A DNA stretch of 64,000 nucleotides. It comes from Falsiroseomonas stagni DSM 19981 (GTDB lineage Bacteria > Pseudomonadota > Alphaproteobacteria > Acetobacterales > Acetobacteraceae). This document shows positions 1 to 64,000 of the stretch, piece after piece. The stretch lies in the NCBI RefSeq assembly GCF_900114315.1, contig NZ_FOSQ01000008.1:124001-188000 (forward strand), written 5' to 3'. A program made the translations under genes and the position numbers. Position 1 is the stretch's first letter, and every line of letters starts with the position of its first letter. The notes beneath the pieces were generated by a model. It was not told the DNA's origin and searched no databases. It was given only the letters and a program-made list of their open reading frames with translations.

Positions 1-745
1 AGAGCGGCCGCGCCAGGATGTTGGCGAAGACCACATCGTAACGCCGCCCGGCCTTCACATGCCGGTCCCGCCAGCCATCGGCCAGGCGTGCGCGAACCAG
101 ACGACCAACGCCATTCATCCGGGCATTGTCATGCGCCACCCGGACCGACCAGGGTTCGATATCGGTCGCCAGCACGGGCCGCTTCAGCCGCTTCGCCGCC
201 GCCATGGCCAGGATGCCCGACCCGGTGCCGAGGTCGAGCAGCCGCCGCTTCGGCCGCCGGTCCCGCGCCACCTTCTCGAAGGCGATCAGGCAGCCGCGGG
301 TCGAATTGTGCTCGCCCGAGCCGAAGGCGATGCCGGCATCCAAGGTCAGCACGGTGCGGCCATAGAGGCGCCGCGGCGCCACATGGGTCGGCCGCACCAG
401 CACATCGCCGCCGATCGGCATTTCCTCGAACGAGGACAGCGTGCGGGCGAGCCAGCCCTCGGCCTCCACGGGCGCCACCTGCAGCGCGGGCTGCTCGATC
501 CCGGCCATCAGGGCGGCCAGCGCCAGGGCGCCGGCGAATTCGCCATCCGGCGAGCCCTGCGGGCGCACGCCCTCCACCCGCCAGGTATCGGTGGGGTCGT
601 CCTTGAACAGGGCGACGGAGCGGCAATGCGTCAGGAAGGCCGATTCGAAGGCCGGCACCGCATCCTCCGGCAGGCCGTCCATCCAGATGGATTCCAGCGG
701 ATCGGCGCGCCGGTCCCGCTGCATCGAATAGGTATCACGCACCAT
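1..745 (-). CDS. prmA: Ribosomal protein L11 methyltransferase PrmA (3' end outside window)
   Basis: SAM-dependent methyltransferase that modifies ribosomal protein L11. About 248 residues are visible from the ATG at 745; the rest lies beyond the left edge. The N-terminal substrate-binding half is followed by the Rossmann methyltransferase core: a FGSGEHNSTRGCL stretch, motif I as LLDLGTGSGILAMAA, and the family signature YDVVFANILA just inside the window edge. The start codon overlaps the uvrD stop as TGATG, so the two are probably co-transcribed with translational coupling. Assignment is firm; only completeness of the C terminus cannot be judged. Confidence 0.93.
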   Translation of the reverse strand, partial: MVRDTYSMQRDRRADPLESIWMDGLPEDAVPAFESAFLTHCRSVALFKDDPTDTWRVEGVRPQGSPDGEFAGALALAALMAGIEQPALQVAPVEAEGWLARTLSSFEEMPIGGDVLVRPTHVAPRRLYGRTVLTLDAGIAFGSGEHNSTRGCLIAFEKVARDRRPKRRLLDLGTGSGILAMAAAKRLKRPVLATDIEPWSVRVAHDNARMNGVGRLVRARLADGWRDRHVKAGRRYDVVFANILARPL

Positions 746-2970
746 CAGACGTCGCCTGCCTTCTGCACGAACCGGTCCAGCACACGCTTTTCCCCGGCAT
801 GGTCGAATTCGATGTCGAGGCGATCATCCTGCACCGCGACGACGGTGCCGTAGCCGAATTTCTGGTGGAACACCCGCTCCCCCTTCGCGATTCCCGATGC
901 GGGGGCAGGGCGTTCCTTCACCTCCCAGGGACCGGCCTCGATCACGCGCGGGCGGCGGGCCATAAGGCCCTGCTGGCCCATGAATACCGATGGCGTGTCC
1001 GCCATCCGGTGCTGGCGCATCTGGGAAGCGCCCTCGCGCTGGATGGCGTCGGCCGGCAATTCATCGAGGAAGCGCGACGGCAGCGACGACGTCCAGTTGC
1101 CGTAGATGCGGCGATTGGCGGCGTGGCTGATGACGGCGGTCTTCCGGGCGCGGGTGATGCCGACATAGGCCAGGCGCCGTTCCTCCTCCAGCGACTTCTC
1201 GCCCCCCTCATCCATGCTGCGCTGGGAGGGAAACAGCCCTTCCTCCCAGCCCGGCAGGAAGACGGTGTCGAATTCCAACCCCTTGGCGGCGTGCAGCGTC
1301 ATCAGCTGGATGCGCTCCTGCTCCGCGTTCTCATCCGTCTCCATGACCAGCGCGACATGGTCGAGGAAGCCGGCGAGCGACGGGTAGTCCCCCATCGCGC
1401 GGATCAGTTCCTTGAGGTTGTCGAGCCGTCCCGGCGCTTCCGGGCTGCGGTCGAGCTTCCACATTTCGGTGTAGCCGCTTTCGTCCAGCACCGTCGCGGC
1501 GGCCACGACATGGCCTTCCTTCTCATTCACCGCGCGCCAGCGGGCGAAGCCGCGCATGAGTTCGCGCAAAGCCGTGCGGGGCTTGGGCTTCAGCGCATCC
1601 GTCTCCGCGATGCGTTCCGCCGCCACGGAGAGCGGGATGGCCTGCGCGCGGGCCAATTCATGGATGGCGCGCAGCCCGCTATCGCCAAGCCCGCGCTTGG
1701 GCGTGTTCACGATGCGCTCGAAGGCCAGGTCGTCCGCGGGCTGCTGGACGATGCGGAGATAGGCCATGGCGTCGCGGATCTCCGCGCGCTCGTAGAATTT
1801 CAGCCCGCCGACGACGCGGTAGGGCAGGCCGAGGGTGATGAGGCGTTCCTCGAAGCTGCGCGTCTGGAAGCCGGCGCGCACCAGGATGGCGATTTCCGAG
1901 AGCGGGTGGCCGGACCGGCGCGCGGCCTCGATCCGGTCGCCGACCATGCGCGCCTCATCCTCGCTGTCCCAGAGCGACACCACGCGCACCTTGTCGCCGG
2001 AGGCATCGTTGCGGCCGGATCGCAGCGTCTTGCCGAGGCGCCCTGTGTTGCGCGCGATCAGCCCCGCGGCGGCCGCCAGGATGGGCTTGGTGGAGCGGTA
2101 GTTGGATTCCAGCCGCACGATGCGGGCGCCGGGAAAATCCTTCTCAAACCGAAGAATATTCTCGATCTCCGCGCCGCGCCAGGAATAGATCGACTGGTCA
2201 TCGTCGCCGACGCAGCAGATGTTCCGGCGGTTGGGGTCCTCATGCTGGGCGAGGAGGCGGAGCCAGAGATACTGGACCAGGTTGGTGTCCTGGTATTCGT
2301 CCACCAGGATGTAGCGGAAGCTGCGATGGTAATCCGCCAGCACGTCGGGGCGCGTGCGCAGGATTTCCGTGACATGCAGCAGCAGGTCGCCGAAATCGGC
2401 GGCGTTCAGTTCCAGCAGGCGCCGCTGGTAGGCCGCATAGATCTCGCTGGCGCGATTGTTGGCGAAATCGCTGTCCTCGGCGGCCGTGATGCGCGAAGGC
2501 GTCAGGCCGCGATCCTTCCAGCGCTGGATCACCGCCATCATCCCCGGCGCGGGCCAGCGCTTGCTGTCGATATTGGCCGCCGCCATCACCTGCTTCAGCA
2601 GGCGCATCTGGTCATCGGCATCGAGGATGGTGAAGTTGGTGCGCAGCCCGATGAGTTCGGCATGCCGCCGCAGCATCCGGGCGCAGAGCGCGTGGAAGGT
2701 GCCAAGCCAAAGGCCCTCCACCGGGCGGCCGATGATGGCGGCGACCCTCTCCCGCATCTCCTTCGCGGCCTTGTTGGTGAAGGTGACGGACAGCACCTCC
2801 CACGGCCTGGCCTTGCCGGTCATCAGCAGATGGGCGAAGCGCGTGGTCAGCACGCGGGTCTTGCCCGTGCCCGCGCCGGCCAGCACCAGCAGGGGCCCGT
2901 CCAGGGCTTCCACCGCCTCCCGCTGCTCCGGGTTCAGGCGGGTGATGTAGTCGGGCGCGGTTACTGACAT
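745..2970 (-). CDS. uvrD: ATP-dependent DNA helicase UvrD/PcrA
   Basis: Superfamily 1A 3'-5' helicase of nucleotide excision repair, mismatch repair and replication restart. The protein has 741 residues. Walker A GAGTGKT is at residues 32-38, motif II is VDEYQDTN, motif III is GDDDQSIYSWRGA, and the C-terminal core carries VFLPGWEEGLFPSQRS and YVGITRARK. The last ~45 residues (ERVFHQKFGYGTVVAV onward) match the Tudor-like RNA polymerase-binding tail of PcrA/UvrD. I chose the ATG at 2970 because the conserved N terminus begins right after it and a GGGGAG lies upstream. An open frame continues further upstream but has no helicase similarity. The start overlaps the end of the pentapeptide gene. 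Confidence 0.96.
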   Translation of the reverse strand: MSVTAPDYITRLNPEQREAVEALDGPLLVLAGAGTGKTRVLTTRFAHLLMTGKARPWEVLSVTFTNKAAKEMRERVAAIIGRPVEGLWLGTFHALCARMLRRHAELIGLRTNFTILDADDQMRLLKQVMAAANIDSKRWPAPGMMAVIQRWKDRGLTPSRITAAEDSDFANNRASEIYAAYQRRLLELNAADFGDLLLHVTEILRTRPDVLADYHRSFRYILVDEYQDTNLVQYLWLRLLAQHEDPNRRNICCVGDDDQSIYSWRGAEIENILRFEKDFPGARIVRLESNYRSTKPILAAAAGLIARNTGRLGKTLRSGRNDASGDKVRVVSLWDSEDEARMVGDRIEAARRSGHPLSEIAILVRAGFQTRSFEERLITLGLPYRVVGGLKFYERAEIRDAMAYLRIVQQPADDLAFERIVNTPKRGLGDSGLRAIHELARAQAIPLSVAAERIAETDALKPKPRTALRELMRGFARWRAVNEKEGHVVAAATVLDESGYTEMWKLDRSPEAPGRLDNLKELIRAMGDYPSLAGFLDHVALVMETDENAEQERIQLMTLHAAKGLEFDTVFLPGWEEGLFPSQRSMDEGGEKSLEEERRLAYVGITRARKTAVISHAANRRIYGNWTSSLPSRFLDELPADAIQREGASQMRQHRMADTPSVFMGQQGLMARRPRVIEAGPWEVKERPAPASGIAKGERVFHQKFGYGTVVAVQDDRLDIEFDHAGEKRVLDRFVQKAGDV

Positions 2971-3458
2971 GTGCCGACGCTCCCCGCCGCGCAGAGGCGC
3001 TGGCCATCCGTCCATCGCGCGCCATCCAGGATGGCGCCGGAGAAATCGGCGCCGGTCAAATCGGCACCCGTGAGGTCCGCACCCGTGAGATCCGCGCGGA
3101 ACAGGCGGGCGCGGCGGAGGTCGGCGCGCACCAGCACCGCGCCGCGCATGATGGCGCGGGTGAAATCGGCCTCTCGCAGCACCGCTTCCGTCAAATCGGC
3201 GCCGGTCAGGTCCGCCGACAGGAAGCGCCCATCGGTGGCGTCCACCCCGACCATCTTCGCCTGCGCCAGCTTCGCCCGCTGCAGCGAGGAATCGCGGAGA
3301 TGCCCGCGGCTGAGATCGACGCCGGTCAGGTCCCGCCCATCCAGCAGGCAGCGCCGCCACACGACCTCCGGCGCGGCCGGGGAGGTGCAGGCCGCGAAGG
3401 CCGGGACCGCGAACAGCAACGCGGCGGTGACGAGGACGGGGAGATGACGGGATCGCAC
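2961..3458 (-). CDS. Secreted pentapeptide-repeat protein
   Basis: A protein of about 165 residues. The N terminus is a signal peptide (hydrophobic LVTAALLFAVPAFA followed by AC). The rest is a run of A(D/N)LxX pentapeptides such as LTGADLTGADLTGADFSGA, which fold as a right-handed quadrilateral beta-helix. The family has no single biochemical role, so no function is assigned. The stop codon overlaps the uvrD start, suggesting one transcript with uvrD and prmA. The start is uncertain: GTG at 3458 is used here, and GTG at 3476 would add six residues to the signal peptide n-region. Either start overlaps the divergent transporter gene by a few bases. Confidence 0.75.
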   Translation of the reverse strand: MRSRHLPVLVTAALLFAVPAFAACTSPAAPEVVWRRCLLDGRDLTGVDLSRGHLRDSSLQRAKLAQAKMVGVDATDGRFLSADLTGADLTEAVLREADFTRAIMRGAVLVRADLRRARLFRADLTGADLTGADLTGADFSGAILDGARWTDGQRLCAAGSVGTCQ

Positions 3459-4451
3459 GCCTTGGATATAGAACACGGAGCGAACAACTCCAACCGCCAG
3501 GCCTTGCGCAACCTTCTCGCCCCCTTCGAATGGTCGGCCCGGCATGGCGGTGCGCTGCTGGGCTTCGGCGTCTTCGCCGGCGTGATCTTCCCGCCGCTGG
3601 CCAGCGCGACGCGCGACCTCGTCTCCCCCGGCGTCTTCTGCCTGATGACGCTGGTGCTGCTGCGCGTCGATTTCGTGCAGGTGCTGGGCTACCTTCGCCG
3701 GCCGCTGATGGTGGCCGGGCTGCTGGTGTGGCTGCTGCTGGCCTGCCCGCTGATCGTCTTCGCCATCACCCGGCTGATCGGGCTGGACGGGCCGCTGGGT
3801 GCCGCGGTCGTGATCATGGCGACGGGCTGTGCTGCCACCTCCTCCCCCGCCTTCGCGCGCCTGGTGGGGCTGGATGGGGAGATCGCGCTGGTGGTGTCGG
3901 TGCTGTCCACCCTGCTGGTGCCCTTCATCGCGCCGCCCCTGGCACTCGGGCTGCTGGGGATCGACCTGGCCATCTCGCTCTCCGCCCTGATGACCCGGCT
4001 GGCGCTGGTGGTGGGGCTGCCGCTGGTGCTGTCCATGATCATCCGGCGGCTGGCGGGGCCGGCGCGGCTGGAACGCACGGGACGCGCGGTGGATGGCGCG
4101 GTGGTGCTGCTTGTCGTGCTCTACGGCTTCGGCGTGATGGACGGCATGCAGGCGAAGATCCTGGCGGAACCGCTCTGGGTCGCGGGCGGCATCGCGCTGG
4201 CCTTCGCGGGGAATTTCGGGCTGAACATCCTGACGGCACTCGCCATGCGGCCGGTGGCGGGGACGCGCATCGCGCTGTCGGCCGGGCTGCTGTCGGGCAA
4301 CCGGAACATGGCGCTCTACATCGCCGTGCTGCCGGCGGCGACGGATCCGCGCATCCTGCTGTTCTTCGCGCTCTGCCAGTTTCCCCTGTTCCTGAGCCCC
4401 TTCCTGCTGCGCCCGGTCTATGAGGCGCTGCGGGCGCGCGGGGTGCGCTGA
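3444..4451 (+). CDS. SBF/bile acid:sodium symporter-like membrane transporter
   Basis: An integral membrane protein of 335 residues with about nine to ten hydrophobic segments starting near residue 30. The spacing and the late conserved stretch GNRNMALYIAVLP resemble the bile acid:sodium symporter (SBF) superfamily. A central segment (MATGCAATSSPAFARLVG) would be the helix-break region. Substrate cannot be inferred. The ATG at 3444 is preceded by GAGGA with 7-nt spacing. The gene is divergent from, and overlaps by about 15 bases, the pentapeptide-repeat gene. Assignment to SBF is by pattern only and a related transporter family is possible. Confidence 0.6.
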   Translation: MTGSHALDIEHGANNSNRQALRNLLAPFEWSARHGGALLGFGVFAGVIFPPLASATRDLVSPGVFCLMTLVLLRVDFVQVLGYLRRPLMVAGLLVWLLLACPLIVFAITRLIGLDGPLGAAVVIMATGCAATSSPAFARLVGLDGEIALVVSVLSTLLVPFIAPPLALGLLGIDLAISLSALMTRLALVVGLPLVLSMIIRRLAGPARLERTGRAVDGAVVLLVVLYGFGVMDGMQAKILAEPLWVAGGIALAFAGNFGLNILTALAMRPVAGTRIALSAGLLSGNRNMALYIAVLPAATDPRILLFFALCQFPLFLSPFLLRPVYEALRARGVR

Positions 4452-4516
4452 GGGCGGTTCCCAGGCGCGGCCGGGCGGGTCTAGGCTTCCCCCAATACCG
4501 AGGAAGCAAGCAGCGC

Positions 4517-4924
4517 ATGACCTGGCCGAACCCCGCCCGCCCCGGCGAACCCGCCGACGCCAACCGGCCCTGGCACTGGGTCGCCCGCACCGACGATGCC
4601 GGCCGCGCGCCGCTGCCCATCGGCTGGAACGGGGCGATGCGGGCCTGGATGGTCTGGGACGGCAGCAGCGTTTCCGCCGCCGAGGCCGCGCAACGCTTCA
4701 CCTATCTCGGCCCCTGCCTGACACCCGAGGAGACGGCGGCCGCCATGGCGGCGAAGGCGCAGGCGTCCGAACCCCGGGGGCTGGCGGCGCTGGCCGCTTC
4801 CGCGGAGCCGACCCCGCCGCCGGCGATGATCTACAAGAAGGACGCGGTGCGGGTGCACCTGCTGATCTTCGCGGGGACGCTGATCGCGACGCTGTTCCTG
4901 GCGGAGAAGGTGGTTCGCTGGTGA
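4517..4924 (+). CDS. Hypothetical protein with C-terminal membrane anchor
   Basis: Protein of 135 residues that I do not recognise. The N-terminal ~60 residues are rich in Trp (PWHWVART, IGWNGAMRAWMVWDG) and look like a small folded domain. A flexible Ala/Pro-rich linker follows. Residues ~112-130 (LLIFAGTLIATLFLA) form one membrane helix ending in a short basic tail, so the soluble part would be cytoplasmic and tail-anchored. ATG at 4517. It stands alone between the SBF-like gene and a hairpin repeat. Codon use matches its neighbours, which supports a real gene. Confidence 0.6.
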   Translation: MTWPNPARPGEPADANRPWHWVARTDDAGRAPLPIGWNGAMRAWMVWDGSSVSAAEAAQRFTYLGPCLTPEETAAAMAAKAQASEPRGLAALAASAEPTPPPAMIYKKDAVRVHLLIFAGTLIATLFLAEKVVRW

Positions 4925-4929
4925 GTCGC

Positions 4930-4987
4930 GGGGAAGGCGCTGCCTTCCCCCGACCCCATCCGCCAGGGCCGAGACGGCCCTGGACCG
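4930..4987 (-). repeat. Two-hairpin repeat unit 1 (probable bidirectional terminator)
   Basis: Two perfect 9-bp stems: GGGGAAGGC/GCCTTCCCC (4930-4950, loop GCT) and CCAGGGCCG/CGGCCCTGG (4963-4983, loop AGA), joined by CGACCCCATCCG. It lies between two convergent genes and ends next to the stop of the TTT receptor gene. The same architecture recurs at six other places in this window. Unit 5 at 53.5 kb is nearly identical in the opposite orientation. Confidence 0.8.
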
Positions 4988-4994
4988 TCTTCAG

Positions 4995-5984
4995 CTACCC
5001 TGCATTCTGGGGCTGGACGCCAGCCGCCCGCGCCGCAGCGCCCCACTTCTCCAGCTCGGCCTGCACGAAGGTCCGGGTATCGTCGGGGTTGGAGACCACG
5101 ACCTCCGCACCCAGCGTGCGATGCCGCGCCACCACATCGGGACGCTGCACGGCGGCGGTGATCTCCCGGTGCAGGCGATCCAGCACCGGCGGGGGCAGGT
5201 TGGCCGGGCCCATCACCATGCCCCAGGTCGAAGCCTCGAACCCCGCCACGCTCTCCCCCAAGGTCGGCACATCGGACAGCTGCGGCGCGCGGGTCGCGCC
5301 GGTGGTGGCCAGCGCCTTCAGCGTGCCCGCCTGGATATGCGGCAGCGCGGCCGGGACCGTGTCGAACATGATGTCGACGCGCCCGGCGATCAGGTCCGGA
5401 TGCGCCTGGGTCGATCCGCGATAGGGCACATAGGTCATCTCGATGCCCGTGCGCTGGCCGAACAGCACCGGGGCCAGGCGCACCACGCCGCCCGTGCCGG
5501 CGAAGGTCACATGCCCGGCCGGGTTGCGCTTGGCATGCGCCACCAGCTCCGCCGGCGTGGAGGCCACGAAATTCCGGGCGGCGCAGAGCACCAGCGGCGT
5601 CCGCGTGGTCAGGGTGATGAAGGTGAAGTCCCGCATCGTGTCATAGGGCAGCCGGTAGAAGGCCGCGTTCACGGGATGGCCCACGGAAACCAGCGCCAGG
5701 GTGTGCCCATCGGCGGGCGACCGCGCCACGGCCTCCGTCCCGATCACGCCATCGGCGCCGGCCCGGTTCTCCACCGGCACCGCCACGCCCATGGCAGCGG
5801 ACATGGGGTCCGCGATCAGCCGGGCCGTGATGTCGGAGACGCCGCCCGGCGTATAGGGCACGACGATGCGGACGGGGCGGGACGGAAAGGCCTGGGCGCG
5901 CGCGGCGCGGCTGCCGAGGGCCAGGATGGGGACAGCCAGGGCGGGCGCGGCCAGCAAAGCCGCGCGGCGGGTGATCAGGGTCAT
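4995..5984 (-). CDS. Bug-family TTT solute-binding receptor (TctC-like)
   Basis: Periplasmic receptor of the tripartite tricarboxylate transporter type, 329 residues. It has a twin-arginine-like/Sec signal (MTLITRRAALLAAPALAVP), the family opening FPSRPVRIVVPYTPGG, and the carboxylate-binding region around NRAGADGVIGTEAVAR and VPYRGSTQAHPDLIAGRVD. The ATG at 5984 follows GGAGGAAGCGCC; an upstream in-frame extension is ignored. No TctA/TctB genes are adjacent, so it is an orphan receptor. Such receptors may share a membrane component such as the TctAB encoded at 15-17 kb. Ligand unknown, probably an organic acid. Confidence 0.85.
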   Translation of the reverse strand: MTLITRRAALLAAPALAVPILALGSRAARAQAFPSRPVRIVVPYTPGGVSDITARLIADPMSAAMGVAVPVENRAGADGVIGTEAVARSPADGHTLALVSVGHPVNAAFYRLPYDTMRDFTFITLTTRTPLVLCAARNFVASTPAELVAHAKRNPAGHVTFAGTGGVVRLAPVLFGQRTGIEMTYVPYRGSTQAHPDLIAGRVDIMFDTVPAALPHIQAGTLKALATTGATRAPQLSDVPTLGESVAGFEASTWGMVMGPANLPPPVLDRLHREITAAVQRPDVVARHRTLGAEVVVSNPDDTRTFVQAELEKWGAAARAAGVQPQNAG

Positions 5985-6071
5985 GGGCGCTTCCTCCTCC
6001 GGTCTCACGCCGGTCCAGCCATGCTGGACCCGGCGGGAAACCAGGGGAAGGCCGTTCGGCCCCGGCGGGGT

Positions 6072-7004
6072 TCAGGCCGCCTTGGGGCGCGCCCCCAGCA
6101 GATGCGCGATGGCATAGGTCAGGTCGGCGCGGTTCAAGGTGTAGAAGTGGAACTCGTCCACCCCGTTCGCCTGCAGCAGCCGAACCTGTTCCGCCGCGAT
6201 GGCCGCGGAGACCATCCGGCGCGTCTCCGCATCCTCGTCCAGGCCCTCGAACAGCTTGCCCATCCAGGCGGGGACGGAGGCGCCGCACATGGCGCTGAAC
6301 TTCTTCACCTGGGAGAAATTAGACACGGGCAGGATGCCCGGGACGATGGGCACGGTGATGCCCGCCGCCGCGCAACGGTCGATGAAGCGGAGGTAGATGT
6401 CCGTGTCGAAGAAGTACTGCGTGATCGCCCTGGTCGCGCCGGCGTCGATCTTGCGCTTCAGGAAATCGAGGTCCGCATCGGCCGAGGTCGCGGCGGGATG
6501 AGTTTCCGGATAGGCACCGACGCTGATGTCGAAATCGCCGATTCGGCGAAGGCCCCGCACCAGATCCTCGGCCTGCGCATAGCCGCCGGGATGCGGCGTG
6601 TACTGGCTGGCGCCGGCCGGCGGGTCGCCGCGCAGCGCCACGATGTGGCGGACGCCGGCCTCCAGGTAGCCGCGCGCGACCTCATCGACCTCCGCCTGGG
6701 TGGCGCCGACGCAGGTCAGGTGCGCGGCGGGGGTCAGGCTGGTTTCCTTCGCCAGGCGCGCCACCGTCTCATGCGTCCGGGTCCGGGTGGTGCCGCCGGC
6801 GCCGTAGGTGACGGAGACGAAGCGCGGGCCCAGCGGCTCCAGCCGCCGGATCGCGGCCCAGAGGGATTGCTCGAGGGCCTCGTTCTTGGGTGGGAAGAAC
6901 TCGAAGGACAGCTTCGGTGGCGGCATCTCGCTCGGCACGGGAAGCCCGGCCACGCGGGGGCCGGTGAGCCAGCGCTGCAAGGTGCCGGGATAGGCCTGGT
7001 CCAT
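6072..7004 (-). CDS. metF: 5,10-methylenetetrahydrofolate reductase MetF
   Basis: Flavin-dependent reduction of methylene-THF to methyl-THF, supplying the methyl group for methionine. A single TIM-barrel domain of 310 residues, the usual bacterial length. Diagnostic motifs are SFEFFPPKN, FVSVTYGAGG, the folate/FAD region HLTCVGATQ, LRGDPP, ITQYFFD and PGILPVSNF. The ATG at 7004 was chosen because the conserved N terminus begins about 28 residues later, as in the family; a longer open frame upstream shows no similarity. I looked for a SAM or SAH riboswitch in the 203-nt gap upstream and could not recognise one. Confidence 0.95.
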   Translation of the reverse strand: MDQAYPGTLQRWLTGPRVAGLPVPSEMPPPKLSFEFFPPKNEALEQSLWAAIRRLEPLGPRFVSVTYGAGGTTRTRTHETVARLAKETSLTPAAHLTCVGATQAEVDEVARGYLEAGVRHIVALRGDPPAGASQYTPHPGGYAQAEDLVRGLRRIGDFDISVGAYPETHPAATSADADLDFLKRKIDAGATRAITQYFFDTDIYLRFIDRCAAAGITVPIVPGILPVSNFSQVKKFSAMCGASVPAWMGKLFEGLDEDAETRRMVSAAIAAEQVRLLQANGVDEFHFYTLNRADLTYAIAHLLGARPKAA

Positions 7005-7207
7005 CGGTCCGTTCTCTCGCCTGCCGCAGAAGGGCCGCCCCGCCACCCGGCGGGAACCCGCGGTTGATATGACTGTTCGTAACTTCGGCGGCACCGTTGT
7101 TCCGTTGGCCGCCCGCGCCGCATATAAGGAAGACCCTGCGGGCCGGGAAGGGCTGGCGCGCACGGTCAGGTTGTGCCCCACCCCTTCCGCCCTTCGGAGG
7201 TCCATCG

Positions 7208-8062
7208 TTGAGCCGCATGACGCCCCCCCGCCAGAGCCTGATGGCGAAGCGCCTTGCCGTGCCGGTGCTGGCACTCGGTCTGGCCCTCGGCCTTTCCGCC
7301 TGCGCCACGCGCCCGGACCCCGCGGATGCTGAAGCCGTCGCCGAATTCAACGCCAACAACGACCCGCTGGAGCCGCTGAACCGCGGCGCCTACTTCGTGC
7401 ATGACGGCATCGATACCCTGGTGCTGCGCCCGGCGGCGGAGATCTACCGCGTCTTCCTGCCGCCGGAACTGCGCACCGCCATCCGCAACGTGCTGGCGAA
7501 TCTCCGCACCCCCGTCATCCTGGTGAACGACCTGCTGCAGGGCGACACGCAGCGTGCCGCCACCACGATGGGGCGGTTCCTGGTGAACACCACGGTCGGC
7601 ATCGGCGGCGTCTTCGACCGCGCGACGGAGTTCGGCCTGCTCGGCCACACCGAGGATTTCGGCCAGACCCTGGCCGTCTGGGGCGCGCCGGAAGGCCCCT
7701 ACCTCTTCATCCCCGTGCTCGGCCCGTCCAACCCGCGGGACCTGGTGGGAACCGGAGTCGATACCGCCTTCCACCCCCTGACCTGGGCCGGCAACAGCGG
7801 GGAGACGCTGGAAGCCATCACCATCACCCGCACCGCCCTCACCGCCCTCGACACGCGGGAGAGCCTGATCGAGACGGTGGAGCAGGTGAGGACGGGATCA
7901 CTCGATCCTTACGCCACGATCCGCAGCGCCTATCGCCAGCGGCGCGTTGTGGAGATCCGCAACCAGGGTGGCGCCCCCGCGGCGGCGCGCGGGACCGGCT
8001 TCGGGGCCGGCACCGGCGTGCCGCAACAGGGCCGCCCGGGCGCGCCGACGCCGCAGCGCTGA
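7208..8062 (+). CDS. mlaA: Outer-membrane lipoprotein MlaA (VacJ)
   Basis: Outer-membrane component of the Mla pathway, which removes misplaced phospholipids from the outer leaflet and passes them to periplasmic MlaC. The protein has 284 residues. Its lipoprotein signal ends in LGLSAC, followed by the MlaA core: NDPLEPLNRGAYFVHDGID, NVLANLRTPVILVNDLLQG, GRFLVNTTVGIGGVFD and the GPYLFIPVLGPSNPRD stretch. TTG at 7208 is taken as the start because GGAGG at 7196-7200 sits exactly 7 nt upstream; ATG at 7217 is the alternative. The C-terminal 35 residues are a Gly/Pro/Gln-rich tail. mlaC follows after 23 nt. Confidence 0.92.
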   Translation: MSRMTPPRQSLMAKRLAVPVLALGLALGLSACATRPDPADAEAVAEFNANNDPLEPLNRGAYFVHDGIDTLVLRPAAEIYRVFLPPELRTAIRNVLANLRTPVILVNDLLQGDTQRAATTMGRFLVNTTVGIGGVFDRATEFGLLGHTEDFGQTLAVWGAPEGPYLFIPVLGPSNPRDLVGTGVDTAFHPLTWAGNSGETLEAITITRTALTALDTRESLIETVEQVRTGSLDPYATIRSAYRQRRVVEIRNQGGAPAAARGTGFGAGTGVPQQGRPGAPTPQR

Positions 8063-8085
8063 TCGCTGCCCGCGCGCCCCTACAG

Positions 8086-8730
8086 ATGGACCGCATGATG
8101 CAAACGCTTGACCGACGCAGCCTGCTGATCGCCGCCGCCGGCCTGGCCCTGATGGGCCGGGCAGCCCATGCGCAGCAGATCGATCCCGCCCGCGCCACCG
8201 CCTTCATCCAGCAGACCGGTGAGGAACTGGTGGCCGCCATCAACGCCGTCGGCGCCCCGGTGGCGCAGCGGCGGGAAAGGGTGGCCGCCGTGCTGCGGCG
8301 CGCGGTGGATGTGGAAGGCGTCGGCCGCTTCATCCTCGGCCGTTTCTGGCGCACCGCCTCCGCCGAGCAGCAGGCCGAATACCTGAAGCTGTTCGAGGAG
8401 ATCCTGATCCGCAACCTCTCCGCCCGCTTCGGCGAATACCAGGGGGTGCGCTTCTCCCTCGGCCGCAGCCAGGCGCGAACGGAGGAGGACGTGCTGGTCA
8501 ACACCGTCGTCGAACGCCCCGGCACCGCGGCCTTCGGCCTCGACTGGCGCGTGGCGGAGGTGGGCGGCGTGCCGCGCGTGGTCGACGTGATCGCGGAAGG
8601 CACCAGCCTGCGCCTGACCACGCGCAGCGAATACAGCAGCGTCATCAGCCGCAATGGCGGCAATGTCGGCAGCCTGCTGACGGCGATGCGCCAGCAGATC
8701 CAGCAGCTGGCGGCCCGCGAAGGGGGCTGA
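8086..8730 (+). CDS. mlaC: Periplasmic phospholipid carrier MlaC
   Basis: Periplasmic phospholipid shuttle of the Mla system, 214 residues, with an RR-containing signal peptide (LDRRSLLIAAAGLALMGRAAHA). The Ttg2D/MlaC fold is recognised from GRFILGRFWRTASAEQQAEYLKLF (residues ~85-105) and the IRNLSARFGEYQG region. It pairs with mlaA immediately upstream. The inner-membrane MlaFEDB complex is not in this window. The stop codon lies inside the first arm of a terminator hairpin. Confidence 0.9.
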   Translation: MDRMMQTLDRRSLLIAAAGLALMGRAAHAQQIDPARATAFIQQTGEELVAAINAVGAPVAQRRERVAAVLRRAVDVEGVGRFILGRFWRTASAEQQAEYLKLFEEILIRNLSARFGEYQGVRFSLGRSQARTEEDVLVNTVVERPGTAAFGLDWRVAEVGGVPRVVDVIAEGTSLRLTTRSEYSSVISRNGGNVGSLLTAMRQQIQQLAAREGG

Positions 8731-8740
8731 AGCCCCCTTC
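8719..8740. terminator. Terminator hairpin between mlaC and the GNAT gene
   Basis: Perfect 9-bp stem GAAGGGGGC/GCCCCCTTC with loop TGAA, overlapping the mlaC stop codon. It sits between convergent genes and could serve both. No long T-tract follows. Confidence 0.65.
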
Positions 8741-8742
8741 CC

Positions 8743-9270
8743 TCACCCGGCCGGCGGAAACGCCTCGAAGACCAGCATCTCCCGCCCCCGGTAGTGGAAG
8801 CGGTCGCACTCCGCCATGCCGAGGTCGGTCAGCACCGCCCGGCTGGCGTGGTTGCCTTCCCAGGCGACGGCGACGATCCGCTTCAGCCCCCGCCGGAACC
8901 CGAAGGCGAGCGCGGCGCGGGCGGCCTCCCGCGCGTAGCCCTTGCCGCGGCAGGACGGCCACAGCGCGAAGCGCACCGCGACTCCGCGGCCATCCGGGCG
9001 TTCCATCAGCCCTGCGATGCCCAGGAAATCGCCGGTGCCGCGTTCGAAGACGGCCCAGGTGCCGTAGCCCCGGACCAGCCAGAACTCCATGTCGTCCTCA
9101 AGCTCCTCCCGCGCCCGGTCGGGCGTGCGGGTGCCATGGAGCATGAGGCCGAAGGCGGCCTCGTCGGCCTTCAGGCGGATCAAATCGGGCAGGTTCTCCG
9201 GCGCCACGGGACGGAGCGAAAGCCGCTCCGTCGTGATTCCGTTGCCTTCCGCCAGCCTGGCGGGGACCAA
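8743..9270 (-). CDS. GNAT N-acetyltransferase, RimJ/RimL type
   Basis: Acetyl-CoA-dependent acetyltransferase of 175 residues. The order TERLSLRPVAPENLPDL, MEFWLVRGYGTWAVFE, FLGIAGLM, CRGKGYAREAARAAL (acetyl-CoA pyrophosphate loop, Q/RxxGxG/A type) and NHASRAVLTDLGM matches the RimJ/RimL branch, which acetylates protein N termini or small amines. Target unknown. Only a TTG start (9270) is available just downstream of the ettA stop at 9275, so it is probably translated from the ettA transcript. A second, unrelated-in-detail GNAT of the same branch lies at 25.3 kb. Confidence 0.8.
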   Translation of the reverse strand: MVPARLAEGNGITTERLSLRPVAPENLPDLIRLKADEAAFGLMLHGTRTPDRAREELEDDMEFWLVRGYGTWAVFERGTGDFLGIAGLMERPDGRGVAVRFALWPSCRGKGYAREAARAALAFGFRRGLKRIVAVAWEGNHASRAVLTDLGMAECDRFHYRGREMLVFEAFPPAG

Positions 9271-9274
9271 GGTC

Positions 9275-10954
<1,680 letters not shown>

Positions 10955-11026
10955 TGGTTCGGCTTCCGGAGGACGGGCGGGAGGCGGGGGTTTTACCGCG
11001 CCGTACTGGCGGCTGCAAACAGGCCC

Positions 11027-11079
11027 GCAGGGGGACGCCGTCCCCCTGCACCCCCTGCCAAGGGCCAGCGGGCCCTTGG
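11027..11079 (-). repeat. Two-hairpin repeat unit 2a
   Basis: Stem 1 is GCAGGGGGAC/GTCCCCCTGC (11027-11049, loop GCC), then ACCCCCTG, then stem 2 CCAAGGGCC/GGCCCTTGG (11058-11079, loop AGCG). It has the same layout as unit 1 with different but still complementary arms. A near-identical first stem occurs in unit 3a, 22 kb away. Confidence 0.8.
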
Positions 11080-11097
11080 AACCCTTGTATTGACGAT

Positions 11098-11169
11098 GGT
11101 CCAGGGGGCTCTGCCCCCCAAATCTTCCAGAGGGGGCGAATGGGGTGTGGGGAAGGCAGCGCCTTCCCC
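11098..11169 (+). repeat. Two-hairpin repeat unit 2b
   Basis: Opposite orientation to unit 2a. It starts with GGTCCA, then stem GGGGGC/GCCCCC (11104-11118, loop TCT), a longer linker carrying ATGGGGT, and stem GGGGAAGGC/GCCTTCCCC (11149-11169, loop AGC). It ends 8 bases before the stop of the enoyl-CoA hydratase gene. Units 2a and 2b fill most of the 223-nt gap between that gene and ettA. Confidence 0.75.
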
Positions 11170-11177
11170 ACCGGGAC

Positions 11178-11984
11178 TCACCGCCCCTTGAACTGCGGCG
11201 GCCGCTTCTCGAGGAACGCCTTCCGGCCCTCGTTGTAGTCATCGCTCGCGAAGCACGCCTTCACCATGGCGTCGCAGGCGGCCTCGTTCGCCGCGCCGCG
11301 GTCCTTCAGCGCCTCGCCCACGATGAACTTCACGCTGCCGACCGTCAGCGGCGCGTTGCCCGCGATGGTCTTCGCGTAGTCCAGGACGAAGTCTTCCAGC
11401 TTGTCGTTCGGCACCACGCGGTTCACGAGGCCCATGATCCGCGCATCCTCCGCGCCCCACTTCTTCGCGGTGAAGAAGATCTCCTTGGCGAAGGACGGCC
11501 CGACCAGGTCCACCAGGCGGCGGATGCCGGACAGCGGGTAGCCGAGGCCGAGCTTGGCCGCGGGCACGCCGAAGCTCGCCGTCTCACCACAGATGCGCAT
11601 GTCGCAGCAGACGGCGAGTGCGGTGCCGCCGCCGATGCAATGGCCCTGGATCATCGCGATGGTGGGCTTCGGGCATTCGGCCAGCGCGTCATAGACCTTG
11701 GCGGTCTGCGCCTGGTAGGCGGCGACGGCCGCTTCGCCGCTGCGCTCGCTCTCGAACTTGGAGATGTCGGCGCCGCTGACGAAGGCCTTGCCGCCCGCGC
11801 CGGTCACGACGATGACGCGGACCGCATCATCGGCCTTGAAGTCGGCCAGGATACGCTCGGCGGCCTGCCACATCTCCATGGAGACGGCGTTGTGGCGTTC
11901 CGGGTTGTTGAAGGTCATCCAGCCGATGCCATCGGCCTTGCGGGCCAGCATCTTCTCGCTGCCCGTCACCATCATGCCGTCCAT
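11178..11984 (-). CDS. Enoyl-CoA hydratase/isomerase family protein
   Basis: Crotonase-fold enzyme of 268 residues that acts on acyl-CoA thioesters. The two oxyanion-hole segments are visible: GKAFVSGADISKF and IQGHCIGGGTALAVCCDMRI. Positions equal to the catalytic glutamates of classical hydratases are not obvious, and the family also contains isomerases, hydrolases and carboxylate-specific lyases, so the reaction is open. The ATG at 11984 follows GAGGA. Transcribed in the same direction as, and 126 nt downstream of, the CaiB-type CoA transferase, with which it may form a CoA-activation/processing pair for the acid imported by TctCBA. Confidence 0.85.
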   Translation of the reverse strand: MDGMMVTGSEKMLARKADGIGWMTFNNPERHNAVSMEMWQAAERILADFKADDAVRVIVVTGAGGKAFVSGADISKFESERSGEAAVAAYQAQTAKVYDALAECPKPTIAMIQGHCIGGGTALAVCCDMRICGETASFGVPAAKLGLGYPLSGIRRLVDLVGPSFAKEIFFTAKKWGAEDARIMGLVNRVVPNDKLEDFVLDYAKTIAGNAPLTVGSVKFIVGEALKDRGAANEAACDAMVKACFASDDYNEGRKAFLEKRPPQFKGR

Positions 11985-12074
11985 TTTCTGTTCCTCAAAC
12001 GCCGGCGCGGCCTGCTGCCGCTTGGCTTCGCGCCTACGCGCTGTGGCGCTGGTTGCGATGTCGGTCTGTGCGCG

Positions 12075-12092
12075 GGCCGCCTTTCGGCGGCC
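12075..12092 (-). terminator. Hairpin downstream of the CoA transferase gene
   Basis: Perfect 7-bp stem GGCCGCC/GGCGGCC with loop TTTC, 19-36 bases past the stop of the CaiB-type gene. The rest of the 126-nt gap to the hydratase gene holds nothing I recognise. Confidence 0.5.
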
Positions 12093-12110
12093 AACGCCAT
12101 TCCTGGTGTG

Positions 12111-13319
12111 TCAGATCACCTGGCGGGCGCGCAGGTCGTCGATGGTGGCCTTGTCCAGGCCAAGCTCGGCCAGCACCTCATCCGTGTGCTCGCCCAGCTC
12201 CGGCGGGTGCGTCACGATGCTGCTCGGCGTGCGGGACAGGTGGATGGGCTGGCCGACATAGGCGACCTCCCCCTTGTTGCCGCCATTGAGCTTCCCGTTG
12301 AGCCTCTGGGCGATGCCGAGGTGCTGGACCTGCGGGTCGGCGAACATCTCATCCACCTTGTAGATGGGGCCGCAGGGCACGCCGGCATCGTTCAGCGCCG
12401 CCACCCAATGCGCGGTGGTATTGGTCAGCGTCGTCTTCTGGATTTCCGCGTTCAGCTCATCGCGATGCTCGCTGCGGCCGGCGGCGGTCTTGTAGCGGCC
12501 ATCGGCCAGCAAATCGTCGCGGCCGAGCGCCTTGGCGCAGCGTTCCCAGATCTTGTTGCCGCTGGCGGCGATGTTCATGTAGCCGTCGCTGGTGGTGAAG
12601 ACGCCGGTCGGGATGCTGGTCGGGTGGTTGTTGCCGGCCTGCTTCGGCACCTGGCCTTCCATCAGCCAGCGGCTGGCCTGGAAGTCCAGCATGAAGATCT
12701 GCGCCTGCAGCAGCGACGATTGCACCCACTGCCCCTTGCCGGACACTTCCCGCTCCAGCAGCGCGATCATGATGCCCTGCGCGGCGAAGAGCCCGGCGCA
12801 GAGGTCCGCGATCGGGATGCCGACGCGCACCGGCCCCTGGCCCGGCAGGCCGGTGATGGACATCAGGCCGCCCATGCCCTGCGCGATCTGGTCGAAGCCC
12901 GGCCGCGTGGCATAGGGGCCGTCCTGCCCGAAGCCGCTGATGGAGGCATAGACAAGCTTCGGGTTCACCGCCGACAGCGCCTCGTAATCGATGCCGAGCC
13001 GCTTCTTCACATCCGGCCGAAAGTTCTCGACGACGACGTCGGCCTTCTCCACCAGCTTCTTCAGCAGCGCGACGCCGTCGGGCGACTTCAGGTTCAGCGT
13101 CATCGCCCGCTTGTTGCGGTGCAGGTTCTGGAAGTCCGACCCCGCGCGCGGGCCGCCCATCGGGTCGCCCTCATCGAGGGCGGGTGGCAGCTCGATCTTG
13201 ATGACATTGGCGCCCCAATCGGCCAGCTGGCGCACGCAGGTGGGGCCGGAGCGCACGCGGGTGAGGTCGAGCACCGTGAAGCGCGACAGGGCAGAGGAAG
13301 CCTGGGGGGCCTGGGTCAT
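12111..13319 (-). CDS. CaiB/BaiF family CoA transferase (family III)
   Basis: Family III CoA transferase of 402 residues that moves CoA between carboxylic acids through a catalytic aspartate. Typical landmarks are VLDLTRVRSGPTCVRQLADWGA, IKIELP, DFQNLHRNKRAMTLNLK, VVVENFRPDV and ISGFGQDGPYATRPGFDQIAQ, which contains the expected aspartate. Substrate not deducible. It is divergent from the GntR regulator across a ~107-nt intergenic region containing a CTGTTGACAG palindrome. Together with the downstream enoyl-CoA hydratase-like gene and the TctCBA system, it suggests uptake and CoA activation of a di- or tricarboxylate. Confidence 0.9.
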   Translation of the reverse strand: MTQAPQASSALSRFTVLDLTRVRSGPTCVRQLADWGANVIKIELPPALDEGDPMGGPRAGSDFQNLHRNKRAMTLNLKSPDGVALLKKLVEKADVVVENFRPDVKKRLGIDYEALSAVNPKLVYASISGFGQDGPYATRPGFDQIAQGMGGLMSITGLPGQGPVRVGIPIADLCAGLFAAQGIMIALLEREVSGKGQWVQSSLLQAQIFMLDFQASRWLMEGQVPKQAGNNHPTSIPTGVFTTSDGYMNIAASGNKIWERCAKALGRDDLLADGRYKTAAGRSEHRDELNAEIQKTTLTNTTAHWVAALNDAGVPCGPIYKVDEMFADPQVQHLGIAQRLNGKLNGGNKGEVAYVGQPIHLSRTPSSIVTHPPELGEHTDEVLAELGLDKATIDDLRARQVI

Positions 13320-13386
13320 CGGTGGTTTCTCCTGGACCGCGACTGTCTAGCACCGCCCCCCGCCGGCGCAAATCCGCCTCCGCCAA

Positions 13387-13396
13387 CTGTTGACAG
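13387..13396. promoter_or_regulatory. Candidate operator in the CaiB/GntR divergent region
   Basis: CTGT-TG-ACAG inverted repeat between the two divergent start codons. It also contains TTGACA (13390-13395) in the orientation of gntR, though I see no good -10 element behind it. GntR/FadR-type regulators usually bind short palindromes of this kind next to their own gene, so this is a plausible autoregulatory site. Confidence 0.35.
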
Positions 13397-13426
13397 ATGG
13401 CAGTCCGCATCGGCACCCTCCGCGCC

Positions 13427-14227
13427 ATGGAGGACATGTCCCAAGCCGAGCGTGGTACCGCGCCCAGCGCGCTGGAGATCGTGCGCACGCGCTCGCTCGC
13501 CTCCCTCGTCGCCCAGGAAATCGAACGCATGATCCTCTCCGGCGCCCTGCCGGCGGGGGAACGCCTGAACGAACAGCAGCTGGCCGCGCAGCTTCGCGTC
13601 TCCCGCGGTCCGGTGCGGGAAGCGGTGCGGGGGCTGGAGCGTTCGGGCCTGGTCGTCGCGGTGCGCAACCAGGGCAGCTATGTCCGCACCGTCAGCGCGC
13701 AGGAAGCGCTGGAGATCTACGACCTGCGCGCCGCCATCACGGGCCTGGCCTGCGCGCGGCTCGCGGAATCCGCTTCACCCGCCCAGATGGCCGCGCTGCG
13801 GGCGCTGGTGAAGCGGATGGACACGGCGCGCCGCGCCGACGACCCACCCAGCTACTACGCCGCCAACCTCGAATTCCATGCCGCCCTGCTGGGTTTCGGC
13901 GGCGGCCCGCGATCCCAGCGCCTGTATGAGGACCTCGGCAACGAGCTCCACCTGTTCCGCCGCCGCGCTTTGGTGCAGCCGGAGAACATGCGGGAGAGCA
14001 ATGCCGAACACGCCGCCATCCTGAAGGCGATCGCCGCCGGGGATGCACCCGCCGCGCGCGCCGCCGGCGAAGCCCATATCGCCGGCGGCAAGCGCCGCTT
14101 CCGCGCGACCGATACCACGACAACGCCCGGCAAAGGGCGCAAGGGAGAAAACGACGATGACCAGGACGATCCATCGCCGCCACCTGCTGATGGCCGGCGC
14201 GGCGGCCGCACTCGCCGCGCCGACTAG
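13427..14227 (+). CDS. GntR family transcriptional regulator, FadR/FCD subfamily
   Basis: Regulator of 266 residues. The N-terminal winged helix is SLASLVAQEIERMILSGALP ... LNEQQLAAQLRVSRGPVREAVRGLERSGLV. The C-terminal FCD ligand-binding domain (~95-240) has YDLRAAITGLACARLAE and AEHAAILKAIAAGDAPAARAAGEAHI, with the usual metal-binding Asp/His positions. It is divergent from the CoA transferase and directly upstream of tctCBA, so it likely controls both in response to the transported acid. Start uncertain: ATG 13427, 13436 or 13397. The last ~24 residues are translated from the first 71 bases of the next gene in another frame, an unusually long overlap. Confidence 0.88.
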   Translation: MEDMSQAERGTAPSALEIVRTRSLASLVAQEIERMILSGALPAGERLNEQQLAAQLRVSRGPVREAVRGLERSGLVVAVRNQGSYVRTVSAQEALEIYDLRAAITGLACARLAESASPAQMAALRALVKRMDTARRADDPPSYYAANLEFHAALLGFGGGPRSQRLYEDLGNELHLFRRRALVQPENMRESNAEHAAILKAIAAGDAPAARAAGEAHIAGGKRRFRATDTTTTPGKGRKGENDDDQDDPSPPPADGRRGGRTRRAD

Positions 14228-15131
14228 CCTCCGCGCGCAGGAACGCTTCCCCTCCCGCACGATCGAGGTCGTGACCCATGCCGGCGTCGGCGGCGGCACG
14301 GACATCACGGCGCGGATGATGATGGTGCAGGCGCCTGGCGAATTCGGGCAGGAATTCACCGTGGTGAACCGCACGGCCGGCAGCGGCGCGCAGGCGCTGC
14401 AATACCTGGCCAGCAAGCCCGCCGATGGCCACACCATCATCCTGGTGACGCAGACGCATCTGCTGACGCAGATCCGCAACCCCAGCCTGCCGCAATTCGG
14501 GGACCTCATCCCCCTGGCCCGCGCCACGGCCGATCCGCAGCTGGTGCTGGTGCGGCGCGACAGCCCCTTCCGCACGCCGGCGGACCTGATCGCGGCCGGC
14601 AAGGCGCGGTCGCTGCGCTTCGGCGGCACGCATGTCGGCGGCGTCGACCATGTGACGATCCACACCTTCGGCCGCGCCGCCGGCCTCCAGCGGCCCACCC
14701 TGGTGCCGTTCCGCGGCGGCGGGGAGATCGTGATCAACCTGGTCGGCGGCAACATCGACACCGCCGTGGTGAATCCCGGTGAGGCCGAGGCCCAGCTCCG
14801 CGCCGGCGAACTCCGCCCGCTGATGTCGCTGGCGGACAGCCGCATCGCCGCCTTCGGCGAATTGCCGACGGCGAAGGAACTCGGCATCGACGCCACGGGC
14901 TACACGCTGCGCGGCTTCTGCGTGCTGAAGGGCACGCCGGAGGATCGGGTCACGCGCCTCGAACAGGGCCTGATCCGCGCCATGTCCGGGCCGATCTACA
15001 CGACCTATCTGCAGAACACCGGCCAGGCGCCGGACAGCGTGACGGGGCGGGAAGCCTGGGGCGCGCAGCTGGCGGCCTTCAACAATGACGGGCGGGAGGC
15101 CCTGACCGCGCTCGGCCTGCTGCGCGGATGA
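14157..15131 (+). CDS. tctC: TTT solute-binding receptor TctC
   Basis: Periplasmic carboxylate receptor of 324 residues. Signal peptide MTRTIHRRHLLMAGAAAALA with cleavage after the following Ala/Thr-rich stretch. Mature start FPSRTIEVVTHAGVGGGTDI, then NRTAGSGAQALQYLASKPADGHTI and VPFRGGGEIVINLVGGNID, all typical of Bug proteins. The ATG at 14157 has AAGGGAG upstream and opens inside the gntR coding region. It overlaps tctB by ATGA, so it is the dedicated receptor of the complete TctCBA system. Confidence 0.9.
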   Translation: MTRTIHRRHLLMAGAAAALAAPTSLRAQERFPSRTIEVVTHAGVGGGTDITARMMMVQAPGEFGQEFTVVNRTAGSGAQALQYLASKPADGHTIILVTQTHLLTQIRNPSLPQFGDLIPLARATADPQLVLVRRDSPFRTPADLIAAGKARSLRFGGTHVGGVDHVTIHTFGRAAGLQRPTLVPFRGGGEIVINLVGGNIDTAVVNPGEAEAQLRAGELRPLMSLADSRIAAFGELPTAKELGIDATGYTLRGFCVLKGTPEDRVTRLEQGLIRAMSGPIYTTYLQNTGQAPDSVTGREAWGAQLAAFNNDGREALTALGLLRG

Positions 15132-15586
15132 TCAGGCGCTTCGGGTCGAGCCAGGTCTCGGCGCTTCTCGTCGGGCTGGTCGCTGTGGCGGCCTTTGCCG
15201 CGACCTATGGCTTCGATCCGGTGCCGGATGGCCTGCCGGGGCTGGGCGCGGTGGAATTCCCGCGCCTGGTCTGCCTGCTGCTGGCGGGCATGGCGGTGCT
15301 GCTGTTCCTGCAGGAATCACCCCCACATGATCCGGAAACGGCGCCGCCCATCGGCCGCGACGCCTGGATGATCTTCGCCGCCTGCCTGGCCGCCGTGCCG
15401 CTGATGGCGACCATCGGCATGCTCGGCACCATCGCCGTCTTTCTGGTGGTCGCGGGGCGGCTGTGGGGGGAGACGCGCTGGCCGCTGCTGGTCGGCGTCT
15501 CGCTGGGGATGACGGCGGTGATCTGGCTGGTTTTCGTGAAGATCTTCAGGCTGACCCTGCCGGGCGGCTGGCTGTTCGGGGGCTAG
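15128..15586 (+). CDS. tctB: TTT small membrane subunit TctB
   Basis: Small integral membrane subunit of 152 residues with four predicted helices (residues ~10-30, 45-62, 80-105, 118-140), the normal size and topology of TctB. Sequence conservation in this family is low; the call rests on topology and on its position between tctC (ATGA overlap) and tctA (5-nt gap). Together with TctA it forms the secondary transporter driven by an ion gradient. Confidence 0.85.
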   Translation: MIRRFGSSQVSALLVGLVAVAAFAATYGFDPVPDGLPGLGAVEFPRLVCLLLAGMAVLLFLQESPPHDPETAPPIGRDAWMIFAACLAAVPLMATIGMLGTIAVFLVVAGRLWGETRWPLLVGVSLGMTAVIWLVFVKIFRLTLPGGWLFGG

Positions 15587-15590
15587 GGTC

Positions 15591-17078
15591 TTGGAAGCGT
15601 TCCTCGGCGGCCTCGCCATCCTGCTCGACCCCTATGTCATGCTGATGGTGCTGCTCGGCACTGTGCTCGGGATCTTCGTCGGCGCGCTACCCGGCATCAG
15701 CGGGTCCACCACCATCGCGCTGCTGCTGCCGATGACGATCAGCATGGGCCCCGTGCCGGCCATCTGCTTCCTCGGCGCCATCTACTGCGCGGCGAATTTC
15801 GGCGGATCGATCACCGCCATCATGGTGAATGCCCCGGGCGATCCCTCCGCCAGCGCAACCGCACTGGAGGGCTTCAAGATGGCGGAGAAGGGGCAGGCGG
15901 GGCTCGCCCTCGGCATGTCCGCGATCAGCAGCGCCATCGGCGGCATCGTCAGCATCGTCGTGCTGATCTTCGCCGCGCCACTGCTGGCGCGCGCCGCCTA
16001 TTCCTTCGGCCCGCCGGAATACTTCGCCCTCGCGCTGTTCGGGCTTTCGATGTGCGCGGCCATCGGCGGCGACAGTGCGCTGAAGAACCTGATGGCCGCG
16101 GCGCTCGGCCTGCTGATCGCCACCGTCGGCATGGACCTGACCACGGGCGTGGAGCGCTATGCCTTCGGCGTCATGGAATTGTCGGACGGCATCGGCTTCG
16201 TCCCCGTCCTCATCGGGCTTTTCGCGGTGGGGGAGATGCTGGACCAGGCGACGCGCCGGTTCGGGAAACCCGCGATCATCGCGCTCGATGCCGCGCGGGT
16301 GCCGGGGATGGCGGAGATGCGGAAATGCTGGCGGTCCATCTGGATCGGCAGTGGCATCGGCACCTTCATCGGCGCGCTGCCGGCACTCGGCGCCACGACG
16401 GCAGCACTGATCGGCTACAACGAGACGAAGCGCTGGTCGAAGCACCAGCATGAATTCGGCCATGGCAGCATCGAGGGCGTGGCCGGGCCGGAAGCCGCGA
16501 ACAACGCGGCCGTCGGCGGTTCCATGGTGCCGACGCTGGCGCTCGGCATCCCCGGCAGCGCCACCACCGCCATCATCCTGGCAGGGCTGATCGTGCAGGG
16601 CGTGCGGCCGGGGCCGCACCTGTTCACGGAACAGCCGACGCTGCTCTATGCCGTCTTCGCCTCGATGCTCGCGGCCAACATCTTCTACCTGGTGATGGGG
16701 CTGACCATGGCGAAGTTCTTCGCCCGCATCAGCCTGATCCCGCCCGCCTTCCTGTGGCCTTCCGTCTTCGCGCTATCGCTGATCGGCGCCTATGGGCCGA
16801 ACCAGTCCATGGGCGATGTCTGGGTGATGCTGGCGGCCGGCGTCGTCGGCCTGCTGTTCCGCCGCGCCGGCTTCTCCCCTGCCCCGCTCATCATGGGCCT
16901 GGTGCTGGGCGGCATGGTGGAGGAGACGCTGAAGCAATCCCTGCTGATCTTCGGGGACGACCTGACCGGCTTCCTGCACCGCCCCATCGCGATGACGCTG
17001 ATCGTGGTGACGCTGGCGGGCCTGTCCTGGCCGCTGGTGGCGCGGCTGCTGCGGGGGGTGCGCGGCGCGCGCGCCTGA
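15591..17078 (+). CDS. tctA: TTT large membrane subunit TctA
   Basis: Main transport subunit of 495 residues with about twelve hydrophobic segments. TctA signatures are clear: GIFVGALPGISGSTTIALLLPMT, YCAANFGGSITAIMVNAPGD, the internally repeated GTFIGALPALGATTAALIGYN, and GVAGPEAANNAAVGGSMVPTL followed by LGIPGSATTAI. The repeated PG and PGD/PGS loops form the substrate path. The start is TTG at 15591; no ATG is close. It is the only TctA in the window, while four receptors are encoded. Confidence 0.93.
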   Translation: MEAFLGGLAILLDPYVMLMVLLGTVLGIFVGALPGISGSTTIALLLPMTISMGPVPAICFLGAIYCAANFGGSITAIMVNAPGDPSASATALEGFKMAEKGQAGLALGMSAISSAIGGIVSIVVLIFAAPLLARAAYSFGPPEYFALALFGLSMCAAIGGDSALKNLMAAALGLLIATVGMDLTTGVERYAFGVMELSDGIGFVPVLIGLFAVGEMLDQATRRFGKPAIIALDAARVPGMAEMRKCWRSIWIGSGIGTFIGALPALGATTAALIGYNETKRWSKHQHEFGHGSIEGVAGPEAANNAAVGGSMVPTLALGIPGSATTAIILAGLIVQGVRPGPHLFTEQPTLLYAVFASMLAANIFYLVMGLTMAKFFARISLIPPAFLWPSVFALSLIGAYGPNQSMGDVWVMLAAGVVGLLFRRAGFSPAPLIMGLVLGGMVEETLKQSLLIFGDDLTGFLHRPIAMTLIVVTLAGLSWPLVARLLRGVRGARA

Positions 17079-17100
17079 CCGCACGGATGCGTGAGGGGGC

Positions 17101-17129
17101 GCCACTCCCGCAACCCGGGCGGGGGTGGC
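17101..17129 (+). terminator. Terminator hairpin after tctA
   Basis: GCCACTCCCGC/GCGGGGGTGGC, 11 bp with one U-G pair and loop AACCCGG, followed by GGTTTG. It starts 23 bases after the tctA stop. The remaining ~160 nt before the kinase gene are GC-rich and show no recognisable promoter. Confidence 0.6.
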
Positions 17130-17289
17130 GGTTTGACATTCCCCTGATGGAACGCTTCGCTCGCATGACCGGCCGTGCCGGACCGGGAAGGGCCGGATGC
17201 CGGCCGCCCCGGCCCGCACCGGCCGGAGCCCCTGGATCCTGCCCATGCCCGCCGCGCCCGCCCCATGCCCCCTGCGCCGCCTATGACCG

Positions 17290-19134
17290 ATGCCGGATAG
17301 GCGCCTGCGCTTCCTGGCGGAGGGAGGTGCCCTGGGTGCCCTCATGCGGGATCATGACTGGGCCTCGACGCCAATCGGCGCGCCGGAGGACTGGCCCCAG
17401 GCGCTGAAGACCGTGGTCGGCATCATGCTCGGCTCCCGCCAGCCCATGTTCGTGGCCTGGGGTCCCGAACGGACCATGCTCTACAACGACGGCTACGCGG
17501 TGCTCTGCGGCGCCCGCCATCCCGCCGCGCTCGGCCGCCCCTTCCGGGCGGTATGGTTCGACATCATGGATGAGGTCGGCCCCATCCTGGAACGCGCCTT
17601 CGCGGGGGAGGCGACGCATATGGATGAGCTCGCCCTCCTCATGACCCGCCACGGCTACCCGGAGGAGGCGCATTTCTCCTTCTCCTACACCCCCGTGCGG
17701 GATGAGGAGGGGCGCGTCGCCGGCATGTTCTGCGCCTGCGCGGAAATCACCGCCCGCGTCCAGGCCGAACGCCGGCAGGCCTTCAGCCTGGCGCTCGACC
17801 AGGCGCTGCGGGAGATCGCCGAACCACCGGCGCTGGCGGAGGCCGCGGTCCGCCTGCTCGGCCAGCATCTGCACGCCGGCCGCTGCGGCTATGCGGAGGC
17901 GGTGGAAGGCGGCATGGCCGCCGTCGCGGAATGGGGCGATGGCAGCCTGCCCCTGCTGCCGCCCGGCGCGCCCCTGCCGGCGGATCCCGCCCCCGGCCTC
18001 GCCGTGCCGCTGCCCGGGCAGGGCGGGACGGCGGGGCTGCTGCACCTCCACCAGGCCACGCCCCGCCGCTGGCTGCCGGCAGAGGAGATCCTGCTGCGGG
18101 AGATGGCGGCGCGCATCGCCGCGGCCCTTGCCCGCGCGCGGGCCGAGGCCGCGCTGCGCGCGAGCGAGGCGCGGTGGCGCGGCCTGTTCGCGGCCATGCA
18201 TGAGGGCTTCGCGCTGTGCGAGATGGTGCGGGACGAGGAAGGCCGCGACATCGACCTGCGCTACATCGAGGTGAACGATGCCTGGGAACGCCTGACCGGC
18301 ATCAGCCGCGAAGCCGCGGAGGGGCAGCTGGTCACGCGCCTCATCCCCGGGATCGAGCCCTTCTGGATCGAGACCTATGGCCGCGTGGTGCGGACCGGGG
18401 AGCCCGCGCATGTCGAATACCGCGTCGGGACGCTGGGCGCGTGGTTCGAGGTCTTCGCCTATCGCACGGAGCCCGGCCGCTTCGCCGCGCTGTTCCTGAA
18501 CGTGACGGAACGCAAGGCGTCGGAGGAACGCCAGGCCCTGCTGGCGCGGGAGGTCGACCACCGCGCCAAGAATGCGCTGGCGGTGGTGATGGCGGCACTC
18601 CGGCTGACGCGGGCGGAGACGCTGCCGGCCTATCGCACCGCGGTGGAAGGGCGCGTCGCGGCGCTGGCGCGGGCGCAGACGCTGCTGGCGACCGAAAGCT
18701 GGTCGGGGGCGGAATTGCAGCGCCTGCTGGAAGGCGAATTGCGCCCCTTCGTGGCGGAGGGCCAGACCCTGCGCCTGGAAGGCCCGGCGGTCCATCTGCA
18801 GGGCCGCGCGGTGCAGCCGGTGGCGATGGCGATCCACGAGCTCGCGACGAATGCCACCAAGCATGGCGCGCTGTCCGTCGCCGGCGGCGGCATCACGGTG
18901 CGCTGGTCCGTGGATGCGGCCGCGACCCTGCTGCACCTGCATTGGCAGGAGGAAGGCGGCCCGCCCGCCGTCGCGCCGCAGCGCCAGGGCTTCGGCACCC
19001 GCGTGCTGGAAGCGACCATCCGCGGGCAACTCGGTGGCAGCATCACCGTGGCCTGGTCGCCCGGCGGGCTGGCCTGCTCGATGACGCTGCCGCTGGCGGG
19101 ACCGGTGGCGGAGGCGCCGGCGATCCCGGAGTGA
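17290..19134 (+). CDS. HWE-type sensor histidine kinase with PAS, GAF-like and PAS domains
   Basis: Soluble sensor kinase of 614 residues; no membrane segments are visible. Order: PAS (~30-155, with FVAWGPERTMLYNDGYA), a GAF-like domain (~165-290), a second PAS (~300-415, ending FLNVTERKASEER), then an HWE kinase. The dimerisation motif is EVDHRAKNALAVV with phospho-acceptor His424. The ATPase N-box is HELATNATKHGAL and the late glycine box is QGFGTRVLEATIRGQLGG. HWE kinases are typical of alphaproteobacteria and often act in light or general stress signalling. No response regulator is adjacent, so it is an orphan kinase. The signal is unknown; the first PAS lacks an obvious LOV cysteine motif. 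Confidence 0.88.
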   Translation: MPDRRLRFLAEGGALGALMRDHDWASTPIGAPEDWPQALKTVVGIMLGSRQPMFVAWGPERTMLYNDGYAVLCGARHPAALGRPFRAVWFDIMDEVGPILERAFAGEATHMDELALLMTRHGYPEEAHFSFSYTPVRDEEGRVAGMFCACAEITARVQAERRQAFSLALDQALREIAEPPALAEAAVRLLGQHLHAGRCGYAEAVEGGMAAVAEWGDGSLPLLPPGAPLPADPAPGLAVPLPGQGGTAGLLHLHQATPRRWLPAEEILLREMAARIAAALARARAEAALRASEARWRGLFAAMHEGFALCEMVRDEEGRDIDLRYIEVNDAWERLTGISREAAEGQLVTRLIPGIEPFWIETYGRVVRTGEPAHVEYRVGTLGAWFEVFAYRTEPGRFAALFLNVTERKASEERQALLAREVDHRAKNALAVVMAALRLTRAETLPAYRTAVEGRVAALARAQTLLATESWSGAELQRLLEGELRPFVAEGQTLRLEGPAVHLQGRAVQPVAMAIHELATNATKHGALSVAGGGITVRWSVDAAATLLHLHWQEEGGPPAVAPQRQGFGTRVLEATIRGQLGGSITVAWSPGGLACSMTLPLAGPVAEAPAIPE

Positions 19135-19141
19135 CGGGAGT

Positions 19142-19720
19142 CTACGCCTCCGCCGCCAGCACCGCCGGCGTGATGGTCCAGGCGCCCTCGCCGGGCTTCG
19201 GCGGGTCCATCAGCAGGGGCAGGGCGTTGGGGGTGCGGACATTCGCCTCCAGCCCCGCTTCCATGCGCAGCGCGCGGAACAGCGCGCCATGCGCCACCAC
19301 CAGCACCGGGCCGGGATGGGCCAGGGCATTGTTGATGCCGCGCACGGTGCGGGCGCGGAGTTCGGCGAAGGTCTCGGCGCCTTTCGGCGTGTAGGTGCCG
19401 GCGATCCAGTCATCGTACCAGTCGCCCATCGGCAGGCCCTCCTGCTCCCCGAAATTCACCTCCTGGAGGTCGGGGTCGAGGCTCAGCGGCAGGCCGAGCG
19501 CCTCCGCCGCGATTTCCGCCGTGCGGCGCGCGCGCAGCAAGGGGGAGGCGACGATGGTGCGGATGGGCAAATCCGCCAGGGTGCGCGCCGCGCGCCGCGC
19601 CTGCGCAAAGCCGACCTGGTTCAGCGGAATGTCGGTGCGCCCCTGGGACAGGCCCTGGGCGTTCCAGTCGGTCTCCCCGTGGCGGAGGAACCAGAAGGTG
19701 GTGGGGGTCAATCCGGGCAT
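19142..19720 (-). CDS. Histidine phosphatase family protein (phosphoglycerate mutase-like)
   Basis: Phosphatase of 192 residues. Catalytic RHGE motif in FWFLRHGETDWNAQGLSQG, second arginine in VASPLLRARRTAEI, catalytic Glu in VNFGEQEG, and second His in LVVAHGALFRAL. This is the broad-specificity phosphatase branch (GpmB/CobC-like). No cobalamin genes are near, so a CobC role is not supported. It ends 8 bases from the kinase gene on the opposite strand. Two bases separate it from the glutathione transferase gene upstream on the same strand. Confidence 0.88.
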   Translation of the reverse strand: MPGLTPTTFWFLRHGETDWNAQGLSQGRTDIPLNQVGFAQARRAARTLADLPIRTIVASPLLRARRTAEIAAEALGLPLSLDPDLQEVNFGEQEGLPMGDWYDDWIAGTYTPKGAETFAELRARTVRGINNALAHPGPVLVVAHGALFRALRMEAGLEANVRTPNALPLLMDPPKPGEGAWTITPAVLAAEA

Positions 19721-19722
19721 GG

Positions 19723-20364
19723 CTATCCTTGCGCTGCTTCGCGGGCTTTCGCGGCCGCCACGCCCGGCATGGCAGCGACCTGTTCGGCCAGCGCCAGCAA
19801 AGCGGGAAGATCGGCGATGTCGATCCTGAGGAAACCCGCGAAGGTGGTGAGCGCGGCGAGGAAGATGTCGGCGCCCGTGGGCTGTTCCGTGCCGCAGAGC
19901 GTGCCGCCGCCTTGCTTCACCGCCGCTTCGGCGAAGGCCAGCGCGTCCTTCGCGCGGAGCAGGGCCGCGGCGCGCACGGCCTCGGCCGCACCCTCATGCC
20001 CGCCGGCGAAGCGCAGCGGGCCGAAGGCCGGGTTGAAGTGCCGCCCCATGGTCCAGTGGCACCAGGCCAGCCATTCCATGCCCTTGGCGCGACCGGAGGG
20101 GCCCGACGGCAGCAGCCCGCTTTCCGGCGCCGCTTCCGCCAGCCAGAAGATCACCGCGGGGATTTCCGTGATGACGGTGCCGTCCGGCAGTTGCAGCGCC
20201 GGCACCTCCCCCTTCGGGTTGATGGCGAGGTAGTCGGGCTTCTTCGTGTCCCCGCCGCGCAGCGAGATGAAGCGCAGGTCGATCGACAGCCCCGACACCA
20301 TCGCCGCCTGGTGGGCGATGGAGCCGGAGGTGTTGGTGGAGGTCCAGAGGACGGGGTTGCTCAT
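19723..20364 (-). CDS. Glutathione S-transferase family protein
   Basis: Protein of 213 residues with the N-terminal thioredoxin-like domain (NPKGEVPALQLPDGTVITEIPAVIFWLAE, the glutathione-binding cis-Pro and ES/EI region) and an all-helical C-terminal domain from ~95 (TGADIFLAALTTFAGFL). It resembles uncharacterised bacterial GSTs. It lies 4 nt after the stop of a second GST gene and directly upstream of the histidine phosphatase gene, so the three appear to be one transcription unit. Substrate unknown. Confidence 0.85.
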   Translation of the reverse strand: MSNPVLWTSTNTSGSIAHQAAMVSGLSIDLRFISLRGGDTKKPDYLAINPKGEVPALQLPDGTVITEIPAVIFWLAEAAPESGLLPSGPSGRAKGMEWLAWCHWTMGRHFNPAFGPLRFAGGHEGAAEAVRAAALLRAKDALAFAEAAVKQGGGTLCGTEQPTGADIFLAALTTFAGFLRIDIADLPALLALAEQVAAMPGVAAAKAREAAQG

Positions 20365-20368
20365 GGCG

Positions 20369-20992
20369 TCAGAGCGCCAGGCCTTCCTGCGTCAGCGCCC
20401 GCTGCACCGCGGGCCGCGCCAGCATGGCGGCAAGGTGCGCGGCCAGGTGCGGCGGCAGCGTCAGGCCGGACCGGCGCGTCGCCCAGTATTCCACGAAGAA
20501 CAGCGCCGCATCGGCGACGGAGTAGCCCGATGGCAGCAGGTAGGTGCCGCCGGCCCAGCCCTTCTCCAGCGTCGCGAAATACTTGTCGGCATTCGCCTTG
20601 CCGAGTTCGACCGACTTCGGGAAGTCCTCCTCCCGCAGCGTGTAGTTGCCGGGGCGGAACTGGCGGGTGAAGGCCTGCGGGTGGATGGTGCCGCAGACAT
20701 AGTCCAGCAGCTCCAGGCAGCGAGCCTCCCCTTCCAGGTCGGCCGGGATCAGCGCGGCGGCGGGGTTGGCCTTCGCCAGCCACCAGGCGATGACGGGGAA
20801 TTCGGTCAGCACCTTGCCGTCGCCGCGATCCAGCGCGGGGACCTTGGACTTCGGGTTCACCGCCAGGAAGTCCGGCTTGTGCTGCGCGCCATCCTTCAGC
20901 GCGACCAGCGACAGCTCATAGGGCTTGCCCAGTTCCTCGAGGATGATGTGGATGCCCATCGAGCAGGCGCCGGGCGAGTAGTAGAGCTTCAT
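20369..20992 (-). CDS. Glutathione S-transferase, beta-class-like
   Basis: Protein of 207 residues. The N terminus MKLYYSPGACSMGIHIILEE is characteristic of the GstA/beta-class lineage (YYxPGACSL with the active-site Ser/Cys region). It continues with FLAVNPKSKVPALDRGDG, LTEFPVIAWWLAK and a helical C-terminal domain (YSVADAALFFVEYWA). The ATG at 20992 has GGAGGAGAT-like sequence upstream; a much longer open frame in this phase is not coding. First gene of the GST-GST-phosphatase unit, divergent from a Bug receptor gene. Confidence 0.87.
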   Translation of the reverse strand: MKLYYSPGACSMGIHIILEELGKPYELSLVALKDGAQHKPDFLAVNPKSKVPALDRGDGKVLTEFPVIAWWLAKANPAAALIPADLEGEARCLELLDYVCGTIHPQAFTRQFRPGNYTLREEDFPKSVELGKANADKYFATLEKGWAGGTYLLPSGYSVADAALFFVEYWATRRSGLTLPPHLAAHLAAMLARPAVQRALTQEGLAL

Positions 20993-21124
20993 GGCCGAAA
21001 TCTCCTCCGAGGCGGCGCAAGTTGTAGGGGTCGCATGCCGGCGCGTCACCCCCCGGGCCGCGACCCCTCTTGGCCAGCCCCTTGGCCCATGCCATGGGAA
21101 TATCCCGCCAAGGAGGAAACAATC

Positions 21125-22102
21125 ATGACCACGCGCAGGACGCTGATGGCGACGCTGGGCGCCACCTTGTCGATGCCGGGCCTGGCCCGCGCGCAGGACA
21201 CCGCCTTCCCGACGCGCACCGTCACCATCGTGGTCCCCTTCCCGCCCGGCGGCGGCACGGATGTGCTGGCCCGCATCCTCGGCCAGCATTTCCAGGAGTC
21301 CTGGCGGCAGAGCGTGGTCGTCGAGAATCGCGGCGGCGGCGCAGGGCGGATCGGCCTGCAGATGGTGCAGCGGGCGCAGCCGGACGGGCACACGCTGATG
21401 GTGACCTCGACCGGCGGCATCATGGGCCTGGCGGGGCCGGGCGGGGACAAGGTCTTCGCGGTGCGGGACGAGCTGACGCCGATCACGCTGATCGCCGCGC
21501 CCGCCTATGTCATTGCCATGCATCCCGGCGTCGGCGCGCGCAATGTGGGGGAGCTGATCGCCCTCGCGAAGGCACGGCCCGGCCACTTCACCTTCGGCAG
21601 CAGCGGCACCGGCGCGGCGAGCCACCTGGCCGCGGAACTCTTCGCCTCCATGGCGGGGATCGAGATGCTGCACGTGCCCTATCGCGGCACCGGCCCGGCG
21701 CTGACGGATCTGGTCGCGGGGCGCATCCACCTGATGTTCGCGCCGCCGCAGACCGTCGCCGCCGCCGTTGCCGCCAACCAGGTGGTGAACCTGGCGGTCA
21801 CGTCGGAACGCCCGACGGCGCTGCTGCCCGGCGTGCCGGCGGCCAGCACCACGGGGCTGCCGGGCTATGCGGCGGTCGGCTGGTTCGGCCTCTTCGCGCC
21901 GAAGGGCGTGCCCTCGCCGATCACGCAGCGCATCGCGCAGGAAGCCTCCCGCGCCCTGTCCCTGCAATCCACGAAGGACCGCCTGGCGACGCTGGGCGCG
22001 GAGCCGGAGCCGATGACGCCGGACGCCTTCACGACCTTCATCGACCAGGACATCGCGAAGTGGCAGCGCGTGGTCCGCGAACGCAACATCACCCTGGAAT
22101 AG
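21125..22102 (+). CDS. Bug-family TTT solute-binding receptor
   Basis: Periplasmic receptor of 325 residues with signal MTTRRTLMATLGATLSMPG. Family motifs are FPTRTVTIVVPFPPGGGTDV, VENRGGGAGRIGLQMV, FGSSGTGAASHLAAELF, VPYRGTGPALTDLVAGRIHLM and the late LFAPKGVPSPI. AGGAGGAAACAATC precedes the ATG. Ten bases downstream is an FAH-family hydrolase/decarboxylase, so the pair probably handles one organic acid. In the 132-nt divergent region I see AGGGGTCGC at 21026 and its complement at 21060, but nothing firm. Confidence 0.88.
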   Translation: MTTRRTLMATLGATLSMPGLARAQDTAFPTRTVTIVVPFPPGGGTDVLARILGQHFQESWRQSVVVENRGGGAGRIGLQMVQRAQPDGHTLMVTSTGGIMGLAGPGGDKVFAVRDELTPITLIAAPAYVIAMHPGVGARNVGELIALAKARPGHFTFGSSGTGAASHLAAELFASMAGIEMLHVPYRGTGPALTDLVAGRIHLMFAPPQTVAAAVAANQVVNLAVTSERPTALLPGVPAASTTGLPGYAAVGWFGLFAPKGVPSPITQRIAQEASRALSLQSTKDRLATLGAEPEPMTPDAFTTFIDQDIAKWQRVVRERNITLE

Positions 22103-22112
22103 GTTTTCTCGA

Positions 22113-23006
22113 ATGATCCGACTGGCGACTTTCCTCTCCCGCGGCGATGTGCGGCCGCGGCTCGGCGCGGTGCGCGGCGAGTCGATGCTGGACCTGACCG
22201 CTTCGCTCGGGGGCGACTGGGACATGCTGCGCGCCCTGGCGCTGCCGGTGGCGGAACTGCGGGGCATCATCGATCGCGCGAAGGTCGCGCTGCCGCTGGC
22301 CTCCTGCCACGTCCTGCCGCCCATCCCGAACCCGGGGAAAATCTTCTGCGTCGGCAAGAACAGCAAGGTCCATCGCGCGGAACTCGCCGCGAAGGGAATG
22401 CTGCTGGAAGATCCGAAGGAGCCGACGAGCTTCGTCAAGCTGACGGAGACGCTGGTCGGCGACGGCGCGCGTGTGGTGCGGCCCGATGGCATCACCACCT
22501 TCGACTACGAACCCGAACTCGCCTTCATCATCAGCAAGCGCGCCTTCCAGGTGCCGCGGGAGAAGGCGCGCGACTACGTGGGCGCCGTCACCGTGCTGAA
22601 CGACCTCACGGCGCGGGAGATCCAGAAGCAGGAAGTCCAGCTCGGCACCAAGTTCTGGGTCTCCAAGAACATGCCGGGCTTCACGCCGGTCGGCCCCTAT
22701 GCCGTGCCGCTGGCGGAGATCGCGGACCCCTACGACCTCTGGCTGACCTGCGTGGTGAACGGCCAGCAGCGGCTGCGCGTGAACACCGACGAATACATCC
22801 ACCGGATCGAGGGCATCATCGCGCATTTCTCCCGCTTCATGCCCTTCGAGGCCGGGGACGTGATCGCGACGGGGGCGCCGCGCGGCACCGCGATCGGCCA
22901 GCCCAACGCGGCGGAACTCTACCTGAAGCCCGGCGATGTCTGCGTCGCGGGGCTGGAGGGGGTGATGGAGATCACCACCCATATCGTGGCGCCCGGGGAA
23001 GCCTGA
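22113..23006 (+). CDS. Fumarylacetoacetate hydrolase (FAH) family enzyme
   Basis: Protein of 297 residues with the FAH C-terminal fold. Metal-ligand and catalytic positions are visible as FDYEPELAFIISK (ExE), VLNDLTAREIQ and the lysine/glycine-rich GTKFWVSKNMPGFTPVGPY. The ending DVIATGAPRGTAIGQPNAAELYLKPGD is the usual GTPxGV-like loop. The family covers fumarylpyruvate hydrolase, acylpyruvases, 2-keto-4-pentenoate hydratase and oxaloacetate decarboxylase, and I cannot choose among them. Probably co-transcribed with the Bug receptor upstream and endonuclease V downstream. Confidence 0.85.
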   Translation: MIRLATFLSRGDVRPRLGAVRGESMLDLTASLGGDWDMLRALALPVAELRGIIDRAKVALPLASCHVLPPIPNPGKIFCVGKNSKVHRAELAAKGMLLEDPKEPTSFVKLTETLVGDGARVVRPDGITTFDYEPELAFIISKRAFQVPREKARDYVGAVTVLNDLTAREIQKQEVQLGTKFWVSKNMPGFTPVGPYAVPLAEIADPYDLWLTCVVNGQQRLRVNTDEYIHRIEGIIAHFSRFMPFEAGDVIATGAPRGTAIGQPNAAELYLKPGDVCVAGLEGVMEITTHIVAPGEA

Positions 23007-23017
23007 GGAGGCCCGCC

Positions 23018-23704
23018 ACGACACCACCCGAACCCGCCACCGCCGCGGAGGCCCGGGCCCTCCAGCCCGACCTCGCGGCGCGTGTGGTGACGGTGGATGC
23101 GATCGGCCCCGTCCGCGTGCTGGGCGGCGCCGATGCGTCCAGCCTCCGCTTCGACGCGACGCGGACGGTGCACGCGGCGATGGTGGCGCTGGATGCGGCG
23201 ACGCTGGCGCCGATCGGCAGCGCGGGCGCCAGCCGGTCGGGCGGCCTGCCCTACATCCCGGGGCTGCTCGGCTTCCGGGAAGTGCCGGTGCTGGCCCGCG
23301 CCTTCGCGCAGTTGCCGGTGAAGCCGGACCTGATCCTCGTGGATGGGCACGGGATGGCGCATCCGAAGGGGCTCGGCGTCGCCAGCCATCTCGGCGTGGT
23401 GCTGGATGTGCCGACCATTGGTGTCGCGAAGTCCGTGCTCTGCGGCGCGGTGGAGGGCGATTTCCCCGACACGCCTGGGACGCGGGCGCCGCTGGTCTGG
23501 AAGGGCGCCGTGATCGGCATGGCGCTGCGCACGCGGCGCGGGGCGAACCCGCTCTACGTCTCGGTCGGGCATCGCGTGTCGCTGGGGACGGCGCTGGCCT
23601 GGGTGGAGCGCACGCTGCGCGGGCGGCGGCTGCCGGAGCCGACGCGGCTGGCGCATGAGGCGGCGGCGCGGGTGCGGCTGGCGGCGATGGCGGCCGCGGG
23701 GTAA
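23018..23704 (+). CDS. nfi: Endonuclease V, deoxyinosine-specific, with apparent ACG start codon
   Basis: Repair nuclease that cuts one base 3' of deoxyinosine. Conserved blocks: GGADAS (catalytic Asp, equal to Asp35 of E. coli), PYIPGLLGFREVPVLARAF, LILVDGHGMAHPKGLGVASHLG, VPTIGVAKSVLCG and GHRVSLGTALAWV. There is no ATG, GTG or TTG upstream of GTG 23084, and starting there removes the conserved N-terminal helix (EARALQPDLAARVV). AGGAGG at 23006-23011 stands 6 nt before an in-frame ACG at 23018. Starting there gives 228 residues, against 223 in E. coli. The ACG start is inferred from this fit; the minimal alternative is GTG 23084 (206 residues). Confidence 0.85.
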   Translation, partial: TTPPEPATAAEARALQPDLAARVVTVDAIGPVRVLGGADASSLRFDATRTVHAAMVALDAATLAPIGSAGASRSGGLPYIPGLLGFREVPVLARAFAQLPVKPDLILVDGHGMAHPKGLGVASHLGVVLDVPTIGVAKSVLCGAVEGDFPDTPGTRAPLVWKGAVIGMALRTRRGANPLYVSVGHRVSLGTALAWVERTLRGRRLPEPTRLAHEAAARVRLAAMAAAG

Positions 23705-23713
23705 TCCCCGCCC

Positions 23714-24076
23714 ATGGCACGGATCTGGATGGTGTTCGGGGCGCTTTCGGGGCTGATCGCGGTGGCGATGGCGGCCTATGCCTCGCATGGCCTGGCGCCG
23801 GATAAGGCCGCGCTGGCCACGACGGGCGCCTCGCTCCAGGCCTGGCACGCGCTGGCGCTGCTGGGCGCGGGGCTGCTGGCGGAACGCCGGCGCGGGAAGC
23901 TGGTGCATGCCGCGGCGGGATGCTTCGCGGCGGGGACCATCGCCTTCTGCGGCGGCGTCTATCTGCGGGCGCTGACGGACACCTCGCTCGGCCTGGTCAC
24001 GCCACTCGGCGGCACGGTGCTGCTGGTGGGCTGGGGCATCCTGGCCGCGGCCGCGGCGCTGGCGCCGCAGAAGTGA
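23714..24076 (+). CDS. DUF423 family small membrane protein
   Basis: Protein of 120 residues with four hydrophobic helices. It matches the DUF423/YgdD pattern: N-terminal GALSGLIAVAMAAYASHGL, central QAWHALALLGAGLL and C-terminal TPLGGTVLLVGWGILA. Inner-membrane protein of unknown function. Its stop overlaps the GTG start of the RlmM-like methyltransferase; in E. coli the homologous ygdD is likewise next to rlmM, which supports both calls. Confidence 0.88.
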   Translation: MARIWMVFGALSGLIAVAMAAYASHGLAPDKAALATTGASLQAWHALALLGAGLLAERRRGKLVHAAAGCFAAGTIAFCGGVYLRALTDTSLGLVTPLGGTVLLVGWGILAAAAALAPQK

Positions 24077-24984
24077 CCATCGCCAGCGCCTATCTGGCCG
24101 CCGAGGGGTTCGAGGCGGAGTTGGCGGAGGAACTGCGCCGCGCCCGACGCCGCGTGGCGGCGTGGCATGGACGGCTCGCGCTGTCCCCCGACCCGCCCGG
24201 CCCCGCCGCCTGGGCGCTGGAATGCTGGACCGCGCCGGTCGAGATCGCCGTGCCCTCGGTGAAGGCGGGCGCCGATGCGCTGCGCGCCATCCAGCGCAAC
24301 TGGGCGGGCTATGCGGCGGAACACCACCGCCGCAGCGCGCTGATCACGGAACGCCTGCCGCCGGTGAAGGCGCGGCCCCTGGTGTTCCCCGAACCCGCGC
24401 CCACCGGGCATCTCGGTGCCTGGACACTGCTGGCGCCGGACCGGATGCTGGCCTCCCCCACCAAGACCAGCCCCTTCGTGAATGGCGAGGTCGCCTTCGT
24501 GGAGGACAGGGAAGGCCCGCCGTCGCGCGCCTACCTCAAGCTGTGGGAGGCGCTGACGCGGCTCGGCCGGTATCCGGGGCCGGGCGACCGGTGCCTCGAC
24601 CTCGGCGCGGCGCCGGGGGGGTGGACCTGGGTGCTGGCGAAGCTCGGTGCGGAGGTCGCCGCCGTGGACAAGGCGGCGATGGACCCGGCCGTGGCGGCGA
24701 TGCGCGGCGTGACGGTACGGGCGGAAAGCGCCTTCGGGCTCGACCCGCGCGCGGAGCCCAAGGTGGATTGGCTGTTCAGCGACGTCATCTGCTACCCTGC
24801 CCGGCTGCTGGCGCTGGTGCGCCGCTGGATCGAGGCGGACGCCGCGCGCAACCTGGTCTGCACCATCAAGTTCCAGGGCGAGACGGACCACGAGGCCGCG
24901 GAAGCCTTCGCCGCCATCCCCGGCGCAGTGGTCTTCCACAGCGCCCACAACAAGCACGAGCTGACCTTCGCGAGGCTGGGGTAG
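24073..24984 (+). CDS. RlmM-like rRNA 2'-O-methyltransferase
   Basis: Protein of 303 residues (E. coli RlmM has 366). The N-terminal half is a THUMP-like RNA-binding region. The Rossmann methyltransferase starts near 170 with CLDLGAAPGGWTWVLAKLGA and AAVDK, and carries the catalytic lysine region NLVCTIKFQG and the closing HNKHELTF. By analogy it methylates C2498 of 23S rRNA. GTG start at 24073, overlapping the DUF423 stop by two bases. The gene is shorter than the enterobacterial enzyme, as seen in other alphaproteobacteria, so I describe it as RlmM-like. Confidence 0.8.
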   Translation: MTIASAYLAAEGFEAELAEELRRARRRVAAWHGRLALSPDPPGPAAWALECWTAPVEIAVPSVKAGADALRAIQRNWAGYAAEHHRRSALITERLPPVKARPLVFPEPAPTGHLGAWTLLAPDRMLASPTKTSPFVNGEVAFVEDREGPPSRAYLKLWEALTRLGRYPGPGDRCLDLGAAPGGWTWVLAKLGAEVAAVDKAAMDPAVAAMRGVTVRAESAFGLDPRAEPKVDWLFSDVICYPARLLALVRRWIEADAARNLVCTIKFQGETDHEAAEAFAAIPGAVVFHSAHNKHELTFARLG

Positions 24985-25013
24985 GGGGGCACGCCCGCGT
25001 CACCAGCAACAAC

Positions 25014-25046
25014 GGCGCGGAACGCGCCGAGGCCGCGAATGCGGCC
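25014..25046. other. Cluster of short GC palindromes after the methyltransferase gene
   Basis: GGCGCG-GAA-CGCGCC (25014-25028) and GGCCGC-GAAT-GCGGCC (25031-25046), followed further on by CGGCCGGAGGCCG. They fill part of the 157-nt gap between the rlmM-like gene and tRNA-Leu, on opposite strands, and probably act as terminators for one or both. Nothing else is recognised in this gap. Confidence 0.4.
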
Positions 25047-25141
25047 CGCGCCCAGACCGGCATCGCGAATGGCGCAGGTTGTGCACGGCGCGAAGGCAAG
25101 CGGCCGGAGGCCGCGCCCGCCGTCTGAGGGCATGAGAATAC

Positions 25142-25223
25142 TGCGGGCGGCGGGGATCGAACCCGCATGGCCAAGGGCCGAGGGTTTTTAAGACCCTTCC
25201 GTCTACCGTTCCGGCACGCCCGC
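25142..25223 (-). tRNA. tRNA-Leu (anticodon UAA)
   Basis: 82-nt cloverleaf. Acceptor stem GCGGGCG/CGCCCGC with discriminator A; D-arm CCGGAACGGTAGACGG; anticodon stem AGGGT/ACCCT around loop CTTAAAA, giving anticodon TAA; a short long-arm; T-arm GCGGG-TTCGATC-CCCGC. The 3' CCA is not encoded. The long variable arm and the UAA anticodon fix the identity as leucine. Confidence 0.93.
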
Positions 25224-25270
25224 GCGGGGTTGATTATGGCGGGGCCTCGACCGGCCCGCCAGGGCGGGTG

Positions 25271-25909
25271 CTACGGCGCCGCCACCTGGAGGGGTGCGGG
25301 AAGCGGCGCGGCGGCGATCAGCGCCGGCACGTCAAGGGGCACATCCGCCGCGACGGGCGCCGCCACCGGCCGCGCCACGCCCCACCATTCGCAGGCTTCC
25401 TCCCGCCCGCGGGCGCTGCACCAGATGTGGCCGAGCCCAAGCCGCCCCATGCCCAGCCCCTGCAGCACGGCGCGCGATGCGACATTGTCGCACTGCACCG
25501 CGGCGCGGATTTCCGCCACGCCCAGCCGGTCGAAGATCGCCGCCAGCGCGGCCGGGGCGGCTTCGCGCATATAGCCCTGGCCGTGATGGTCGCAGCCCAG
25601 CCAGTAGGTCAGGATGGCGCGGCTGGGATCCTGTTCCGCCCGCGTGGCGCCGATCCAGCCGATCAGCACCTTGTCCGCGCGGCGTTCGATCACCAACGGC
25701 AGGGCCCGGCCATCCATCGCCGCGCCGCGTGCTTCCGTCAGCCGCTGCGCCGCGATCTCCGGCGCCAGGCTGGCGGGCCAGGAGGCAAGCCTGGCGCTGA
25801 CCGCCGGCGCCATCAGCGCCGCCAGCGCCGGCGCGTCATCGGGCTGGGGAAGACGCAAACGCAGCCTTTGCGTGTGGATGGGCGCGTCAGGCTCGCCGGA
25901 TACGATCAT
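25271..25909 (-). CDS. GNAT N-acetyltransferase, RimJ/RimL type
   Basis: Protein of 212 residues. The acetyltransferase core is in the first ~160: TQRLRLRLPQPDDAPALAAL, LTYWLGCDHHGQGYMREAA (acetyl-CoA loop), VQCDNVASRAVLQGLGM. A Pro/Ala-rich C-terminal tail of about 40 residues follows. ATG at 25909. Stands between tRNA-Leu and the end of the carotenoid operon, 18 nt beyond the aldehyde dehydrogenase stop, in the same direction. It could be read through from that operon, but nothing links it to carotenoid chemistry. Confidence 0.8.
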   Translation of the reverse strand: MIVSGEPDAPIHTQRLRLRLPQPDDAPALAALMAPAVSARLASWPASLAPEIAAQRLTEARGAAMDGRALPLVIERRADKVLIGWIGATRAEQDPSRAILTYWLGCDHHGQGYMREAAPAALAAIFDRLGVAEIRAAVQCDNVASRAVLQGLGMGRLGLGHIWCSARGREEACEWWGVARPVAAPVAADVPLDVPALIAAAPLPAPLQVAAP

Positions 25910-25927
25910 GGGCGGAAGCTGCCAGCG

Positions 25928-27274
25928 TTAACGCTTCCTTACCAGCCTCTCGATCAACCGCGGAGCGAAATTTTTTCTCGGCAAGTCGAAGATACGGGAA
26001 AGACTCCATTTCCCATGCACGACCCGCGCGCGAATCGTCGAAAATGCGACAAATCCCGCTAATCCTTTATACCGCCCAGATCCGGAATGACCCGTGCCGC
26101 CGAAGCCGAGCGCCGGGAAGGCCGCGTATTCAACCGCACGGTCCTGCACGAGGGCGCCGCATCGGACCGAATGGGCAACCTGCTCGGCTTCCGCCGGCGC
26201 GGCGCCGAACAGATAGACCGCCAGCGGGGACGGCCGGGCGGTGACCCAGGCGATGGCAGCGGGCAGGTCCGGCAGGGCCAGGACCGGCAGGATGGGGCCG
26301 AAGATTTCTTCCTGAAGCAGTGCGTGGCCGGGATCGGGGAAGGCCAGCGCGAGGGCGCGATGGCGGCCGGCGCCATCCGGCGCCAGGCGTTCCAGCCGTG
26401 CGCCCTCTGCCAGCCGGTCCAGCCGCGCGGCCTGGGCGTCATTCGCCAGCGCCGTCTCCGGCAGGCCGATGCCGGTGGCGCGGCAGGAGGCGGCGAAGGC
26501 TTCCGGCGTGTGGCCCAGCAGCAGGACCGTATCGGGCGCCACGCAGGTCTGCCCGGCATTCACCGCCTTGCCCACCAGGATGTCCCGCGCCGCCCGGGCG
26601 AGGTCCGCCCCGGGCAGCACCAGCGCCGGGCATTTGCCGCCCAGTTCCAGCGTGACGGGCACCAGGTTGCGTGCCGCGGCCTCCGCCACCTTCCGGCCCG
26701 TCGTCGTGCCGCCGGTGAAGACCAGGTGGTCCCAGGGCTGCGCGGCGAAATCGGCGGCGACGTCCGGCCCGCCCTGCACCGTGGCGGCGATGTCGGGACC
26801 CAGCGCCTCGGCCAGTACCTGCGCGATCAGCGCCGCGCAGCGGGGCGTGCCCTCGCTGGGTTTCACCGCCACGCGGTTGCCGGCGGCGATCGCATCCACC
26901 ACCGGCACCAGGGCCAGCTGCACCGGGTAGTTCCAGGGCGCCATGATGCCGATGATGCCCTTGGGCACCGGCTCCTCATGCGCCCGCGTCGGCCAGAAGG
27001 GATAGGGCACGGCCACGCGCCGCGGCTTCGCCCAGGACCGCACATGCCGGCGGGCGTAGCGCGCGGCATCGACGGCGCAGAGCACGTCGGCCAGCAGCGT
27101 CTCCAGCCGGGAGCGCCCGCCGTAATCCGCATCCAGCGCGGCGGCGATCGCCTCCGCATGGGTCAGCAGCGCATCGGCCAGGCGGAGCAGCAGCAAGCGC
27201 CGCTGCTCGACCACGATGCGCCCGTCCCGCGCCTCCGCCGCGCGCAGCGTCGCGAGGGCCTCCGCCGGCGTCAT
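25928..27274 (-). CDS. Aldehyde dehydrogenase, candidate 4,4'-diapolycopenal dehydrogenase
   Basis: NAD(P)-dependent aldehyde dehydrogenase of 448 residues. Cofactor region GIIGIMAPWNYPVQLALVPVVDA, FTGGTTTGRKVAEAAARN, general-base Glu in VTLELGGKCPALV, nucleophile Cys244 in NAGQTCVAPD, and the closing LGFGGTGHSGSGRYKG. It is of the short coniferyl/fatty-aldehyde type. ATG at 27274 overlaps the hpnE stop as ATGA. As last gene of the C30 carotenoid operon, its likely job is oxidising the terminal carotenoid aldehyde formed by CrtP to the carboxylic acid that is then glycosylated. AldH plays this part in staphyloxanthin-type pathways. Substrate is inferred from context. Confidence 0.8.
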   Translation of the reverse strand: MTPAEALATLRAAEARDGRIVVEQRRLLLLRLADALLTHAEAIAAALDADYGGRSRLETLLADVLCAVDAARYARRHVRSWAKPRRVAVPYPFWPTRAHEEPVPKGIIGIMAPWNYPVQLALVPVVDAIAAGNRVAVKPSEGTPRCAALIAQVLAEALGPDIAATVQGGPDVAADFAAQPWDHLVFTGGTTTGRKVAEAAARNLVPVTLELGGKCPALVLPGADLARAARDILVGKAVNAGQTCVAPDTVLLLGHTPEAFAASCRATGIGLPETALANDAQAARLDRLAEGARLERLAPDGAGRHRALALAFPDPGHALLQEEIFGPILPVLALPDLPAAIAWVTARPSPLAVYLFGAAPAEAEQVAHSVRCGALVQDRAVEYAAFPALGFGGTGHSGSGRYKGLAGFVAFSTIRARVVHGKWSLSRIFDLPRKNFAPRLIERLVRKR

Positions 27275-28500
27275 GCGCGCGGCCCCGGATGCAGCAGGGC
27301 GAGGGCCGCGGCCTCCCCGGATTGCACCGCGGCATCGATGGTCGCGGGCAGGGCGGGGAAGGTCCAGTCGCCGGCCAGGGCGAGGTTCGCCAGCGGCCGG
27401 CGCGGCGGCGCGGGGCGCGGGCCGACAGCGTGGCGGGGGGTCGCGCGCTTCTCCCGCACCGCGCGGGCGGCGGGGGCGCGGATCGGCCATTCGCCGGGCA
27501 GGCGGAAGGCCATGGCGGCGGCCAGCACCTCCGGCCAGATGCGCTCCGCGGCCTCGGCATCCGAGAGGCTAACGGCGTCGTCCGCCGCGCTGACGGTGAC
27601 GGAAACCCCGGAAGGCCGCACCAGCACCCACTGACCGAGCCCGCCCAGCAGGCCGATGAAGCGCACATCGCCCTCCTCCGCCCGCGCGAAATGCACGTTG
27701 AGGATGGGCGCATGGGTCGTGGGCGCGGGGATGTCCGGCAGCAGGCGCAGCGCCTCCCACGGCGGCAGGGCAAGCACCACCTGGTCATCCGCCGCCAGGC
27801 GCTGCGCCGTCTCCCCGAAATCGAGCGCCGCCACGCGGCCATCGGCGCGCACCAGGCCGCGCAGGCGGGACCCGAAGCGCATCGCACCGCCATGCGCGCC
27901 GATCGTCGCCAGCGCCGGCGCCACCAGATCGGGCCCGAGGCCGCGCCGCGCCACCAGCAGCCGCGCCGCGCCGGGCGCGCCGAGCCGCCGCAGCACCAGG
28001 CCCAGCAGGCTGGCCGAGGCCTCGGCCACCGGGGTGTTCAGCGCGGCCACGGTCAGCGGCTCCACCAGCGCGCGCAGCAGCACGGGGTGGCGGGCGAAGG
28101 CCTGTTCCACGCTGCGGTCCCGCCCCGGCAGGGCCAGGCGCATCAGCGCGAGGAAGCCGCCCGCATCCATCCCGGCCGGCCGCATCGCGGGCCGCAGCCA
28201 GCCCAGCGGCGCGAGCGCCACGCGCCGCGCCGCATGGTTCGCCAGGTCCAGCACCGGCAGCCCCGCCGGCTCCGGCTCCACCCAGCCCTCCAGCGCGCCG
28301 ATGTCGCGCAGGAAGGCGAGCGCCGCCCGGTTGGCGCCGAGCAGCGCATGGGTACCGTTATCCGTCCCGTCCGGCAGCGCGCGCGCGCGACCGCCCGCGC
28401 CGGGCGATGCCTCATGCACCACCACCCGCCGCCCGGACCTGGCAAGGGTGAGCGCCGCCGCCAGGCCGGCGACGCCGGCGCCGATGACGTGAACGGTCAT
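27271..28500 (-). CDS. hpnE: Hydroxysqualene dehydroxylase HpnE (squalene-associated FAD-dependent oxidoreductase)
   Basis: FAD enzyme of 409 residues that reduces hydroxysqualene to squalene. It has the Rossmann signature VIGAGVAGLAAALTLARSG at residues 4-22, the second FAD contact HEASPGAGGRA, the middle region EPLTVAALNTPVAEASA, and the C-terminal ALAGDWTFPALPATIDAAVQSG. These are HpnE features, distinct from the CrtI/CrtN type enzymes in the same operon. ATG at 28500 overlaps the stop of the upstream hpnC-hpnD fusion (shared base), and its stop overlaps aldH. The squalene could feed hopanoids elsewhere in the genome as well as the carotenoids here. Confidence 0.9.
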   Translation of the reverse strand: MTVHVIGAGVAGLAAALTLARSGRRVVVHEASPGAGGRARALPDGTDNGTHALLGANRAALAFLRDIGALEGWVEPEPAGLPVLDLANHAARRVALAPLGWLRPAMRPAGMDAGGFLALMRLALPGRDRSVEQAFARHPVLLRALVEPLTVAALNTPVAEASASLLGLVLRRLGAPGAARLLVARRGLGPDLVAPALATIGAHGGAMRFGSRLRGLVRADGRVAALDFGETAQRLAADDQVVLALPPWEALRLLPDIPAPTTHAPILNVHFARAEEGDVRFIGLLGGLGQWVLVRPSGVSVTVSAADDAVSLSDAEAAERIWPEVLAAAMAFRLPGEWPIRAPAARAVREKRATPRHAVGPRPAPPRRPLANLALAGDWTFPALPATIDAAVQSGEAAALALLHPGPRA

Positions 28501-30098
28501 CAGGGCTTCATCGCCAGCAGCGCCATTCGCAGCTTCTCGCCCCGCGTCAGGCGGGGCCGCGTGCGGGGATGGCCGAAGCCCTGCGCCTGCATGCGGTCGA
28601 AGATCTGGCGATAGCCCCACATCATCACCCGGGCGGGCTTCAGCGCCGCCGGGTCGTGTTCGCGCAATTCCTGGTCGGCCCGGGCGAAGCCGGCGGCGGC
28701 GCGGTGGGCCAGTTCCTCGCAGCAGCGCGCGAAGCCGGGATGGGCGACGATCTCGGCCACCGCCGTCGCCGTCACGCCATGGCGCGCCAGCAAGTCGGCC
28801 GGCACATAGACGCGGTCGATCGCCGCATCCTCATCCACATCGCGCAGGATGTTCACCAGCTGGAAGGTCCGGCCGAGGGCGAGGCCGAAACCCTGCGCGC
28901 CCGGCGCGCCGAAGATGCGCACCGCCATGGCGCCGACGCTGCCGGCCACACGACGGCAGTATTCGTCGAGCGCCGTTTCCGTCCGCAGCCGCAGCGCGGG
29001 CGTCGCATCCGTCTCCATGCCCGCGATCATCGCCTCGCACTCCGCCAGCGGCAGGGAGAATTCGCGCCTGGCCCAGGCGAGTTCGGCGGAGAGCGCGCAA
29101 TCCGGCTGGTCGAGCTTGCTGCGCCAGGCCGCCAGGAAGCGCCGCTTCTCCGCCTCCGGCATCGCGCCATCGGCGATGTCGTCGACCGCCCGGCAGAAGC
29201 CATAGACGGCGAAAAGCGCGCGGCGGCGCTCCCCCTTCAGCACCGCCATGCCCCGCGCGAAGGATGATTTTGCGCGAGCCACCCGCGCGCGGACCACCGC
29301 GGCGTCGGAGGGCGGCGGCAGCGCCAGCCGCGCGAAGGCTTTTCCAAAGTCTGCCTTGCCAAGTGCCACGCGCCCCGCCACCGGGTCATCCGCGCGCAGC
29401 TTCGCCAGCAGCCGCCAGCCGAGGTCGAGCGTCACCGCGGCCTGGAAGCGCAGCCGCGACCGCAGCAGGCGCGGCAGCGGCGCCGCCTGTTCCAGCAGCG
29501 CCTCCACCCGGTCGAGCGCCGCATCCAGCACGGCGCGGCGGGCCGGGTTCTCCCGCGCGAAGAACGCATCCTCGCCCCCCGCCAGCGCCATCCAGGGCAC
29601 GGGCAGGTAGATGCGGTCCATCGCATCGCGGTCCGGCACCAGATCCTGGAGGTGGTTCAGGATCTGCAGCGCGGTGCAGAGCCCGTCGGAGGCATGGCGC
29701 GCCTGTGCATCATCCTCCCCATGCAGGCGCAGCAGCATCCGGCCGACGGGGTCGGCGGATCGGGCGCAGTAATCCTCCAGCGCCGCCCAGTCGGGGTAGC
29801 GGGCACGCACCGCATCCTGCCGGAAGGCGGAGAGCAGCAGGCGCGCTTCCTCGGTGCCGACCTCCGCCAGCGGCCCGCCGGGATCGTCCAGCAGCGCCTC
29901 CATCGCCTCCAGCCGCGCCAGCTTCTCCGTGCTGTTCAGCGTGGCGTGGTCGGCGATGTCGTCGGCGGTGCGGACGAAGCGGTAGAAGGCCAGCACCTTC
30001 GGGCGCAGCGCGGCCGGGATCAGCCGCGAGGCGACGGGGAAATTCTCGGAATTCTCGTCCCGTGTCGGCGGGCCGGCGGCAACCGCTGTCCCGTCCAC
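28500..30098 (-). CDS. hpnCD: Fused HpnC-HpnD: hydroxysqualene synthase plus presqualene diphosphate synthase
   Basis: One 532-residue open frame holds two complete trans-isoprenyl diphosphate synthase domains. Residues ~15-255 are HpnC-like: ENFPVASRLIP, first Asp motif DDIAD at 46-50, LNHLQD and DRIYLP near 147-165. Residues ~270-530 are HpnD-like: YGFCRAVDDIAD with DDIAD at 306-310, DEYCRRVAGSVGAM, LGRTFQLVNILRDVDED with its motif at 416-424, and DRVYVPADLL. HpnD makes presqualene diphosphate from two farnesyl-PP and HpnC converts it to hydroxysqualene; these are normally separate neighbouring genes. The joint (~255-270) has no stop and no obvious internal start. GTG 30098 is taken as start, two bases after the glycosyltransferase stop. 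Confidence 0.9.
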   Translation of the reverse strand: MDGTAVAAGPPTRDENSENFPVASRLIPAALRPKVLAFYRFVRTADDIADHATLNSTEKLARLEAMEALLDDPGGPLAEVGTEEARLLLSAFRQDAVRARYPDWAALEDYCARSADPVGRMLLRLHGEDDAQARHASDGLCTALQILNHLQDLVPDRDAMDRIYLPVPWMALAGGEDAFFARENPARRAVLDAALDRVEALLEQAAPLPRLLRSRLRFQAAVTLDLGWRLLAKLRADDPVAGRVALGKADFGKAFARLALPPPSDAAVVRARVARAKSSFARGMAVLKGERRRALFAVYGFCRAVDDIADGAMPEAEKRRFLAAWRSKLDQPDCALSAELAWARREFSLPLAECEAMIAGMETDATPALRLRTETALDEYCRRVAGSVGAMAVRIFGAPGAQGFGLALGRTFQLVNILRDVDEDAAIDRVYVPADLLARHGVTATAVAEIVAHPGFARCCEELAHRAAAGFARADQELREHDPAALKPARVMMWGYRQIFDRMQAQGFGHPRTRPRLTRGEKLRMALLAMKP

Positions 30099-30100
30099 AA

Positions 30101-31204
30101 TCAGCCCGTGCCCTGGTAGGCGCGGCCCTTCCAGCCCGCCGGCTTGCCCATCAGCCCGCGCACCAGCGCGGTCCACTGGATGGCCAGCGCCACCGCCACC
30201 GTCAGCGGATGCAGCGGAATGGTCCACCAGGGCTCCCGCACCCGGAGCGTGACCGCCGCGCGCAGCGCGAAGCCGAGCGCCAGCGCGATGATGGCCGCGG
30301 TGGAGGGCAGGAAGACGAAGGGCCAGAGATGGGCGCCGGCCAGCATGGCGGTCCAGACCGGCAGGCCGACCGGCGTCGCCATCCCTTCCCGCGCATTCTT
30401 GCTGAAGCCCGCCCAGCAATCCGCGAAATTCGTGTACATCCGGCAGGTCGCGAGGCCCGCACCCTCCACGATCTCCGTCGCATGCCCGGCATCGCGCATC
30501 AGCCGGGCCAGCGCCAGCCCGTCATGCAGCACGCCCTTCACCGCCTCATGGCCGCCGGTGTGGTCATAGGCGCCGCGTTCCACCAGCAGCAGCTGCCCGC
30601 AGGCCGCCGCCATGCCGGACCGCTTCGTGAAGGCCCGGCCACCGCCCGGCAGGTAGCAGATCAGGAGGAAGTTGATCATGGGCACGGTCGCGGCCTCACC
30701 CAGCGACCCGATGATCTGGCGGGGCACGCCCGTGACCATCCCGGCCCCCGTCCGCGCCGCATGGCCCGCCATGGTGGCGGCGGCGTCGGGGGCCAGCCGG
30801 ACATCGGCATCGATGAACAGCAGATGCGTACCCCGCGCCGCATCCGCCAGGCGCTGGCAGGCATGGACCTTGCCGGTCCAGCCCGAAGGCAGCGGCGGCG
30901 CCTGTTCCAGCCGCACCCGCGCATCCCGCGCCGCGTAGCCCCGCACGATCTCCGCCGTGCGGTCGGTGGAGCCGTCATCCATCACGACGACCTCGATCGC
31001 CACGCCGCGGGATGCCAGCACCGCATCGAGGCAGGCAGCGATGTGCGTTTCCTCGTTCCGCGCCGGAATCAGCACGGAGACCAGGGAGCCATCCTTCGGC
31101 CGGCCCTCCGGCGGGCGGACCAGGAACAGGTTCACCACCCCCATCGTCGCCGGGAAGGTCGCCAGTGCCAGGGCAATCCACGCCCAGGTGAAATCCGCAA
31201 CCAT
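30101..31204 (-). CDS. CrtQ-like family 2 glycosyltransferase
   Basis: Membrane-associated GT2 of 367 residues: an N-terminal helix (WIALALATFPATMGVVNLF), a catalytic domain with VSVLIPARNEETHI, DDGSTDRTAEIV and DADV (metal-binding DxD), and two to three C-terminal helices (residues ~270-345). Points shared with S. aureus CrtQ are GKVHACQ, TGGHEAV and the ending GWKGRAY. CrtQ glucosylates the terminal carboxylate of a C30 carotenoid; the operon context fits the same role. HpnB-type hopanoid glycosyltransferases are a more distant alternative. Confidence 0.82.
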   Translation of the reverse strand: MVADFTWAWIALALATFPATMGVVNLFLVRPPEGRPKDGSLVSVLIPARNEETHIAACLDAVLASRGVAIEVVVMDDGSTDRTAEIVRGYAARDARVRLEQAPPLPSGWTGKVHACQRLADAARGTHLLFIDADVRLAPDAAATMAGHAARTGAGMVTGVPRQIIGSLGEAATVPMINFLLICYLPGGGRAFTKRSGMAAACGQLLLVERGAYDHTGGHEAVKGVLHDGLALARLMRDAGHATEIVEGAGLATCRMYTNFADCWAGFSKNAREGMATPVGLPVWTAMLAGAHLWPFVFLPSTAAIIALALGFALRAAVTLRVREPWWTIPLHPLTVAVALAIQWTALVRGLMGKPAGWKGRAYQGTG

Positions 31205-31207
31205 GGT

Positions 31208-32035
31208 CTAGCCGGCCTCCCGCCCAGGATCATGCCTGGGATCGTGTCTGGGGTCGAAGCGTTCGCCGCGCATGGTGCTGCGCAGGCGGCGCCAGAACTG
31301 CCACACGCCTCCCATGCCTTCCGGCCCGCGCAGCAGCGTCTTGAACCTTGCCGGATCACGGGCGATGGCGTCCAGCGCCAGGCGATCCATCGTGGCGGCC
31401 AGCGCGGTGGAAAGCGCCGGGCCGCGATCATCGCGCGGCAGGGCGGCCAGGTCAGCGGCCTCGATCGGCTCGCCGAAGGCGCAGAGCATCTCCGCCTTGC
31501 GCTCCGTCCAGAAGGGGTAGTCGAGCGCCAGCGGCACGAACACCGCGTCCGGCGCCATTTCCGGCAGGCGGGACATGCCGGGCGCGATCGGCACCGGGCG
31601 TTCCCGCACATCGCTGAACCGCCCCGGCGCGTTCATCCACAGCATCCGGTCGGACGCCCCCAGCACGATCTTCGCGGTACGGAGGAAGGCGACGGCACCG
31701 CGGGCGGTCCCACCCTCGATCCCGAAGACGCCGATGCGCTTCATGAAGCCGTAGCGGGACAGCGCCGCCGCATCCATCGGGATGAACATGGTGCGGCCCG
31801 GGAACAGCCGCTGCGACAGCAGCATGAAGGCGACGCCATCCCACCAGCCCGGATGGTTGGCGAAGACCACCAGCGGGCGGTTGCCGTAGTCCCGCGGCAT
31901 CCCCCAGTTCGCCACCCGCGCCGCCCGCATGTGCTTGGCGAAGAAGCGGGCGAACATGAAATGGAAGAAGGCCATGCGCCGCGGGTCGAAGAGGGGGACG
32001 GGGTTGTCCCCCTCCGGCTTCGGCGCCGCAGCCAT
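31208..32035 (-). CDS. PlsC-type acyltransferase, candidate carotenoid glycoside acyltransferase
   Basis: Protein of 275 residues with the 1-acylglycerol-3-phosphate acyltransferase fold: the NHxxxxD block as FANHPGWWDGVAF, the substrate pocket around GIEGGTARGA, and a block III-like stretch MNAPGRFSDVRERP in place of the usual FPEGTRS. No membrane helix is evident. Four bases separate it from the glycosyltransferase gene and eight from crtP. In staphyloxanthin the sugar is acylated by CrtO, a different membrane family; here this PlsC-like protein is the natural candidate for that step. Substrate is inferred from position only. Confidence 0.78.
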   Translation of the reverse strand: MAAAPKPEGDNPVPLFDPRRMAFFHFMFARFFAKHMRAARVANWGMPRDYGNRPLVVFANHPGWWDGVAFMLLSQRLFPGRTMFIPMDAAALSRYGFMKRIGVFGIEGGTARGAVAFLRTAKIVLGASDRMLWMNAPGRFSDVRERPVPIAPGMSRLPEMAPDAVFVPLALDYPFWTERKAEMLCAFGEPIEAADLAALPRDDRGPALSTALAATMDRLALDAIARDPARFKTLLRGPEGMGGVWQFWRRLRSTMRGERFDPRHDPRHDPGREAG

Positions 32036-32043
32036 GGCCGTGG

Positions 32044-33630
32044 TTATTCCGCGGCCGCGGCGATTTCGGCTTCGCGCCGGCCGGCTTCGCGTGCCGCGTC
32101 GCTCATGCCCCTGCCGCCCCGGTCGCGGTCCAGCGCATCGGCGGCGATCCAGCCGGACATCATCACCATCGGCATGCCCGGGCCCGGATGCGCGGCACCG
32201 CCGCAGAGATACAGCCCCTTCACCGCCTTGCTCCGGTTGCCCGGCTTGAAGGCGCCGGTGAAGCTGCCATGGCTCGCCAGCCCGTAGATCGCGCCATCCA
32301 GCACCTTGTAGCGGTTGTGGATGTCGACGGGCGTGAGCTGGCTTTCGACCACGATCCGCTCCTCGATATCCTCCAGCCCCGCCGTGCGCTTCAGCTTGTC
32401 GAGGATGGTCTGGCGGTACTTCGGGAACATCTTCGACCAGTCATGATGCGGGCGGAGATGCGGCGTGTGGACCAGCACATAAAGCGCCTCCCCCCCCGCC
32501 GGCGCCGTGGTGTCGTCGCTGCAGGAGGTCGCGGCCAGGTAGGCCGTGGGATCGGGCGCGGGCTCGCCCTTCTTGTAGATCGCGTCGAACTCCTCCTCCG
32601 CATCCCGGGAGAAGACGAAGCAGTGATGCGCCAGGTGGTCGTAGCGCTTCTTCAGGCCGAGATAGAGCACGACGCCGCTGCAGGCGGGCTCGAACCCCTT
32701 CTTCTCATACTTCCGGCCGACATCGCCGCCGACCAGTTCCTTGTAGGTGCGGATGGCATCCATGTTGGAGATGACGGCATCGCAGGCGATCCGCTCCGAC
32801 CCCACCCGCACGCCCTTGATGGCGCCGTTCTCGATATCGAAGCCCGTGACTTCGGAATTGGGGCGCAGATCGGCGCCGAGGTCGGCCGCCAGCTTGGCCA
32901 GCCCCTCCGCCACCGCGCGCGTGCCGCCGACGGGGTACCAGACCCCCTCGCTCGCCTGCATGTCGCCGATCGAGCACACCACCGCCGGCGCCAGGTAGGG
33001 GGAGGAGCCGATATACTGGCAGTAATGGTCGAGCATCTGCGCCAGGCGCTCATCCGGCACATGGCCCCGGATCACCTTGGCGGCGGTCTGGCCCATCTTC
33101 AGGCTCAGCACGTCCCGGATGGTGGAGGGGCTGAGGTTGGCCTTCATGTCGATGGTGTCGGTCACACCCTCCACCGGCCGCCAGAAGAAGAATTTTTCCG
33201 AGACCCCATGCAGGTGGCGGGATTCCGCCTGGAACTTCCGATAGCCCTCGCCCAACCCGCGGCCGGGGGCGAATTTCTCGATCTCGGCCTGCATGGTCGC
33301 GACATCGGCCATCAGGTCGATCTGCGTCCCATCCTCGAAGAAGCAGCGCCATTGCGGGTCCAGCCGGATCAGCGGCAATTCGCGCGCCTGGTCGAGCCCG
33401 GCCTCCGCATAGATCCGGCGCAGCACGCGCGGCACGGTCAGGATGGTGGGGCCCATGTCGAAGCGGAAATCGGCGCTGCCATCCGGCGCGGACAGGTTCA
33501 ACACCGCCGCCTTGCCACCCAGCCAAGGGTTCTTGTCGAGCAGCGTGACCTTGTGCCCCCGCGCCGCCGCCACCGCCGCGGCCGCAAGCCCACCCAGGCC
33601 ACCACCCACCACCACCACCCGATCAGCCAT
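32044..33630 (-). CDS. crtP: 4,4'-diapolycopene oxygenase-like CrtP
   Basis: FAD-dependent carotenoid oxidase of the CrtI/CrtN/CrtP superfamily, 528 residues. N-terminal VVVVGGGLGGLAAAAVAAA; then features specific to CrtP rather than CrtN: LDPQWRCFFEDGTQIDL, QMLDHYCQYIGSSPYLAPAV, EGVWYPVGGTRAVAEGLAKL, ISNMDAIRTYKELV and the C-terminal YLCGGAAHPGPGMPMVMMSG. CrtP oxidises the terminal methyl groups of diapolycopene or diaponeurosporene to aldehydes. A 35-residue charged tail follows the core. The gene follows crtN after a 249-nt gap full of strong hairpins, unlike all other junctions in the operon, which are under 10 nt. Confidence 0.88.
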   Translation of the reverse strand: MADRVVVVGGGLGGLAAAAVAAARGHKVTLLDKNPWLGGKAAVLNLSAPDGSADFRFDMGPTILTVPRVLRRIYAEAGLDQARELPLIRLDPQWRCFFEDGTQIDLMADVATMQAEIEKFAPGRGLGEGYRKFQAESRHLHGVSEKFFFWRPVEGVTDTIDMKANLSPSTIRDVLSLKMGQTAAKVIRGHVPDERLAQMLDHYCQYIGSSPYLAPAVVCSIGDMQASEGVWYPVGGTRAVAEGLAKLAADLGADLRPNSEVTGFDIENGAIKGVRVGSERIACDAVISNMDAIRTYKELVGGDVGRKYEKKGFEPACSGVVLYLGLKKRYDHLAHHCFVFSRDAEEEFDAIYKKGEPAPDPTAYLAATSCSDDTTAPAGGEALYVLVHTPHLRPHHDWSKMFPKYRQTILDKLKRTAGLEDIEERIVVESQLTPVDIHNRYKVLDGAIYGLASHGSFTGAFKPGNRSKAVKGLYLCGGAAHPGPGMPMVMMSGWIAADALDRDRGGRGMSDAAREAGRREAEIAAAAE

Positions 33631-33679
33631 GCGAACGCACCTCCGTGCCTGGAACTGTAGCGTGTTGCTCGGGGGATTC

Positions 33680-33732
33680 GCAGGGGGACGCTGTCCCCCT
33701 GCACCCCCTGCCAGGAGGCAGCGGCCTCCTGG
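33680..33732 (-). repeat. Two-hairpin repeat unit 3a (between crtN and crtP)
   Basis: Stem GCAGGGGGAC/GTCCCCCTGC (33680-33702, loop GCT), linker ACCCCCTG, stem CCAGGAGGC/GCCTCCTGG (33711-33732, loop AGCG). It matches unit 2a in layout and in the first stem. The second stem is instead identical to the one in unit 4. Confidence 0.8.
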
Positions 33733-33744
33733 ACCTCATGTATT

Positions 33745-33796
33745 GAACGTTGGTGAGGGAGGGGGGCACTTCGGCCCCCCTCCCTCACCAACGTTC
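33745..33796. repeat. 23-bp perfect inverted repeat, 6-nt loop, between crtN and crtP
   Basis: Arms at 33745-33767 and 33774-33796 are exact complements; the outer end reads GAACGTTGGTGAGGG and the inner end is a G6/C6 run; loop ACTTCG. Transcribed from crtN toward crtP it would fold into a very stable hairpin. It has no T-tract, so it may block exonucleases, act as a processing site or attenuate the downstream genes rather than terminate fully. Confidence 0.85.
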
Positions 33797-33803
33797 AGTG
33801 CTG

Positions 33804-33857
33804 GCGGGGCCCGGGGGGCGCCACGCCCCCCGGCGGGGGTCCAGGGGGCAGCGCCCC
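33804..33857 (+). repeat. Two-hairpin repeat unit 3c (between crtN and crtP)
   Basis: Stem CCGGGGGGCG/CGCCCCCCGG (33811-33833, loop CCA), linker CGGGGGTCCA, stem GGGGC/GCCCC (33845-33857, loop AGC). Orientation opposite to unit 3a, so the long 23-bp hairpin is flanked by two inward- or outward-facing units. It starts 22 bases past the crtN stop. Confidence 0.7.
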
Positions 33858-33879
33858 ATGGAGTGCTCCCCAGCCTCGC

Positions 33880-35484
33880 CTACCGTTCCGGCCCGTAGGC
33901 CGCGGCCGGCGTGGCCGAGGCGAAGTCGCCGCCGGCGGTGGGCCGGCTGGGCGCGCTGGCCAGGCCGAGGTCCTGGGCCATGAGTCCCGTGGTGATCCGC
34001 GCGCCTTCGTAGATGACGGGCAGCCCGCTGCCGGGGTGCGTGCCGCCGCCGACGAGGTAGACACCTTCCACGTCCCGGAACCGGTTGCCCGGCCGGAACA
34101 GCAGCATCTGCGGCAGTTCGTGGGAGAGGTTGAAGGTCGCGCCATAGCCCACGGCGAAGTCGCTCTCCCAATCCTGCGGCGCGACGATGCGCTCGTACCG
34201 GATATGGGGACGCAGGTCGGGCAGGCCGAGGGCCTTGAGGCGGTCGAGCGCGATCTCCCGGTAGCGTGCCGCCTGGGCGGGCCAGTCCGGCTGCTTGATG
34301 AGGTTCGGCACGGGGATCAGGACGTAGAGGGCGGAGTGGCCCTTCGGCGCCATGGTCGGGTCCGTCGCCCCGGCGTGCTGGACGTAGAGCGACGGCACTT
34401 CGGGAATCTCGCCCCGTTCGATCTGGGCGATGTTCTCCTGGTAGCCCTCGGAGAGCAGGACATTGTGGTGCGCCAGTTCCGGCAGTTCCCGGTCCAGGCC
34501 CAGGTAGAGCATGAAGGTGGAGCAGGAGTATTTCGCCTGCCCGATCTTCTTGTCCTTCCAGCCGCGGCGGAGGTGGTCCGGGATCAGCTTCGGGATGGCA
34601 TGGGCGAAGTCGGCGTTGACGACGACGGCGTCCGCGTCATGCCGCACGCCGCCGATCTCGACGCCCTTGGCGCGGCGGCCTTCGAAGCCGATGCGGTCCA
34701 CGGGCGCGTTCAGGCGGATTTCCGCGCCGAGGCGTTCCGCCACCTTCGCCATGGCGACGGAGACCGCGCCGCAGCCGCCGATGGGGTGGAAGATGCCGTG
34801 CTCGTATTCCAGGAAGGACAGGATGGTGAAGAGCGACGGGCACTTGAACGGGCTCATGCCCAGGTATTTGGTCTGGAATGAGAAGGCGAGGCGCACGCGC
34901 GGGTCGCTGAAATGCCGCGCCAGGTCGCGGTCCACCGTGGACCAGGGCTTCATCAGGGGCAGCGCCTTGATCATGTCCGGGCGGATCATGTCGGCGGCGG
35001 TGGAGAAGGCGCGTTCCAGCACGGGGCGGAAGGCCGCGAGCTTGGCGCGGTTCTCCTCCATGAAGGGCCGCAGGCCCTTGGCGTCCTTCGGCGAGAGTTG
35101 GGCGATCGCCGCTTCCATCCGCGCCATGTCGGCGCTGGCCTCGATATGGGTGGCGCTGCCGCCCTTCTCGAAGGTCAGGCGGTATTGCGGCTCCAGGCGC
35201 CGCATATCGACTTCCTGCTCGAGATCCGCGCCGCAGCGGCTGAAGATCTCCTTCAGGATGCGGGGATAGAGGAAGAAGGTCGGTCCCAGGTCGAATTTGT
35301 AGCCCTCATCGGTTGTGAGGGTGCGCGTACGCCCCCCCACCACGCCGTCCTTCTCGAAGACGGTGACGCGGGCGCCCGAGGCAGCGAGCATCATGGCGGC
35401 CGCGAGGCCGCCTGGCCCCGCGCCGATGATGGCCACCTTGGGCCGGGGACGGTGAAGGGCGGGGGAGGAGAGGGGGGCGGTCAT
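33880..35484 (-). CDS. crtN: Diapophytoene/squalene desaturase CrtN
   Basis: FAD-dependent carotenoid desaturase of 534 residues. Dinucleotide fold at VAIIGAGPGGLAAAMMLAASG; CrtN-type regions KFDLGPTFFLYPRIL, QTKYLGMSPFKCPSLFTILS, FEYEHGIFHPIGG-like HGIFHPIGGCGAVSVAMAKV, AKYSCSTFMLYLGLDRE, and LVGGGTHPGSGLPVIYEGA. These follow S. aureus CrtN more than phytoene desaturase. No crtM-type dehydrosqualene synthase is present in the operon, so the substrate is probably squalene made by HpnCD and HpnE. First gene of the operon; its ATG at 35484 is 57 nt below the stop of an acyl-CoA dehydrogenase gene, and I see no clear promoter or PpsR-type TGT-N12-ACA site in that gap. Confidence 0.88.
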   Translation of the reverse strand: MTAPLSSPALHRPRPKVAIIGAGPGGLAAAMMLAASGARVTVFEKDGVVGGRTRTLTTDEGYKFDLGPTFFLYPRILKEIFSRCGADLEQEVDMRRLEPQYRLTFEKGGSATHIEASADMARMEAAIAQLSPKDAKGLRPFMEENRAKLAAFRPVLERAFSTAADMIRPDMIKALPLMKPWSTVDRDLARHFSDPRVRLAFSFQTKYLGMSPFKCPSLFTILSFLEYEHGIFHPIGGCGAVSVAMAKVAERLGAEIRLNAPVDRIGFEGRRAKGVEIGGVRHDADAVVVNADFAHAIPKLIPDHLRRGWKDKKIGQAKYSCSTFMLYLGLDRELPELAHHNVLLSEGYQENIAQIERGEIPEVPSLYVQHAGATDPTMAPKGHSALYVLIPVPNLIKQPDWPAQAARYREIALDRLKALGLPDLRPHIRYERIVAPQDWESDFAVGYGATFNLSHELPQMLLFRPGNRFRDVEGVYLVGGGTHPGSGLPVIYEGARITTGLMAQDLGLASAPSRPTAGGDFASATPAAAYGPER

Positions 35485-35541
35485 GTCGGTGGGCAGCAGA
35501 TGCGTGCGACGCCTGGGGCTGCAAGAGGCATGAATGAAGGG

Positions 35542-37173
35542 TTACAGCAGGGAAGGGATGGGGACCAGCGCCCCATGCTCGATTTCCAGGCACCGGGCCT
35601 CCGCCCGCGGCAGCAACCGGGCCAGGTAGAAGCCGGCCAGCGCGGCCCGGTCCGGCGCCGCCGCGGCGGCGCGCACCAGCATCCAGCCCCCGAGCACCCA
35701 GCCACAGGCGTCCAGATAGGCCGTGGCCAGGCCCTGGGCCGCGTCGGGGTCCCTCGCCTGGGCTTCCAGCATCAGCGTGGTCGCGGTGCCGAGGCGCGCG
35801 GCGGCGGCTGCCAGGCAGGGATCGGCGGCGGCGACCTCCGCAAGCAGCCCGCGCACGGCAGCGCCGCCATCCTTCGCCACTTTCCGGACCAGCAGGTCGA
35901 TCGCCTGGATGCCGTTCGTGCCTTCGTAGATCGGCGTGATTCGGACATCGCGCAGCACCTGGGCGGCGCCGGCATCCTCCACGAAGCCCATGCCGCCATG
36001 CACCTGGATGCCGAGGCTGGCATTCTCCACGCCCCGATCCGTGCACCAGGCCTTCACGATGGGGGTCAGCAGCGCCAGGCGCGTCTGCCCGGCCTCATCC
36101 CCCAGCAGATGGTGCCGGTCCAGCGCCGCGGCGGCTTCCAGCGTCAGCAGCCGGGCGGCGAGGGTGGTGGCGCGCATCTCCGCCAGCATGCGGGCGACAT
36201 CGGCATGGCGCGCGATGGGGCGGCCTGACTGGGTGCGGTCCGCGGCGTATTTCTCGGCGAGTTCCAGCGCCCGGGCGCCGGCGGCCACGCCCTGCACGCC
36301 GACGGCGAGCCGCGCGGCATTCATCATGGCGAACATGGCATTGAGGCCCCTGCCCGGCTCGCCGACCAGTTCCGCCTCCGCACCCTCGAACAGCATGATG
36401 CAGGTGGGGGAGGCATGGATGCCCATCTTCCGCTCGATGCCCCCGCAGCGCAGCGCGTTGCGGGTGCCGTCGGGCAGCACCTTGGGCGCGGCGAACAGGG
36501 AGATGCCGCGGCTGCCCTCCGCCGCGCCAGGCAGGCGGGCCAGGACGAGGTGGAGGATGTTCTCCGTCGTGTCGTGCTCGCCCCAGGTGATGTAGATCTT
36601 CTGGCCATGCAGGGCATAGCGGCCGTCGCCCAGCGGTTCCGCACGGGTGCGCAGCGCGGCCAGGTCGCTGCCCGCCTGCGGCTCCGTCAGGCACATGGTG
36701 CCGTTCCATTCGCCGGTGACGAGCTTCGGCAGGAAGCGGTCCTGCTGGTCCTGCGTGCCATGGCCCAGCAGCAGGTCGATGGCGCCGGCGGTCAGCACGG
36801 GGCCGAGGAAGAAGGCCATGTCGGCGGCGGAGGCCAGTTCCGTCACCGCGATCCAGACGGCATGCGGCAGCCCCTGCCCGCCGATCGATTCCGGCGCGGC
36901 GACGCCCTGCCAGCCGCTCTCGATCCAGGCTTTCATGAGTGCCTTGTAGTGCGGCGGCGTGGTGACGGTGCCGTTGGCGTAGTGCGCGCCGTGGCGGTCG
37001 GCCTCCTGCCAGCCGGGCGCCATCTGTTCGCGGGTGAAGCGGGCGGCTTCGCCGACCAGCGCGGCGATATCGTCGGCGCCCAGAGGTGCGCCGGCGGCGG
37101 CGGTCAGGCTGGGCAAATCCACCACATGCGTCAGGCCCATGATCAGATCATCGGCGGCGGAGGGCAGCGTCAT
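35542..37173 (-). CDS. Acyl-CoA dehydrogenase (DmdC-like)
   Basis: FAD-dependent acyl-CoA dehydrogenase of 543 residues. N-terminal domain, then MCLTEPQAGSDLAALRTRA, IYITWGEHD, NILHLVLARLPGA, AARLAVGVQGVAAGARALELA and the catalytic-Glu stretch ITPIYEGTNGIQAIDLLVRK. A long extra C-terminal region is typical of the DmdC/AcdA-like subgroup (usually ~590 residues), which takes medium-chain or methylmercaptopropionyl-CoA substrates. The real substrate is unknown. Its start overlaps the stop of the flavin oxidase gene by ATGA. Same direction as the carotenoid operon but no functional tie is evident. Confidence 0.88.
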   Translation of the reverse strand: MTLPSAADDLIMGLTHVVDLPSLTAAAGAPLGADDIAALVGEAARFTREQMAPGWQEADRHGAHYANGTVTTPPHYKALMKAWIESGWQGVAAPESIGGQGLPHAVWIAVTELASAADMAFFLGPVLTAGAIDLLLGHGTQDQQDRFLPKLVTGEWNGTMCLTEPQAGSDLAALRTRAEPLGDGRYALHGQKIYITWGEHDTTENILHLVLARLPGAAEGSRGISLFAAPKVLPDGTRNALRCGGIERKMGIHASPTCIMLFEGAEAELVGEPGRGLNAMFAMMNAARLAVGVQGVAAGARALELAEKYAADRTQSGRPIARHADVARMLAEMRATTLAARLLTLEAAAALDRHHLLGDEAGQTRLALLTPIVKAWCTDRGVENASLGIQVHGGMGFVEDAGAAQVLRDVRITPIYEGTNGIQAIDLLVRKVAKDGGAAVRGLLAEVAAADPCLAAAAARLGTATTLMLEAQARDPDAAQGLATAYLDACGWVLGGWMLVRAAAAAPDRAALAGFYLARLLPRAEARCLEIEHGALVPIPSLL

Positions 37174-38321
37174 GCGGTGGTTTCCTGCTTGATATCCGCG
37201 AACAAACCGTCCGGTGGCGGCGCTTCCCCGGCTGCCCAGCCGGATATGGCGGCGCCCAGGCTTTCGTCACCCGCCGCCCGCGCCAGCGCCAGGCCCAGCA
37301 GCGCGCCGAACTTGAATCCGTGGCCAGAGAAGCCGGACATCACGAAACCGCGATCACCCAGCCGCTCCACCACGAAACGCTCCTGCGGCTCCACGTCGTA
37401 GTAGCAGGCAGCGGCGGAGAGCACCCGGTAATCCGCGAGGCCCCGGATACGATGCCGCGCATAGGCCAGGATCTCCTCGGCCTCCGCGGCCGTGGCGTCG
37501 CGCGGGTCCTCGGGGTCGCCATGGGGGGCGAAGCGGTGGTCGCCGATCTTGAGCGGCGTGCCCGCCACGGGCGGCACGGCGTAGAAGCCGCCATCCTCCG
37601 CCAGGTCGAGCAGCATGGGCGCGCGCGTCCAGGCCTCCGCCTGGGCGGACGGCGCGGCCAGGCGGACGATGATCTGGCGCGTGGGTCTCACGCGGGGCGC
37701 GAGGGAGGGCAGCAGGCGCGGTCCCCAGGGGCCGGCGGCCACCACCAGGAGGTCGGCCGAGATATGCGTGCCATCCGCCAGGGTCAGCGCGCCGCGGGCG
37801 GGGTCCACCGAGACGGCCTGGCCGCGCTGGATGGGAACGCCTCGCTTCGCCAGCAACCCCGCCAGCACTTCCACGATCCGCCGCGCCAGCAGCACGCCGC
37901 CGGTCGGCAGGTGAAAGGCGTCGGCGATGCCGTCGCCGGAGAGGTAGGGGTAGCGGGCGGCGACCTCCTCCCCCGTCAGGTCCGCCACGGCATGGCCATC
38001 GCCGAGCAGCGCGCTTCGGCTCTCGGCCAGCCAGCCGCCGCGGGAATGCGCCAGGGCCAGCACGCCGGTGGGCACATAGGGGCGTTCCCCGGCTTCGGCG
38101 AACAGCAGGTCCCAGGCCGCGAAGGCCGGGTCGATCATCCGCATGTAGCCGGCCGCGGCGCCATAGGCGTGGCGGATCAGCCGGTGGTCATCCACCGAGG
38201 AGCCGCGCAGATTCGGCACGGCATCCTGTTCCACCACCCGGACGGACCAGCCCGCCCGGGCCAGGGCCCAGGCGGTGGACAGGCCCATGATGCCGGCCCC
38301 GAGGATGATGGCGCTTCCCAT
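37170..38321 (-). CDS. FAD-dependent amine oxidase, sarcosine oxidase/MTOX-like
   Basis: Flavoenzyme of 383 residues of the DAAO/monomeric sarcosine oxidase group. GxGxxG in AIILGAGIMGLSTAWALARAG, the covalent-flavin-type region GSSVDDHRLIRHAYG, the substrate domain SADLLVVAAGPWGPRLLP, the Cys-containing AAACYYDVEPQERFVVERL (position of covalent FAD attachment in this family) and the C-terminal GFSGHGFKFGALLGLALA. It oxidises an N-methylated amino acid or similar secondary amine. Translationally coupled to the acyl-CoA dehydrogenase gene downstream. Confidence 0.85.
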   Translation of the reverse strand: MGSAIILGAGIMGLSTAWALARAGWSVRVVEQDAVPNLRGSSVDDHRLIRHAYGAAAGYMRMIDPAFAAWDLLFAEAGERPYVPTGVLALAHSRGGWLAESRSALLGDGHAVADLTGEEVAARYPYLSGDGIADAFHLPTGGVLLARRIVEVLAGLLAKRGVPIQRGQAVSVDPARGALTLADGTHISADLLVVAAGPWGPRLLPSLAPRVRPTRQIIVRLAAPSAQAEAWTRAPMLLDLAEDGGFYAVPPVAGTPLKIGDHRFAPHGDPEDPRDATAAEAEEILAYARHRIRGLADYRVLSAAACYYDVEPQERFVVERLGDRGFVMSGFSGHGFKFGALLGLALARAAGDESLGAAISGWAAGEAPPPDGLFADIKQETTA

Positions 38322-38388
38322 GGGCGCAGTCTCGCCCGCCCCGCGCCGCTTGGGGAGGGGGGGGCTCCATCAGGGCAGGGTTTGGCAT

Positions 38389-38416
38389 GCCGCCGGGGGG
38401 AGGTCCCCCCGGCGGC
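38389..38416 (-). terminator. Strong hairpin after the H1-like gene
   Basis: Perfect 12-bp stem GCCGCCGGGGGG/CCCCCCGGCGGC with a 4-nt loop, beginning 6 bases past the stop of the histone-like gene. No T-tract. It separates this gene from the amine oxidase gene downstream. Confidence 0.65.
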
Positions 38417-38421
38417 TGGGC

Positions 38422-39588
38422 TCAGGCGCGGCTGGCGCTGCTGCGCCCGCCCTTGGCGGCAGCACCGCGGGGGGGAGCCGCCTTCGCGGGGCGCTTCGGC
38501 GCCGCCTTGGGCGGGCCGGCCTTGGCCTTCGCGGCCTTGGGGGCGGGCTTGGCGGCGCTGGCGCGGCGCGTGGTTGCCGCCGCCTTGGCGCGGGCCGCGC
38601 CGCCCTTGGCGCCATTCGCCCGGGCCGCCGCAGCCTTCTTCGGCGTGCGCGCGCTGCCGGCCTTGGACGCGGCCTCCGACCGGCTCATCGTCGCCTTGGC
38701 TGCCGGCTTGCGGGTGGCAGACGACGCTGCCTTGCGTGTGGTGGCCGGGGCCGCGGCCTTGCGCGTGGTGGTGGTGCGTCCGCCCTTGGCCGCGGCCGCC
38801 GTGCGGCCCGCCGCGCCACGGGCAGCGGCCGCCTTCACCGCGCGCTTGGCCGGCGCCGCGGCCTTGCGCGTGCCGGTGGACGGCGCCTTGCGGGTGCTGG
38901 TGGAAGCGGCCTTGCGGGTGGTGGCCGCCTTCCGCGTGCCGGTCGAAGCCGCGGCCTTGCGGGTGGTGCTGGTGCGCCCGCCCTTGGCCGCTGCCGCGGT
39001 GCGGCCTGCGGCACCGCGCTTGGCCGGCGCCTTCGCCGCGCCGTCGGCCGAAGCCTTGCGCGTTGCGGTGCTGCGGCCCGGCGCTGCCTTCGCAACCCGC
39101 TTGGCCGGAGCCTTGGCCGTACCGTCGGACGCCGCCTTGCGGGGCGAGGCTGCGCGACGACGCTTCGGCGCCTCCTCCACCGGCGCGGCCATCGGCTCCG
39201 CCGGCATGTCCTGCTCGTCCTGTGCCTGGTTCATCTCGTCGCTCATGCGTCGATCCTCCTTGAGGGGGTCGTGGCCCCAGTTCATCAGGCTGTGGCGCCA
39301 GCGCGTGTCGCTGACGTCGCCTTCCGGCCGCTGCGCGAGGTGGCGATGGATGAAGCCCACCACCCGGCGCCTGTGCGCCGCGTCCTCCCCTTCCGGGTCA
39401 GGCGCGACGCCTTCGAGCAGGCCCAGGCTCCAGCGGCCGGATTGATGGCCGACGGAGTCCGCCTCGCCCTCCCGCGTCCAGCCAGCGGCCCGGCTTTCCG
39501 CGGTGCCGAGCCATGCGCGGAACTCGGCGGCGGAGAGGTTCACCAGGCGACGGAATTCGCGCGCGATCTCCTCTTCGTCCGTCACCAC
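38422..39588 (-). CDS. DUF3140 domain fused to a histone H1-like Lys/Ala/Arg-rich tail
   Basis: 388 residues in one frame. Residues 1-112 are a DUF3140 domain (EEEIAREFRRLVNLSAAEFRAWL, GHQSGRWSLGLLEG, GFIHRHLAQRPEG, SLMNWGHDPLKED). Residues 115-388 are a low-complexity basic tail of TRKAA, PAKR and AKGG units, like bacterial H1 homologues that bind DNA nonspecifically. A block RGAAGRTAAAAKGGRT occurs twice. DUF3140 proteins normally end about where DPLKED occurs here, so the fusion looks like loss of a stop codon. ATG 39246 (Met115) has AAGGAGG 8 nt upstream, so the tail is probably also made alone (274 residues). GTG 39588 has AAGGGG upstream. Confidence 0.8.
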   Translation of the reverse strand: MVTDEEEIAREFRRLVNLSAAEFRAWLGTAESRAAGWTREGEADSVGHQSGRWSLGLLEGVAPDPEGEDAAHRRRVVGFIHRHLAQRPEGDVSDTRWRHSLMNWGHDPLKEDRRMSDEMNQAQDEQDMPAEPMAAPVEEAPKRRRAASPRKAASDGTAKAPAKRVAKAAPGRSTATRKASADGAAKAPAKRGAAGRTAAAAKGGRTSTTRKAAASTGTRKAATTRKAASTSTRKAPSTGTRKAAAPAKRAVKAAAARGAAGRTAAAAKGGRTTTTRKAAAPATTRKAASSATRKPAAKATMSRSEAASKAGSARTPKKAAAARANGAKGGAARAKAAATTRRASAAKPAPKAAKAKAGPPKAAPKRPAKAAPPRGAAAKGGRSSASRA

Positions 39589-39698
39589 GAAGTGCCCCTT
39601 CGGACCGACGCCGGCTGCCGCGCGGACCGATGGCCCGCGACGCCGCCCTTCACCTTGTCCCGGAGGACGGACTGCGTCCGTCGCGCGGTGCTCGCCAT
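39582..39698 (-). CDS. Possible 38-residue basic peptide upstream of the H1-like gene
   Basis: Short frame MASTARRTQSVLRDKVKGGV... ending four codons' width into the DUF3140 start, so the two would be translationally coupled. An AGGGAG lies before its ATG at 39698. Composition is strongly basic, like its neighbour. I do not recognise it; it may be a degenerate relative of the small proteins often found beside DUF3140, or only spacer. The rest of the 39589-39814 gap shows no other candidate. Confidence 0.25.
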   Translation of the reverse strand: MASTARRTQSVLRDKVKGGVAGHRSARQPASVRRGTSW

Positions 39699-39814
39699 CG
39701 AAGTCCGCTCCCTCCGCGATGCACGAAGCATGCGGTTGCGAAGGCGAACGTCACGAGGCGGCGATTGTTCCCGCGCAAGGAGACGCCGATGCACGAAATC
39801 CGTGCATCAGGCGC

Positions 39815-40654
39815 TCAGCAGCGATGAATCATCAGTGAGGCGTCGAGCGAGGCGCCCGGCGCCAGCACGCGCATCGCGCCATGGGCGGCATTGGCGGGGC
39901 GGTTCACCGCATCCGGCGCGTGGCTCACCGGCTCCACGCAGAGCACATCGCCGCCGCGCGGCGCGAAGACCTGGAGGTTGGACGCCCATTCCCCCTGCGC
40001 CCGCAGCGCGATGCCCGCGCCATCCGGCCAGGTGATGGCGGCCAGGCCATCCCAGCCCGCGAAATGCGTGTCGAGGCCCAGCAGCACGGCGTCGTCACCG
40101 TTCAGGCCGGCACTCGGCCGCGCGCCCGTGGCGATGCTGCGATGGTCGCGGCCGAAGATGGTGGTGGCGCGAACGCGCAGCCGCGTGCCGGCGGGCCGCG
40201 CGAACCAGGGGTGCCAGCCCATGCCCATCGGCGTCGCCGCATCGCCGGTATTGCGCAGCGACAGCGCGAAGGACATCCCCGCGGCGGACAGCGCCACCAC
40301 CAGCCGCGCGGTGCAGCGGAAGGGCGCGTGGTCCAGCGCGCAGGACAGTACCGCGCGCTCCGCGCCCTGTTCCTCCACCACCCAGGCCAGGTCGCGCAGG
40401 AAGCCGTGCAGCGCGTTGCCTTCCGCCGGGCGGTTGATGGGCATGAAGTGGTCCACGCCGCCGACGCGGATGCGCCCATCCTCCAGCCGGTTGGTCCAGG
40501 GCGCCATGATGAAGGCACCGTGGAAGCCGTTGTTCGGATCGGCGCCGTCCGGGATGCGCCGCAGCACATCCCGCCCCGCCAGGGTCAGCGACCGGAAGGC
40601 GACGCCCCTCTCCGGCAGCAGTTCCGCCCGCCAATCCCCCGCCGCCAGGATCAT
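39815..40654 (-). CDS. Aldose 1-epimerase family protein
   Basis: Galactose mutarotase-like protein of 279 residues. Typical features are NNGFHGAFIMAPWTNRLEDG (Asn/Arg substrate contacts), NALHGFLRD with the catalytic-type His, MGWHPWFARP with the second His, and a late Glu in CVEPVSHAPDAVN. It interconverts sugar anomers. ATG at 40654 shares a base with the uronate dehydrogenase stop (TGATG). In this operon it would equilibrate uronate anomers, since uronate dehydrogenase acts on the cyclic beta form. Confidence 0.85.
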   Translation of the reverse strand: MILAAGDWRAELLPERGVAFRSLTLAGRDVLRRIPDGADPNNGFHGAFIMAPWTNRLEDGRIRVGGVDHFMPINRPAEGNALHGFLRDLAWVVEEQGAERAVLSCALDHAPFRCTARLVVALSAAGMSFALSLRNTGDAATPMGMGWHPWFARPAGTRLRVRATTIFGRDHRSIATGARPSAGLNGDDAVLLGLDTHFAGWDGLAAITWPDGAGIALRAQGEWASNLQVFAPRGGDVLCVEPVSHAPDAVNRPANAAHGAMRVLAPGASLDASLMIHRC

Positions 40655-41490
40655 CAGTCGAGGTCGAACTGGTCGCGCGGGGAGAAGCCGCCCTTCCGCG
40701 TGTAGCCGTCGGAGGTGTAGCTGCCGCCCTGGTAGCGTTCCTCCACCGGGTCGTCGGAGACGATGTGCCCGACCTCCGCGCGGAAATCCTCGGCGCTGTC
40801 CTGCGGCGCCCAGCCGATGCGGTCGCGGTGATCCTTGCCCCAATAGGTCTCGGGGTTGCGCGACGCGCCCCAGATCACGGCATGGCCCACGCGCTCCGCC
40901 GCGATGATCGCCTTCATCATGCGCGCGAGGTCCGCGTAGCTGAGCCAGGTGGAGAGCATCCGCCGGTTGACCGGCTTCGGGAAGCAGGAGCCGATGCGGA
41001 CATTGACGTTCTCCACGCCATGCTTGTCCCAGTACATCCGCCCCATCAGTTCCCCATAGGCCTTGGACAGGCCATAGAAGCCGTCCGGCCGGAAGGCGCA
41101 GTCGAGGTCGAGGCGTTCCGCATTGCCGCTGGGCCGGTTGTGGAAGCCGATGGAGTGGTTGGAGGAGGCGAACATGACGCGCGCGCCTTCCCGCCGCGCG
41201 GCCTCATAGATGTGGTACAGGCCGCGCAGATTCGGGCCGAGCACCACCTCATAGGGCTGTTCGTTGGCGATGCCGCCGTAATGCAGGATGGTGCCGCAGC
41301 CCTCCGCCACCTGGAGGATGCGCATCCCCTCATTCAGGTCGATGCGGGTGAAGGTGCAGTTGGCGGGCAGCGGGTCCGGGAAGGGCGCGATGTCGGTCAG
41401 GCGCAGCGTGTGCCCGGCATCGGAGAGTTCCTTCGCCAGCATGCGGCCAAGGTTGCCGGAAGCGCCGGTCAGCAGGATGGGCTTGGTCAT
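40654..41490 (-). CDS. udh: Uronate dehydrogenase
   Basis: NAD-dependent oxidation of D-galacturonate or D-glucuronate to the aldaro-lactone. Short-chain/extended Rossmann protein of 278 residues: LLTGASGNLGRMLAKEL, FASSNHSIGF, catalytic YGLSKAYGE (YxxxK), then NVRIGSCFPKPVNRRMLSTWLSYADL, which closely follows characterised Udh enzymes of Agrobacterium and Pseudomonas. Located between the epimerase and a lactonase and downstream of a TRAP transporter, all on the minus strand. The assignment rests on motif match and context. Confidence 0.9.
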   Translation of the reverse strand: MTKPILLTGASGNLGRMLAKELSDAGHTLRLTDIAPFPDPLPANCTFTRIDLNEGMRILQVAEGCGTILHYGGIANEQPYEVVLGPNLRGLYHIYEAARREGARVMFASSNHSIGFHNRPSGNAERLDLDCAFRPDGFYGLSKAYGELMGRMYWDKHGVENVNVRIGSCFPKPVNRRMLSTWLSYADLARMMKAIIAAERVGHAVIWGASRNPETYWGKDHRDRIGWAPQDSAEDFRAEVGHIVSDDPVEERYQGGSYTSDGYTRKGGFSPRDQFDLD

Positions 41491-41503
41491 CTGATCTGAT
41501 TCC

Positions 41504-42376
41504 TCAGTCCGCGAAGTCGGTCACGGGCGCACCTTGATCCAGGCCGTCCCCCCGGAACAGCCCACCCAGCGTCGGATGCGCGGCAATAGTCGCCTCATCC
41601 TTCCCCCTGCTCAGGCTGGTGACGAAGACGGTGCGCAGATCGGGCCCGGTAAAGCAGGGCATGGTGGGCGCCGGCACGGGGAAGGGCATGTGACGCAGGA
41701 TGCGCCCCTCGGCCGAGATCACGTTGATCCGCCCGGCGGAGACGCCGGCGGACCAGTAGTGCCCGTCCGCGTCCATCGCGGCGCCATCCGGCCGGCCGGT
41801 CGCCTCATCGAGGGTCATCACCCGCCGCCATCCGCCGATGGCGCCCGTGGCGGCGTCGAAATCCGCGATGTCCAGCACCGCGCGGCGGCTGTCGGAATGC
41901 CAGATGCGGGTGCCGTCCGGGCTCCAGGCGAGGCCGTTGGAGACCACCAGCCCGTCCCGCCGCCGCTCCACCACGCCATCCGGGCGGACACGCCAGAGGA
42001 TGCCTGTCGCCTCCTTCTCCGGCCGGTCATCCATGCTGCCGACCCAGAAGCAGCCATCGGGGCCGACCTTGCCGTCATTCAGCCGGTTATGCGCGGGCTC
42101 CCCGGCCATGGTCGCGAAGGGCGTGATGGCGCCGCTGTCGGGGTCGAGCCGGATCACGCTGGCGCGCTGCGCCACCAGCAGCGTGCCGGACCGGCAGAGT
42201 GCGAGGCTGCCGCAGACCTCCGGCACCGGGATGCGGCGCGTGGCGCCATCCCGGGGGTCGAAGCGGATGACCGCCCGGGCGGTGATGTCCACCATCCAGA
42301 TCACGCCGCGGCGGGCGTCCCAGACGGGGCTTTCGCCGACCTCCGCGCGGAGGTCGGCGGCGAGCGTGAAGGCCAT
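41504..42376 (-). CDS. SMP-30/gluconolactonase-like lactonase
   Basis: Six-bladed beta-propeller protein of 290 residues. Metal-site regions of the SMP-30 family are present: GESPVWDARRGVIWMVDI (Glu ligand), HNRLNDGKVGPDGCFWVGSMD (Asn), VSNGLAWSPDGTRIWHSDS (Asn/Asp) and RPDGAAMDADGHYWSA (Asp). It should hydrolyse the aldaro-1,4 or 1,5-lactone released by uronate dehydrogenase. It lies 13 nt upstream of udh and 3 nt downstream of dctM. Regucalcin and arabinolactonase-type enzymes share the fold, so specificity comes from context. Confidence 0.88.
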   Translation of the reverse strand: MAFTLAADLRAEVGESPVWDARRGVIWMVDITARAVIRFDPRDGATRRIPVPEVCGSLALCRSGTLLVAQRASVIRLDPDSGAITPFATMAGEPAHNRLNDGKVGPDGCFWVGSMDDRPEKEATGILWRVRPDGVVERRRDGLVVSNGLAWSPDGTRIWHSDSRRAVLDIADFDAATGAIGGWRRVMTLDEATGRPDGAAMDADGHYWSAGVSAGRINVISAEGRILRHMPFPVPAPTMPCFTGPDLRTVFVTSLSRGKDEATIAAHPTLGGLFRGDGLDQGAPVTDFAD

Positions 42377-42379
42377 GGG

Positions 42380-43678
42380 CTAGCCTTCGTAGCCCAGCAG
42401 CAGCCGCGGCAGCGTCAGCGACACGGCGGGCCAATAGGTGGTCAACATCAGCGCGGCGAGGATGGCGCCGTAGAAGGGCCAGATCGTCTTCATCACCGCC
42501 TCGATCGGGATCTTCCCGATGGCGCAGCCCACGAACAGCACGGCGCCCACCGGCGGCGTGGTCAGGCCGAGGCCGAGATTCATCATCATGATCATGCCGA
42601 ACTGGACCGGATCGATGCCGATCGCCACCACCACCGGCAGGAAGATCGGCGTCGTGATCAGGATCAGCGCCGCCATGTCCATCACGCAGCCCAGCAGCAG
42701 CAGGCAGACGTTGATCATCAGCATGATGACGATGGGGTTGCTGCTGATCGCCAGCATCCCCTCCGTCAGGATATCCGGCAGGCGGTACAGGGCGAGCAGG
42801 TAGGCGAAGGCCGTCGCCGTGCCGACCAGCAGGAACACGACGGCGGAGGTGCGGACGGAGGCCGCCACCGCGACCTTGAAGTTTTCCCAGGTCAGGTTGC
42901 GATAGACGACGATGGTGACCAGCAGCGCCCAGATGGTGCCGAAGGCGGCACTCTCCGTCACCGTGAAGACGCCGGACAGCACGCCGCCCAGGATGATGAA
43001 GGCGGTGAAGAGGCCGGGCAGCGCATCGATGAACTTCAGGGCCAGGTGCTTGAAGCCCGCCCAGGGTTCCGCCGGATAGCCGCGCCGCACCGCCATCACA
43101 TAGGCGGCGATGGCGAGGAAGCTGCACATCATGAGGCCCGGCACGATGCCCGCGATGAACAGCGCGGTGACGGAAATGCCGCCCCCCGCCGCCAGGCTGT
43201 AGAGGATCATGTTGTGGCTGGGCGGGATCAGGATGCCGGCGATCGACGACGTCACGGTCAGCGACACCGCATAATCCACCCCATAGCCCTTGGCCTTCAT
43301 GGCCGGGATCAGGATGACGCCGGTGGCCGAGGTATCCGCGACCGCGGAGCCCGAGATGCCGCCGAAGAGCATGGAGGTGGAGACATCGACCATGCCGAGC
43401 CCGCCCCGCATCCACCCCACGGCCGCCGAGGCGAGCGCCACCAGGCGCCGCGCGATGCCGCCATGCAGCATCAATTCGCCGGCGAAGACGAAGAAGGGAA
43501 TGGCCAGCAGGGCGAAGATGCTCATCCCGCTGGCCATCTGCTGGAAGGCGACGGCAGGGTTGATGCCCTCATAGATGAAGCCGACCAGGGCCGCGATGCC
43601 GAGGACGAAGGCCACCGGGACGCCGGCGATGACGCCGACGACGAAGACCGCGAAGATCAGGAACAGGCCGAATTCCAC
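42380..43678 (-). CDS. dctM: TRAP transporter large permease DctM
   Basis: Large membrane subunit of a TRAP transporter, 432 residues with about twelve helices. Family landmarks: FALLAIPFFVFAGELMLHGGIARRL, SMLFGGISGSAVADTSATGVILIPAM, SIAGILIPPSHNMILYSLAAGG, and near the end LGLGLTTPPVGAVLFVG. GTG start at 43678, 6 nt after the dctQ stop. With DctP and DctQ it moves a sugar acid using a sodium gradient. Confidence 0.94.
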   Translation of the reverse strand: MEFGLFLIFAVFVVGVIAGVPVAFVLGIAALVGFIYEGINPAVAFQQMASGMSIFALLAIPFFVFAGELMLHGGIARRLVALASAAVGWMRGGLGMVDVSTSMLFGGISGSAVADTSATGVILIPAMKAKGYGVDYAVSLTVTSSIAGILIPPSHNMILYSLAAGGGISVTALFIAGIVPGLMMCSFLAIAAYVMAVRRGYPAEPWAGFKHLALKFIDALPGLFTAFIILGGVLSGVFTVTESAAFGTIWALLVTIVVYRNLTWENFKVAVAASVRTSAVVFLLVGTATAFAYLLALYRLPDILTEGMLAISSNPIVIMLMINVCLLLLGCVMDMAALILITTPIFLPVVVAIGIDPVQFGMIMMMNLGLGLTTPPVGAVLFVGCAIGKIPIEAVMKTIWPFYGAILAALMLTTYWPAVSLTLPRLLLGYEG

Positions 43679-43684
43679 GCGCCG

Positions 43685-44200
43685 CTACTCCAGGAAAGCC
43701 GCGGCCACGCCGCGCTGTTCGGGACCATCCTTGCTGAGGATGTCGAGCAGCACCTGCTCGATGGCGAAAAGGGTGATGAGCGCGCCGCAGACCTGCAGCG
43801 GCACATAGGTCCAGCCCTGGCTGATGCCGAGCAGCGGAATCTTGAAGTTCCAGACCATGTCGACGAGTTCCTGGGAATACCAGGCCATCGCGAAGCCGAA
43901 GACGCCGACCAGCGCATCGCAGGCGATGGCGATCACGCGCTGCGCGCCCATCGGCAGCGCTTCCCGGAACCCCAGCACCGACAGGTGGAAGCGTTCCCGC
44001 ACGCCGACCGCCGCCACGGGCAGCGCGATGCAGAGGATGGCGAGCGTCGCGCCACGCTCGATCCAGGTCGGGGTATCGTTCAGCACGTAGCGGCCGAAAA
44101 CCAGCCACCCCATCATCGCCACCAGGCCCACCAGCGCGATGCCGGCCACCACGAGGACGATGTGAGAGAAGAGATCGAGGGCGCGGGTGAACATCGCCAT
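43685..44200 (-). CDS. dctQ: TRAP transporter small permease DctQ
   Basis: Small membrane subunit of 171 residues with four helices (about 10-32, 48-68, 88-108, 130-150). Typical features are WLVFGRYVLNDTPTWIERGATLA and RERFHLSVLGF. Stands between dctP and dctM in the usual dctP-Q-M order. C-terminal charged tail. Confidence 0.9.
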   Translation of the reverse strand: MAMFTRALDLFSHIVLVVAGIALVGLVAMMGWLVFGRYVLNDTPTWIERGATLAILCIALPVAAVGVRERFHLSVLGFREALPMGAQRVIAIACDALVGVFGFAMAWYSQELVDMVWNFKIPLLGISQGWTYVPLQVCGALITLFAIEQVLLDILSKDGPEQRGVAAAFLE

Positions 44201-44267
44201 GGGCGCATCTCCGGGCTGGGGGAGGGCAGCAAGAGAGGGGGCGCCCGAAGGCGCCCCCGGCAGGCGA

Positions 44268-45254
44268 TCAGCGAAGCTCGCGGATCTGGCGCACCATATT
44301 GGACAGGCGGGGGTTGCTGCCCGTGTACTTCTCGTAGACCGGGGCCATCAGCGCCGACCACGGGGAACGGTCCGTGATCTCGATCACCGTCGCGCCGGCG
44401 GCCACCACGCGCTGGCGGGACTGCACCTCCCGCTCCGCCCAGAGTTGGCGCTGCAGGGTCGCGGCCTCCCGCGCCGCGTCGCGCAGGATGTTGCGCTCCG
44501 CCTCGTTCAGCCGCTGCCAGCGCTGGCGGGACACGGCCAGCACCTCCGGCACGTTGCTGTGCTCGGTCGTGGAATAGAAGCGCGCGACCTCGAAGTGGCG
44601 GGTGCTCTCATAGGACGGCCAGTTGTTCTCCGCCCCGTCGATGACGCCGGATTGCAGGCTGGTGAAGACCTCCCCGAACGGAAGCGGCGTCGGGTTCGCG
44701 CCCAGCGCGCGCATCAGGTCGATCCAGAGATCGGAGGTCTGCACGCGGATCTTCATGCCGCGCAGGTCGGCGGGCGTGCGCACCGGGCGCGTGGTGTAGA
44801 TGCTGCGCGCCCCCGCATCGAACCAGGACAGCGCGATGATGCCGATCGCCTCCAGGTCGCGGGCGATCTCCTGCCCCGCCACCCCGTCGATCGCGGCATG
44901 GCTGTGCGCCACGTCGCGGAACAGGAAGGGCAGCGTGACGACGTTGGTGGAGGGGGCGAGGTTGTTGAAGGGGCTCAGGTTGAAATTGGCGAAGTCGATG
45001 GAGCCCAGCCGCATCTGCTGGATCGCCTCATCCTGCTGGCCGAGCTGCGCGCTGTGGTAGGTGCGCATGCGGATGCGGTTGTTGGTCCGCTGGCCCACCA
45101 GCTCCCCGAACCGGTCCAGGCCACGGCCGTTGGGGTAATCGGCGGCGTGGATGTTCCAGCCGCGCCATTCCTGGGCGCTGCCCGTGCTGGGGGCGAAGGG
45201 CAACAGCACGGCGGCCGCCACGGCCACAGCGCGCAACGCAGTCTTGAGGATCAT
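44268..45254 (-). CDS. dctP: TRAP transporter periplasmic receptor DctP, probable uronate binder
   Basis: Periplasmic solute receptor of 328 residues with signal peptide (LRAVAVAAAVLLPFAPSTGSAQ). Mature DctP motifs: GLDRFGELVGQRTNNRIRMRTYHSAQLGQQDEAIQQ, the carboxylate-binding arginine region LRGMKIRVQTSDLWIDLMRALGANPTPLPFGEVFTSLQSGVIDGAENNWPSY broken here only by wording of the operon context. ATG at 45254 follows GGAGACGGGACGAG. First gene of the operon that runs through dctQ, dctM, lactonase, udh and epimerase, so the likely ligand is D-galacturonate or D-glucuronate. Confidence 0.9.
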   Translation of the reverse strand: MILKTALRAVAVAAAVLLPFAPSTGSAQEWRGWNIHAADYPNGRGLDRFGELVGQRTNNRIRMRTYHSAQLGQQDEAIQQMRLGSIDFANFNLSPFNNLAPSTNVVTLPFLFRDVAHSHAAIDGVAGQEIARDLEAIGIIALSWFDAGARSIYTTRPVRTPADLRGMKIRVQTSDLWIDLMRALGANPTPLPFGEVFTSLQSGVIDGAENNWPSYESTRHFEVARFYSTTEHSNVPEVLAVSRQRWQRLNEAERNILRDAAREAATLQRQLWAEREVQSRQRVVAAGATVIEITDRSPWSALMAPVYEKYTGSNPRLSNMVRQIRELR

Positions 45255-45297
45255 CTCGTCCCGTCTCCTTCCCGTACCCGGCGGATGCTCCACCGGC

Positions 45298-45337
45298 TTA
45301 TATGACATCATACAACCAGCCGGCGGCGCCTTGTCAA
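45298..45337 (-). promoter_or_regulatory. Promoter and near-palindromic operator of the uronate operon
   Basis: Reading the minus strand, TTGACA (45337-45332) is followed by an 18-bp near-palindrome TTGTATGATGTCATATAA (45315-45298; arms match at 7 of 8 positions). TATGAT inside it gives a 19-nt spacer to TTGACA. A bound regulator would cover the -10 region and repress dctPQM-udh. The shape is typical of GntR/FadR-family sites; no regulator gene is adjacent. Confidence 0.6.
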
Positions 45338-45389
45338 ATGGGTGAACCGCGGAGTGGCCGGGGAACGGAACCCGCCGCCGCGCGCTGTC

Positions 45390-45569
45390 ATGCCGTGGGC
45401 GGAGAAGCACGGCATGGACCGGGAAGACGAGATCGAGGATGCGGAGGAGACCGAGGTGCCGCTGGTACCCGCCGCCGCCGTGGGCTTTCTCCTGTACCCC
45501 TGGGCTGTCCAGCTCATCCTGGCCGTCCCGCCGGCGAATGACCAGGGCGAGGCCAAGCCGCCCCGCTGA
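45390..45569 (+). CDS. Small hypothetical membrane protein
   Basis: Short protein of about 59 residues: an acidic N terminus (DREDEIEDAEETEVP), one hydrophobic helix (LVPAAAVGFLLYPWAVQLILAV) and a short polar tail. ATG 45390 or 45414 are both possible. Divergent from the uronate operon and 71 nt upstream of the amidase gene. I do not recognise it, but the clean charge-helix-tail architecture supports a real small membrane protein. Confidence 0.4.
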   Translation: MPWAEKHGMDREDEIEDAEETEVPLVPAAAVGFLLYPWAVQLILAVPPANDQGEAKPPR

Positions 45570-45640
45570 AGCCGGCAAGGGTTGCGCTGGGCCCCCGTCC
45601 TGCGCAGCATCCCGCGTCACTTCCGCGGGATTTCGCCAGC

Positions 45641-46990
45641 ATGCCCTTCCCCACCATCGCCGAGGCCGCCGCATCCCTCGCCGCCGGGCGGACCACCGCC
45701 CGGGCCCTGGTGGAGGAAGCACTGGCCCGAATCGCGGAGCCGCAGGGCGAGGGATCCCGCGCCTTCATGGTGGTCCAGGCCGACCAGGCCCGGGCGAATG
45801 CCGATGCCATGGATGCGCTGCGCCAGGCCGGCCGCGCCCCCAGCCCCTTCGCCGGCATCCCGATCAGCATCAAGGATCTGTATGACGAGGCCGGGCAGGT
45901 CACGCGCGGCGGTTCCGTCGCGCTGGACGGTGCCGCGCCCGCCCGCGCCACCGCCCCTTCCGTCGCCAGGTTGCAGCGCGCGGGCTTCGTGGTGCTGGGC
46001 CGTACCACCATGGTGGAGTTCGCCTTCTCCGGCCTCGGCGTGAACCCGCATTACGGCACGCCGCGCAGCCCCTGGGACCGCGCGACGGGGCGGCTGCCGG
46101 GCGGATCCTCCTCCGGCGCCGCCGTCGCGACCGCCGATGGCATGGGCTTCGCGGGGCTGGGGTCCGACACGGGCGGGTCCTGCCGCATCCCGGCCGCGAT
46201 GTGCGGCATCGTCGGCTGGAAGCCCACGGCGAAGCGCGTGACGCTGGAGGGGACGCTGCCCCTCTCCTTCTCCCTCGACAGCCTGGGCCCCATCGCGCGC
46301 AGCGTCGAATGCTGCGCCATCGTCGATGCCTTCATGGCGGGTGCGGAGGCCGCCCTGCCGGTGGCGCCGATGGGCATGGCGGGGCTGCGACTCGGCGTGT
46401 TGCAGGGCTATGTCACCGGGGATTGGGATGCGGGGGTGACGACGGCCTTCGAGCGTGCGCTCACCACCCTGTCGGCCGCCGGCGCGCATGTCACCCCGCT
46501 CGATGTCCCGGAACTCGCCGACATCCCGAAGGCCAATGCCCGCGGCACCTTCGCGGCCAGCGAGGCCTTTGCCTGGCATCGCGACCTGATCGAGCGGGAG
46601 GGCCATCGCTACGACCCGCGCATCCTCGGCCGCATCAAGGGTGGCGCGAAGATGACGGCGGCGGACTACATCCTGCTGATGCAGGAACGCGCGCGCATCA
46701 TCGCGGCCTTCGCGCGGGCGACCGCCGGCTTCGATGCGGTGGTGATGCCGACCTGCCCGTTGATCCCCCCGGCCATCGCGGCGGTGGAGGACGAGGCCGA
46801 GTATGGCCGCATCAACATGCTGCTGCTGCGCAACACCACGGTCGGCAACTTCCTCGACCGCTGCGGCATTTCCATCCCCTGCCACCGGGCCGGAGAGGCA
46901 CCGGTGGGCTTCATGCTGATGGGAGAACACATGGGCGATGCGCAGCTGTTCAGCGTGGCGAAGGCGGTGGAATCGGCGCTGGCGGCGTGA
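45641..46990 (+). CDS. Amidase signature (GatA-like) family amidase
   Basis: Protein of 449 residues with the Ser-cisSer-Lys triad of the amidase signature family: Lys in GIPISIKDLYDEAG, Ser in GRLPGGSSSGAAVA, and the nucleophile Ser in GSDTGGSCRIPAA. The substrate could be an aliphatic or aromatic amide or a carbamate. It is not the GatCAB subunit, since no gatB/gatC is adjacent and the C-terminal half differs. Its stop overlaps the GTG start of a small cupin protein. Confidence 0.88.
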   Translation: MPFPTIAEAAASLAAGRTTARALVEEALARIAEPQGEGSRAFMVVQADQARANADAMDALRQAGRAPSPFAGIPISIKDLYDEAGQVTRGGSVALDGAAPARATAPSVARLQRAGFVVLGRTTMVEFAFSGLGVNPHYGTPRSPWDRATGRLPGGSSSGAAVATADGMGFAGLGSDTGGSCRIPAAMCGIVGWKPTAKRVTLEGTLPLSFSLDSLGPIARSVECCAIVDAFMAGAEAALPVAPMGMAGLRLGVLQGYVTGDWDAGVTTAFERALTTLSAAGAHVTPLDVPELADIPKANARGTFAASEAFAWHRDLIEREGHRYDPRILGRIKGGAKMTAADYILLMQERARIIAAFARATAGFDAVVMPTCPLIPPAIAAVEDEAEYGRINMLLLRNTTVGNFLDRCGISIPCHRAGEAPVGFMLMGEHMGDAQLFSVAKAVESALAA

Positions 46991-47316
46991 ACCCGAATCC
47001 TCGTTTCGGCGCGCTCGGCGCCGGTGCCACGGCGCGTGAGGGTGGCGAGGCCGTCGCCATCCTGCTGGCGGAGAAGGGCGTGACGGTGGAGCGCATCGCC
47101 AGCCGCCGCGCCGCCAGCCCCGCCGGCTTCTGGTATGACCAGCCCGCGACGGAGTTCGTGCTGCTGGTGGCGGGCGAGGCCGGGCTGGGCTTCGACGATG
47201 GCAGCGAGCGCAGGATGGTGGCCGGCGACTGGGCCGTGCTTCCCGCCCATTGCCGCCACCGCGTCGCCTGGACCAGCGAGGCCGCGCTGTGGCTGGCCGT
47301 GCATCTGCCTGGCTGA
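46987..47316 (+). CDS. Small cupin-domain protein
   Basis: Protein of 109 residues forming one cupin barrel: WYDQPATEFVLLVAGEAGLGFDDG and LPAHCRHRVAWTS. The usual metal-binding HxH is reduced to a single His in the second motif, so a metal-dependent reaction is uncertain. GTG at 46987 overlaps the amidase stop (GTGA). Coupled expression suggests an accessory or ligand-binding role with the amidase. A ribosome-independent alternative start was not found. Confidence 0.7.
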   Translation: MNPNPRFGALGAGATAREGGEAVAILLAEKGVTVERIASRRAASPAGFWYDQPATEFVLLVAGEAGLGFDDGSERRMVAGDWAVLPAHCRHRVAWTSEAALWLAVHLPG

Positions 47317-47321
47317 TCGAT

Positions 47322-47381
47322 GATGGTCCAGGAGGCTCTGCCTCCTGGCGGTAGGGGTCTGGGGAAGGCAGCGCCTTCCCC
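47322..47381 (+). repeat. Two-hairpin repeat unit 4 (probable bidirectional terminator)
   Basis: GATGGTCCAGGAGGC with stem CCAGGAGGC/GCCTCCTGG (47328-47348, loop TCT), linker CGGTAGGGGTCT, then stem GGGGAAGGC/GCCTTCCCC (47361-47381, loop AGC). Located between the convergent cupin and eutC genes, 5 bases from the eutC stop. Confidence 0.8.
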
Positions 47382-47385
47382 AGTT

Positions 47386-48126
47386 CTACTTGAGTAGCGT
47401 CGGTGTCTCGCCTTCCAGCACCGCCGGCTGTTCATCCTTCAGCCCCACCCCGGTCAGCCCCAGCCGCCGGGCCGCCGCCACCAGCCACAGCAGCTTCGCC
47501 GCCGCATCGGCCGGGGAGATGCCGCCGGGCCGGATGTTGCTGATGCAGTTGCGCTCCGCGTCGTTGCGGCCGGTGCGCGGGGCGTGGGTAAGGTAGATGC
47601 CCATGCTGTCCAGCGATGACAGGCCGGGCCGTTCCCCGATCAGCACCGCGACCATCGCCGCGCCCAGCGCCTGGCCGATATCGTCCCCGATGGCGACCCG
47701 CGCCTGGGTCGCGATGACGGGCGGTGCCACATCCCAGCCTGCGCGTTCCAGCCCGGGGATCAGCGCCGCCAGCAGCGGCGCCGCCTGCGCCTGCACGCCG
47801 CTGGCGCAGAGGCCGTCGGCGATGACGATGGCGAAGCAGCCGGGCCGTGGCGCCAGTTGGGTGCCCTCCGCCAGCCGCCGTCCGAGATCAGGGCGCAGGA
47901 GGTAGCTGCGCCGGTCCGGCGCGGCCGAGGCAACGATCTGCGCGCCTGGCAGCGCGGCGGCCAGCGACGCGGTGTCGAGCGCGGACCACACTGCGTCCCG
48001 CGCCTGCGCATGCGCTTCCTGGAAATCGAGATGCGCCGCCGTCGGCAGCGCGTGGCCGACGCGCCCCAGCCCGACCCGTGCGCTGGTGAAGCGCCGCAGG
48101 TCCCGCCACAGCGTCGGCGCCGTCAC
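47386..48126 (-). CDS. eutC: Ethanolamine ammonia-lyase small subunit EutC
   Basis: Small subunit of the adenosylcobalamin-dependent lyase that splits ethanolamine into acetaldehyde and ammonia; 246 residues. Recognised from FTSARVGLGRVGHALPT, the B12-contact region IVIADGLCASGVQAQA, VAIGDDIGQALGAAMVAVLIGERPGLSS, and the strongly conserved YLTHAPRTGRNDAERNCISNIRPGG. GTG start overlapping the eutB stop (GTGA). No eutA reactivase, permease or microcompartment genes are near, as in the minimal proteobacterial eutBC arrangement. Confidence 0.93.
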   Translation of the reverse strand: MTAPTLWRDLRRFTSARVGLGRVGHALPTAAHLDFQEAHAQARDAVWSALDTASLAAALPGAQIVASAAPDRRSYLLRPDLGRRLAEGTQLAPRPGCFAIVIADGLCASGVQAQAAPLLAALIPGLERAGWDVAPPVIATQARVAIGDDIGQALGAAMVAVLIGERPGLSSLDSMGIYLTHAPRTGRNDAERNCISNIRPGGISPADAAAKLLWLVAAARRLGLTGVGLKDEQPAVLEGETPTLLK

Positions 48127-49487
48127 AGCAGCCCCGCCACGGTCATCGGTGCGGGCAGCGCCTCCGGTGTCCGCTCCGCCAGGCCCATCCGTTCCAGCCA
48201 GGCCGCGAATTCGGGCGCGGGCTTCTTGCCCAGCGCGGCGCGGGCATAGAGCCCGTCATGGAAGGAAGTGGATTGGTAGGCCAGCATCGTGTCGTCCGCG
48301 CCGGGCACGCCCATGACATAGGTCACGCCCGCCACGCCCAGCAGCGTCAGCAGCGCATCCATGTCGTCCTGGTCGGCCTCCGCATGGTTGGTGTAGCAGA
48401 CATCGACCCCCATCGGCAGGCCGAGGAGTTTTCCGGCGCAGTGATCCTCCAGCCCGGCGCGGATGATCTGCTTGCCGTCATAGAGGTATTCGGGGCCAAT
48501 GAACCCCACCACGGAGTTCACCAGCAGCGGCCGGAATTCCCGCGCCACCGCATAGGCCCGCACTTCCAGCGTCTGCTGGTCCACGCCGTGATGGGCATTG
48601 GCCGACAGCGCGCTGCCCTGCCCGGTCTCGAAATACATGACGTTGTCCCCGACCGTGCCCCGCTTCAGCGCCAGCGCCGCCTCATGCGCTTCCCGGAGCA
48701 CGCTCAGCGACACGCCGAAGGAGGTGTTGAGCCCCTGCGTGCCGCCGATCGACTGGAACACGAGGTCCACCGGCGCGCCGCGCTCCATCGCCAGCATCGT
48801 CGTCGTCACATGCGCCAGCACGCAGGATTGCGTCGGGATGGCGTAGCGGTCCCGCACCGCATCCAGCAGGCCCAGCACGCGGCAGAGATTGTCGACGTTG
48901 TCGGTGGCGGGGTTCACGCCGATCACGGCATCGCCGGCGCCGAGCAGCAGCCCGTCCAGCACCTGCGCGGCGATGCCCTTGGGGTCATCCACGGGATCAT
49001 TCGGCTGCAACCGGATCGACAGCGTCCCCGGCAGCCCGAGCGTGTTCCGGAACCGCGTGGTGACGCGGCACTTGGCCGCGATGGCCACCAGATCCTGCAA
49101 CCGGCAGATTTTCGTCAGCCCCGCCACCATCTCCGGCGTCAGCCCCGGGGCGAGCGCGCTGATCGCGGCGCCATCGGCCTCCGCCAGCAGCCAGTCCCGG
49201 AAGCCGCCGACGGTCAGGTGCGCGACCGGCGCGAAGGCCGCCGCGTCGTGCCGGTCCAGGATCAGCCGCGTGACCTCGTCATCCTCGTAAGGCACAACGG
49301 CCTCATGCAGGAAATGCGACAAGGGGAGATCCGCCAGCGCCCGCTGCGCCGCCACCCGCTGCGCCGCTGACTCGGCGGCGACGCCCGCCAGCGCGTCACC
49401 GGACCGGAAGGGGGTGGCGCAGGCCAGCAGCGCCCGCAGATCGGGAAACACATGGCGCGTACCGCCGACGATCTGCGCGAAACCCAT
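48123..49487 (-). CDS. eutB: Ethanolamine ammonia-lyase large subunit EutB
   Basis: Catalytic TIM-barrel subunit of 454 residues. Features: TKICRLQDLVAIAAKCRV, RLQPNDPVDDPKGIAAQVLDGLL, DAVIGVNPATDNVDNLCRVL, IPTQSCVLAHVTTTM, LVFQSIGGTQGLNTSFGVSL, FETGQGSALSANAHHGVDQQTLEVRAY and CYTNHAEADQDDMDALLTLLG. Length equals the E. coli enzyme. Starts at ATG 49487. The 105-nt upstream region to the divergent comD-like gene is too short for a full cobalamin riboswitch and I see none. Confidence 0.95.
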   Translation of the reverse strand: MGFAQIVGGTRHVFPDLRALLACATPFRSGDALAGVAAESAAQRVAAQRALADLPLSHFLHEAVVPYEDDEVTRLILDRHDAAAFAPVAHLTVGGFRDWLLAEADGAAISALAPGLTPEMVAGLTKICRLQDLVAIAAKCRVTTRFRNTLGLPGTLSIRLQPNDPVDDPKGIAAQVLDGLLLGAGDAVIGVNPATDNVDNLCRVLGLLDAVRDRYAIPTQSCVLAHVTTTMLAMERGAPVDLVFQSIGGTQGLNTSFGVSLSVLREAHEAALALKRGTVGDNVMYFETGQGSALSANAHHGVDQQTLEVRAYAVAREFRPLLVNSVVGFIGPEYLYDGKQIIRAGLEDHCAGKLLGLPMGVDVCYTNHAEADQDDMDALLTLLGVAGVTYVMGVPGADDTMLAYQSTSFHDGLYARAALGKKPAPEFAAWLERMGLAERTPEALPAPMTVAGLL

Positions 49488-49592
49488 GCCACCCCCTGCG
49501 CCCTGAAACCGCGGCGATCACATGGCATCGGCCGCCCCCGCTTGCCAACACCATTCCCGCACCCGATCCTGCCGCCACGACGGAGGAAGCAG

Positions 49593-50144
49593 ATGGATCG
49601 CGACGCGCTGGAAATGCGCCCCGATGCGGCGGCCGATTGGCCTGACCGCATCTACGCCGTGCTCAAGGCCCAGAACATCACCCAGGTCGCCCTGGTGCCG
49701 GATGCCGGCCACTCACGCCTCATCAAGCGCTGCCTGGCCGACAACGCGATCACGGTCGTCACCCTGACGACGGAGGAGGAAGGCATCGCGCTCCTCTCCG
49801 GCGCCTGGATGGGCGGCGTGAAGGGCGTGCTGCTGATGCAATCATCCGGCGTCGGCAACTGCATCAACATGCTGTCCCTGCCCATCCTGCACCGCACGCC
49901 GATGCCGATGATCGTGACCATGCGGGGCGACTATGGGGAGTTCAACCCGGCCCAGATCCCCATGGGCAACGCGACCCAGACCGTGCTGGAAGCCATGGGC
50001 ACGCTGGTCCGCCGCGCCGACGTACCCGAAGACGTGGAAGCCTGCGTGGACGCCACCATACGCATGGCCTTCAACACCTACCGCCCGACCGCCACACTGC
50101 TCGGCCAGCGCCTGATCGGCGCCAAGACCTTCGGGAAGGACTGA
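49593..50144 (+). CDS. ComD-like alpha subunit of a ThDP-dependent 2-oxoacid decarboxylase
   Basis: Protein of 183 residues corresponding to the N-terminal (PYR) domain of ThDP decarboxylases: the catalytic-Glu stretch TTEEEGIALLSGAWMGGVKGVLLMQSSGVGN shortened by nothing unusual, followed by IPMGNATQTVLEAMG. The pattern EEEGI...GG.K..LLMQ.SG.GN.IN is the one found in archaeal ComD, alpha subunit of sulfopyruvate decarboxylase, and related phosphonopyruvate decarboxylases. ATG 49593 has CGGAGGAAGCAG upstream. The beta subunit follows after 5 nt. Substrate (sulfopyruvate, phosphonopyruvate or another 2-oxoacid) is not settled by sequence alone. Confidence 0.8.
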   Translation: MDRDALEMRPDAAADWPDRIYAVLKAQNITQVALVPDAGHSRLIKRCLADNAITVVTLTTEEEGIALLSGAWMGGVKGVLLMQSSGVGNCINMLSLPILHRTPMPMIVTMRGDYGEFNPAQIPMGNATQTVLEAMGTLVRRADVPEDVEACVDATIRMAFNTYRPTATLLGQRLIGAKTFGKD

Positions 50145-50149
50145 GGCCC

Positions 50150-50752
50150 ATGCTCGCAGCTTCCGGCAAGCTCGACCGCCGCGCCGTCGTCAACGCCCTG
50201 CTGGCGGATCGCGGCGACCTCCTCGTCATCGCCGGCCTCGGGGCGCCGGCTTGGGACATCACCGCCGCCGGCGATTGCCCGACCAACCTCCCCCTCTGGG
50301 GCGGGATGGGCGGCGCGGCGGTCATGGGCCTCGGCCTCGCCCTCGCCCAGCCCACCCGCCGCGTGCTGGTCATCACAGGGGATGGGGAGGCGCTGATGGG
50401 CCTCGGCGCGCTGGCCACCATCGCGACGAAACAGCCGCCCAACCTCTCCATCGTCGTGCTCGACAACGAACATTACGGCGAGACTGGCGGGCAGGAGACG
50501 GCGACGAAACACGGCGTGGACCTGGCCGCCATCGCCCGCGGCGCGGGAATCGCCGATGCGCGCACCATCACGACGCCGGACGGCATCGCACCACTGCGGG
50601 AGGCGATCCACACCGCCGCAGGGCCAACGCTTGCGGTCATCAAGATCGATGCGGCGAACCTGCCGCTGAAACTTCCACCGCGGGAAGGCGCCTACCTCGC
50701 GGCCAGGTTCAGGGAAGCGATCCTGGGGCCGCAGGCCCATCATCAACTGTAA
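50150..50752 (+). CDS. ComE-like beta subunit of a ThDP-dependent 2-oxoacid decarboxylase
   Basis: Protein of 200 residues corresponding to the PP domain. The ThDP/Mg binding motif GDGEALMGLGALATIATKQ, closed about 25 residues later by VVLDNEHYGETGGQ, is complete. N-terminal LPLWGGMGGAAVMGLGLALAQPTRRV matches the beta subunit of ComDE. It forms the active site with the upstream alpha subunit at the dimer interface. Followed by a terminator and then by a 2-hydroxyacid dehydrogenase gene, which suggests a 2-hydroxyacid to 2-oxoacid to aldehyde route. Confidence 0.82.
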   Translation: MLAASGKLDRRAVVNALLADRGDLLVIAGLGAPAWDITAAGDCPTNLPLWGGMGGAAVMGLGLALAQPTRRVLVITGDGEALMGLGALATIATKQPPNLSIVVLDNEHYGETGGQETATKHGVDLAAIARGAGIADARTITTPDGIAPLREAIHTAAGPTLAVIKIDAANLPLKLPPREGAYLAARFREAILGPQAHHQL

Positions 50753-50773
50753 GCGTCGACCCCCTCACCCACC

Positions 50774-50819
50774 GTTGGGCGCAGTGCGCCCAACCCCCCT
50801 TCCGGCGGAGGGGGCTTTT
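50774..50819 (+). terminator. Terminator after the ComDE-like genes
   Basis: First a 9-bp stem GTTGGGCGC/GCGCCCAAC (50774-50794, loop AGT), then CCCCCT/AGGGGG (50795-50814) followed by CTTTTC, the best Rho-independent terminator in the window. It lies 16 bases before the hydroxyacid dehydrogenase start, so that gene depends on read-through or its own promoter. Confidence 0.7.
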
Positions 50820-50835
50820 CAAATGAGACCTGTCA

Positions 50836-51816
50836 ATGCCGCACGTCATCTGCGTACGACCCATCCATGAAGCGGCCATCGAGAAGATGCGCAGCACGGA
50901 AGGCGTCACCGTCGAGATCCTGATGGACATCTCGCCGGAAAGCCTGGCCCGCAACCTGCCCCGCGCCGACGCGCTGATCGTCCGCACCATCCGCATCGAC
51001 CGGCCCTTCCTGGCCCACTGCACCAACCTCCGCCTCCTCGCCCGCCACGGCGTCGGCTACGACGCGGTGGATGTGCCCGCCCTCACGGAACGCGGCATCC
51101 CGCTGACCATCACGCCGGAAGCCAACGCGGTCTCCGTCGCCGAACACGCGCTGATGCTCATGCTCGCCTGCGCGCGGCAGCTTTCGGGCTACGATTCGAA
51201 CCTGCGGCAGGCCAAGCCCGTCTGGGGCGGGCAGGCCAACCTCCCGACCTTCGACCTGGCCGGCAAGACCGTGCTGGTCGTGGGCTTCGGGCGGATCGGC
51301 ACGCGCGTGGCCAAGCTCTGCGCCGCCTTCGGGATGAAGGTCCTGGTGCGCGATCCCAACATCGGCAAGGGCAGCATCCGCGGCCTGGGCTTCACGCCCG
51401 TGGACGATGTGATGGAAGCGGCGGCGGAAGCCGACATCGTCACCATCCACTGCCCCTCCGACGCCTCCACCCGCCACATGGTGAACGCGCCCTTCCTGGC
51501 GCGCATGAAGAAGGGCGCGGTCTTCATCAACACCGCCCGCGGCACGCTGGTGGACGAAGCCGCGCTGGATGCCGCGCTGCGCGCCGGGCACCTCGGCGCC
51601 GCGGGCATCGACGTCTTCCACGACGAACCCGTGGAGACCGCGATCCCCCTGCTGACCGCCCCCAACCTGATCTTCACCCCCCATGTCGCCGCCAGCACGG
51701 CGGAAGGCCTGGCTCGGATGGCGATGGATGCGGCGGAAGCCTGCCTCGCCTGCTTCGACGGCACGCTCGACCCCGATATCGTGGTGAACAAGGAAGTGCT
51801 CGCCGGAAGGAACTGA
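50836..51816 (+). CDS. D-isomer-specific 2-hydroxyacid dehydrogenase
   Basis: NAD(P)-dependent dehydrogenase of 326 residues. Rossmann motif [21 protein letters not shown], catalytic Arg in [15 protein letters not shown], Glu in [11 protein letters not shown] and His in [13 protein letters not shown]. It resembles the catalytic part of SerA without the regulatory ACT domain. Sulfolactate dehydrogenase SlcC, phosphonolactate or hydroxypyruvate enzymes belong to the same group. Next to a ComDE-like decarboxylase, a substrate that yields sulfopyruvate or a similar 2-oxoacid is a reasonable but unproven guess. ggt follows after 4 nt. Confidence 0.85.
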
Positions 51817-51820
51817 CGCC

Positions 51821-53494
51821 ATGCGCCGCCTGCTCGCTTTGCTGCTGCTGGCGGCGTCCCCCGCCGCGGCCGAACCGGCGCGCGCCCCGCGCCAGATGGT
51901 CGCCACTGCCAGCCCGCAGGCGACGGCAGCGGCGCTCTCCATCCTCCGCGACGGCGGCACCGCGGTGGATGCCGCCATCGCCGCCCAGGCCGCGCTCTCC
52001 GTCGTGGAGCCGCACGCCAGCGGGTTGCTCGGCGGCGCCTTCGTCCTCGTCTGGGACGAAGGCCAGCGCCGGCTGCGCTACTACGAGGGCATCGCCAGCG
52101 CCCCCGCCGCCAGCGCCGATCGCCTGACCGCAGGCGGCGTCGGCCCCGCCACCGTCGCGCGTTCCGGCCGCGCCGTCGCCGTGCCTGGCGCCATCGCCGC
52201 CCTCGCCTTGGCGCGGGAAGCGCATGGCCGCCTGCACTGGGCCGAACTCATCGGCCCTGCCATCGCGCTGGCCGAGCAGGGCTTCCCGCTGCCGCCTTAC
52301 CTGGCGCAGGTCATCCGCGCCCGCGCGGCCGAACTCCGCCGCGTGCCCACGCTCCGCGCCCTCTATTTCGATGCCGCCGGCGAACCCCTCGTCGCCGGCA
52401 CCCCCTTCCGCAACCCGGACCAGGCGGAGGCGCTGCGCCTGCTGGCCGTGCAGGGCTCCGCCGCCATCCATGGCGGCCCCATCGGCCAGGCGCTGGTGGA
52501 GGCGACGCAGGCCCATGCCGTTCCCGGCTGGATCACCCTCGACGATCTGCGCGCCTATCGCGCGGTGGAGCGTGATCCCGTCTGCATGGTGGCCTTCGCG
52601 CACCAGGTCTGCACCGCCGCGCCGCCTTCCTCCGGCGGCGTCGCCGTACTGCAGACGCTTGGCATCGCGGAGCGCCTCGGCATCGCACGCCAGGCGCGGG
52701 ACAGTGCGGAGGCCGCGCATCTGTTCCTGGAGGCAAGCCGCCTGGCCACGGCGGATCGCCGCCGCTGGATCGGCGATCCCGATCGCGTCGCGGTGCCGCT
52801 ACGCGGCCTGGTCGATGCCCGCTACCTCGATGACCGCGCGGCGCTGGCCAGCGCCGATCGCGCCATGGCGAATGTCGCGCCCGGCACGCCGCCCGACCAG
52901 CGCGGCGCCCTGCCCGCGGAGAGCGATCCCTGGGCGGAGGCCGCGACGACGCAAATCGTCATCGTCGATGCGCGGGGCAACGCCGTCTCCCTCACCACCA
53001 CCAACAATCTGAACTTCGGGGCCGAACTCACGGCGATGGGCGTCACGCTGAACAACGGCATGACGAATTTCGCGACCAGCCCGGGCACGGCGGAGGCGCC
53101 GGCGCAGAACCGGCTGGAGCCGGGCAAGCGTCCCGTCACGACGATGGCGCCGACCATGGTGATGGGTGCGGATGGCAGGCCGGTGATCGTGCTCGGTGCC
53201 GGGGGCGGCGCGCGGATCCCCGATGCGGTTGCCGCCGCACTGGTGGAGATGCTCGCCTTCGGCGCCGATGCCGAACGCGCCACCGCCCGCCCGCGCATCG
53301 GCGCGCAGAACGGGGTGGAGGAGCTGGAGCGCGGCACGCCGGCCGAGGCCCTGGCGCCCGCGCTGACCGCGCTCGGCCACGCCCCGCGTGCGGTGGTGAT
53401 GAATACCGGCCTGCAGATCATCCGCCGCCTGCCGGATGGCACGCTGGAGGGCGCTGCCGACCCCCGCCGCGACGGCATCGCCGCCGGCGACTGA
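51821..53494 (+). CDS. ggt: Gamma-glutamyltransferase family protein
   Basis: Periplasmic Ntn-hydrolase of 557 residues with a signal peptide ([16 protein letters not shown]). Large-subunit landmarks: [30 protein letters not shown] and [16 protein letters not shown]. Autocatalytic cleavage would be before the Thr of [22 protein letters not shown], and [16 protein letters not shown] follows. In most GGTs the cleavage motif is TTHxS(V/I)VD; here the His is Gln and the Ser is Ile, though the nucleophile Thr is kept. The lid-loop type cannot be told. Four bases after the hydroxyacid dehydrogenase gene, so likely co-transcribed. Cephalosporin-acylase-like members are an alternative. Confidence 0.85.
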
Positions 53495-53497
53495 CGA

Positions 53498-53554
53498 CGG
53501 TCCAGGGCCGGTTCGGCCCTGGCGGATGGGGTTTTGGGAAGGCGGCGCCTTCCC
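53498..53554 (+). repeat. Two-hairpin repeat unit 5 (probable bidirectional terminator)
   Basis: ACGGTCCAGGGCCG with stem CCAGGGCCG/CGGCCCTGG (53502-53522, loop GTT), linker CGGATGGGGTTTT, stem GGGAAGGC/GCCTTCCC (53536-53554, loop GGC). Convergent junction ggt/TTT receptor. Its complement is unit 1 with changes confined mainly to loops and linker. Confidence 0.8.
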
Positions 53555-53573
53555 CAACGAACCCGCGATGCGT

Positions 53574-54560
53574 CTACTCGAACCTGATGTTGGCCTGCCG
53601 GATCAGCTGCGCGTATTTCGCCGCGTCCCGTCGCAGCAGCGCCGCCGCATCGGCGCTCGTCCCCCCGCCCGGGATGAACCCGGCATCCATCACCCGCTGC
53701 CGCAGCGCGGGGTCGGACAGAGCCTTGTTCACCGCCGCCACCCAGCGTTGCGCGATCGCCTCCGGCAGGTTGGGCGGCCCCATGACCATGTACCAGACGG
53801 CGGAATCGAAGCCGGGAAAGCCGTGTTCCGCCACCGTCGGCACATCCGGCAGGGTCGGCACGCGGTCCGGCAGCGTGGTCGCGAGCGCGCGGACGCGGCC
53901 GGCGCGGATATGCGGCAGGTAGGTGGGCAGCGTGTCGATGGCGATGTCGATGCGCCCGGCCAGTATCTCATTCACCGCCTGGCCCGTGCCGCGGAACGGG
54001 ATGTGCTGCATGGACAGCCCGGCGGCGTAGCTCAGCAATTCGCTGGCCAGGTGCTGCTGCGTCGCGATGCCGGAGGAGGCGTAGTTGAGCTTCCCCGGAT
54101 TGGCCTTCGCATGGTCCAGGAACTGCCGGAAATTCTGTGCGGGCGAGGTCAGCGGCACCACCGCCACCAGCGGCACGGTGCCCGCCAGCACCACCGCCGT
54201 CTGGTCGGTGATGATGTCGAAGGGCGGCGGGTTCATGGTGGGCGGCACCACGGCGCTGGCGCTGACCGTCGTCATCAGCATCTGGTAGCCATCGGGCCGC
54301 CCACGGGCGTTCTGCGTCGCCGCGATGGTGCCCGACCCGCCCGCCCGGTTCTCGATCGCGATGGGCTGGCCGAATTCCTCGCTGAGGGCGGGTTGCAGCA
54401 GGCGGGCGATGATGTCCGTGCCGCCGCCGGGCGCGAAGCCCACCAGCATGGAAACGGGGCGCGCGGGATAGGGGGCCTGCGCCCAGGCCTTGAGTGAAAG
54501 CCCGGGCAGCGGCAGCGCGGACGCGGCGGCCGCGCCCATGACCATACGTCTGGTGAGCAT
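53574..54560 (-). CDS. Bug-family TTT solute-binding receptor
   Basis: Periplasmic receptor of 328 residues; signal peptide MLTRRMVMGAAAASALPLPG. Family motifs: YPARPVSMLVGFAPGGGTDI, ENRAGGSGTIAATQNA, LNYASSGIATQQHLASELL, IPFRGTGQAVNEILAGRIDIAI and the C-terminal MGPPNLPEAI. The SD GGAGG before the ATG at 54560 lies inside a perfect hairpin (54562-54589). It follows the enoyl-CoA hydratase gene after 40 nt and is near the divergent D-tartrate dehydratase, so tartrate or a related hydroxy-acid is a possible ligand. Confidence 0.88.
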   Translation of the reverse strand: MLTRRMVMGAAAASALPLPGLSLKAWAQAPYPARPVSMLVGFAPGGGTDIIARLLQPALSEEFGQPIAIENRAGGSGTIAATQNARGRPDGYQMLMTTVSASAVVPPTMNPPPFDIITDQTAVVLAGTVPLVAVVPLTSPAQNFRQFLDHAKANPGKLNYASSGIATQQHLASELLSYAAGLSMQHIPFRGTGQAVNEILAGRIDIAIDTLPTYLPHIRAGRVRALATTLPDRVPTLPDVPTVAEHGFPGFDSAVWYMVMGPPNLPEAIAQRWVAAVNKALSDPALRQRVMDAGFIPGGGTSADAAALLRRDAAKYAQLIRQANIRFE

Positions 54561-54561
54561 C

Positions 54562-54589
54562 GCTTCCTCCAACTTTTGTTGGAGGAAGC
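54562..54589 (-). promoter_or_regulatory. Hairpin sequestering the ribosome-binding site of the TTT receptor
   Basis: Perfect 12-bp inverted repeat: GCTTCCTCCAAC, 4-nt loop, GTTGGAGGAAGC. On the transcript the 3' arm is the SD GGAGGAAGC, which ends one base before the ATG, so it would be fully paired. There is no T-tract, which argues against a plain terminator. Confidence 0.75.
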
Positions 54590-54600
54590 ATGCCGCCCGC

Positions 54601-55377
54601 CTAGTTGCCCGTCCAGTTGGGCGCGCGCTTGTTGAGGAAGGCGTCCATCCCCTCCCGGAAATCCTGGCTGCCGAAGCAGAGTTCCACCAGATCATCCCCC
54701 TGGATCGTCCCCGCCGCCAGGCGCAGCCGCTTGAGGGCGAATTTCGTGGCCGTCAGCGTGCGCGGCGCCATGCCCGCCACCGTTTCCGCCAGCGCCATGG
54801 CGCGGTCCACCACCGCCTCATGTGTCGGCAGGATCTCGCTGATCAGCCCCGCCGCCAGCGCCTCCGGCGCCTCCATCAACCGCGCCGTGAAGATCAGTTC
54901 CTTCAGCTTCGCCGGGCCGATGAGGGTCGCGAAGCGGGAGACGTTCGAGGTGGACAGGCAATTCCCCAGCGTCCGCGCCACCGGCACGCCGAACTTGGCA
55001 TTGGCGGAGGCGATGCGCAGGTCGCACACCGCCGCGATGCCGAGGCCCCCGCCCGTGCAGGCGCCCGCTATGGCCGCGATCACCGGCTTCGGGCAATCCT
55101 CGACGGCGGAGAGGACGCGGTCGATCCGCTTCTCATACTCCAGCCCGTCCTGGCCCGACTTGAACGCCTTGAACTGGCTGATGTCCGTGCCGGCCGCGAA
55201 GGCCTTGCCGCCGGCGCCGGTGATGACCCAGGCGCGGATCGCGGGGTCCTTGGTCACGACCTCCGCCTGTTCGACCAGGCCCTCATACATCGCAAAGGTC
55301 ATGGCGTTGCGCTGGTCGGGCCGGTTCAGCGTGGTCCAGGCGATGCGGCCGCGGGTCTCGTGCAGGATGTCGGGCAT
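54601..55377 (-). CDS. Enoyl-CoA hydratase/isomerase family protein
   Basis: Crotonase-fold protein of 258 residues. Oxyanion-hole segments GKAFAAGTDISQFKAFKSGQ and IAGACTGGGLGIAAVCDLRIAS; C-terminal helix ending FREGMDAFLNKRAPNW. It is of the same subgroup as the paralogue at 11.2 kb (both have the GADISKF/GTDISQF form). Specific reaction unknown. ATG at 55377. Divergent from the D-tartrate dehydratase gene over an 84-nt region with a tandem 11-bp repeat. Confidence 0.87.
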   Translation of the reverse strand: MPDILHETRGRIAWTTLNRPDQRNAMTFAMYEGLVEQAEVVTKDPAIRAWVITGAGGKAFAAGTDISQFKAFKSGQDGLEYEKRIDRVLSAVEDCPKPVIAAIAGACTGGGLGIAAVCDLRIASANAKFGVPVARTLGNCLSTSNVSRFATLIGPAKLKELIFTARLMEAPEALAAGLISEILPTHEAVVDRAMALAETVAGMAPRTLTATKFALKRLRLAAGTIQGDDLVELCFGSQDFREGMDAFLNKRAPNWTGN

Positions 55378-55421
55378 GGTGTTTCCTTCCTCTCCCCCTC
55401 TTGTGCCGCCAAGCGGGGCGG

Positions 55422-55443
55422 GGCGACAAGGTGGCGACAAGGT
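55422..55443. promoter_or_regulatory. Tandem 11-bp repeat in the divergent hydratase/tarD region
   Basis: GGCGACAAGGT occurs twice without a gap. A related CTTGTGCCGCC lies in inverse orientation 22 bases away (55399-55410). Such an arrangement between divergent start codons is typical of a regulator site, but no cognate regulator is known from this window. Confidence 0.35.
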
Positions 55444-55461
55444 CACAGGAACAGCCAGCAG

Positions 55462-56643
55462 ATGCGCATCGTCAGCGTGAAGCAGGGCACGGCGCCGATC
55501 GCGAGCGCCATCGCCAATGCCTATATCGACTTCTCCAAGATGACCGCCTCCATCGTCGCCGTGACGGTGGAAGGCGAGGGCGGGAAGCAGGCCACCGGCT
55601 ACGGCTTCAATTCCAACGGCCGCTACGCCCAGCCTGGCCTGCTGGCGGAACGCTTCATCCCCCGGCTGGTCGAGGCGACGGAAGCGCAGATCACCCGCCC
55701 CGATGGCAAGCTCTCCCCCGCCGGCGCCTGGAACGCCGTGATGAAGAACGAGAAGCCGGGCGGGCATGGCGAACGCAGCGTGGCGGTCGGCGTGCTGGAC
55801 ATGGCGCTGTGGGATGCGGCGGCAAAGCTGGATGGCGTGCCGCTGTGGAAGCTGCTGGCGGACCGCTTCAACAACGGCGCCGCGGACCCGGCGGCCTGGG
55901 TCTATGCCGCGGGCGGCTACTACTACCCCGGCAAGGGCGTGGACCAGCTGGTCGAGGAGATGAAGCGCTACCTCGGCATGGGCTATTCCACCGTGAAGAT
56001 GAAGATCGGCGGCGCGCCGGGCACGCCGCTGAAGGAGGCCCTGGCCGAGGACATGGCCCGGATCGAGGCGGTGGTGAAGCTGCTGGGCGGCGATGGATCG
56101 AAGCTCGCCGTGGACGTCAATGGCCGCTTCGGCCTGCACGCCGCGCTGACCTATGCCGCGGCGCTCGCCCCCATGGGCCTGCGCTGGTACGAGGAACCGC
56201 TGGACCCGCTGGACTATTCCACCCACGCGACGCTGGCGGAACACTACGCCCCGCCCATCGCGACGGGCGAAAACCTGTTCTCCATGCAGGATGCCCGCAA
56301 CCTGATCCGCCATGGCGGGCTGCGGCCGGACCGGGACATTCTCCAGTTCGACCCGGCGCTGTCCTACGGCCTGGTCGAATACCTCCGCACGCTGGACATG
56401 CTGGCCCTGCACGGCTGGTCCCGCCGCCGCTGCGTGCCCCATGGCGGGCACCAATTCGCGCTGAACATCGCGGTCGGCCTCGGCCTCGGCGGCAATGAAA
56501 GCTACCCGGAGGTCTTTCACCCGTTTGGCGGCTTCGCGGATGACGTGCCGGTGCGCGACAGCAAGGTCGCGATGCCGACCATCCCGGGCATCGGGTTCGA
56601 GGCGAAGAACGAGCTGTTTGCTGTGTTCAAGACGCTGGGGTGA
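55462..56643 (+). CDS. tarD: D-tartrate dehydratase TarD (enolase superfamily)
   Basis: Mg-dependent dehydration of D-tartrate to oxaloacetate. Enolase-superfamily protein of 393 residues, with sequence blocks that match the Bradyrhizobium enzyme: IANAYIDFSKMTASIVAV, GYGFNSNGRYAQPGL, NEKPGGHGERSVAVGVLDMA, YAAGGYYYPGKG, the catalytic KMK (Lys179/Lys181) in STVKMKIGGAPG, Asp/Glu metal ligands in LAVDVNGRF and RWYEEPLDPLDY, and HGWSRRRCVPHGGHQFALN with His327/His330. ATG at 55462, before which the divergent region carries a tandem repeat. A broader mandelate racemase-type sugar acid dehydratase is the alternative, but the match to TarD blocks is specific. Confidence 0.87.
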   Translation: MRIVSVKQGTAPIASAIANAYIDFSKMTASIVAVTVEGEGGKQATGYGFNSNGRYAQPGLLAERFIPRLVEATEAQITRPDGKLSPAGAWNAVMKNEKPGGHGERSVAVGVLDMALWDAAAKLDGVPLWKLLADRFNNGAADPAAWVYAAGGYYYPGKGVDQLVEEMKRYLGMGYSTVKMKIGGAPGTPLKEALAEDMARIEAVVKLLGGDGSKLAVDVNGRFGLHAALTYAAALAPMGLRWYEEPLDPLDYSTHATLAEHYAPPIATGENLFSMQDARNLIRHGGLRPDRDILQFDPALSYGLVEYLRTLDMLALHGWSRRRCVPHGGHQFALNIAVGLGLGGNESYPEVFHPFGGFADDVPVRDSKVAMPTIPGIGFEAKNELFAVFKTLG

Positions 56644-56653
56644 ACCGGTGCCT

Positions 56654-56679
56654 CCCTCCCCCGCGCTTGCGGGGGAGGG
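56654..56679 (+). terminator. Terminator hairpin after tarD
   Basis: Perfect 11-bp stem CCCTCCCCCGC/GCGGGGGAGGG with loop GCTT, 11 bases after the tarD stop, followed by TTGGGGTGGGG. Only a weak T signal. Confidence 0.6.
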
Positions 56680-56729
56680 TTGGGGTGGGGGTATGATCGC
56701 GTCATGTCGCACCCCTGAGGAGCCCCGTC

Positions 56730-57011
56730 TTGGCCGCCGCCGAAAAGCGCACCGTCAGCGTGCCCCCAGACCAGATCCTCTACTCGGGCGAGCTGGTCGC
56801 GACCGGAGGCTATGCCTCGGCCAGCCAGGTCGTCCGCGCCGGCCTGCGGGAGCGTGACGCTGCGGTCAACCGCTGGCTGCGTGACGAAGTGGCGCCCGTG
56901 CAGGACGCCATGCAGGCCGATCCCGGCAAGGCGGTTGATGCCGATGCGGTCGGCGCCGCGCTCCGGGCGCATCATGCAGCCCGGCTGAAGCCCGGACGCC
57001 TTGGCGCATAG
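56730..57011 (+). CDS. ParD-type antitoxin, orphan
   Basis: Ribbon-helix-helix antitoxin of 93 residues: N-terminal beta strand and helix EKRTVSVPPDQILYSGELVATGGYASASQVVRAGLRERD, then an acidic-to-basic C-terminal segment that would wrap a ParE toxin. TTG at 56730 with GAGGAG upstream is the only suitable start. The Ser/Thr and Gly positions of the RHH domain are kept, so DNA binding is likely intact. The expected parE gene overlapping its end is broken after about 14 codons (see next entries). Orphan antitoxins can persist as repressors or as protection. Confidence 0.75.
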   Translation: MAAAEKRTVSVPPDQILYSGELVATGGYASASQVVRAGLRERDAAVNRWLRDEVAPVQDAMQADPGKAVDADAVGAALRAHHAARLKPGRLGA

Positions 57012-57078
57012 CGTCGTTTTCAGGCCGGGAGCGCAATATCGCCTCAGAGCCTGTGAAAGAATCGAGCTTGAGCATTAA
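57001..57078 (+). pseudogene. ParE toxin 5' remnant
   Basis: Frame from TTG 57001, overlapping the parD stop in the usual way, reads LAHSVVFRPGAQYRLR and then leaves any ParE-like pattern, ending at 57078. The SVVFRPGA start fits a ParE first beta strand. The 98-bp element at 57047 begins inside it. No ParE continuation is found after the element, so more was lost than the insertion alone explains. Confidence 0.45.
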
Positions 57079-57144
57079 TGCCCCTTGAAATCATTGGGAT
57101 TTTTCCTCGGATTCCGGCGCTTGCGGGCATTAATTCACAAGCTC
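57047..57144. mobile_element. 98-bp MITE-like element with TCA target duplication
   Basis: Ends GAGCCTGTGAA and, inverted, GAGCTTGTGAA (one mismatch in 11), flanked on both sides by TCA (57044-57046 and 57145-57147). An internal 10-bp inverted pair ATTAATGCCC/GGGCATTAAT lies close to the ends. A 3-bp TNA duplication is the habit of the IS1031 group of the IS5 family, first known from Acetobacteraceae. It has no coding capacity, is AT-richer than its surroundings, and sits inside the broken parE. Confidence 0.6.
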
Positions 57145-57196
57145 TCAGCCCCGGCGATCTGGTCACCGACGCGTCTGGCCGACCGTCGAGGACGTT

Positions 57197-57661
57197 ATGC
57201 ACGACTCGCTACCGCCTTTGAAGCCAAAGCGCGTCCTGTGGCGGGCGCTGGTCGCCTACGCCTTGCTGATGACCGCTGCTGCGCTGCCGCCGATACGGCA
57301 GGGCTGGGACGAGATTTTCGGGCCGAACGACGCGCAGCTTGTCATCATTTCCGCTGTGCCCCTTCGCAACGTCATCGTGACCTATGATGGCCAGGTCATC
57401 GATCCGCGGCCCGGCTGGCCGACGCGTGATCTGCAGCGCTACACGACATTCCCGGCCATGCGGACTCGCGCATTCGAGCCCGTCCTCGAGGTTTCCTGGG
57501 ATGGCCCGAGCGGACCGGCGACTGTGTCGCGCATCATGCGCCAGAACGATTCCGGCCGCCTGTGCCTCTACGTCTTGGACGTGGACGCGACGGGCACCGC
57601 GGCGGGTCCGGAACCGCCTGACGCTCTCTCGCCATTCTGGTGGAGCTGCCATTCGCGTTGA
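57197..57661 (+). CDS. Hypothetical protein with N-terminal membrane helix
   Basis: Protein of 154 residues, not recognised. One N-terminal hydrophobic helix (LVAYALLMTAAALPPI) followed by a periplasmic-like domain with several beta-strand patterns (LVIISAVPLRNVIVTYDG, LEVSWDGPSGPATVSRIM) and two Cys (RLCLYVLD and WWSCHSR) that might form a disulfide. Codon use is less GC-biased at third positions than in the flanking genes, fitting its place next to the ParD remnant and the mobile element. It may be recently acquired. Confidence 0.5.
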   Translation: MHDSLPPLKPKRVLWRALVAYALLMTAAALPPIRQGWDEIFGPNDAQLVIISAVPLRNVIVTYDGQVIDPRPGWPTRDLQRYTTFPAMRTRAFEPVLEVSWDGPSGPATVSRIMRQNDSGRLCLYVLDVDATGTAAGPEPPDALSPFWWSCHSR

Positions 57662-57727
57662 GCGGGGCATGCGGAGCCCCTGTCAGGGTGCTCACCCGGC
57701 CTCACCGCGGCAGCACGCTGGCAAGCC

Positions 57728-58714
57728 TCACCGCGCCAGCCACCCCGGCGCCCGCGCCTCCGCATCCGATGGCAAGGGCCCGCGCGGGTCCTCGATGAAG
57801 GCCAGGATGTCCCGCACCACCTCCTCCCGGTTCCCGCCCGCCAGCAGCAGGTGGTAGCCGCCGGCATAGACGCCGATGCGCAGCCCGGTCTGCGCCGGCA
57901 CGCTGGCGACCGCCGCGCGCGTCATGCGCGGCGGCACGATCATGTCGCGCTCCCCATACAGCAGCAGTGCCGGTGCGCCGCCGCAGCAGCGCGGCAGCGC
58001 CGCCACCGCCTTGTCCATCAGATCCATCAGGCCGAGCGCCGAATCCACCCGCGTCACGCGGATCACGAGGGGATCGCGCCCCAGCCTGCGCAGCGCGGCC
58101 TCATTGTCACTCGCCACCACGCCGCCGACGCCGCCCTGGACGGGCAGCGCCGGGATGGTGCGCTCCGCCAGCCAGATGCCGCCGCGCATCAGGGGATTCA
58201 TGAGTTCCCGGTTCCACAGCGCCGGCGCCAGCAGGACATAGCCGCGCACCGGCGGCGCGGGGTCCATGCCCGCGGCCAGGATGGAAACCGCGGCCCCCAT
58301 GCTCTCCCCCATCATGAACAGCGGCAGGCCGGGATGGCGTTCGGCCAGCAGGCGGGCGGCGGCGGCGGCGTCCGCAGCCATCGTCTCCGCCCCCGCCCAG
58401 TAGCCGCGGTTGGGCGCGCGGCCGAAGCCCCGCTGGTCATAGGCATAGACCAGCATGCCGGCCTGCATCAGGACCTCCAGGCTATCGGTCAGGAAATTGC
58501 CGCTGTGGTCGTTGAAGCCGTGCAGGGCCAGGATCACGGCGCGGGGCGCGCCCTCCGGCGGGAAGACCCGCATCGGCAGGCGGGCGCCATCGGCGGCGAT
58601 CACCGCCTCCGGTTCCAGCCGCGGCAGCGCCACCGGCGGCCCCGCCGGCATCACCACCGGCGTGCAGGCCGCCGTCAGCAGCAGCGCGCAGGCGGCCAGC
58701 AGGGCCCGGATCAC
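57728..58714 (-). CDS. Alpha/beta hydrolase lipoprotein (lysophospholipase-like)
   Basis: Protein of 328 residues. Lipoprotein signal ALLAACALLLTAAC, so it is membrane-anchored and faces the periplasm. The hydrolase has LALHGFNDHSGNF (oxyanion), the nucleophile elbow MGESMGAAVS, a late Asp in LLYGERDMIVPP and a His in AGGYHLLLAG, the monoglyceride lipase/lysophospholipase (PldB-like) type. GTG at 58714 overlaps the ABC ATPase stop (GTGA). Substrate likely a monoacyl lipid. Confidence 0.85.
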   Translation of the reverse strand: MIRALLAACALLLTAACTPVVMPAGPPVALPRLEPEAVIAADGARLPMRVFPPEGAPRAVILALHGFNDHSGNFLTDSLEVLMQAGMLVYAYDQRGFGRAPNRGYWAGAETMAADAAAAARLLAERHPGLPLFMMGESMGAAVSILAAGMDPAPPVRGYVLLAPALWNRELMNPLMRGGIWLAERTIPALPVQGGVGGVVASDNEAALRRLGRDPLVIRVTRVDSALGLMDLMDKAVAALPRCCGGAPALLLYGERDMIVPPRMTRAAVASVPAQTGLRIGVYAGGYHLLLAGGNREEVVRDILAFIEDPRGPLPSDAEARAPGWLAR

Positions 58715-59655
58715 GCGGGCGCCTGTTCCCGGGTCAGCCGCAGGAAGGTCGCGTTCAGATCGGCCTCCTTCGTGGACAGATCCTGGATGGCGAGCCCGGC
58801 GCCGCGCACCGCGTCCAGGATATCCTCCACCCTTGTCTCCCGCGCGCGGTAGCGGATTTCCAACCGCCTCGGCCCGTCCAGCCGCGCCTCGAATCCCTCC
58901 AGGCCCGGCGGCACCGCGCCCAGATCCGCCGCCACCGTCACCGTGATGGTCTTGTCGTCCAGCCGGGCGATCAATTCCCGCGTCGGCTCATTCGCGATCA
59001 GCCTTCCCTGCCCGATGATGGCGATGCGGTCGCAGAGGCTCTCGGCTTCTTCCAGGTAATGGGTGGTCAGCACGATGGTGGTGCCGGCCCGGTTCAACCC
59101 CTGCACCATGCGCCAGAGCTGTTCCCGCAACTCGATATCCACCCCCGCAGTCGGCTCATCCAGCACCAGCACGGGCGGCGCATGGACCATGGCCTTGGCC
59201 ACCAGCAGCCGCCGCCGCATGCCGCCCGACAGGCTGCGCGCATAGGCATCCGCCTTGTCGGCCAGGCCCACGGCATCCAGGATTTCCATGGTGCGGCGCC
59301 GCGCCCGGGGCACGCCGTAGAGCCCGGCCTGCATCTCCATCGCCTCCCGCGGCGTGAAGAAGGGGTCGAGGTTCAATTCCTGCGGCACCACCCCGATCCG
59401 CTGGCGGAGCCCGATCGGGTCCCGGTCCAGATCGATCCCCCAGACGGAGGCCGTTCCGCCGGTCTTCTGCACCAGCCCGGCCAGGATGCCGATCAGCGTT
59501 GATTTCCCCGCCCCATTCGGTCCCAGCAGTCCGAAGAAGGACCCGCGGGGGACCACCAGATCCACGCCCTTCAGCGCCTCCTTCCCCGGCGCGCCCTTGC
59601 TGCCGGCATAGGTCTTGCGGAGGCCCGCGATCTCGATGGCGTGGGGAAGCTGCAT
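58711..59655 (-). CDS. ABC transporter ATP-binding protein (ABC-2/YadG type)
   Basis: ATPase of 314 residues. Walker [11 protein letters not shown]-loop [17 protein letters not shown], signature [16 protein letters not shown], Walker [14 protein letters not shown]-loop [10 protein letters not shown], and an extra C-terminal ~90-residue domain as in ABC-2 exporters for drugs or polysaccharides. No ABC-2 permease is next to it; the next genes are a hydrolase lipoprotein downstream and a divergent zinc-finger gene upstream. The partner must be encoded elsewhere. Confidence 0.88.
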
Positions 59656-59752
59656 GGCCGCAGCGGTAGCCCAGCATGGGGAGGGGGTCCATCCGGGCTG
59701 GCCGATCCGCCCCCCAGCCCCTATCTTCCGGCCCTCAGCTATGGGGACCGCC

Positions 59753-59977
59753 ATGCGCGACCAGCGAATGACCGGCTATGCGCCGGTCGCCCTGCCGGGG
59801 GTGACGCCGGAGGATACCATCATCGTCCAGAGCCGCGTCGTCGGCTGCGATGGCGGCGGCGGCGCGCTTGGCCATCCGCTGGTCTATCTCCGGATCGAGG
59901 ACAAGCAGGTCACCTGCCCCTACTGCTCCCGCACCCATGTCCTGGCCGAGGGCGCCGGCGACGACCACGGGCACTGA
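59753..59977 (+). CDS. Zinc-finger (CHCC type) small protein
   Basis: Protein of 74 residues. Zinc ligands lie in the pattern [30 protein letters not shown] broken as C...H...C..C, the zf-CHCC fold known from NDUFS6-related and small alphaproteobacterial proteins. A His-rich tail closes the protein. ATG 59753 has GGGGA five bases upstream; 59741 is an in-frame alternative. It lies 7 nt before the polA start. Function unknown. Confidence 0.75.
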
Positions 59978-59984
59978 CAGGCCC

Positions 59985-62807
59985 GTGTCAGGGGGGGAAA
60001 CAACACCGGCAGCCGACCCGGTCGCGCCCGTCGCGCCCGGCCAGAAGCGGCTGATCCTGGTCGATGGCTCGGGCTACATCTTCCGCGCCTACCACGCCCT
60101 GCCGCCGATGACGCGGCCGGACGGCATCCATGTGAATGCCGTCTTCGGGTTCACGCAGATGCTGTCCCAGTTCCTCGCCCGCAATTCGGCAACGCATATC
60201 GCGGTCGTCTTCGACACCGCGCGCACGACCTTCCGCAACGATTTCTACCCCGACTACAAGGCGCACCGCCCCGAACCCCCGCCCGAGCTGGTTCCCCAAT
60301 TCGCCCTGATCCGCGAAGCCACCGAAGCGCTGGGCGTCTGCCAGGCGGAGCTTTCGGGCTTCGAGGCCGATGACCTGATCGCCGCCTATGCCAAGGCCTT
60401 CGTGGCGGAGGGGGGCACGGTCGCCATCGTCTCCTCCGACAAGGACCTGATGCAGCTGGTCCGGCCGGGCGTGGAGATGCTGGACCCGATCAAGCAGAAG
60501 CCGATCCGGGAACCCGAGGTCTTCGAGAAGTTCGGCGTCACGCCGGACAAGGTCGTGGAAGTCCAGGCACTCGCCGGCGACAGCACGGACAATGTCCCTG
60601 GTGTCCCCGGCATCGGCATCAAGACCGCGGCCCAGCTCATCAACGAATATGGCGACCTGGAAAACCTCCTCGCCAACACGGCCAAGATCAAGCAGCCCAA
60701 GCGGCGAGAGGCGCTGGAGCAGAATGCGGAGAAGGCGCGCATCAGCCGCCGCCTGGTGATGCTGGACGCCGATGCGCCGCTGCCCTGCCCCATCCAGAAG
60801 ATGGAAGTGCGCCCCCCCTCCCCGGCGGTGCTCGAGAAATTCCTGCGCGAAAACGGCTTCCGCAGCCTGCTGGCGCGGCTCGGCCTTGGCGATGCCAGCG
60901 CCGTCGTGCGCAACACGCCCCGGCCCGCGCCGGCCGACGCGCCGGAACCCACGCCCCCGCCCGGCGCCGCCGCCTTCGGCCCCTATGAAACCGTCACCAC
61001 GATCGACGCCCTGCGATCCTGGATCGCGGAAGCGCGCAGCGCGGGGGTGATCGGCTTCGATACCGAGACCGACAGCCTCGATGCGCTGAAGGCCCAGCTT
61101 GTCGGCCTGTCCATGGCGGTCGCCCCCGGCCGCGCCTGCTACGTGCCGCTGCGGCATGAGGGCAGCGGCGATCTGATGGGGTCGGGCACGCCCGAGCAGA
61201 TCGACCACGACCAGGCGATGGCCGAACTCAAGCCCCTGCTGGAGGACCCCTCCGTCCTCAAGGTGCTGCACAACGCCAAATACGACCTGGAAGTGCTGTC
61301 GCGCGCCGGCAATGGCGGCATCGCCGTCGCGCCGATCGACGACACCATGCTGATGTCCTACGCGCTGCGCGCCGGCGCGCATGGCCACGGCATGGACGAG
61401 CTGGCGCTCAAGCATCTCGGCCACACACCCATCACCTTCGACAGCGTGACGGGCACCGGCCGCAACCGCATCAGCTTCGCCAGGGTCGCCCTCGACAAGG
61501 CCACCGCCTATGCGGCGGAGGATGCGGACGTCACGCTGCGGCTCTGGCATGTCTTCAAGCCCGAACTCCGCACCGCCCGCGCGCTGACGCTCTACGAACA
61601 GGTGGAACGCCGCATGGTCGCGGTGCTGCGGGACATGGAGATCGCGGGCATCCGCATCGATGCCGGCGAACTCGCCCGCATCGGGGAGGATTTCACCGGC
61701 AAGCTGGCGCTCTACGAGAAGCAGATCCACGAACTCGCCGGCCGCCCCTTCAATGTCGGCTCCCCCAAGCAGCTCGGCGAAATCCTGTTCGACGAGATGA
61801 AGCTGCCCGGCGGCAAGCGCAGCAAGCTGACCGGCGCCTGGGGCACCGATGCGAGCGTGCTGGAGGAGTTGGCCCAGCAGCAGATCCCGCTGGCGCGGCG
61901 CGTGCTGGACTGGCGGCAGATCCAGAAGCTGAAATCCACCTATGTGGATGCGCTCGCCCAGCGGCTCGACGGCAACAGCCGCGTCCATACGGACTTCGCG
62001 ATGGCCGTCACCTCGACCGGCCGCCTCTCCTCCACCGAGCCCAACCTGCAGAACATCCCGGTCCGGACCGAGGAAGGGCAACGCATCCGCCGCGCCTTCG
62101 TGGCCGATCCCGGCCATGTGCTGATGGCCGCCGACTACAGCCAGATCGAGCTTCGCATCCTGGCCCATGTCGCCGATGTGCCGGCACTGAAGGAAGCCTT
62201 CGCCACGGGGCAGGACATCCATTCGCGCACGGCCTCCGACATCTTCCGCATCCCGCCGGACAAGGTGGACAAGGAAGCCCGCCGCCGCGCCAAGACCATC
62301 AATTTCGGCATCATCTACGGCATGTCCGCCTTCGGCCTGGCCGCACGCCTCGGCATCGGGCCCGGGGAGGCCCGCGGCATCATCGATGCCTATTTCGCCC
62401 AATACCCCGGCATCCGGAACTGCATGGAGAAGCTGAAGGAGGATGCGCGCACCACCGGCTACGTGCTGACGCCCTTCGGCCGCAAGCTCTGGATCGCCGA
62501 CATCGCCTCCAAGGATCCCGTCCGCCGCGGCGGCGCCGAGCGCGCCGCGATCAACGCCCCCTTCCAGGGCGGTGCCGCGGAGGTCATCAAGCGCGCGATG
62601 GTCCGCCTGCCCCGGGCGCTGCGGGACGCAAACCTCTCCGCCCGCATGCTCCTCCAGGTGCATGACGAACTGGTGTTCGAGGTACCGGAAGCCGAGGTGG
62701 AGGCCACCGCCGCCCTGGTCCGCCAGATCATGGAGAATGTCGCCGCGCTCTCCGTGCCGCTGGCCGTCGAGGTCGGGCACGGCGCCTCCTGGGCGGAAGC
62801 CCATTGA
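59985..62807 (+). CDS. polA: DNA polymerase I
   Basis: Repair and primer-removing polymerase of 940 residues with all three activities. 5'-3' nuclease (~20-300): [47 protein letters not shown]. 3'-5' exonuclease (~350-540), apparently active: [12 protein letters not shown] with the Asp-Glu pair. Polymerase from ~600: [37 protein letters not shown] (motif A), [20 protein letters not shown] (motif B) and [13 protein letters not shown] (motif C). Start: GTG 59985; the longer frame upstream overlaps the zinc-finger gene and is rejected. Its stop overlaps the MFS start as TGATG. Confidence 0.95.
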
Positions 62808-64000
62808 TGAGCACGACCGCCGACGCCGTTCCCGCCACCGCCTGGACCCCCACCGAACGCCGCACGCTGCTGGCCATCGGCATCGCCCATGCTGTCAGCC
62901 ACCTGCACATCATGGTCTTCCCGCCCCTCTTCCCGCTGCTGCGGGAACGGCTCGACGTCACCTTCGTCGAACTCGGCCTGGCGATGACCATCTTCAGCCT
63001 GGTCTCCGCCTTCACCCAGGCGCCCGTGGGCTTCATGGTGGATCGCCTCGGCCCGCGCCGCGTGCTGACGGCCGGGCTGGTGCTGGGCGGCCTTGCCTTC
63101 AGCCTCTTCGGCCTGACCGGCAGCTACGCCTTCATGCTGGTGGCGGCCGCCATGGCGGGCCTCGCCAACGCCGTCTACCACCCCGCGGACTACGCGATCC
63201 TCAATGGCGGCATCGGCGGCGCGCGCATGGGGCGCGCCTTCTCGCTGCATACCTTCGCCGGCTACCTCGGCGGCGCCGTCGCGCCGACGCTGATGATCGG
63301 CCTGGCGGCGGCCTTCGGTGTGCAGGGCGCGGTGGCGGCCGCGGGCATCATCGCCATCGGCGTCGCGCTCTTCGTCTGGACGGCCTGCCCGGTGGACCAG
63401 CCCGCCCGCCGCGTGAAACCCGAAGCCGGGCAGCCGACGCGCGTGCTGAGCCCCGCCGTCATCGGGCTGACGGGCTTCTTCATCCTCATCGCGCTGTCCA
63501 TCGGCGGCGTGAACGGCTTCGTCGTCGCCGCGCTTGTCACGGGCAACGGCCTGTCCCTGACACTGGCCAGCACGGCGCTGACCTTCTTCCTCGTGGGCTC
63601 GGCACTCGGCGTGCTGCTGGGCGGCTGGATCGCGGACCGGTCGAAGCGCCATGGCCTGGTTGCCGCGGCGGGCTTCGGCGCCGGCGCCGTCATCACCGCG
63701 ACCCTCGGCCTTGTCTCCGTCCCGGCCCTGCTGATCCCCGTGCTGATGGGCGCGTCGGGCATCCTGACGGGCCTCTGCATGCCGTCGCGGGACATGATGG
63801 TCCGCGCCGCCGCACCGCCCGGCCAGGCCGGCGCCGTCTTCGGCGTCGTCTCCACCGGCTTCAACATCGGCGGCGTCGTCGCGCCCATCCTGTTCGCCTG
63901 GCTGATGGATAGCGGCCATCCCCAGGCCGTCTTCCTGCTGGGCGCCGCCTTCATGGCGGCAACCGCGACCGCCGCGGCGGTGCAGGGGTTGCGGCGCTGA
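62807..64000 (+). CDS. Major facilitator superfamily transporter
   Basis: Membrane protein of 397 residues with twelve helices and the MFS loop motif as [13 protein letters not shown] (between helices 2 and 3) and its weaker repeat [14 protein letters not shown]-terminal [20 protein letters not shown] resembles the fosmidomycin-resistance (Fsr) and related branch. ATG 62807 shares bases with the polA stop. The stop codon is the last three bases of the window, so it is complete. Substrate unknown. Confidence 0.87.

What the first reader, a model, noticed from the sequence alone, without database searches (positions are those of the whole stretch)
4930..53554. Family of two-hairpin intergenic repeats whose arms covary
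Seven units at five loci (4930, 11027, 11098, 33680, 33804, 47322, 53498) share one plan: a 6-10 bp GC stem with a 3-4 nt loop, a linker with ACCCC or GGGGT, and a second stem. The arms differ between copies (GGGGAAGGC, GCAGGGGGAC; CCAGGGCCG, CCAAGGGCC, CCAGGAGGC, CCGGGGGGCG) but every change is matched in the opposite arm. That indicates selection for structure, or spread by a mechanism that copies arms. Three loci are convergent gene ends, and two carry inverted pairs of units. This looks like a REP/BIME-like family doubling as terminators. I do not know of a published description and could not search.
Basis: seen in the sequence. Interest (0 to 1): 0.78.

Follow-up and report, generated by a model that had tools for sequence, protein, structure and literature searches.

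The report
Gene-end repeats built for DNA triplexes
Short repeated DNA hairpins at the ends of genes in one family of bacteria keep three of their segments matched to each other as their sequence changes, which is the pattern expected if the DNA folds into a triple helix; if so, it is a rare chance to see evolution preserve such a structure.

Summary
The seven units are real; at least 150 related units lie in this Acetobacteraceae genome. Across 23 stem-1 core strings the linker follows the mirror image of the 3' arm. On the G-rich strand it puts G opposite G:C pairs, and A or T opposite A:T pairs. That is the rule for a purine-motif intrastrand DNA triplex, order R-R-Y ('class I'). Agreement is 95-98% against about 70% for permuted linkers in two data sets, and z = 8.8 after controlling for length. 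At two orthologous sites both arms and the linker differ together while hairpin 2 is identical. G-U pairs are scarce and T-tracts almost absent, so RNA-level selection and intrinsic termination are poorly supported. Units are gained and lost whole, often as inverted pairs, mostly within 30 bp of a stop codon. No Y1 (RAYT) transposase was found in the genus. Closest known: E. coli BoxC/PIT/TM_ECO triplex repeats, with opposite segment order and another sequence. Best reading: a new, mobile, two-module triplex-repeat family, largely confined to Acetobacteraceae. Physical triplex formation and the mobilising enzyme are untested.

The parts
4930..4950 (+). U1 hairpin 1 (R arm GGGGAAGGC, loop GCT, Y arm GCCTTCCCC)
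   Evidence: CM hit 4929-4991
4951..4962 (+). U1 linker = third-strand segment CCCCATCCG (preceded by CGA)
   Evidence: 8/9 exact, 9/9 S/W mirror of the 3' arm
4963..4983 (+). U1 hairpin 2 (CCAGGGCCG/CGGCCCTGG), followed by trailer ACCGTC; called convergent genes end 4 and 3 bp from the CM match
11027..11049 (+). U2 hairpin 1 (GCAGGGGGAC/GTCCCCCTGC)
11050..11057 (+). U2 third-strand linker A-CCCCCTG (7/7 mirror)
11058..11079 (+). U2 hairpin 2 (CCAAGGGCC/GGCCCTTGG) with trailer AACCC
11093..11172 (-). U3: GGGGAAGGC hairpin 1, linker CCCCATTCG, long hairpin-2 variant; inverted (tail-to-tail) partner of U2
   Evidence: (E 5e-4)
33680..33702 (+). U4 hairpin 1 (GCAGGGGGAC)
33703..33710 (+). U4 third-strand linker A-CCCCCTG
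33711..33732 (+). U4 hairpin 2 (CCAGGAGGC/GCCTCCTGG)
33745..33796 (+). Long middle hairpin between U4 and U5 (23-bp arms GAACGTTGGTGAGGGAGGGGGGC / GCCCCCCTCCCTCACCAACGTTC, 6-nt loop); arms differ in concert in orthologue G200
33804..33864 (-). U5 diverged cousin (CCGGGGGGCG...CGCCCCCCGG plus an imperfect second hairpin); not matched by the model
47328..47348 (-). U6 hairpin 2 (CCAGGAGGC/GCCTCCTGG); trailer ACCATCATC at 47319-47327
47349..47358 (-). U6 third-strand linker A-CCCCTACCG
47359..47383 (-). U6 hairpin 1 (CTGGGGAAGGC...), beside the eutC stop; site empty in G202 and G204, filled in G200; listed as terminator-like
53502..53522 (-). U7 hairpin 2 (CCAGGGCCG/CGGCCCTGG); trailer ACCGTCGTCA overlaps the TGA stop (53492-53494) of the gamma-glutamyltransferase gene
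53523..53535 (-). U7 third-strand linker AAAA-CCCCATCCG
53536..53557 (-). U7 hairpin 1 (TTGGGGAAGGC...GCCTTCCC; outer pair lost)

Best explanation
The units are a mobile repeat family whose selected form is a folded DNA strand. On the G-rich strand hairpin 1 is preceded by a third strand that can lie antiparallel on its purine arm (order third strand, purine arm, pyrimidine arm; reverse-Hoogsteen G.G:C, A.A:T and T.A:T triplets), so the module can fold into a class I intrastrand purine-motif triplex. Hairpin 2 and the segment after it form a second, weaker module of the same kind. Inferred mechanism: when the strand is single (lagging-strand template, repair, or an excision intermediate) it folds, the fold is what an unidentified host or element enzyme handles, and copies that keep all three strands matched multiply or persist better. 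Copies survive mostly just after stop codons, because there they break nothing and may also insulate gene ends. Shown here: the three-way sequence rule, gain and loss of whole units, changed modules at orthologous sites, position at stop codons, absence of PF01797 in the genus genomes. Inferred: physical triplex formation, DNA rather than RNA as the selected molecule, module exchange as the route, and the mobilising enzyme.
For: Mirror rule: 74 units, 14 stem-1 cores, strong/weak (S/W) match 0.983 against 0.686 permuted (p = 5e-5, the floor); sliding z = 10.3 for mirror against 2.8 for direct repeat. Replicated in 29 family loci: 34 units, 14 cores, 0.953 against 0.700, z = 8.4. Combined and length-stratified: 43 pairs, 23 core strings, 0.948 against 0.791, z = 8.8; opposite G: C in 240 of 249; opposite A: T 33, A 19, C 2. 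At 2 of 9 orthologous sites both arms and the linker differ together while hairpin 2 is identical. Trailer follows hairpin 2 (p = 1e-4). Few G-U: 2 of 1473 and 7 of 908 cells. Empty and filled orthologous sites. 54 of 61 loci with a neighbouring stop lie within 30 bp of it, against 25% for random intergenic placement.
Against: No biophysics. The E. coli TM_ECO sequence folds as isolated ssDNA, but in vivo footprinting did not support a stable triplex (PMC4666352). No mobilising enzyme was found, and transposase families other than PF01797 were not scanned. Modules are copied between sites, so the core types are not independent events, and a few of the 23 strings are short or truncated (GGGC, GGGGG, GGGAAGGC). 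The stems were first collected by perfect complementarity, which biases against G-U; the model-based sets reduce this bias but do not remove it. The near-constant apical C-to-G match is not a standard triplet. The module-2 rule fades after four or five positions.
Confidence: 0.68

Rival explanations
1. The triplex is of pyrimidine type on the C-rich strand (order R-Y-Hoogsteen, class III), possibly in the RNA of the upstream gene, where it protects a 3' end.
For: The same segments in the same order satisfy the geometry of class III; pyrimidine-type triplexes occur in RNA according to PMC4666352. Units sit right after stop codons. T is the commoner letter opposite A:T (33 of 54).
Against: The pyrimidine rule demands T opposite every A:T pair; A is found in 19 of 54 cases. 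Such triplexes with runs of C prefer acid conditions (passage; established chemistry). G-U pairs are scarce. Single units face the stop codon either way (20 tail side, 18 stem-1 side, with the first, rougher gene calls).
Confidence: 0.12
2. An ordinary palindromic repeat; only the lengths of the G- and C-runs are matched, for example because the 5' arm can pair alternately with the 3' arm or with the linker, or through G-rich composition.
For: C-run length in the linker does follow G-run length, and length alone lifts the permuted agreement from about 0.70 to 0.79.
Against: With length-stratified permutation the match is still 0.948 against 0.791, z = 8.8, so the A/T positions themselves are matched, and in mirror rather than antiparallel order. 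The direct-repeat model reaches only z = 2.8.
Confidence: 0.07
3. The G-rich strand is selected to form a G-quadruplex.
For: Two or more G-runs, usually of equal length, on one strand.
Against: Only 5 of 74 units have four G3+ runs in the third strand plus purine arm. A quadruplex needs no mirror order and no perfect hairpin.
Confidence: 0.04
4. The units are intrinsic or bidirectional transcription terminators, kept for that reason at gene ends.
For: 34 of 64 classed loci lie between convergent genes, and in 26 of those 34 both stops are within 30 bp. U6 in this window has a weak T-tract and is listed by the terminator scan.
Against: No T-tract in 74 of 74 (C strand) and 72 of 74 (G strand) units; the scan's 3 terminator-like sites in 11 kb equal the shuffled mean of 3.0. 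A terminator needs no third strand and tolerates G-U. E. coli PIT elements showed no terminator activity (as reported in PMC4666352). T-tract-less or Rho-dependent ends are not excluded.
Confidence: 0.09

Closest known systems
E. coli BoxC / PIT element / TM_ECO (Holder et al. 2015, PMC4666352; abstract, start of introduction, section 12, results parts 1-2 of 4, discussion part 1 of 2 and passages seen)
   Same: Dispersed GC-rich repeats whose three segments obey the purine-motif rule (G.G:C, A or T on A:T); inverted pairs occur; copy number varies between strains.
   Different: TM_ECO is class II (Y-R-R) with a narrow consensus whose core is nearly a mirror palindrome, so the direction of the third strand can hardly be read from its variation. 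Ours is class I (R-R-Y), has another sequence, about 20 mostly asymmetric cores, a second hairpin module, and was found largely in Acetobacteraceae.
CGTC-tagged REPs (Di Nocera et al. 2013, PMC3733652; abstract and passages seen)
   Same: Mostly alphaproteobacterial, palindromic, downstream of genes, inverted dimers, no dedicated transposase.
   Different: Those are single 8-9 bp stems that almost invariably begin with complementary A/T residues, with a CGTC tag and CCA tail; the authors report them missing in Acetobacteraceae. Ours has two GC-rich hairpins plus a third strand.
RAYT-associated REP/REPIN (GTAG REPs; features as given in PMC3733652, otherwise recalled)
   Same: High copy, palindromic, inverted pairs.
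   Different: No Y1 transposase found in the genus; no GTAG tag common to the units listed; two hairpins with an interdependent linker.

Membership tests
Intrastrand triplex motif (class I, purine type; ITxF/PIT definition) | Three consecutive segments in the order reverse-Hoogsteen R, R, Y on one strand | tested here: met
   (class definition read)
Intrastrand triplex motif (class I, purine type; ITxF/PIT definition) | Triplet rule G.G:C and A/T on A:T, stem 6-15, loops 1-6 | tested here: met
   opposite G, C in 240 of 249; opposite A, A/T in 52 of 54 (C-strand letters, 43 distinct pairs; apical pair set apart). Hairpin loops of 3 were required in the first set; spacers are mostly 1-4
Intrastrand triplex motif (class I, purine type; ITxF/PIT definition) | Folds as a triplex in vitro | not testable with these tools
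   needs NMR/CD
TM_ECO / BoxC | Consensus CCCTCNCCC-N3-6-GGGNGAGGG-N3-GGGNGAGGG, class II order | tested here: not met
   the units are class I with other cores (the finder also gives a minority of class II matches in the own genome, 9 of 56 on C22, not examined)
CGTC-tagged REP | Single stem of 8-9 bp beginning with two A/T pairs, CGTC tag, CCA tail | tested here: not met
   two hairpins; hairpin 2 begins CC or CG; the tail is ACCRTCRTC only in part of the units
RAYT-associated REP | Y1 transposase (PF01797) present, as a minimum, in the genome | tested here: not met
   own, 0; 0 of 15, own included; 4 of the 31 relatives with 12 or more hits
Intrinsic terminator | T-tract directly after the stem | tested here: not met
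   0 of 74 and 2 of 74 (one is U6); 3 terminator-like sites in 11 kb, U6 among them, against 3.0 in shuffles
Rfam family | Match at gathering score in the window | tested here: not met
   only a tRNA at 25142-25223
MITE | Terminal inverted repeats and target duplication matching a resident transposase | tested here: inconclusive
   empty sites seen; target duplications not examined systematically; only one transposase family scanned

The most novel reading that the evidence does not exclude
This is the first case in which comparative genomics shows a DNA triple helix being kept by natural selection: a third strand co-evolves with both arms of a hairpin through some twenty sequence versions across a bacterial family. 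The fold is the ticket for a mobile element without a known transposase that exchanges two triplex modules and lives at gene ends.
Probability: 0.5. Interest if true: 0.87.

Novelty: new variant of a known kind. Interest (0 to 1): 0.73.

Why it matters
Whether DNA triplexes matter in living cells is an old open question. E. coli triplex repeats fold in the tube, but their narrow, nearly symmetric consensus says little about selection on the third strand. Here the cores are mostly asymmetric and diverse, so the third strand's identity, direction (antiparallel) and tolerance (A or T over A:T) can be read from evolution, and they point to the purine motif in DNA. The family offers natural variants, with matched, mismatched, present and absent alleles, for testing triplex formation, replication stalling and mobility. 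It also adds a large repeat family without a known transposase to a bacterial family in which CGTC-type repeats were reported missing.

Tried and rejected
RAYT as the mobiliser: not supported in the genus. Half-units or unit pairs flanking a gene as an autonomous parent: no half-unit found with one tail pattern; six unit pairs 1.3-4 kb apart were listed and not followed further. Strand against local GC skew: single units on C22 split 15/8/7/2, Fisher p = 0.049: a weak hint that the triplex-forming G strand prefers the G-richer strand, not pursued because the skew of that contig flips repeatedly. Exact stem patterns as a family-wide probe: GGGGGAGCGCYGCTCCCCC is in 2 of 200 genomes, own included, so a covariance model was used instead. 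The first home-made gene caller placed 14 of 66 loci inside genes and misread three of the five window loci. A second one, trained on eight Pfam-supported window genes, recovers those eight (its own training genes) and puts 0 of 64 classed loci inside genes; numbers are used, except unit orientation at stops, which comes with the first caller. Direct-repeat and run-length readings of the linker: rejected. Literature: eight searches listed no description of this family and none of third-strand covariation in a bacterial repeat that I could recognise from titles and abstract starts; of the listed papers I opened two. Subscription journals are mostly not held; the original PIT papers by Hoyne and Maher are known to me only through PMC4666352 and recall.
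Full report
What is there. Read in a common direction each is: hairpin 1 (purine-rich 5' arm, 3-nt loop, pyrimidine-rich 3' arm), a linker that starts with A-CCCC, hairpin 2 (CCAGG...CCTGG outer pairs in most, variable inner pairs) and a trailer that starts with ACC in most. Hairpin 1 comes as GGGGAAGGC, GCAGGGGGAC and many other versions. The unit at 33804 is a diverged cousin that the later model does not match.

Copy number and placement. The exact stem GGGGAAGGC-N3-GCCTTCCCC has 61 sites in the 6.38-Mb genome and 0 in the reversed control. A covariance model from 38 units finds 93 units in the 1.664 Mb I held, window included, at E <= 0.01, and 150 in the genome, which is the scoring limit; the relative G200 gives 149. 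Merging units less than 200 bp apart, the 93 units form 66 loci: 27 tail-to-tail inverted pairs and 39 singles, no other arrangement. Part of the 1.664 Mb (C24 and C19 stretches) was chosen because it held hits, so I do not extrapolate. With gene calls trained on eight Pfam-supported window genes, 34 loci are convergent, 27 tandem, 3 divergent, 0 inside genes, and 2 at stretch edges were not classed. 54 of 61 loci with a neighbouring stop lie within 30 bp of it (median 4 bp), against a mean of 25% (maximum 44%) for 300 random intergenic placements; 5 of 30 loci with a neighbouring start are within 30 bp of that. The convergent share is 53% against 14% (maximum 29%). In 26 of 34 convergent cases both stops are within 30 bp, so the unit or pair nearly fills the gap.

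Arm covariation. On the 38-unit alignment 99.2% of 642 pair cells are standard pairs and 15 of 17 pairs show two-sided changes; this set was mostly collected by perfect stems. On the 93 model hits, 98.6% of 1473 cells pair, 269 cells carry two-sided changes, 2 are G-U and 20 are unpaired; no shuffle of 500 reaches the observed covariation score, while the count of pair types is not above shuffles (in one search it is below them). In the 59 model hits of 29 family loci: 98.1% of 908 cells, 157 two-sided, 7 G-U, 17 unpaired. Structures selected as RNA normally show many G-U pairs (general knowledge), so the shortage points to DNA, with the caution that the model was built from perfect stems.

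The third strand. The linker is not free. Where the purine arm is GGGGGGAGC the linker is CCCCCCTCG or CCCCCCACG; GGGGAAGGGAC has CCCCATCCCTG or CCCCAACCCTG; GGGGAGGGC has CCCCTCCCG; GGGAAAGGC has CCCTATCCG. The linker thus follows the mirror image of the 3' arm, in other words it runs parallel-complementary to the 5' arm. I collected double hairpins by criteria that ignore linker letters (hairpin 1 of at least 8 bp with a 3-nt loop, hairpin 2 of at least 7 bp, 4-18 nt apart) in the own 1.664 Mb, 400 kb of G202, 200 kb of G207 and 200 kb of G143 (which gave none): 135 raw, 79 after choosing the direction by the start of hairpin 2 and removing overlaps. I dropped 5 that were not of the family or in the wrong direction and kept 74 with 14 cores and 41 core-linker pairs. 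Strong/weak (S/W) agreement is 0.983 by core (majority linker) against 0.686 when linkers are permuted, and 0.971 against 0.696 over all pairs (p = 5e-5, the floor of 20,000 permutations); exact complement 0.899 against 0.657. A sliding comparison gives z = 10.3 for mirror, 2.8 for direct repeat of the 3' arm, and negative values for two other geometries.

Replication. From 59 model hits in 29 loci of other family genomes, one of them (L247) of the same genus, I took the best 42. Eight lacked a perfect stem and were dropped; 34 units with 14 cores and 20 distinct pairs remain: agreement 0.953 against 0.700, z = 8.4, p = 5e-5. Some of the dropped ones visibly obey the rule too (TTGAGAGGGGC with ACTCTCCCCG; TTGAGGGGGGC with ACTCCCCCCG). 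The model's linker columns are C-rich, so hits are not blind to the linker; the permutation within the set is the safeguard. Combined, with permutation only among equal lengths so that run length cannot explain it: 43 pairs, 23 core strings (a few short or truncated), 0.948 against 0.791, z = 8.8, p = 5e-5. Double hairpins of the kind also turned up without a linker filter in named relatives, Neoroseomonas soli and at least two MAGs, among 12 rows from 21 loci.

Which triplex. Opposite G the linker has C in 240 of 249 positions; opposite A it has T 33, A 19 and C 2 times. Seen on the G-rich strand this is G over G:C and A or T over A:T in antiparallel order, which is the purine-motif rule (stated in PMC4666352), in the order reverse-Hoogsteen, purine, pyrimidine: class I. 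The pyrimidine motif on the other strand would need T at every A:T pair. The paper also states that the purine motif cannot form in RNA. Only 5 of 74 units hold a canonical quadruplex motif in these segments.

The second module. Hairpin 2 and the trailer behave alike: CCAGG goes with ACC, CCAAGG with AACC, CCAAAGG with AAACC, and in one unit CCAGAGG with ACACC. The A-run of the arm and the A/T-run of the trailer are equally long in 71 of 74 units, three of them after an extra G. Agreement over four positions is 0.783 against 0.605 permuted, p = 1e-4. It is weaker than in module 1 and fades after four to five positions. Modules 1 and 2 combine in 40 ways among 74 units, with more association than chance (1.43 bits against 1.05 permuted, maximum 1.31).

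Change in place. At the eutC stop codon the own genome and G200 carry a unit, while G202 and G204, with 90-93% identical EutC, have a bare site. Of 28 further sites from relatives, 5 could be mapped on both flanks, and of 30 G200 loci, 9. In 4 of those 9 a second unit is present in the own genome only; one site has an extra unit in the own genome and one in G204. At two of the nine, both arms of hairpin 1 and the linker differ together while hairpin 2 is identical: GGGGGAC/GTCCCCC/CCCCCTG against GGGGGAGC/GCTCCCCC/CCCCCTCG, and a G6/C6/third-strand-6 module against a 5/5/5 one. At others hairpin 2 differs on both arms. One own copy is decayed: arm mutated and linker lost. The module types seen recur elsewhere in the genome, so exchange between copies is a likely route (inference). 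Exchange moves matched modules about but cannot create a mirror match, because polymerases make only direct or complementary copies (inference).

Mobility. Y1 transposase (PF01797) is absent from the own genome and from all 15 genus genomes searched, and found in 4 of the 31 relatives with 12 or more hits (one further relative with 10 hits was not given). Other transposase families were not scanned. By a T-tract test 0 of 74 units qualify on the C strand and 2 of 74 on the G strand, U6 of this window being one of the two.

Distribution. The model hits 73 of 150 Acetobacteraceae genomes, own included, at E <= 1e-4, many with only 1-3 weak hits; by my count of the list about 55 reach 1e-5. In a class-wide draw, with fewer candidates scored per genome, 3 of 240 reach 1e-5: the own genome and two of other families with 1-2 hits each. 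A finder for triplex motifs, which requires the mirror match, gave in 80 named loci around EutB 7 class I rows, all in Acetobacteraceae, and 13 class II (TM_ECO-like) rows in Pseudomonas, Xanthomonas, Ralstonia and Hymenobacter. On own and genus stretches it gave mostly class I (47 of 56 on C22) and nothing in block-shuffled sequence.

Comparison with what is known. The nearest relative in kind is E. coli BoxC/PIT/TM_ECO (PMC4666352; I saw the abstract, the first part of the text, section 12, two of four parts of the results, one of two of the discussion, and passages). It obeys the same triplet rule but in class II order, with one narrow, nearly symmetric consensus; word searches for 'covari' and 'compensat' found nothing in its main text. 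CGTC-tagged REPs (PMC3733652; abstract and passages) share habitat and lack of a transposase but not the anatomy, and are stated to be missing in Acetobacteraceae. Eight paper searches listed no description of this family or of third-strand covariation in bacterial repeats. I therefore file it as a new variant of a known kind.

Confidence. That the three-way rule is real: about 0.95. That a DNA triplex is what is selected: about 0.68. That the units are, or recently were, mobile: about 0.8.

Noticed in passing
window 33745-33796: A long 23-bp hairpin sits between U4 and U5; its arms differ at several pairs, in concert, in the orthologous site of G200 (L302), and a similar composite lies at C22 383440-383594.
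   Followed up: partly
window 11093-11172 and several loci (L019, L038, L057, L089): A recurrent long version of hairpin 2 (insert such as CCCTCTTGAAGATTCGG between CCGCC and the stem); at one orthologous site the own genome and G204 have a long form and G200 the short one.
   Followed up: no
L168 (Dankookia rubra), - strand near 3552: A 10/10 class I triplex motif with A-rich core (GGGGAGGAAA with third strand AAAGGTGGGG); no hairpin 2 was listed there; possibly a separate family.
   Followed up: no
L195, L202, L240 (Xanthomonas, Pseudomonas): Two to four TM_ECO-like class II triplex motifs within single stretches of about 21 kb around eutB.
   Followed up: no
L310 (G337) and L311/L313 (G449), outside Acetobacteraceae: Isolated units in two other families of the class (for example a GGGAGGGC stem with linker ACCCTCCCG and hairpin CCAAGGGCC): possible horizontal transfer.
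   Followed up: no
window 53490-53501: The unit trailer overlaps the stop codon of the neighbouring gene (TGACGACGGTCC from 53492), so units may have shifted gene ends.
   Followed up: no
C22 of the own genome: Single units lie with their G strand on the locally G-richer strand in 22 of 32 cases (Fisher p = 0.049); weak, possibly linked to replication or transcription direction.
   Followed up: partly
own genome stretches: A minority of class II triplex motifs (9 of 56 on C22, 1 of 7 in the window), not examined.
   Followed up: no
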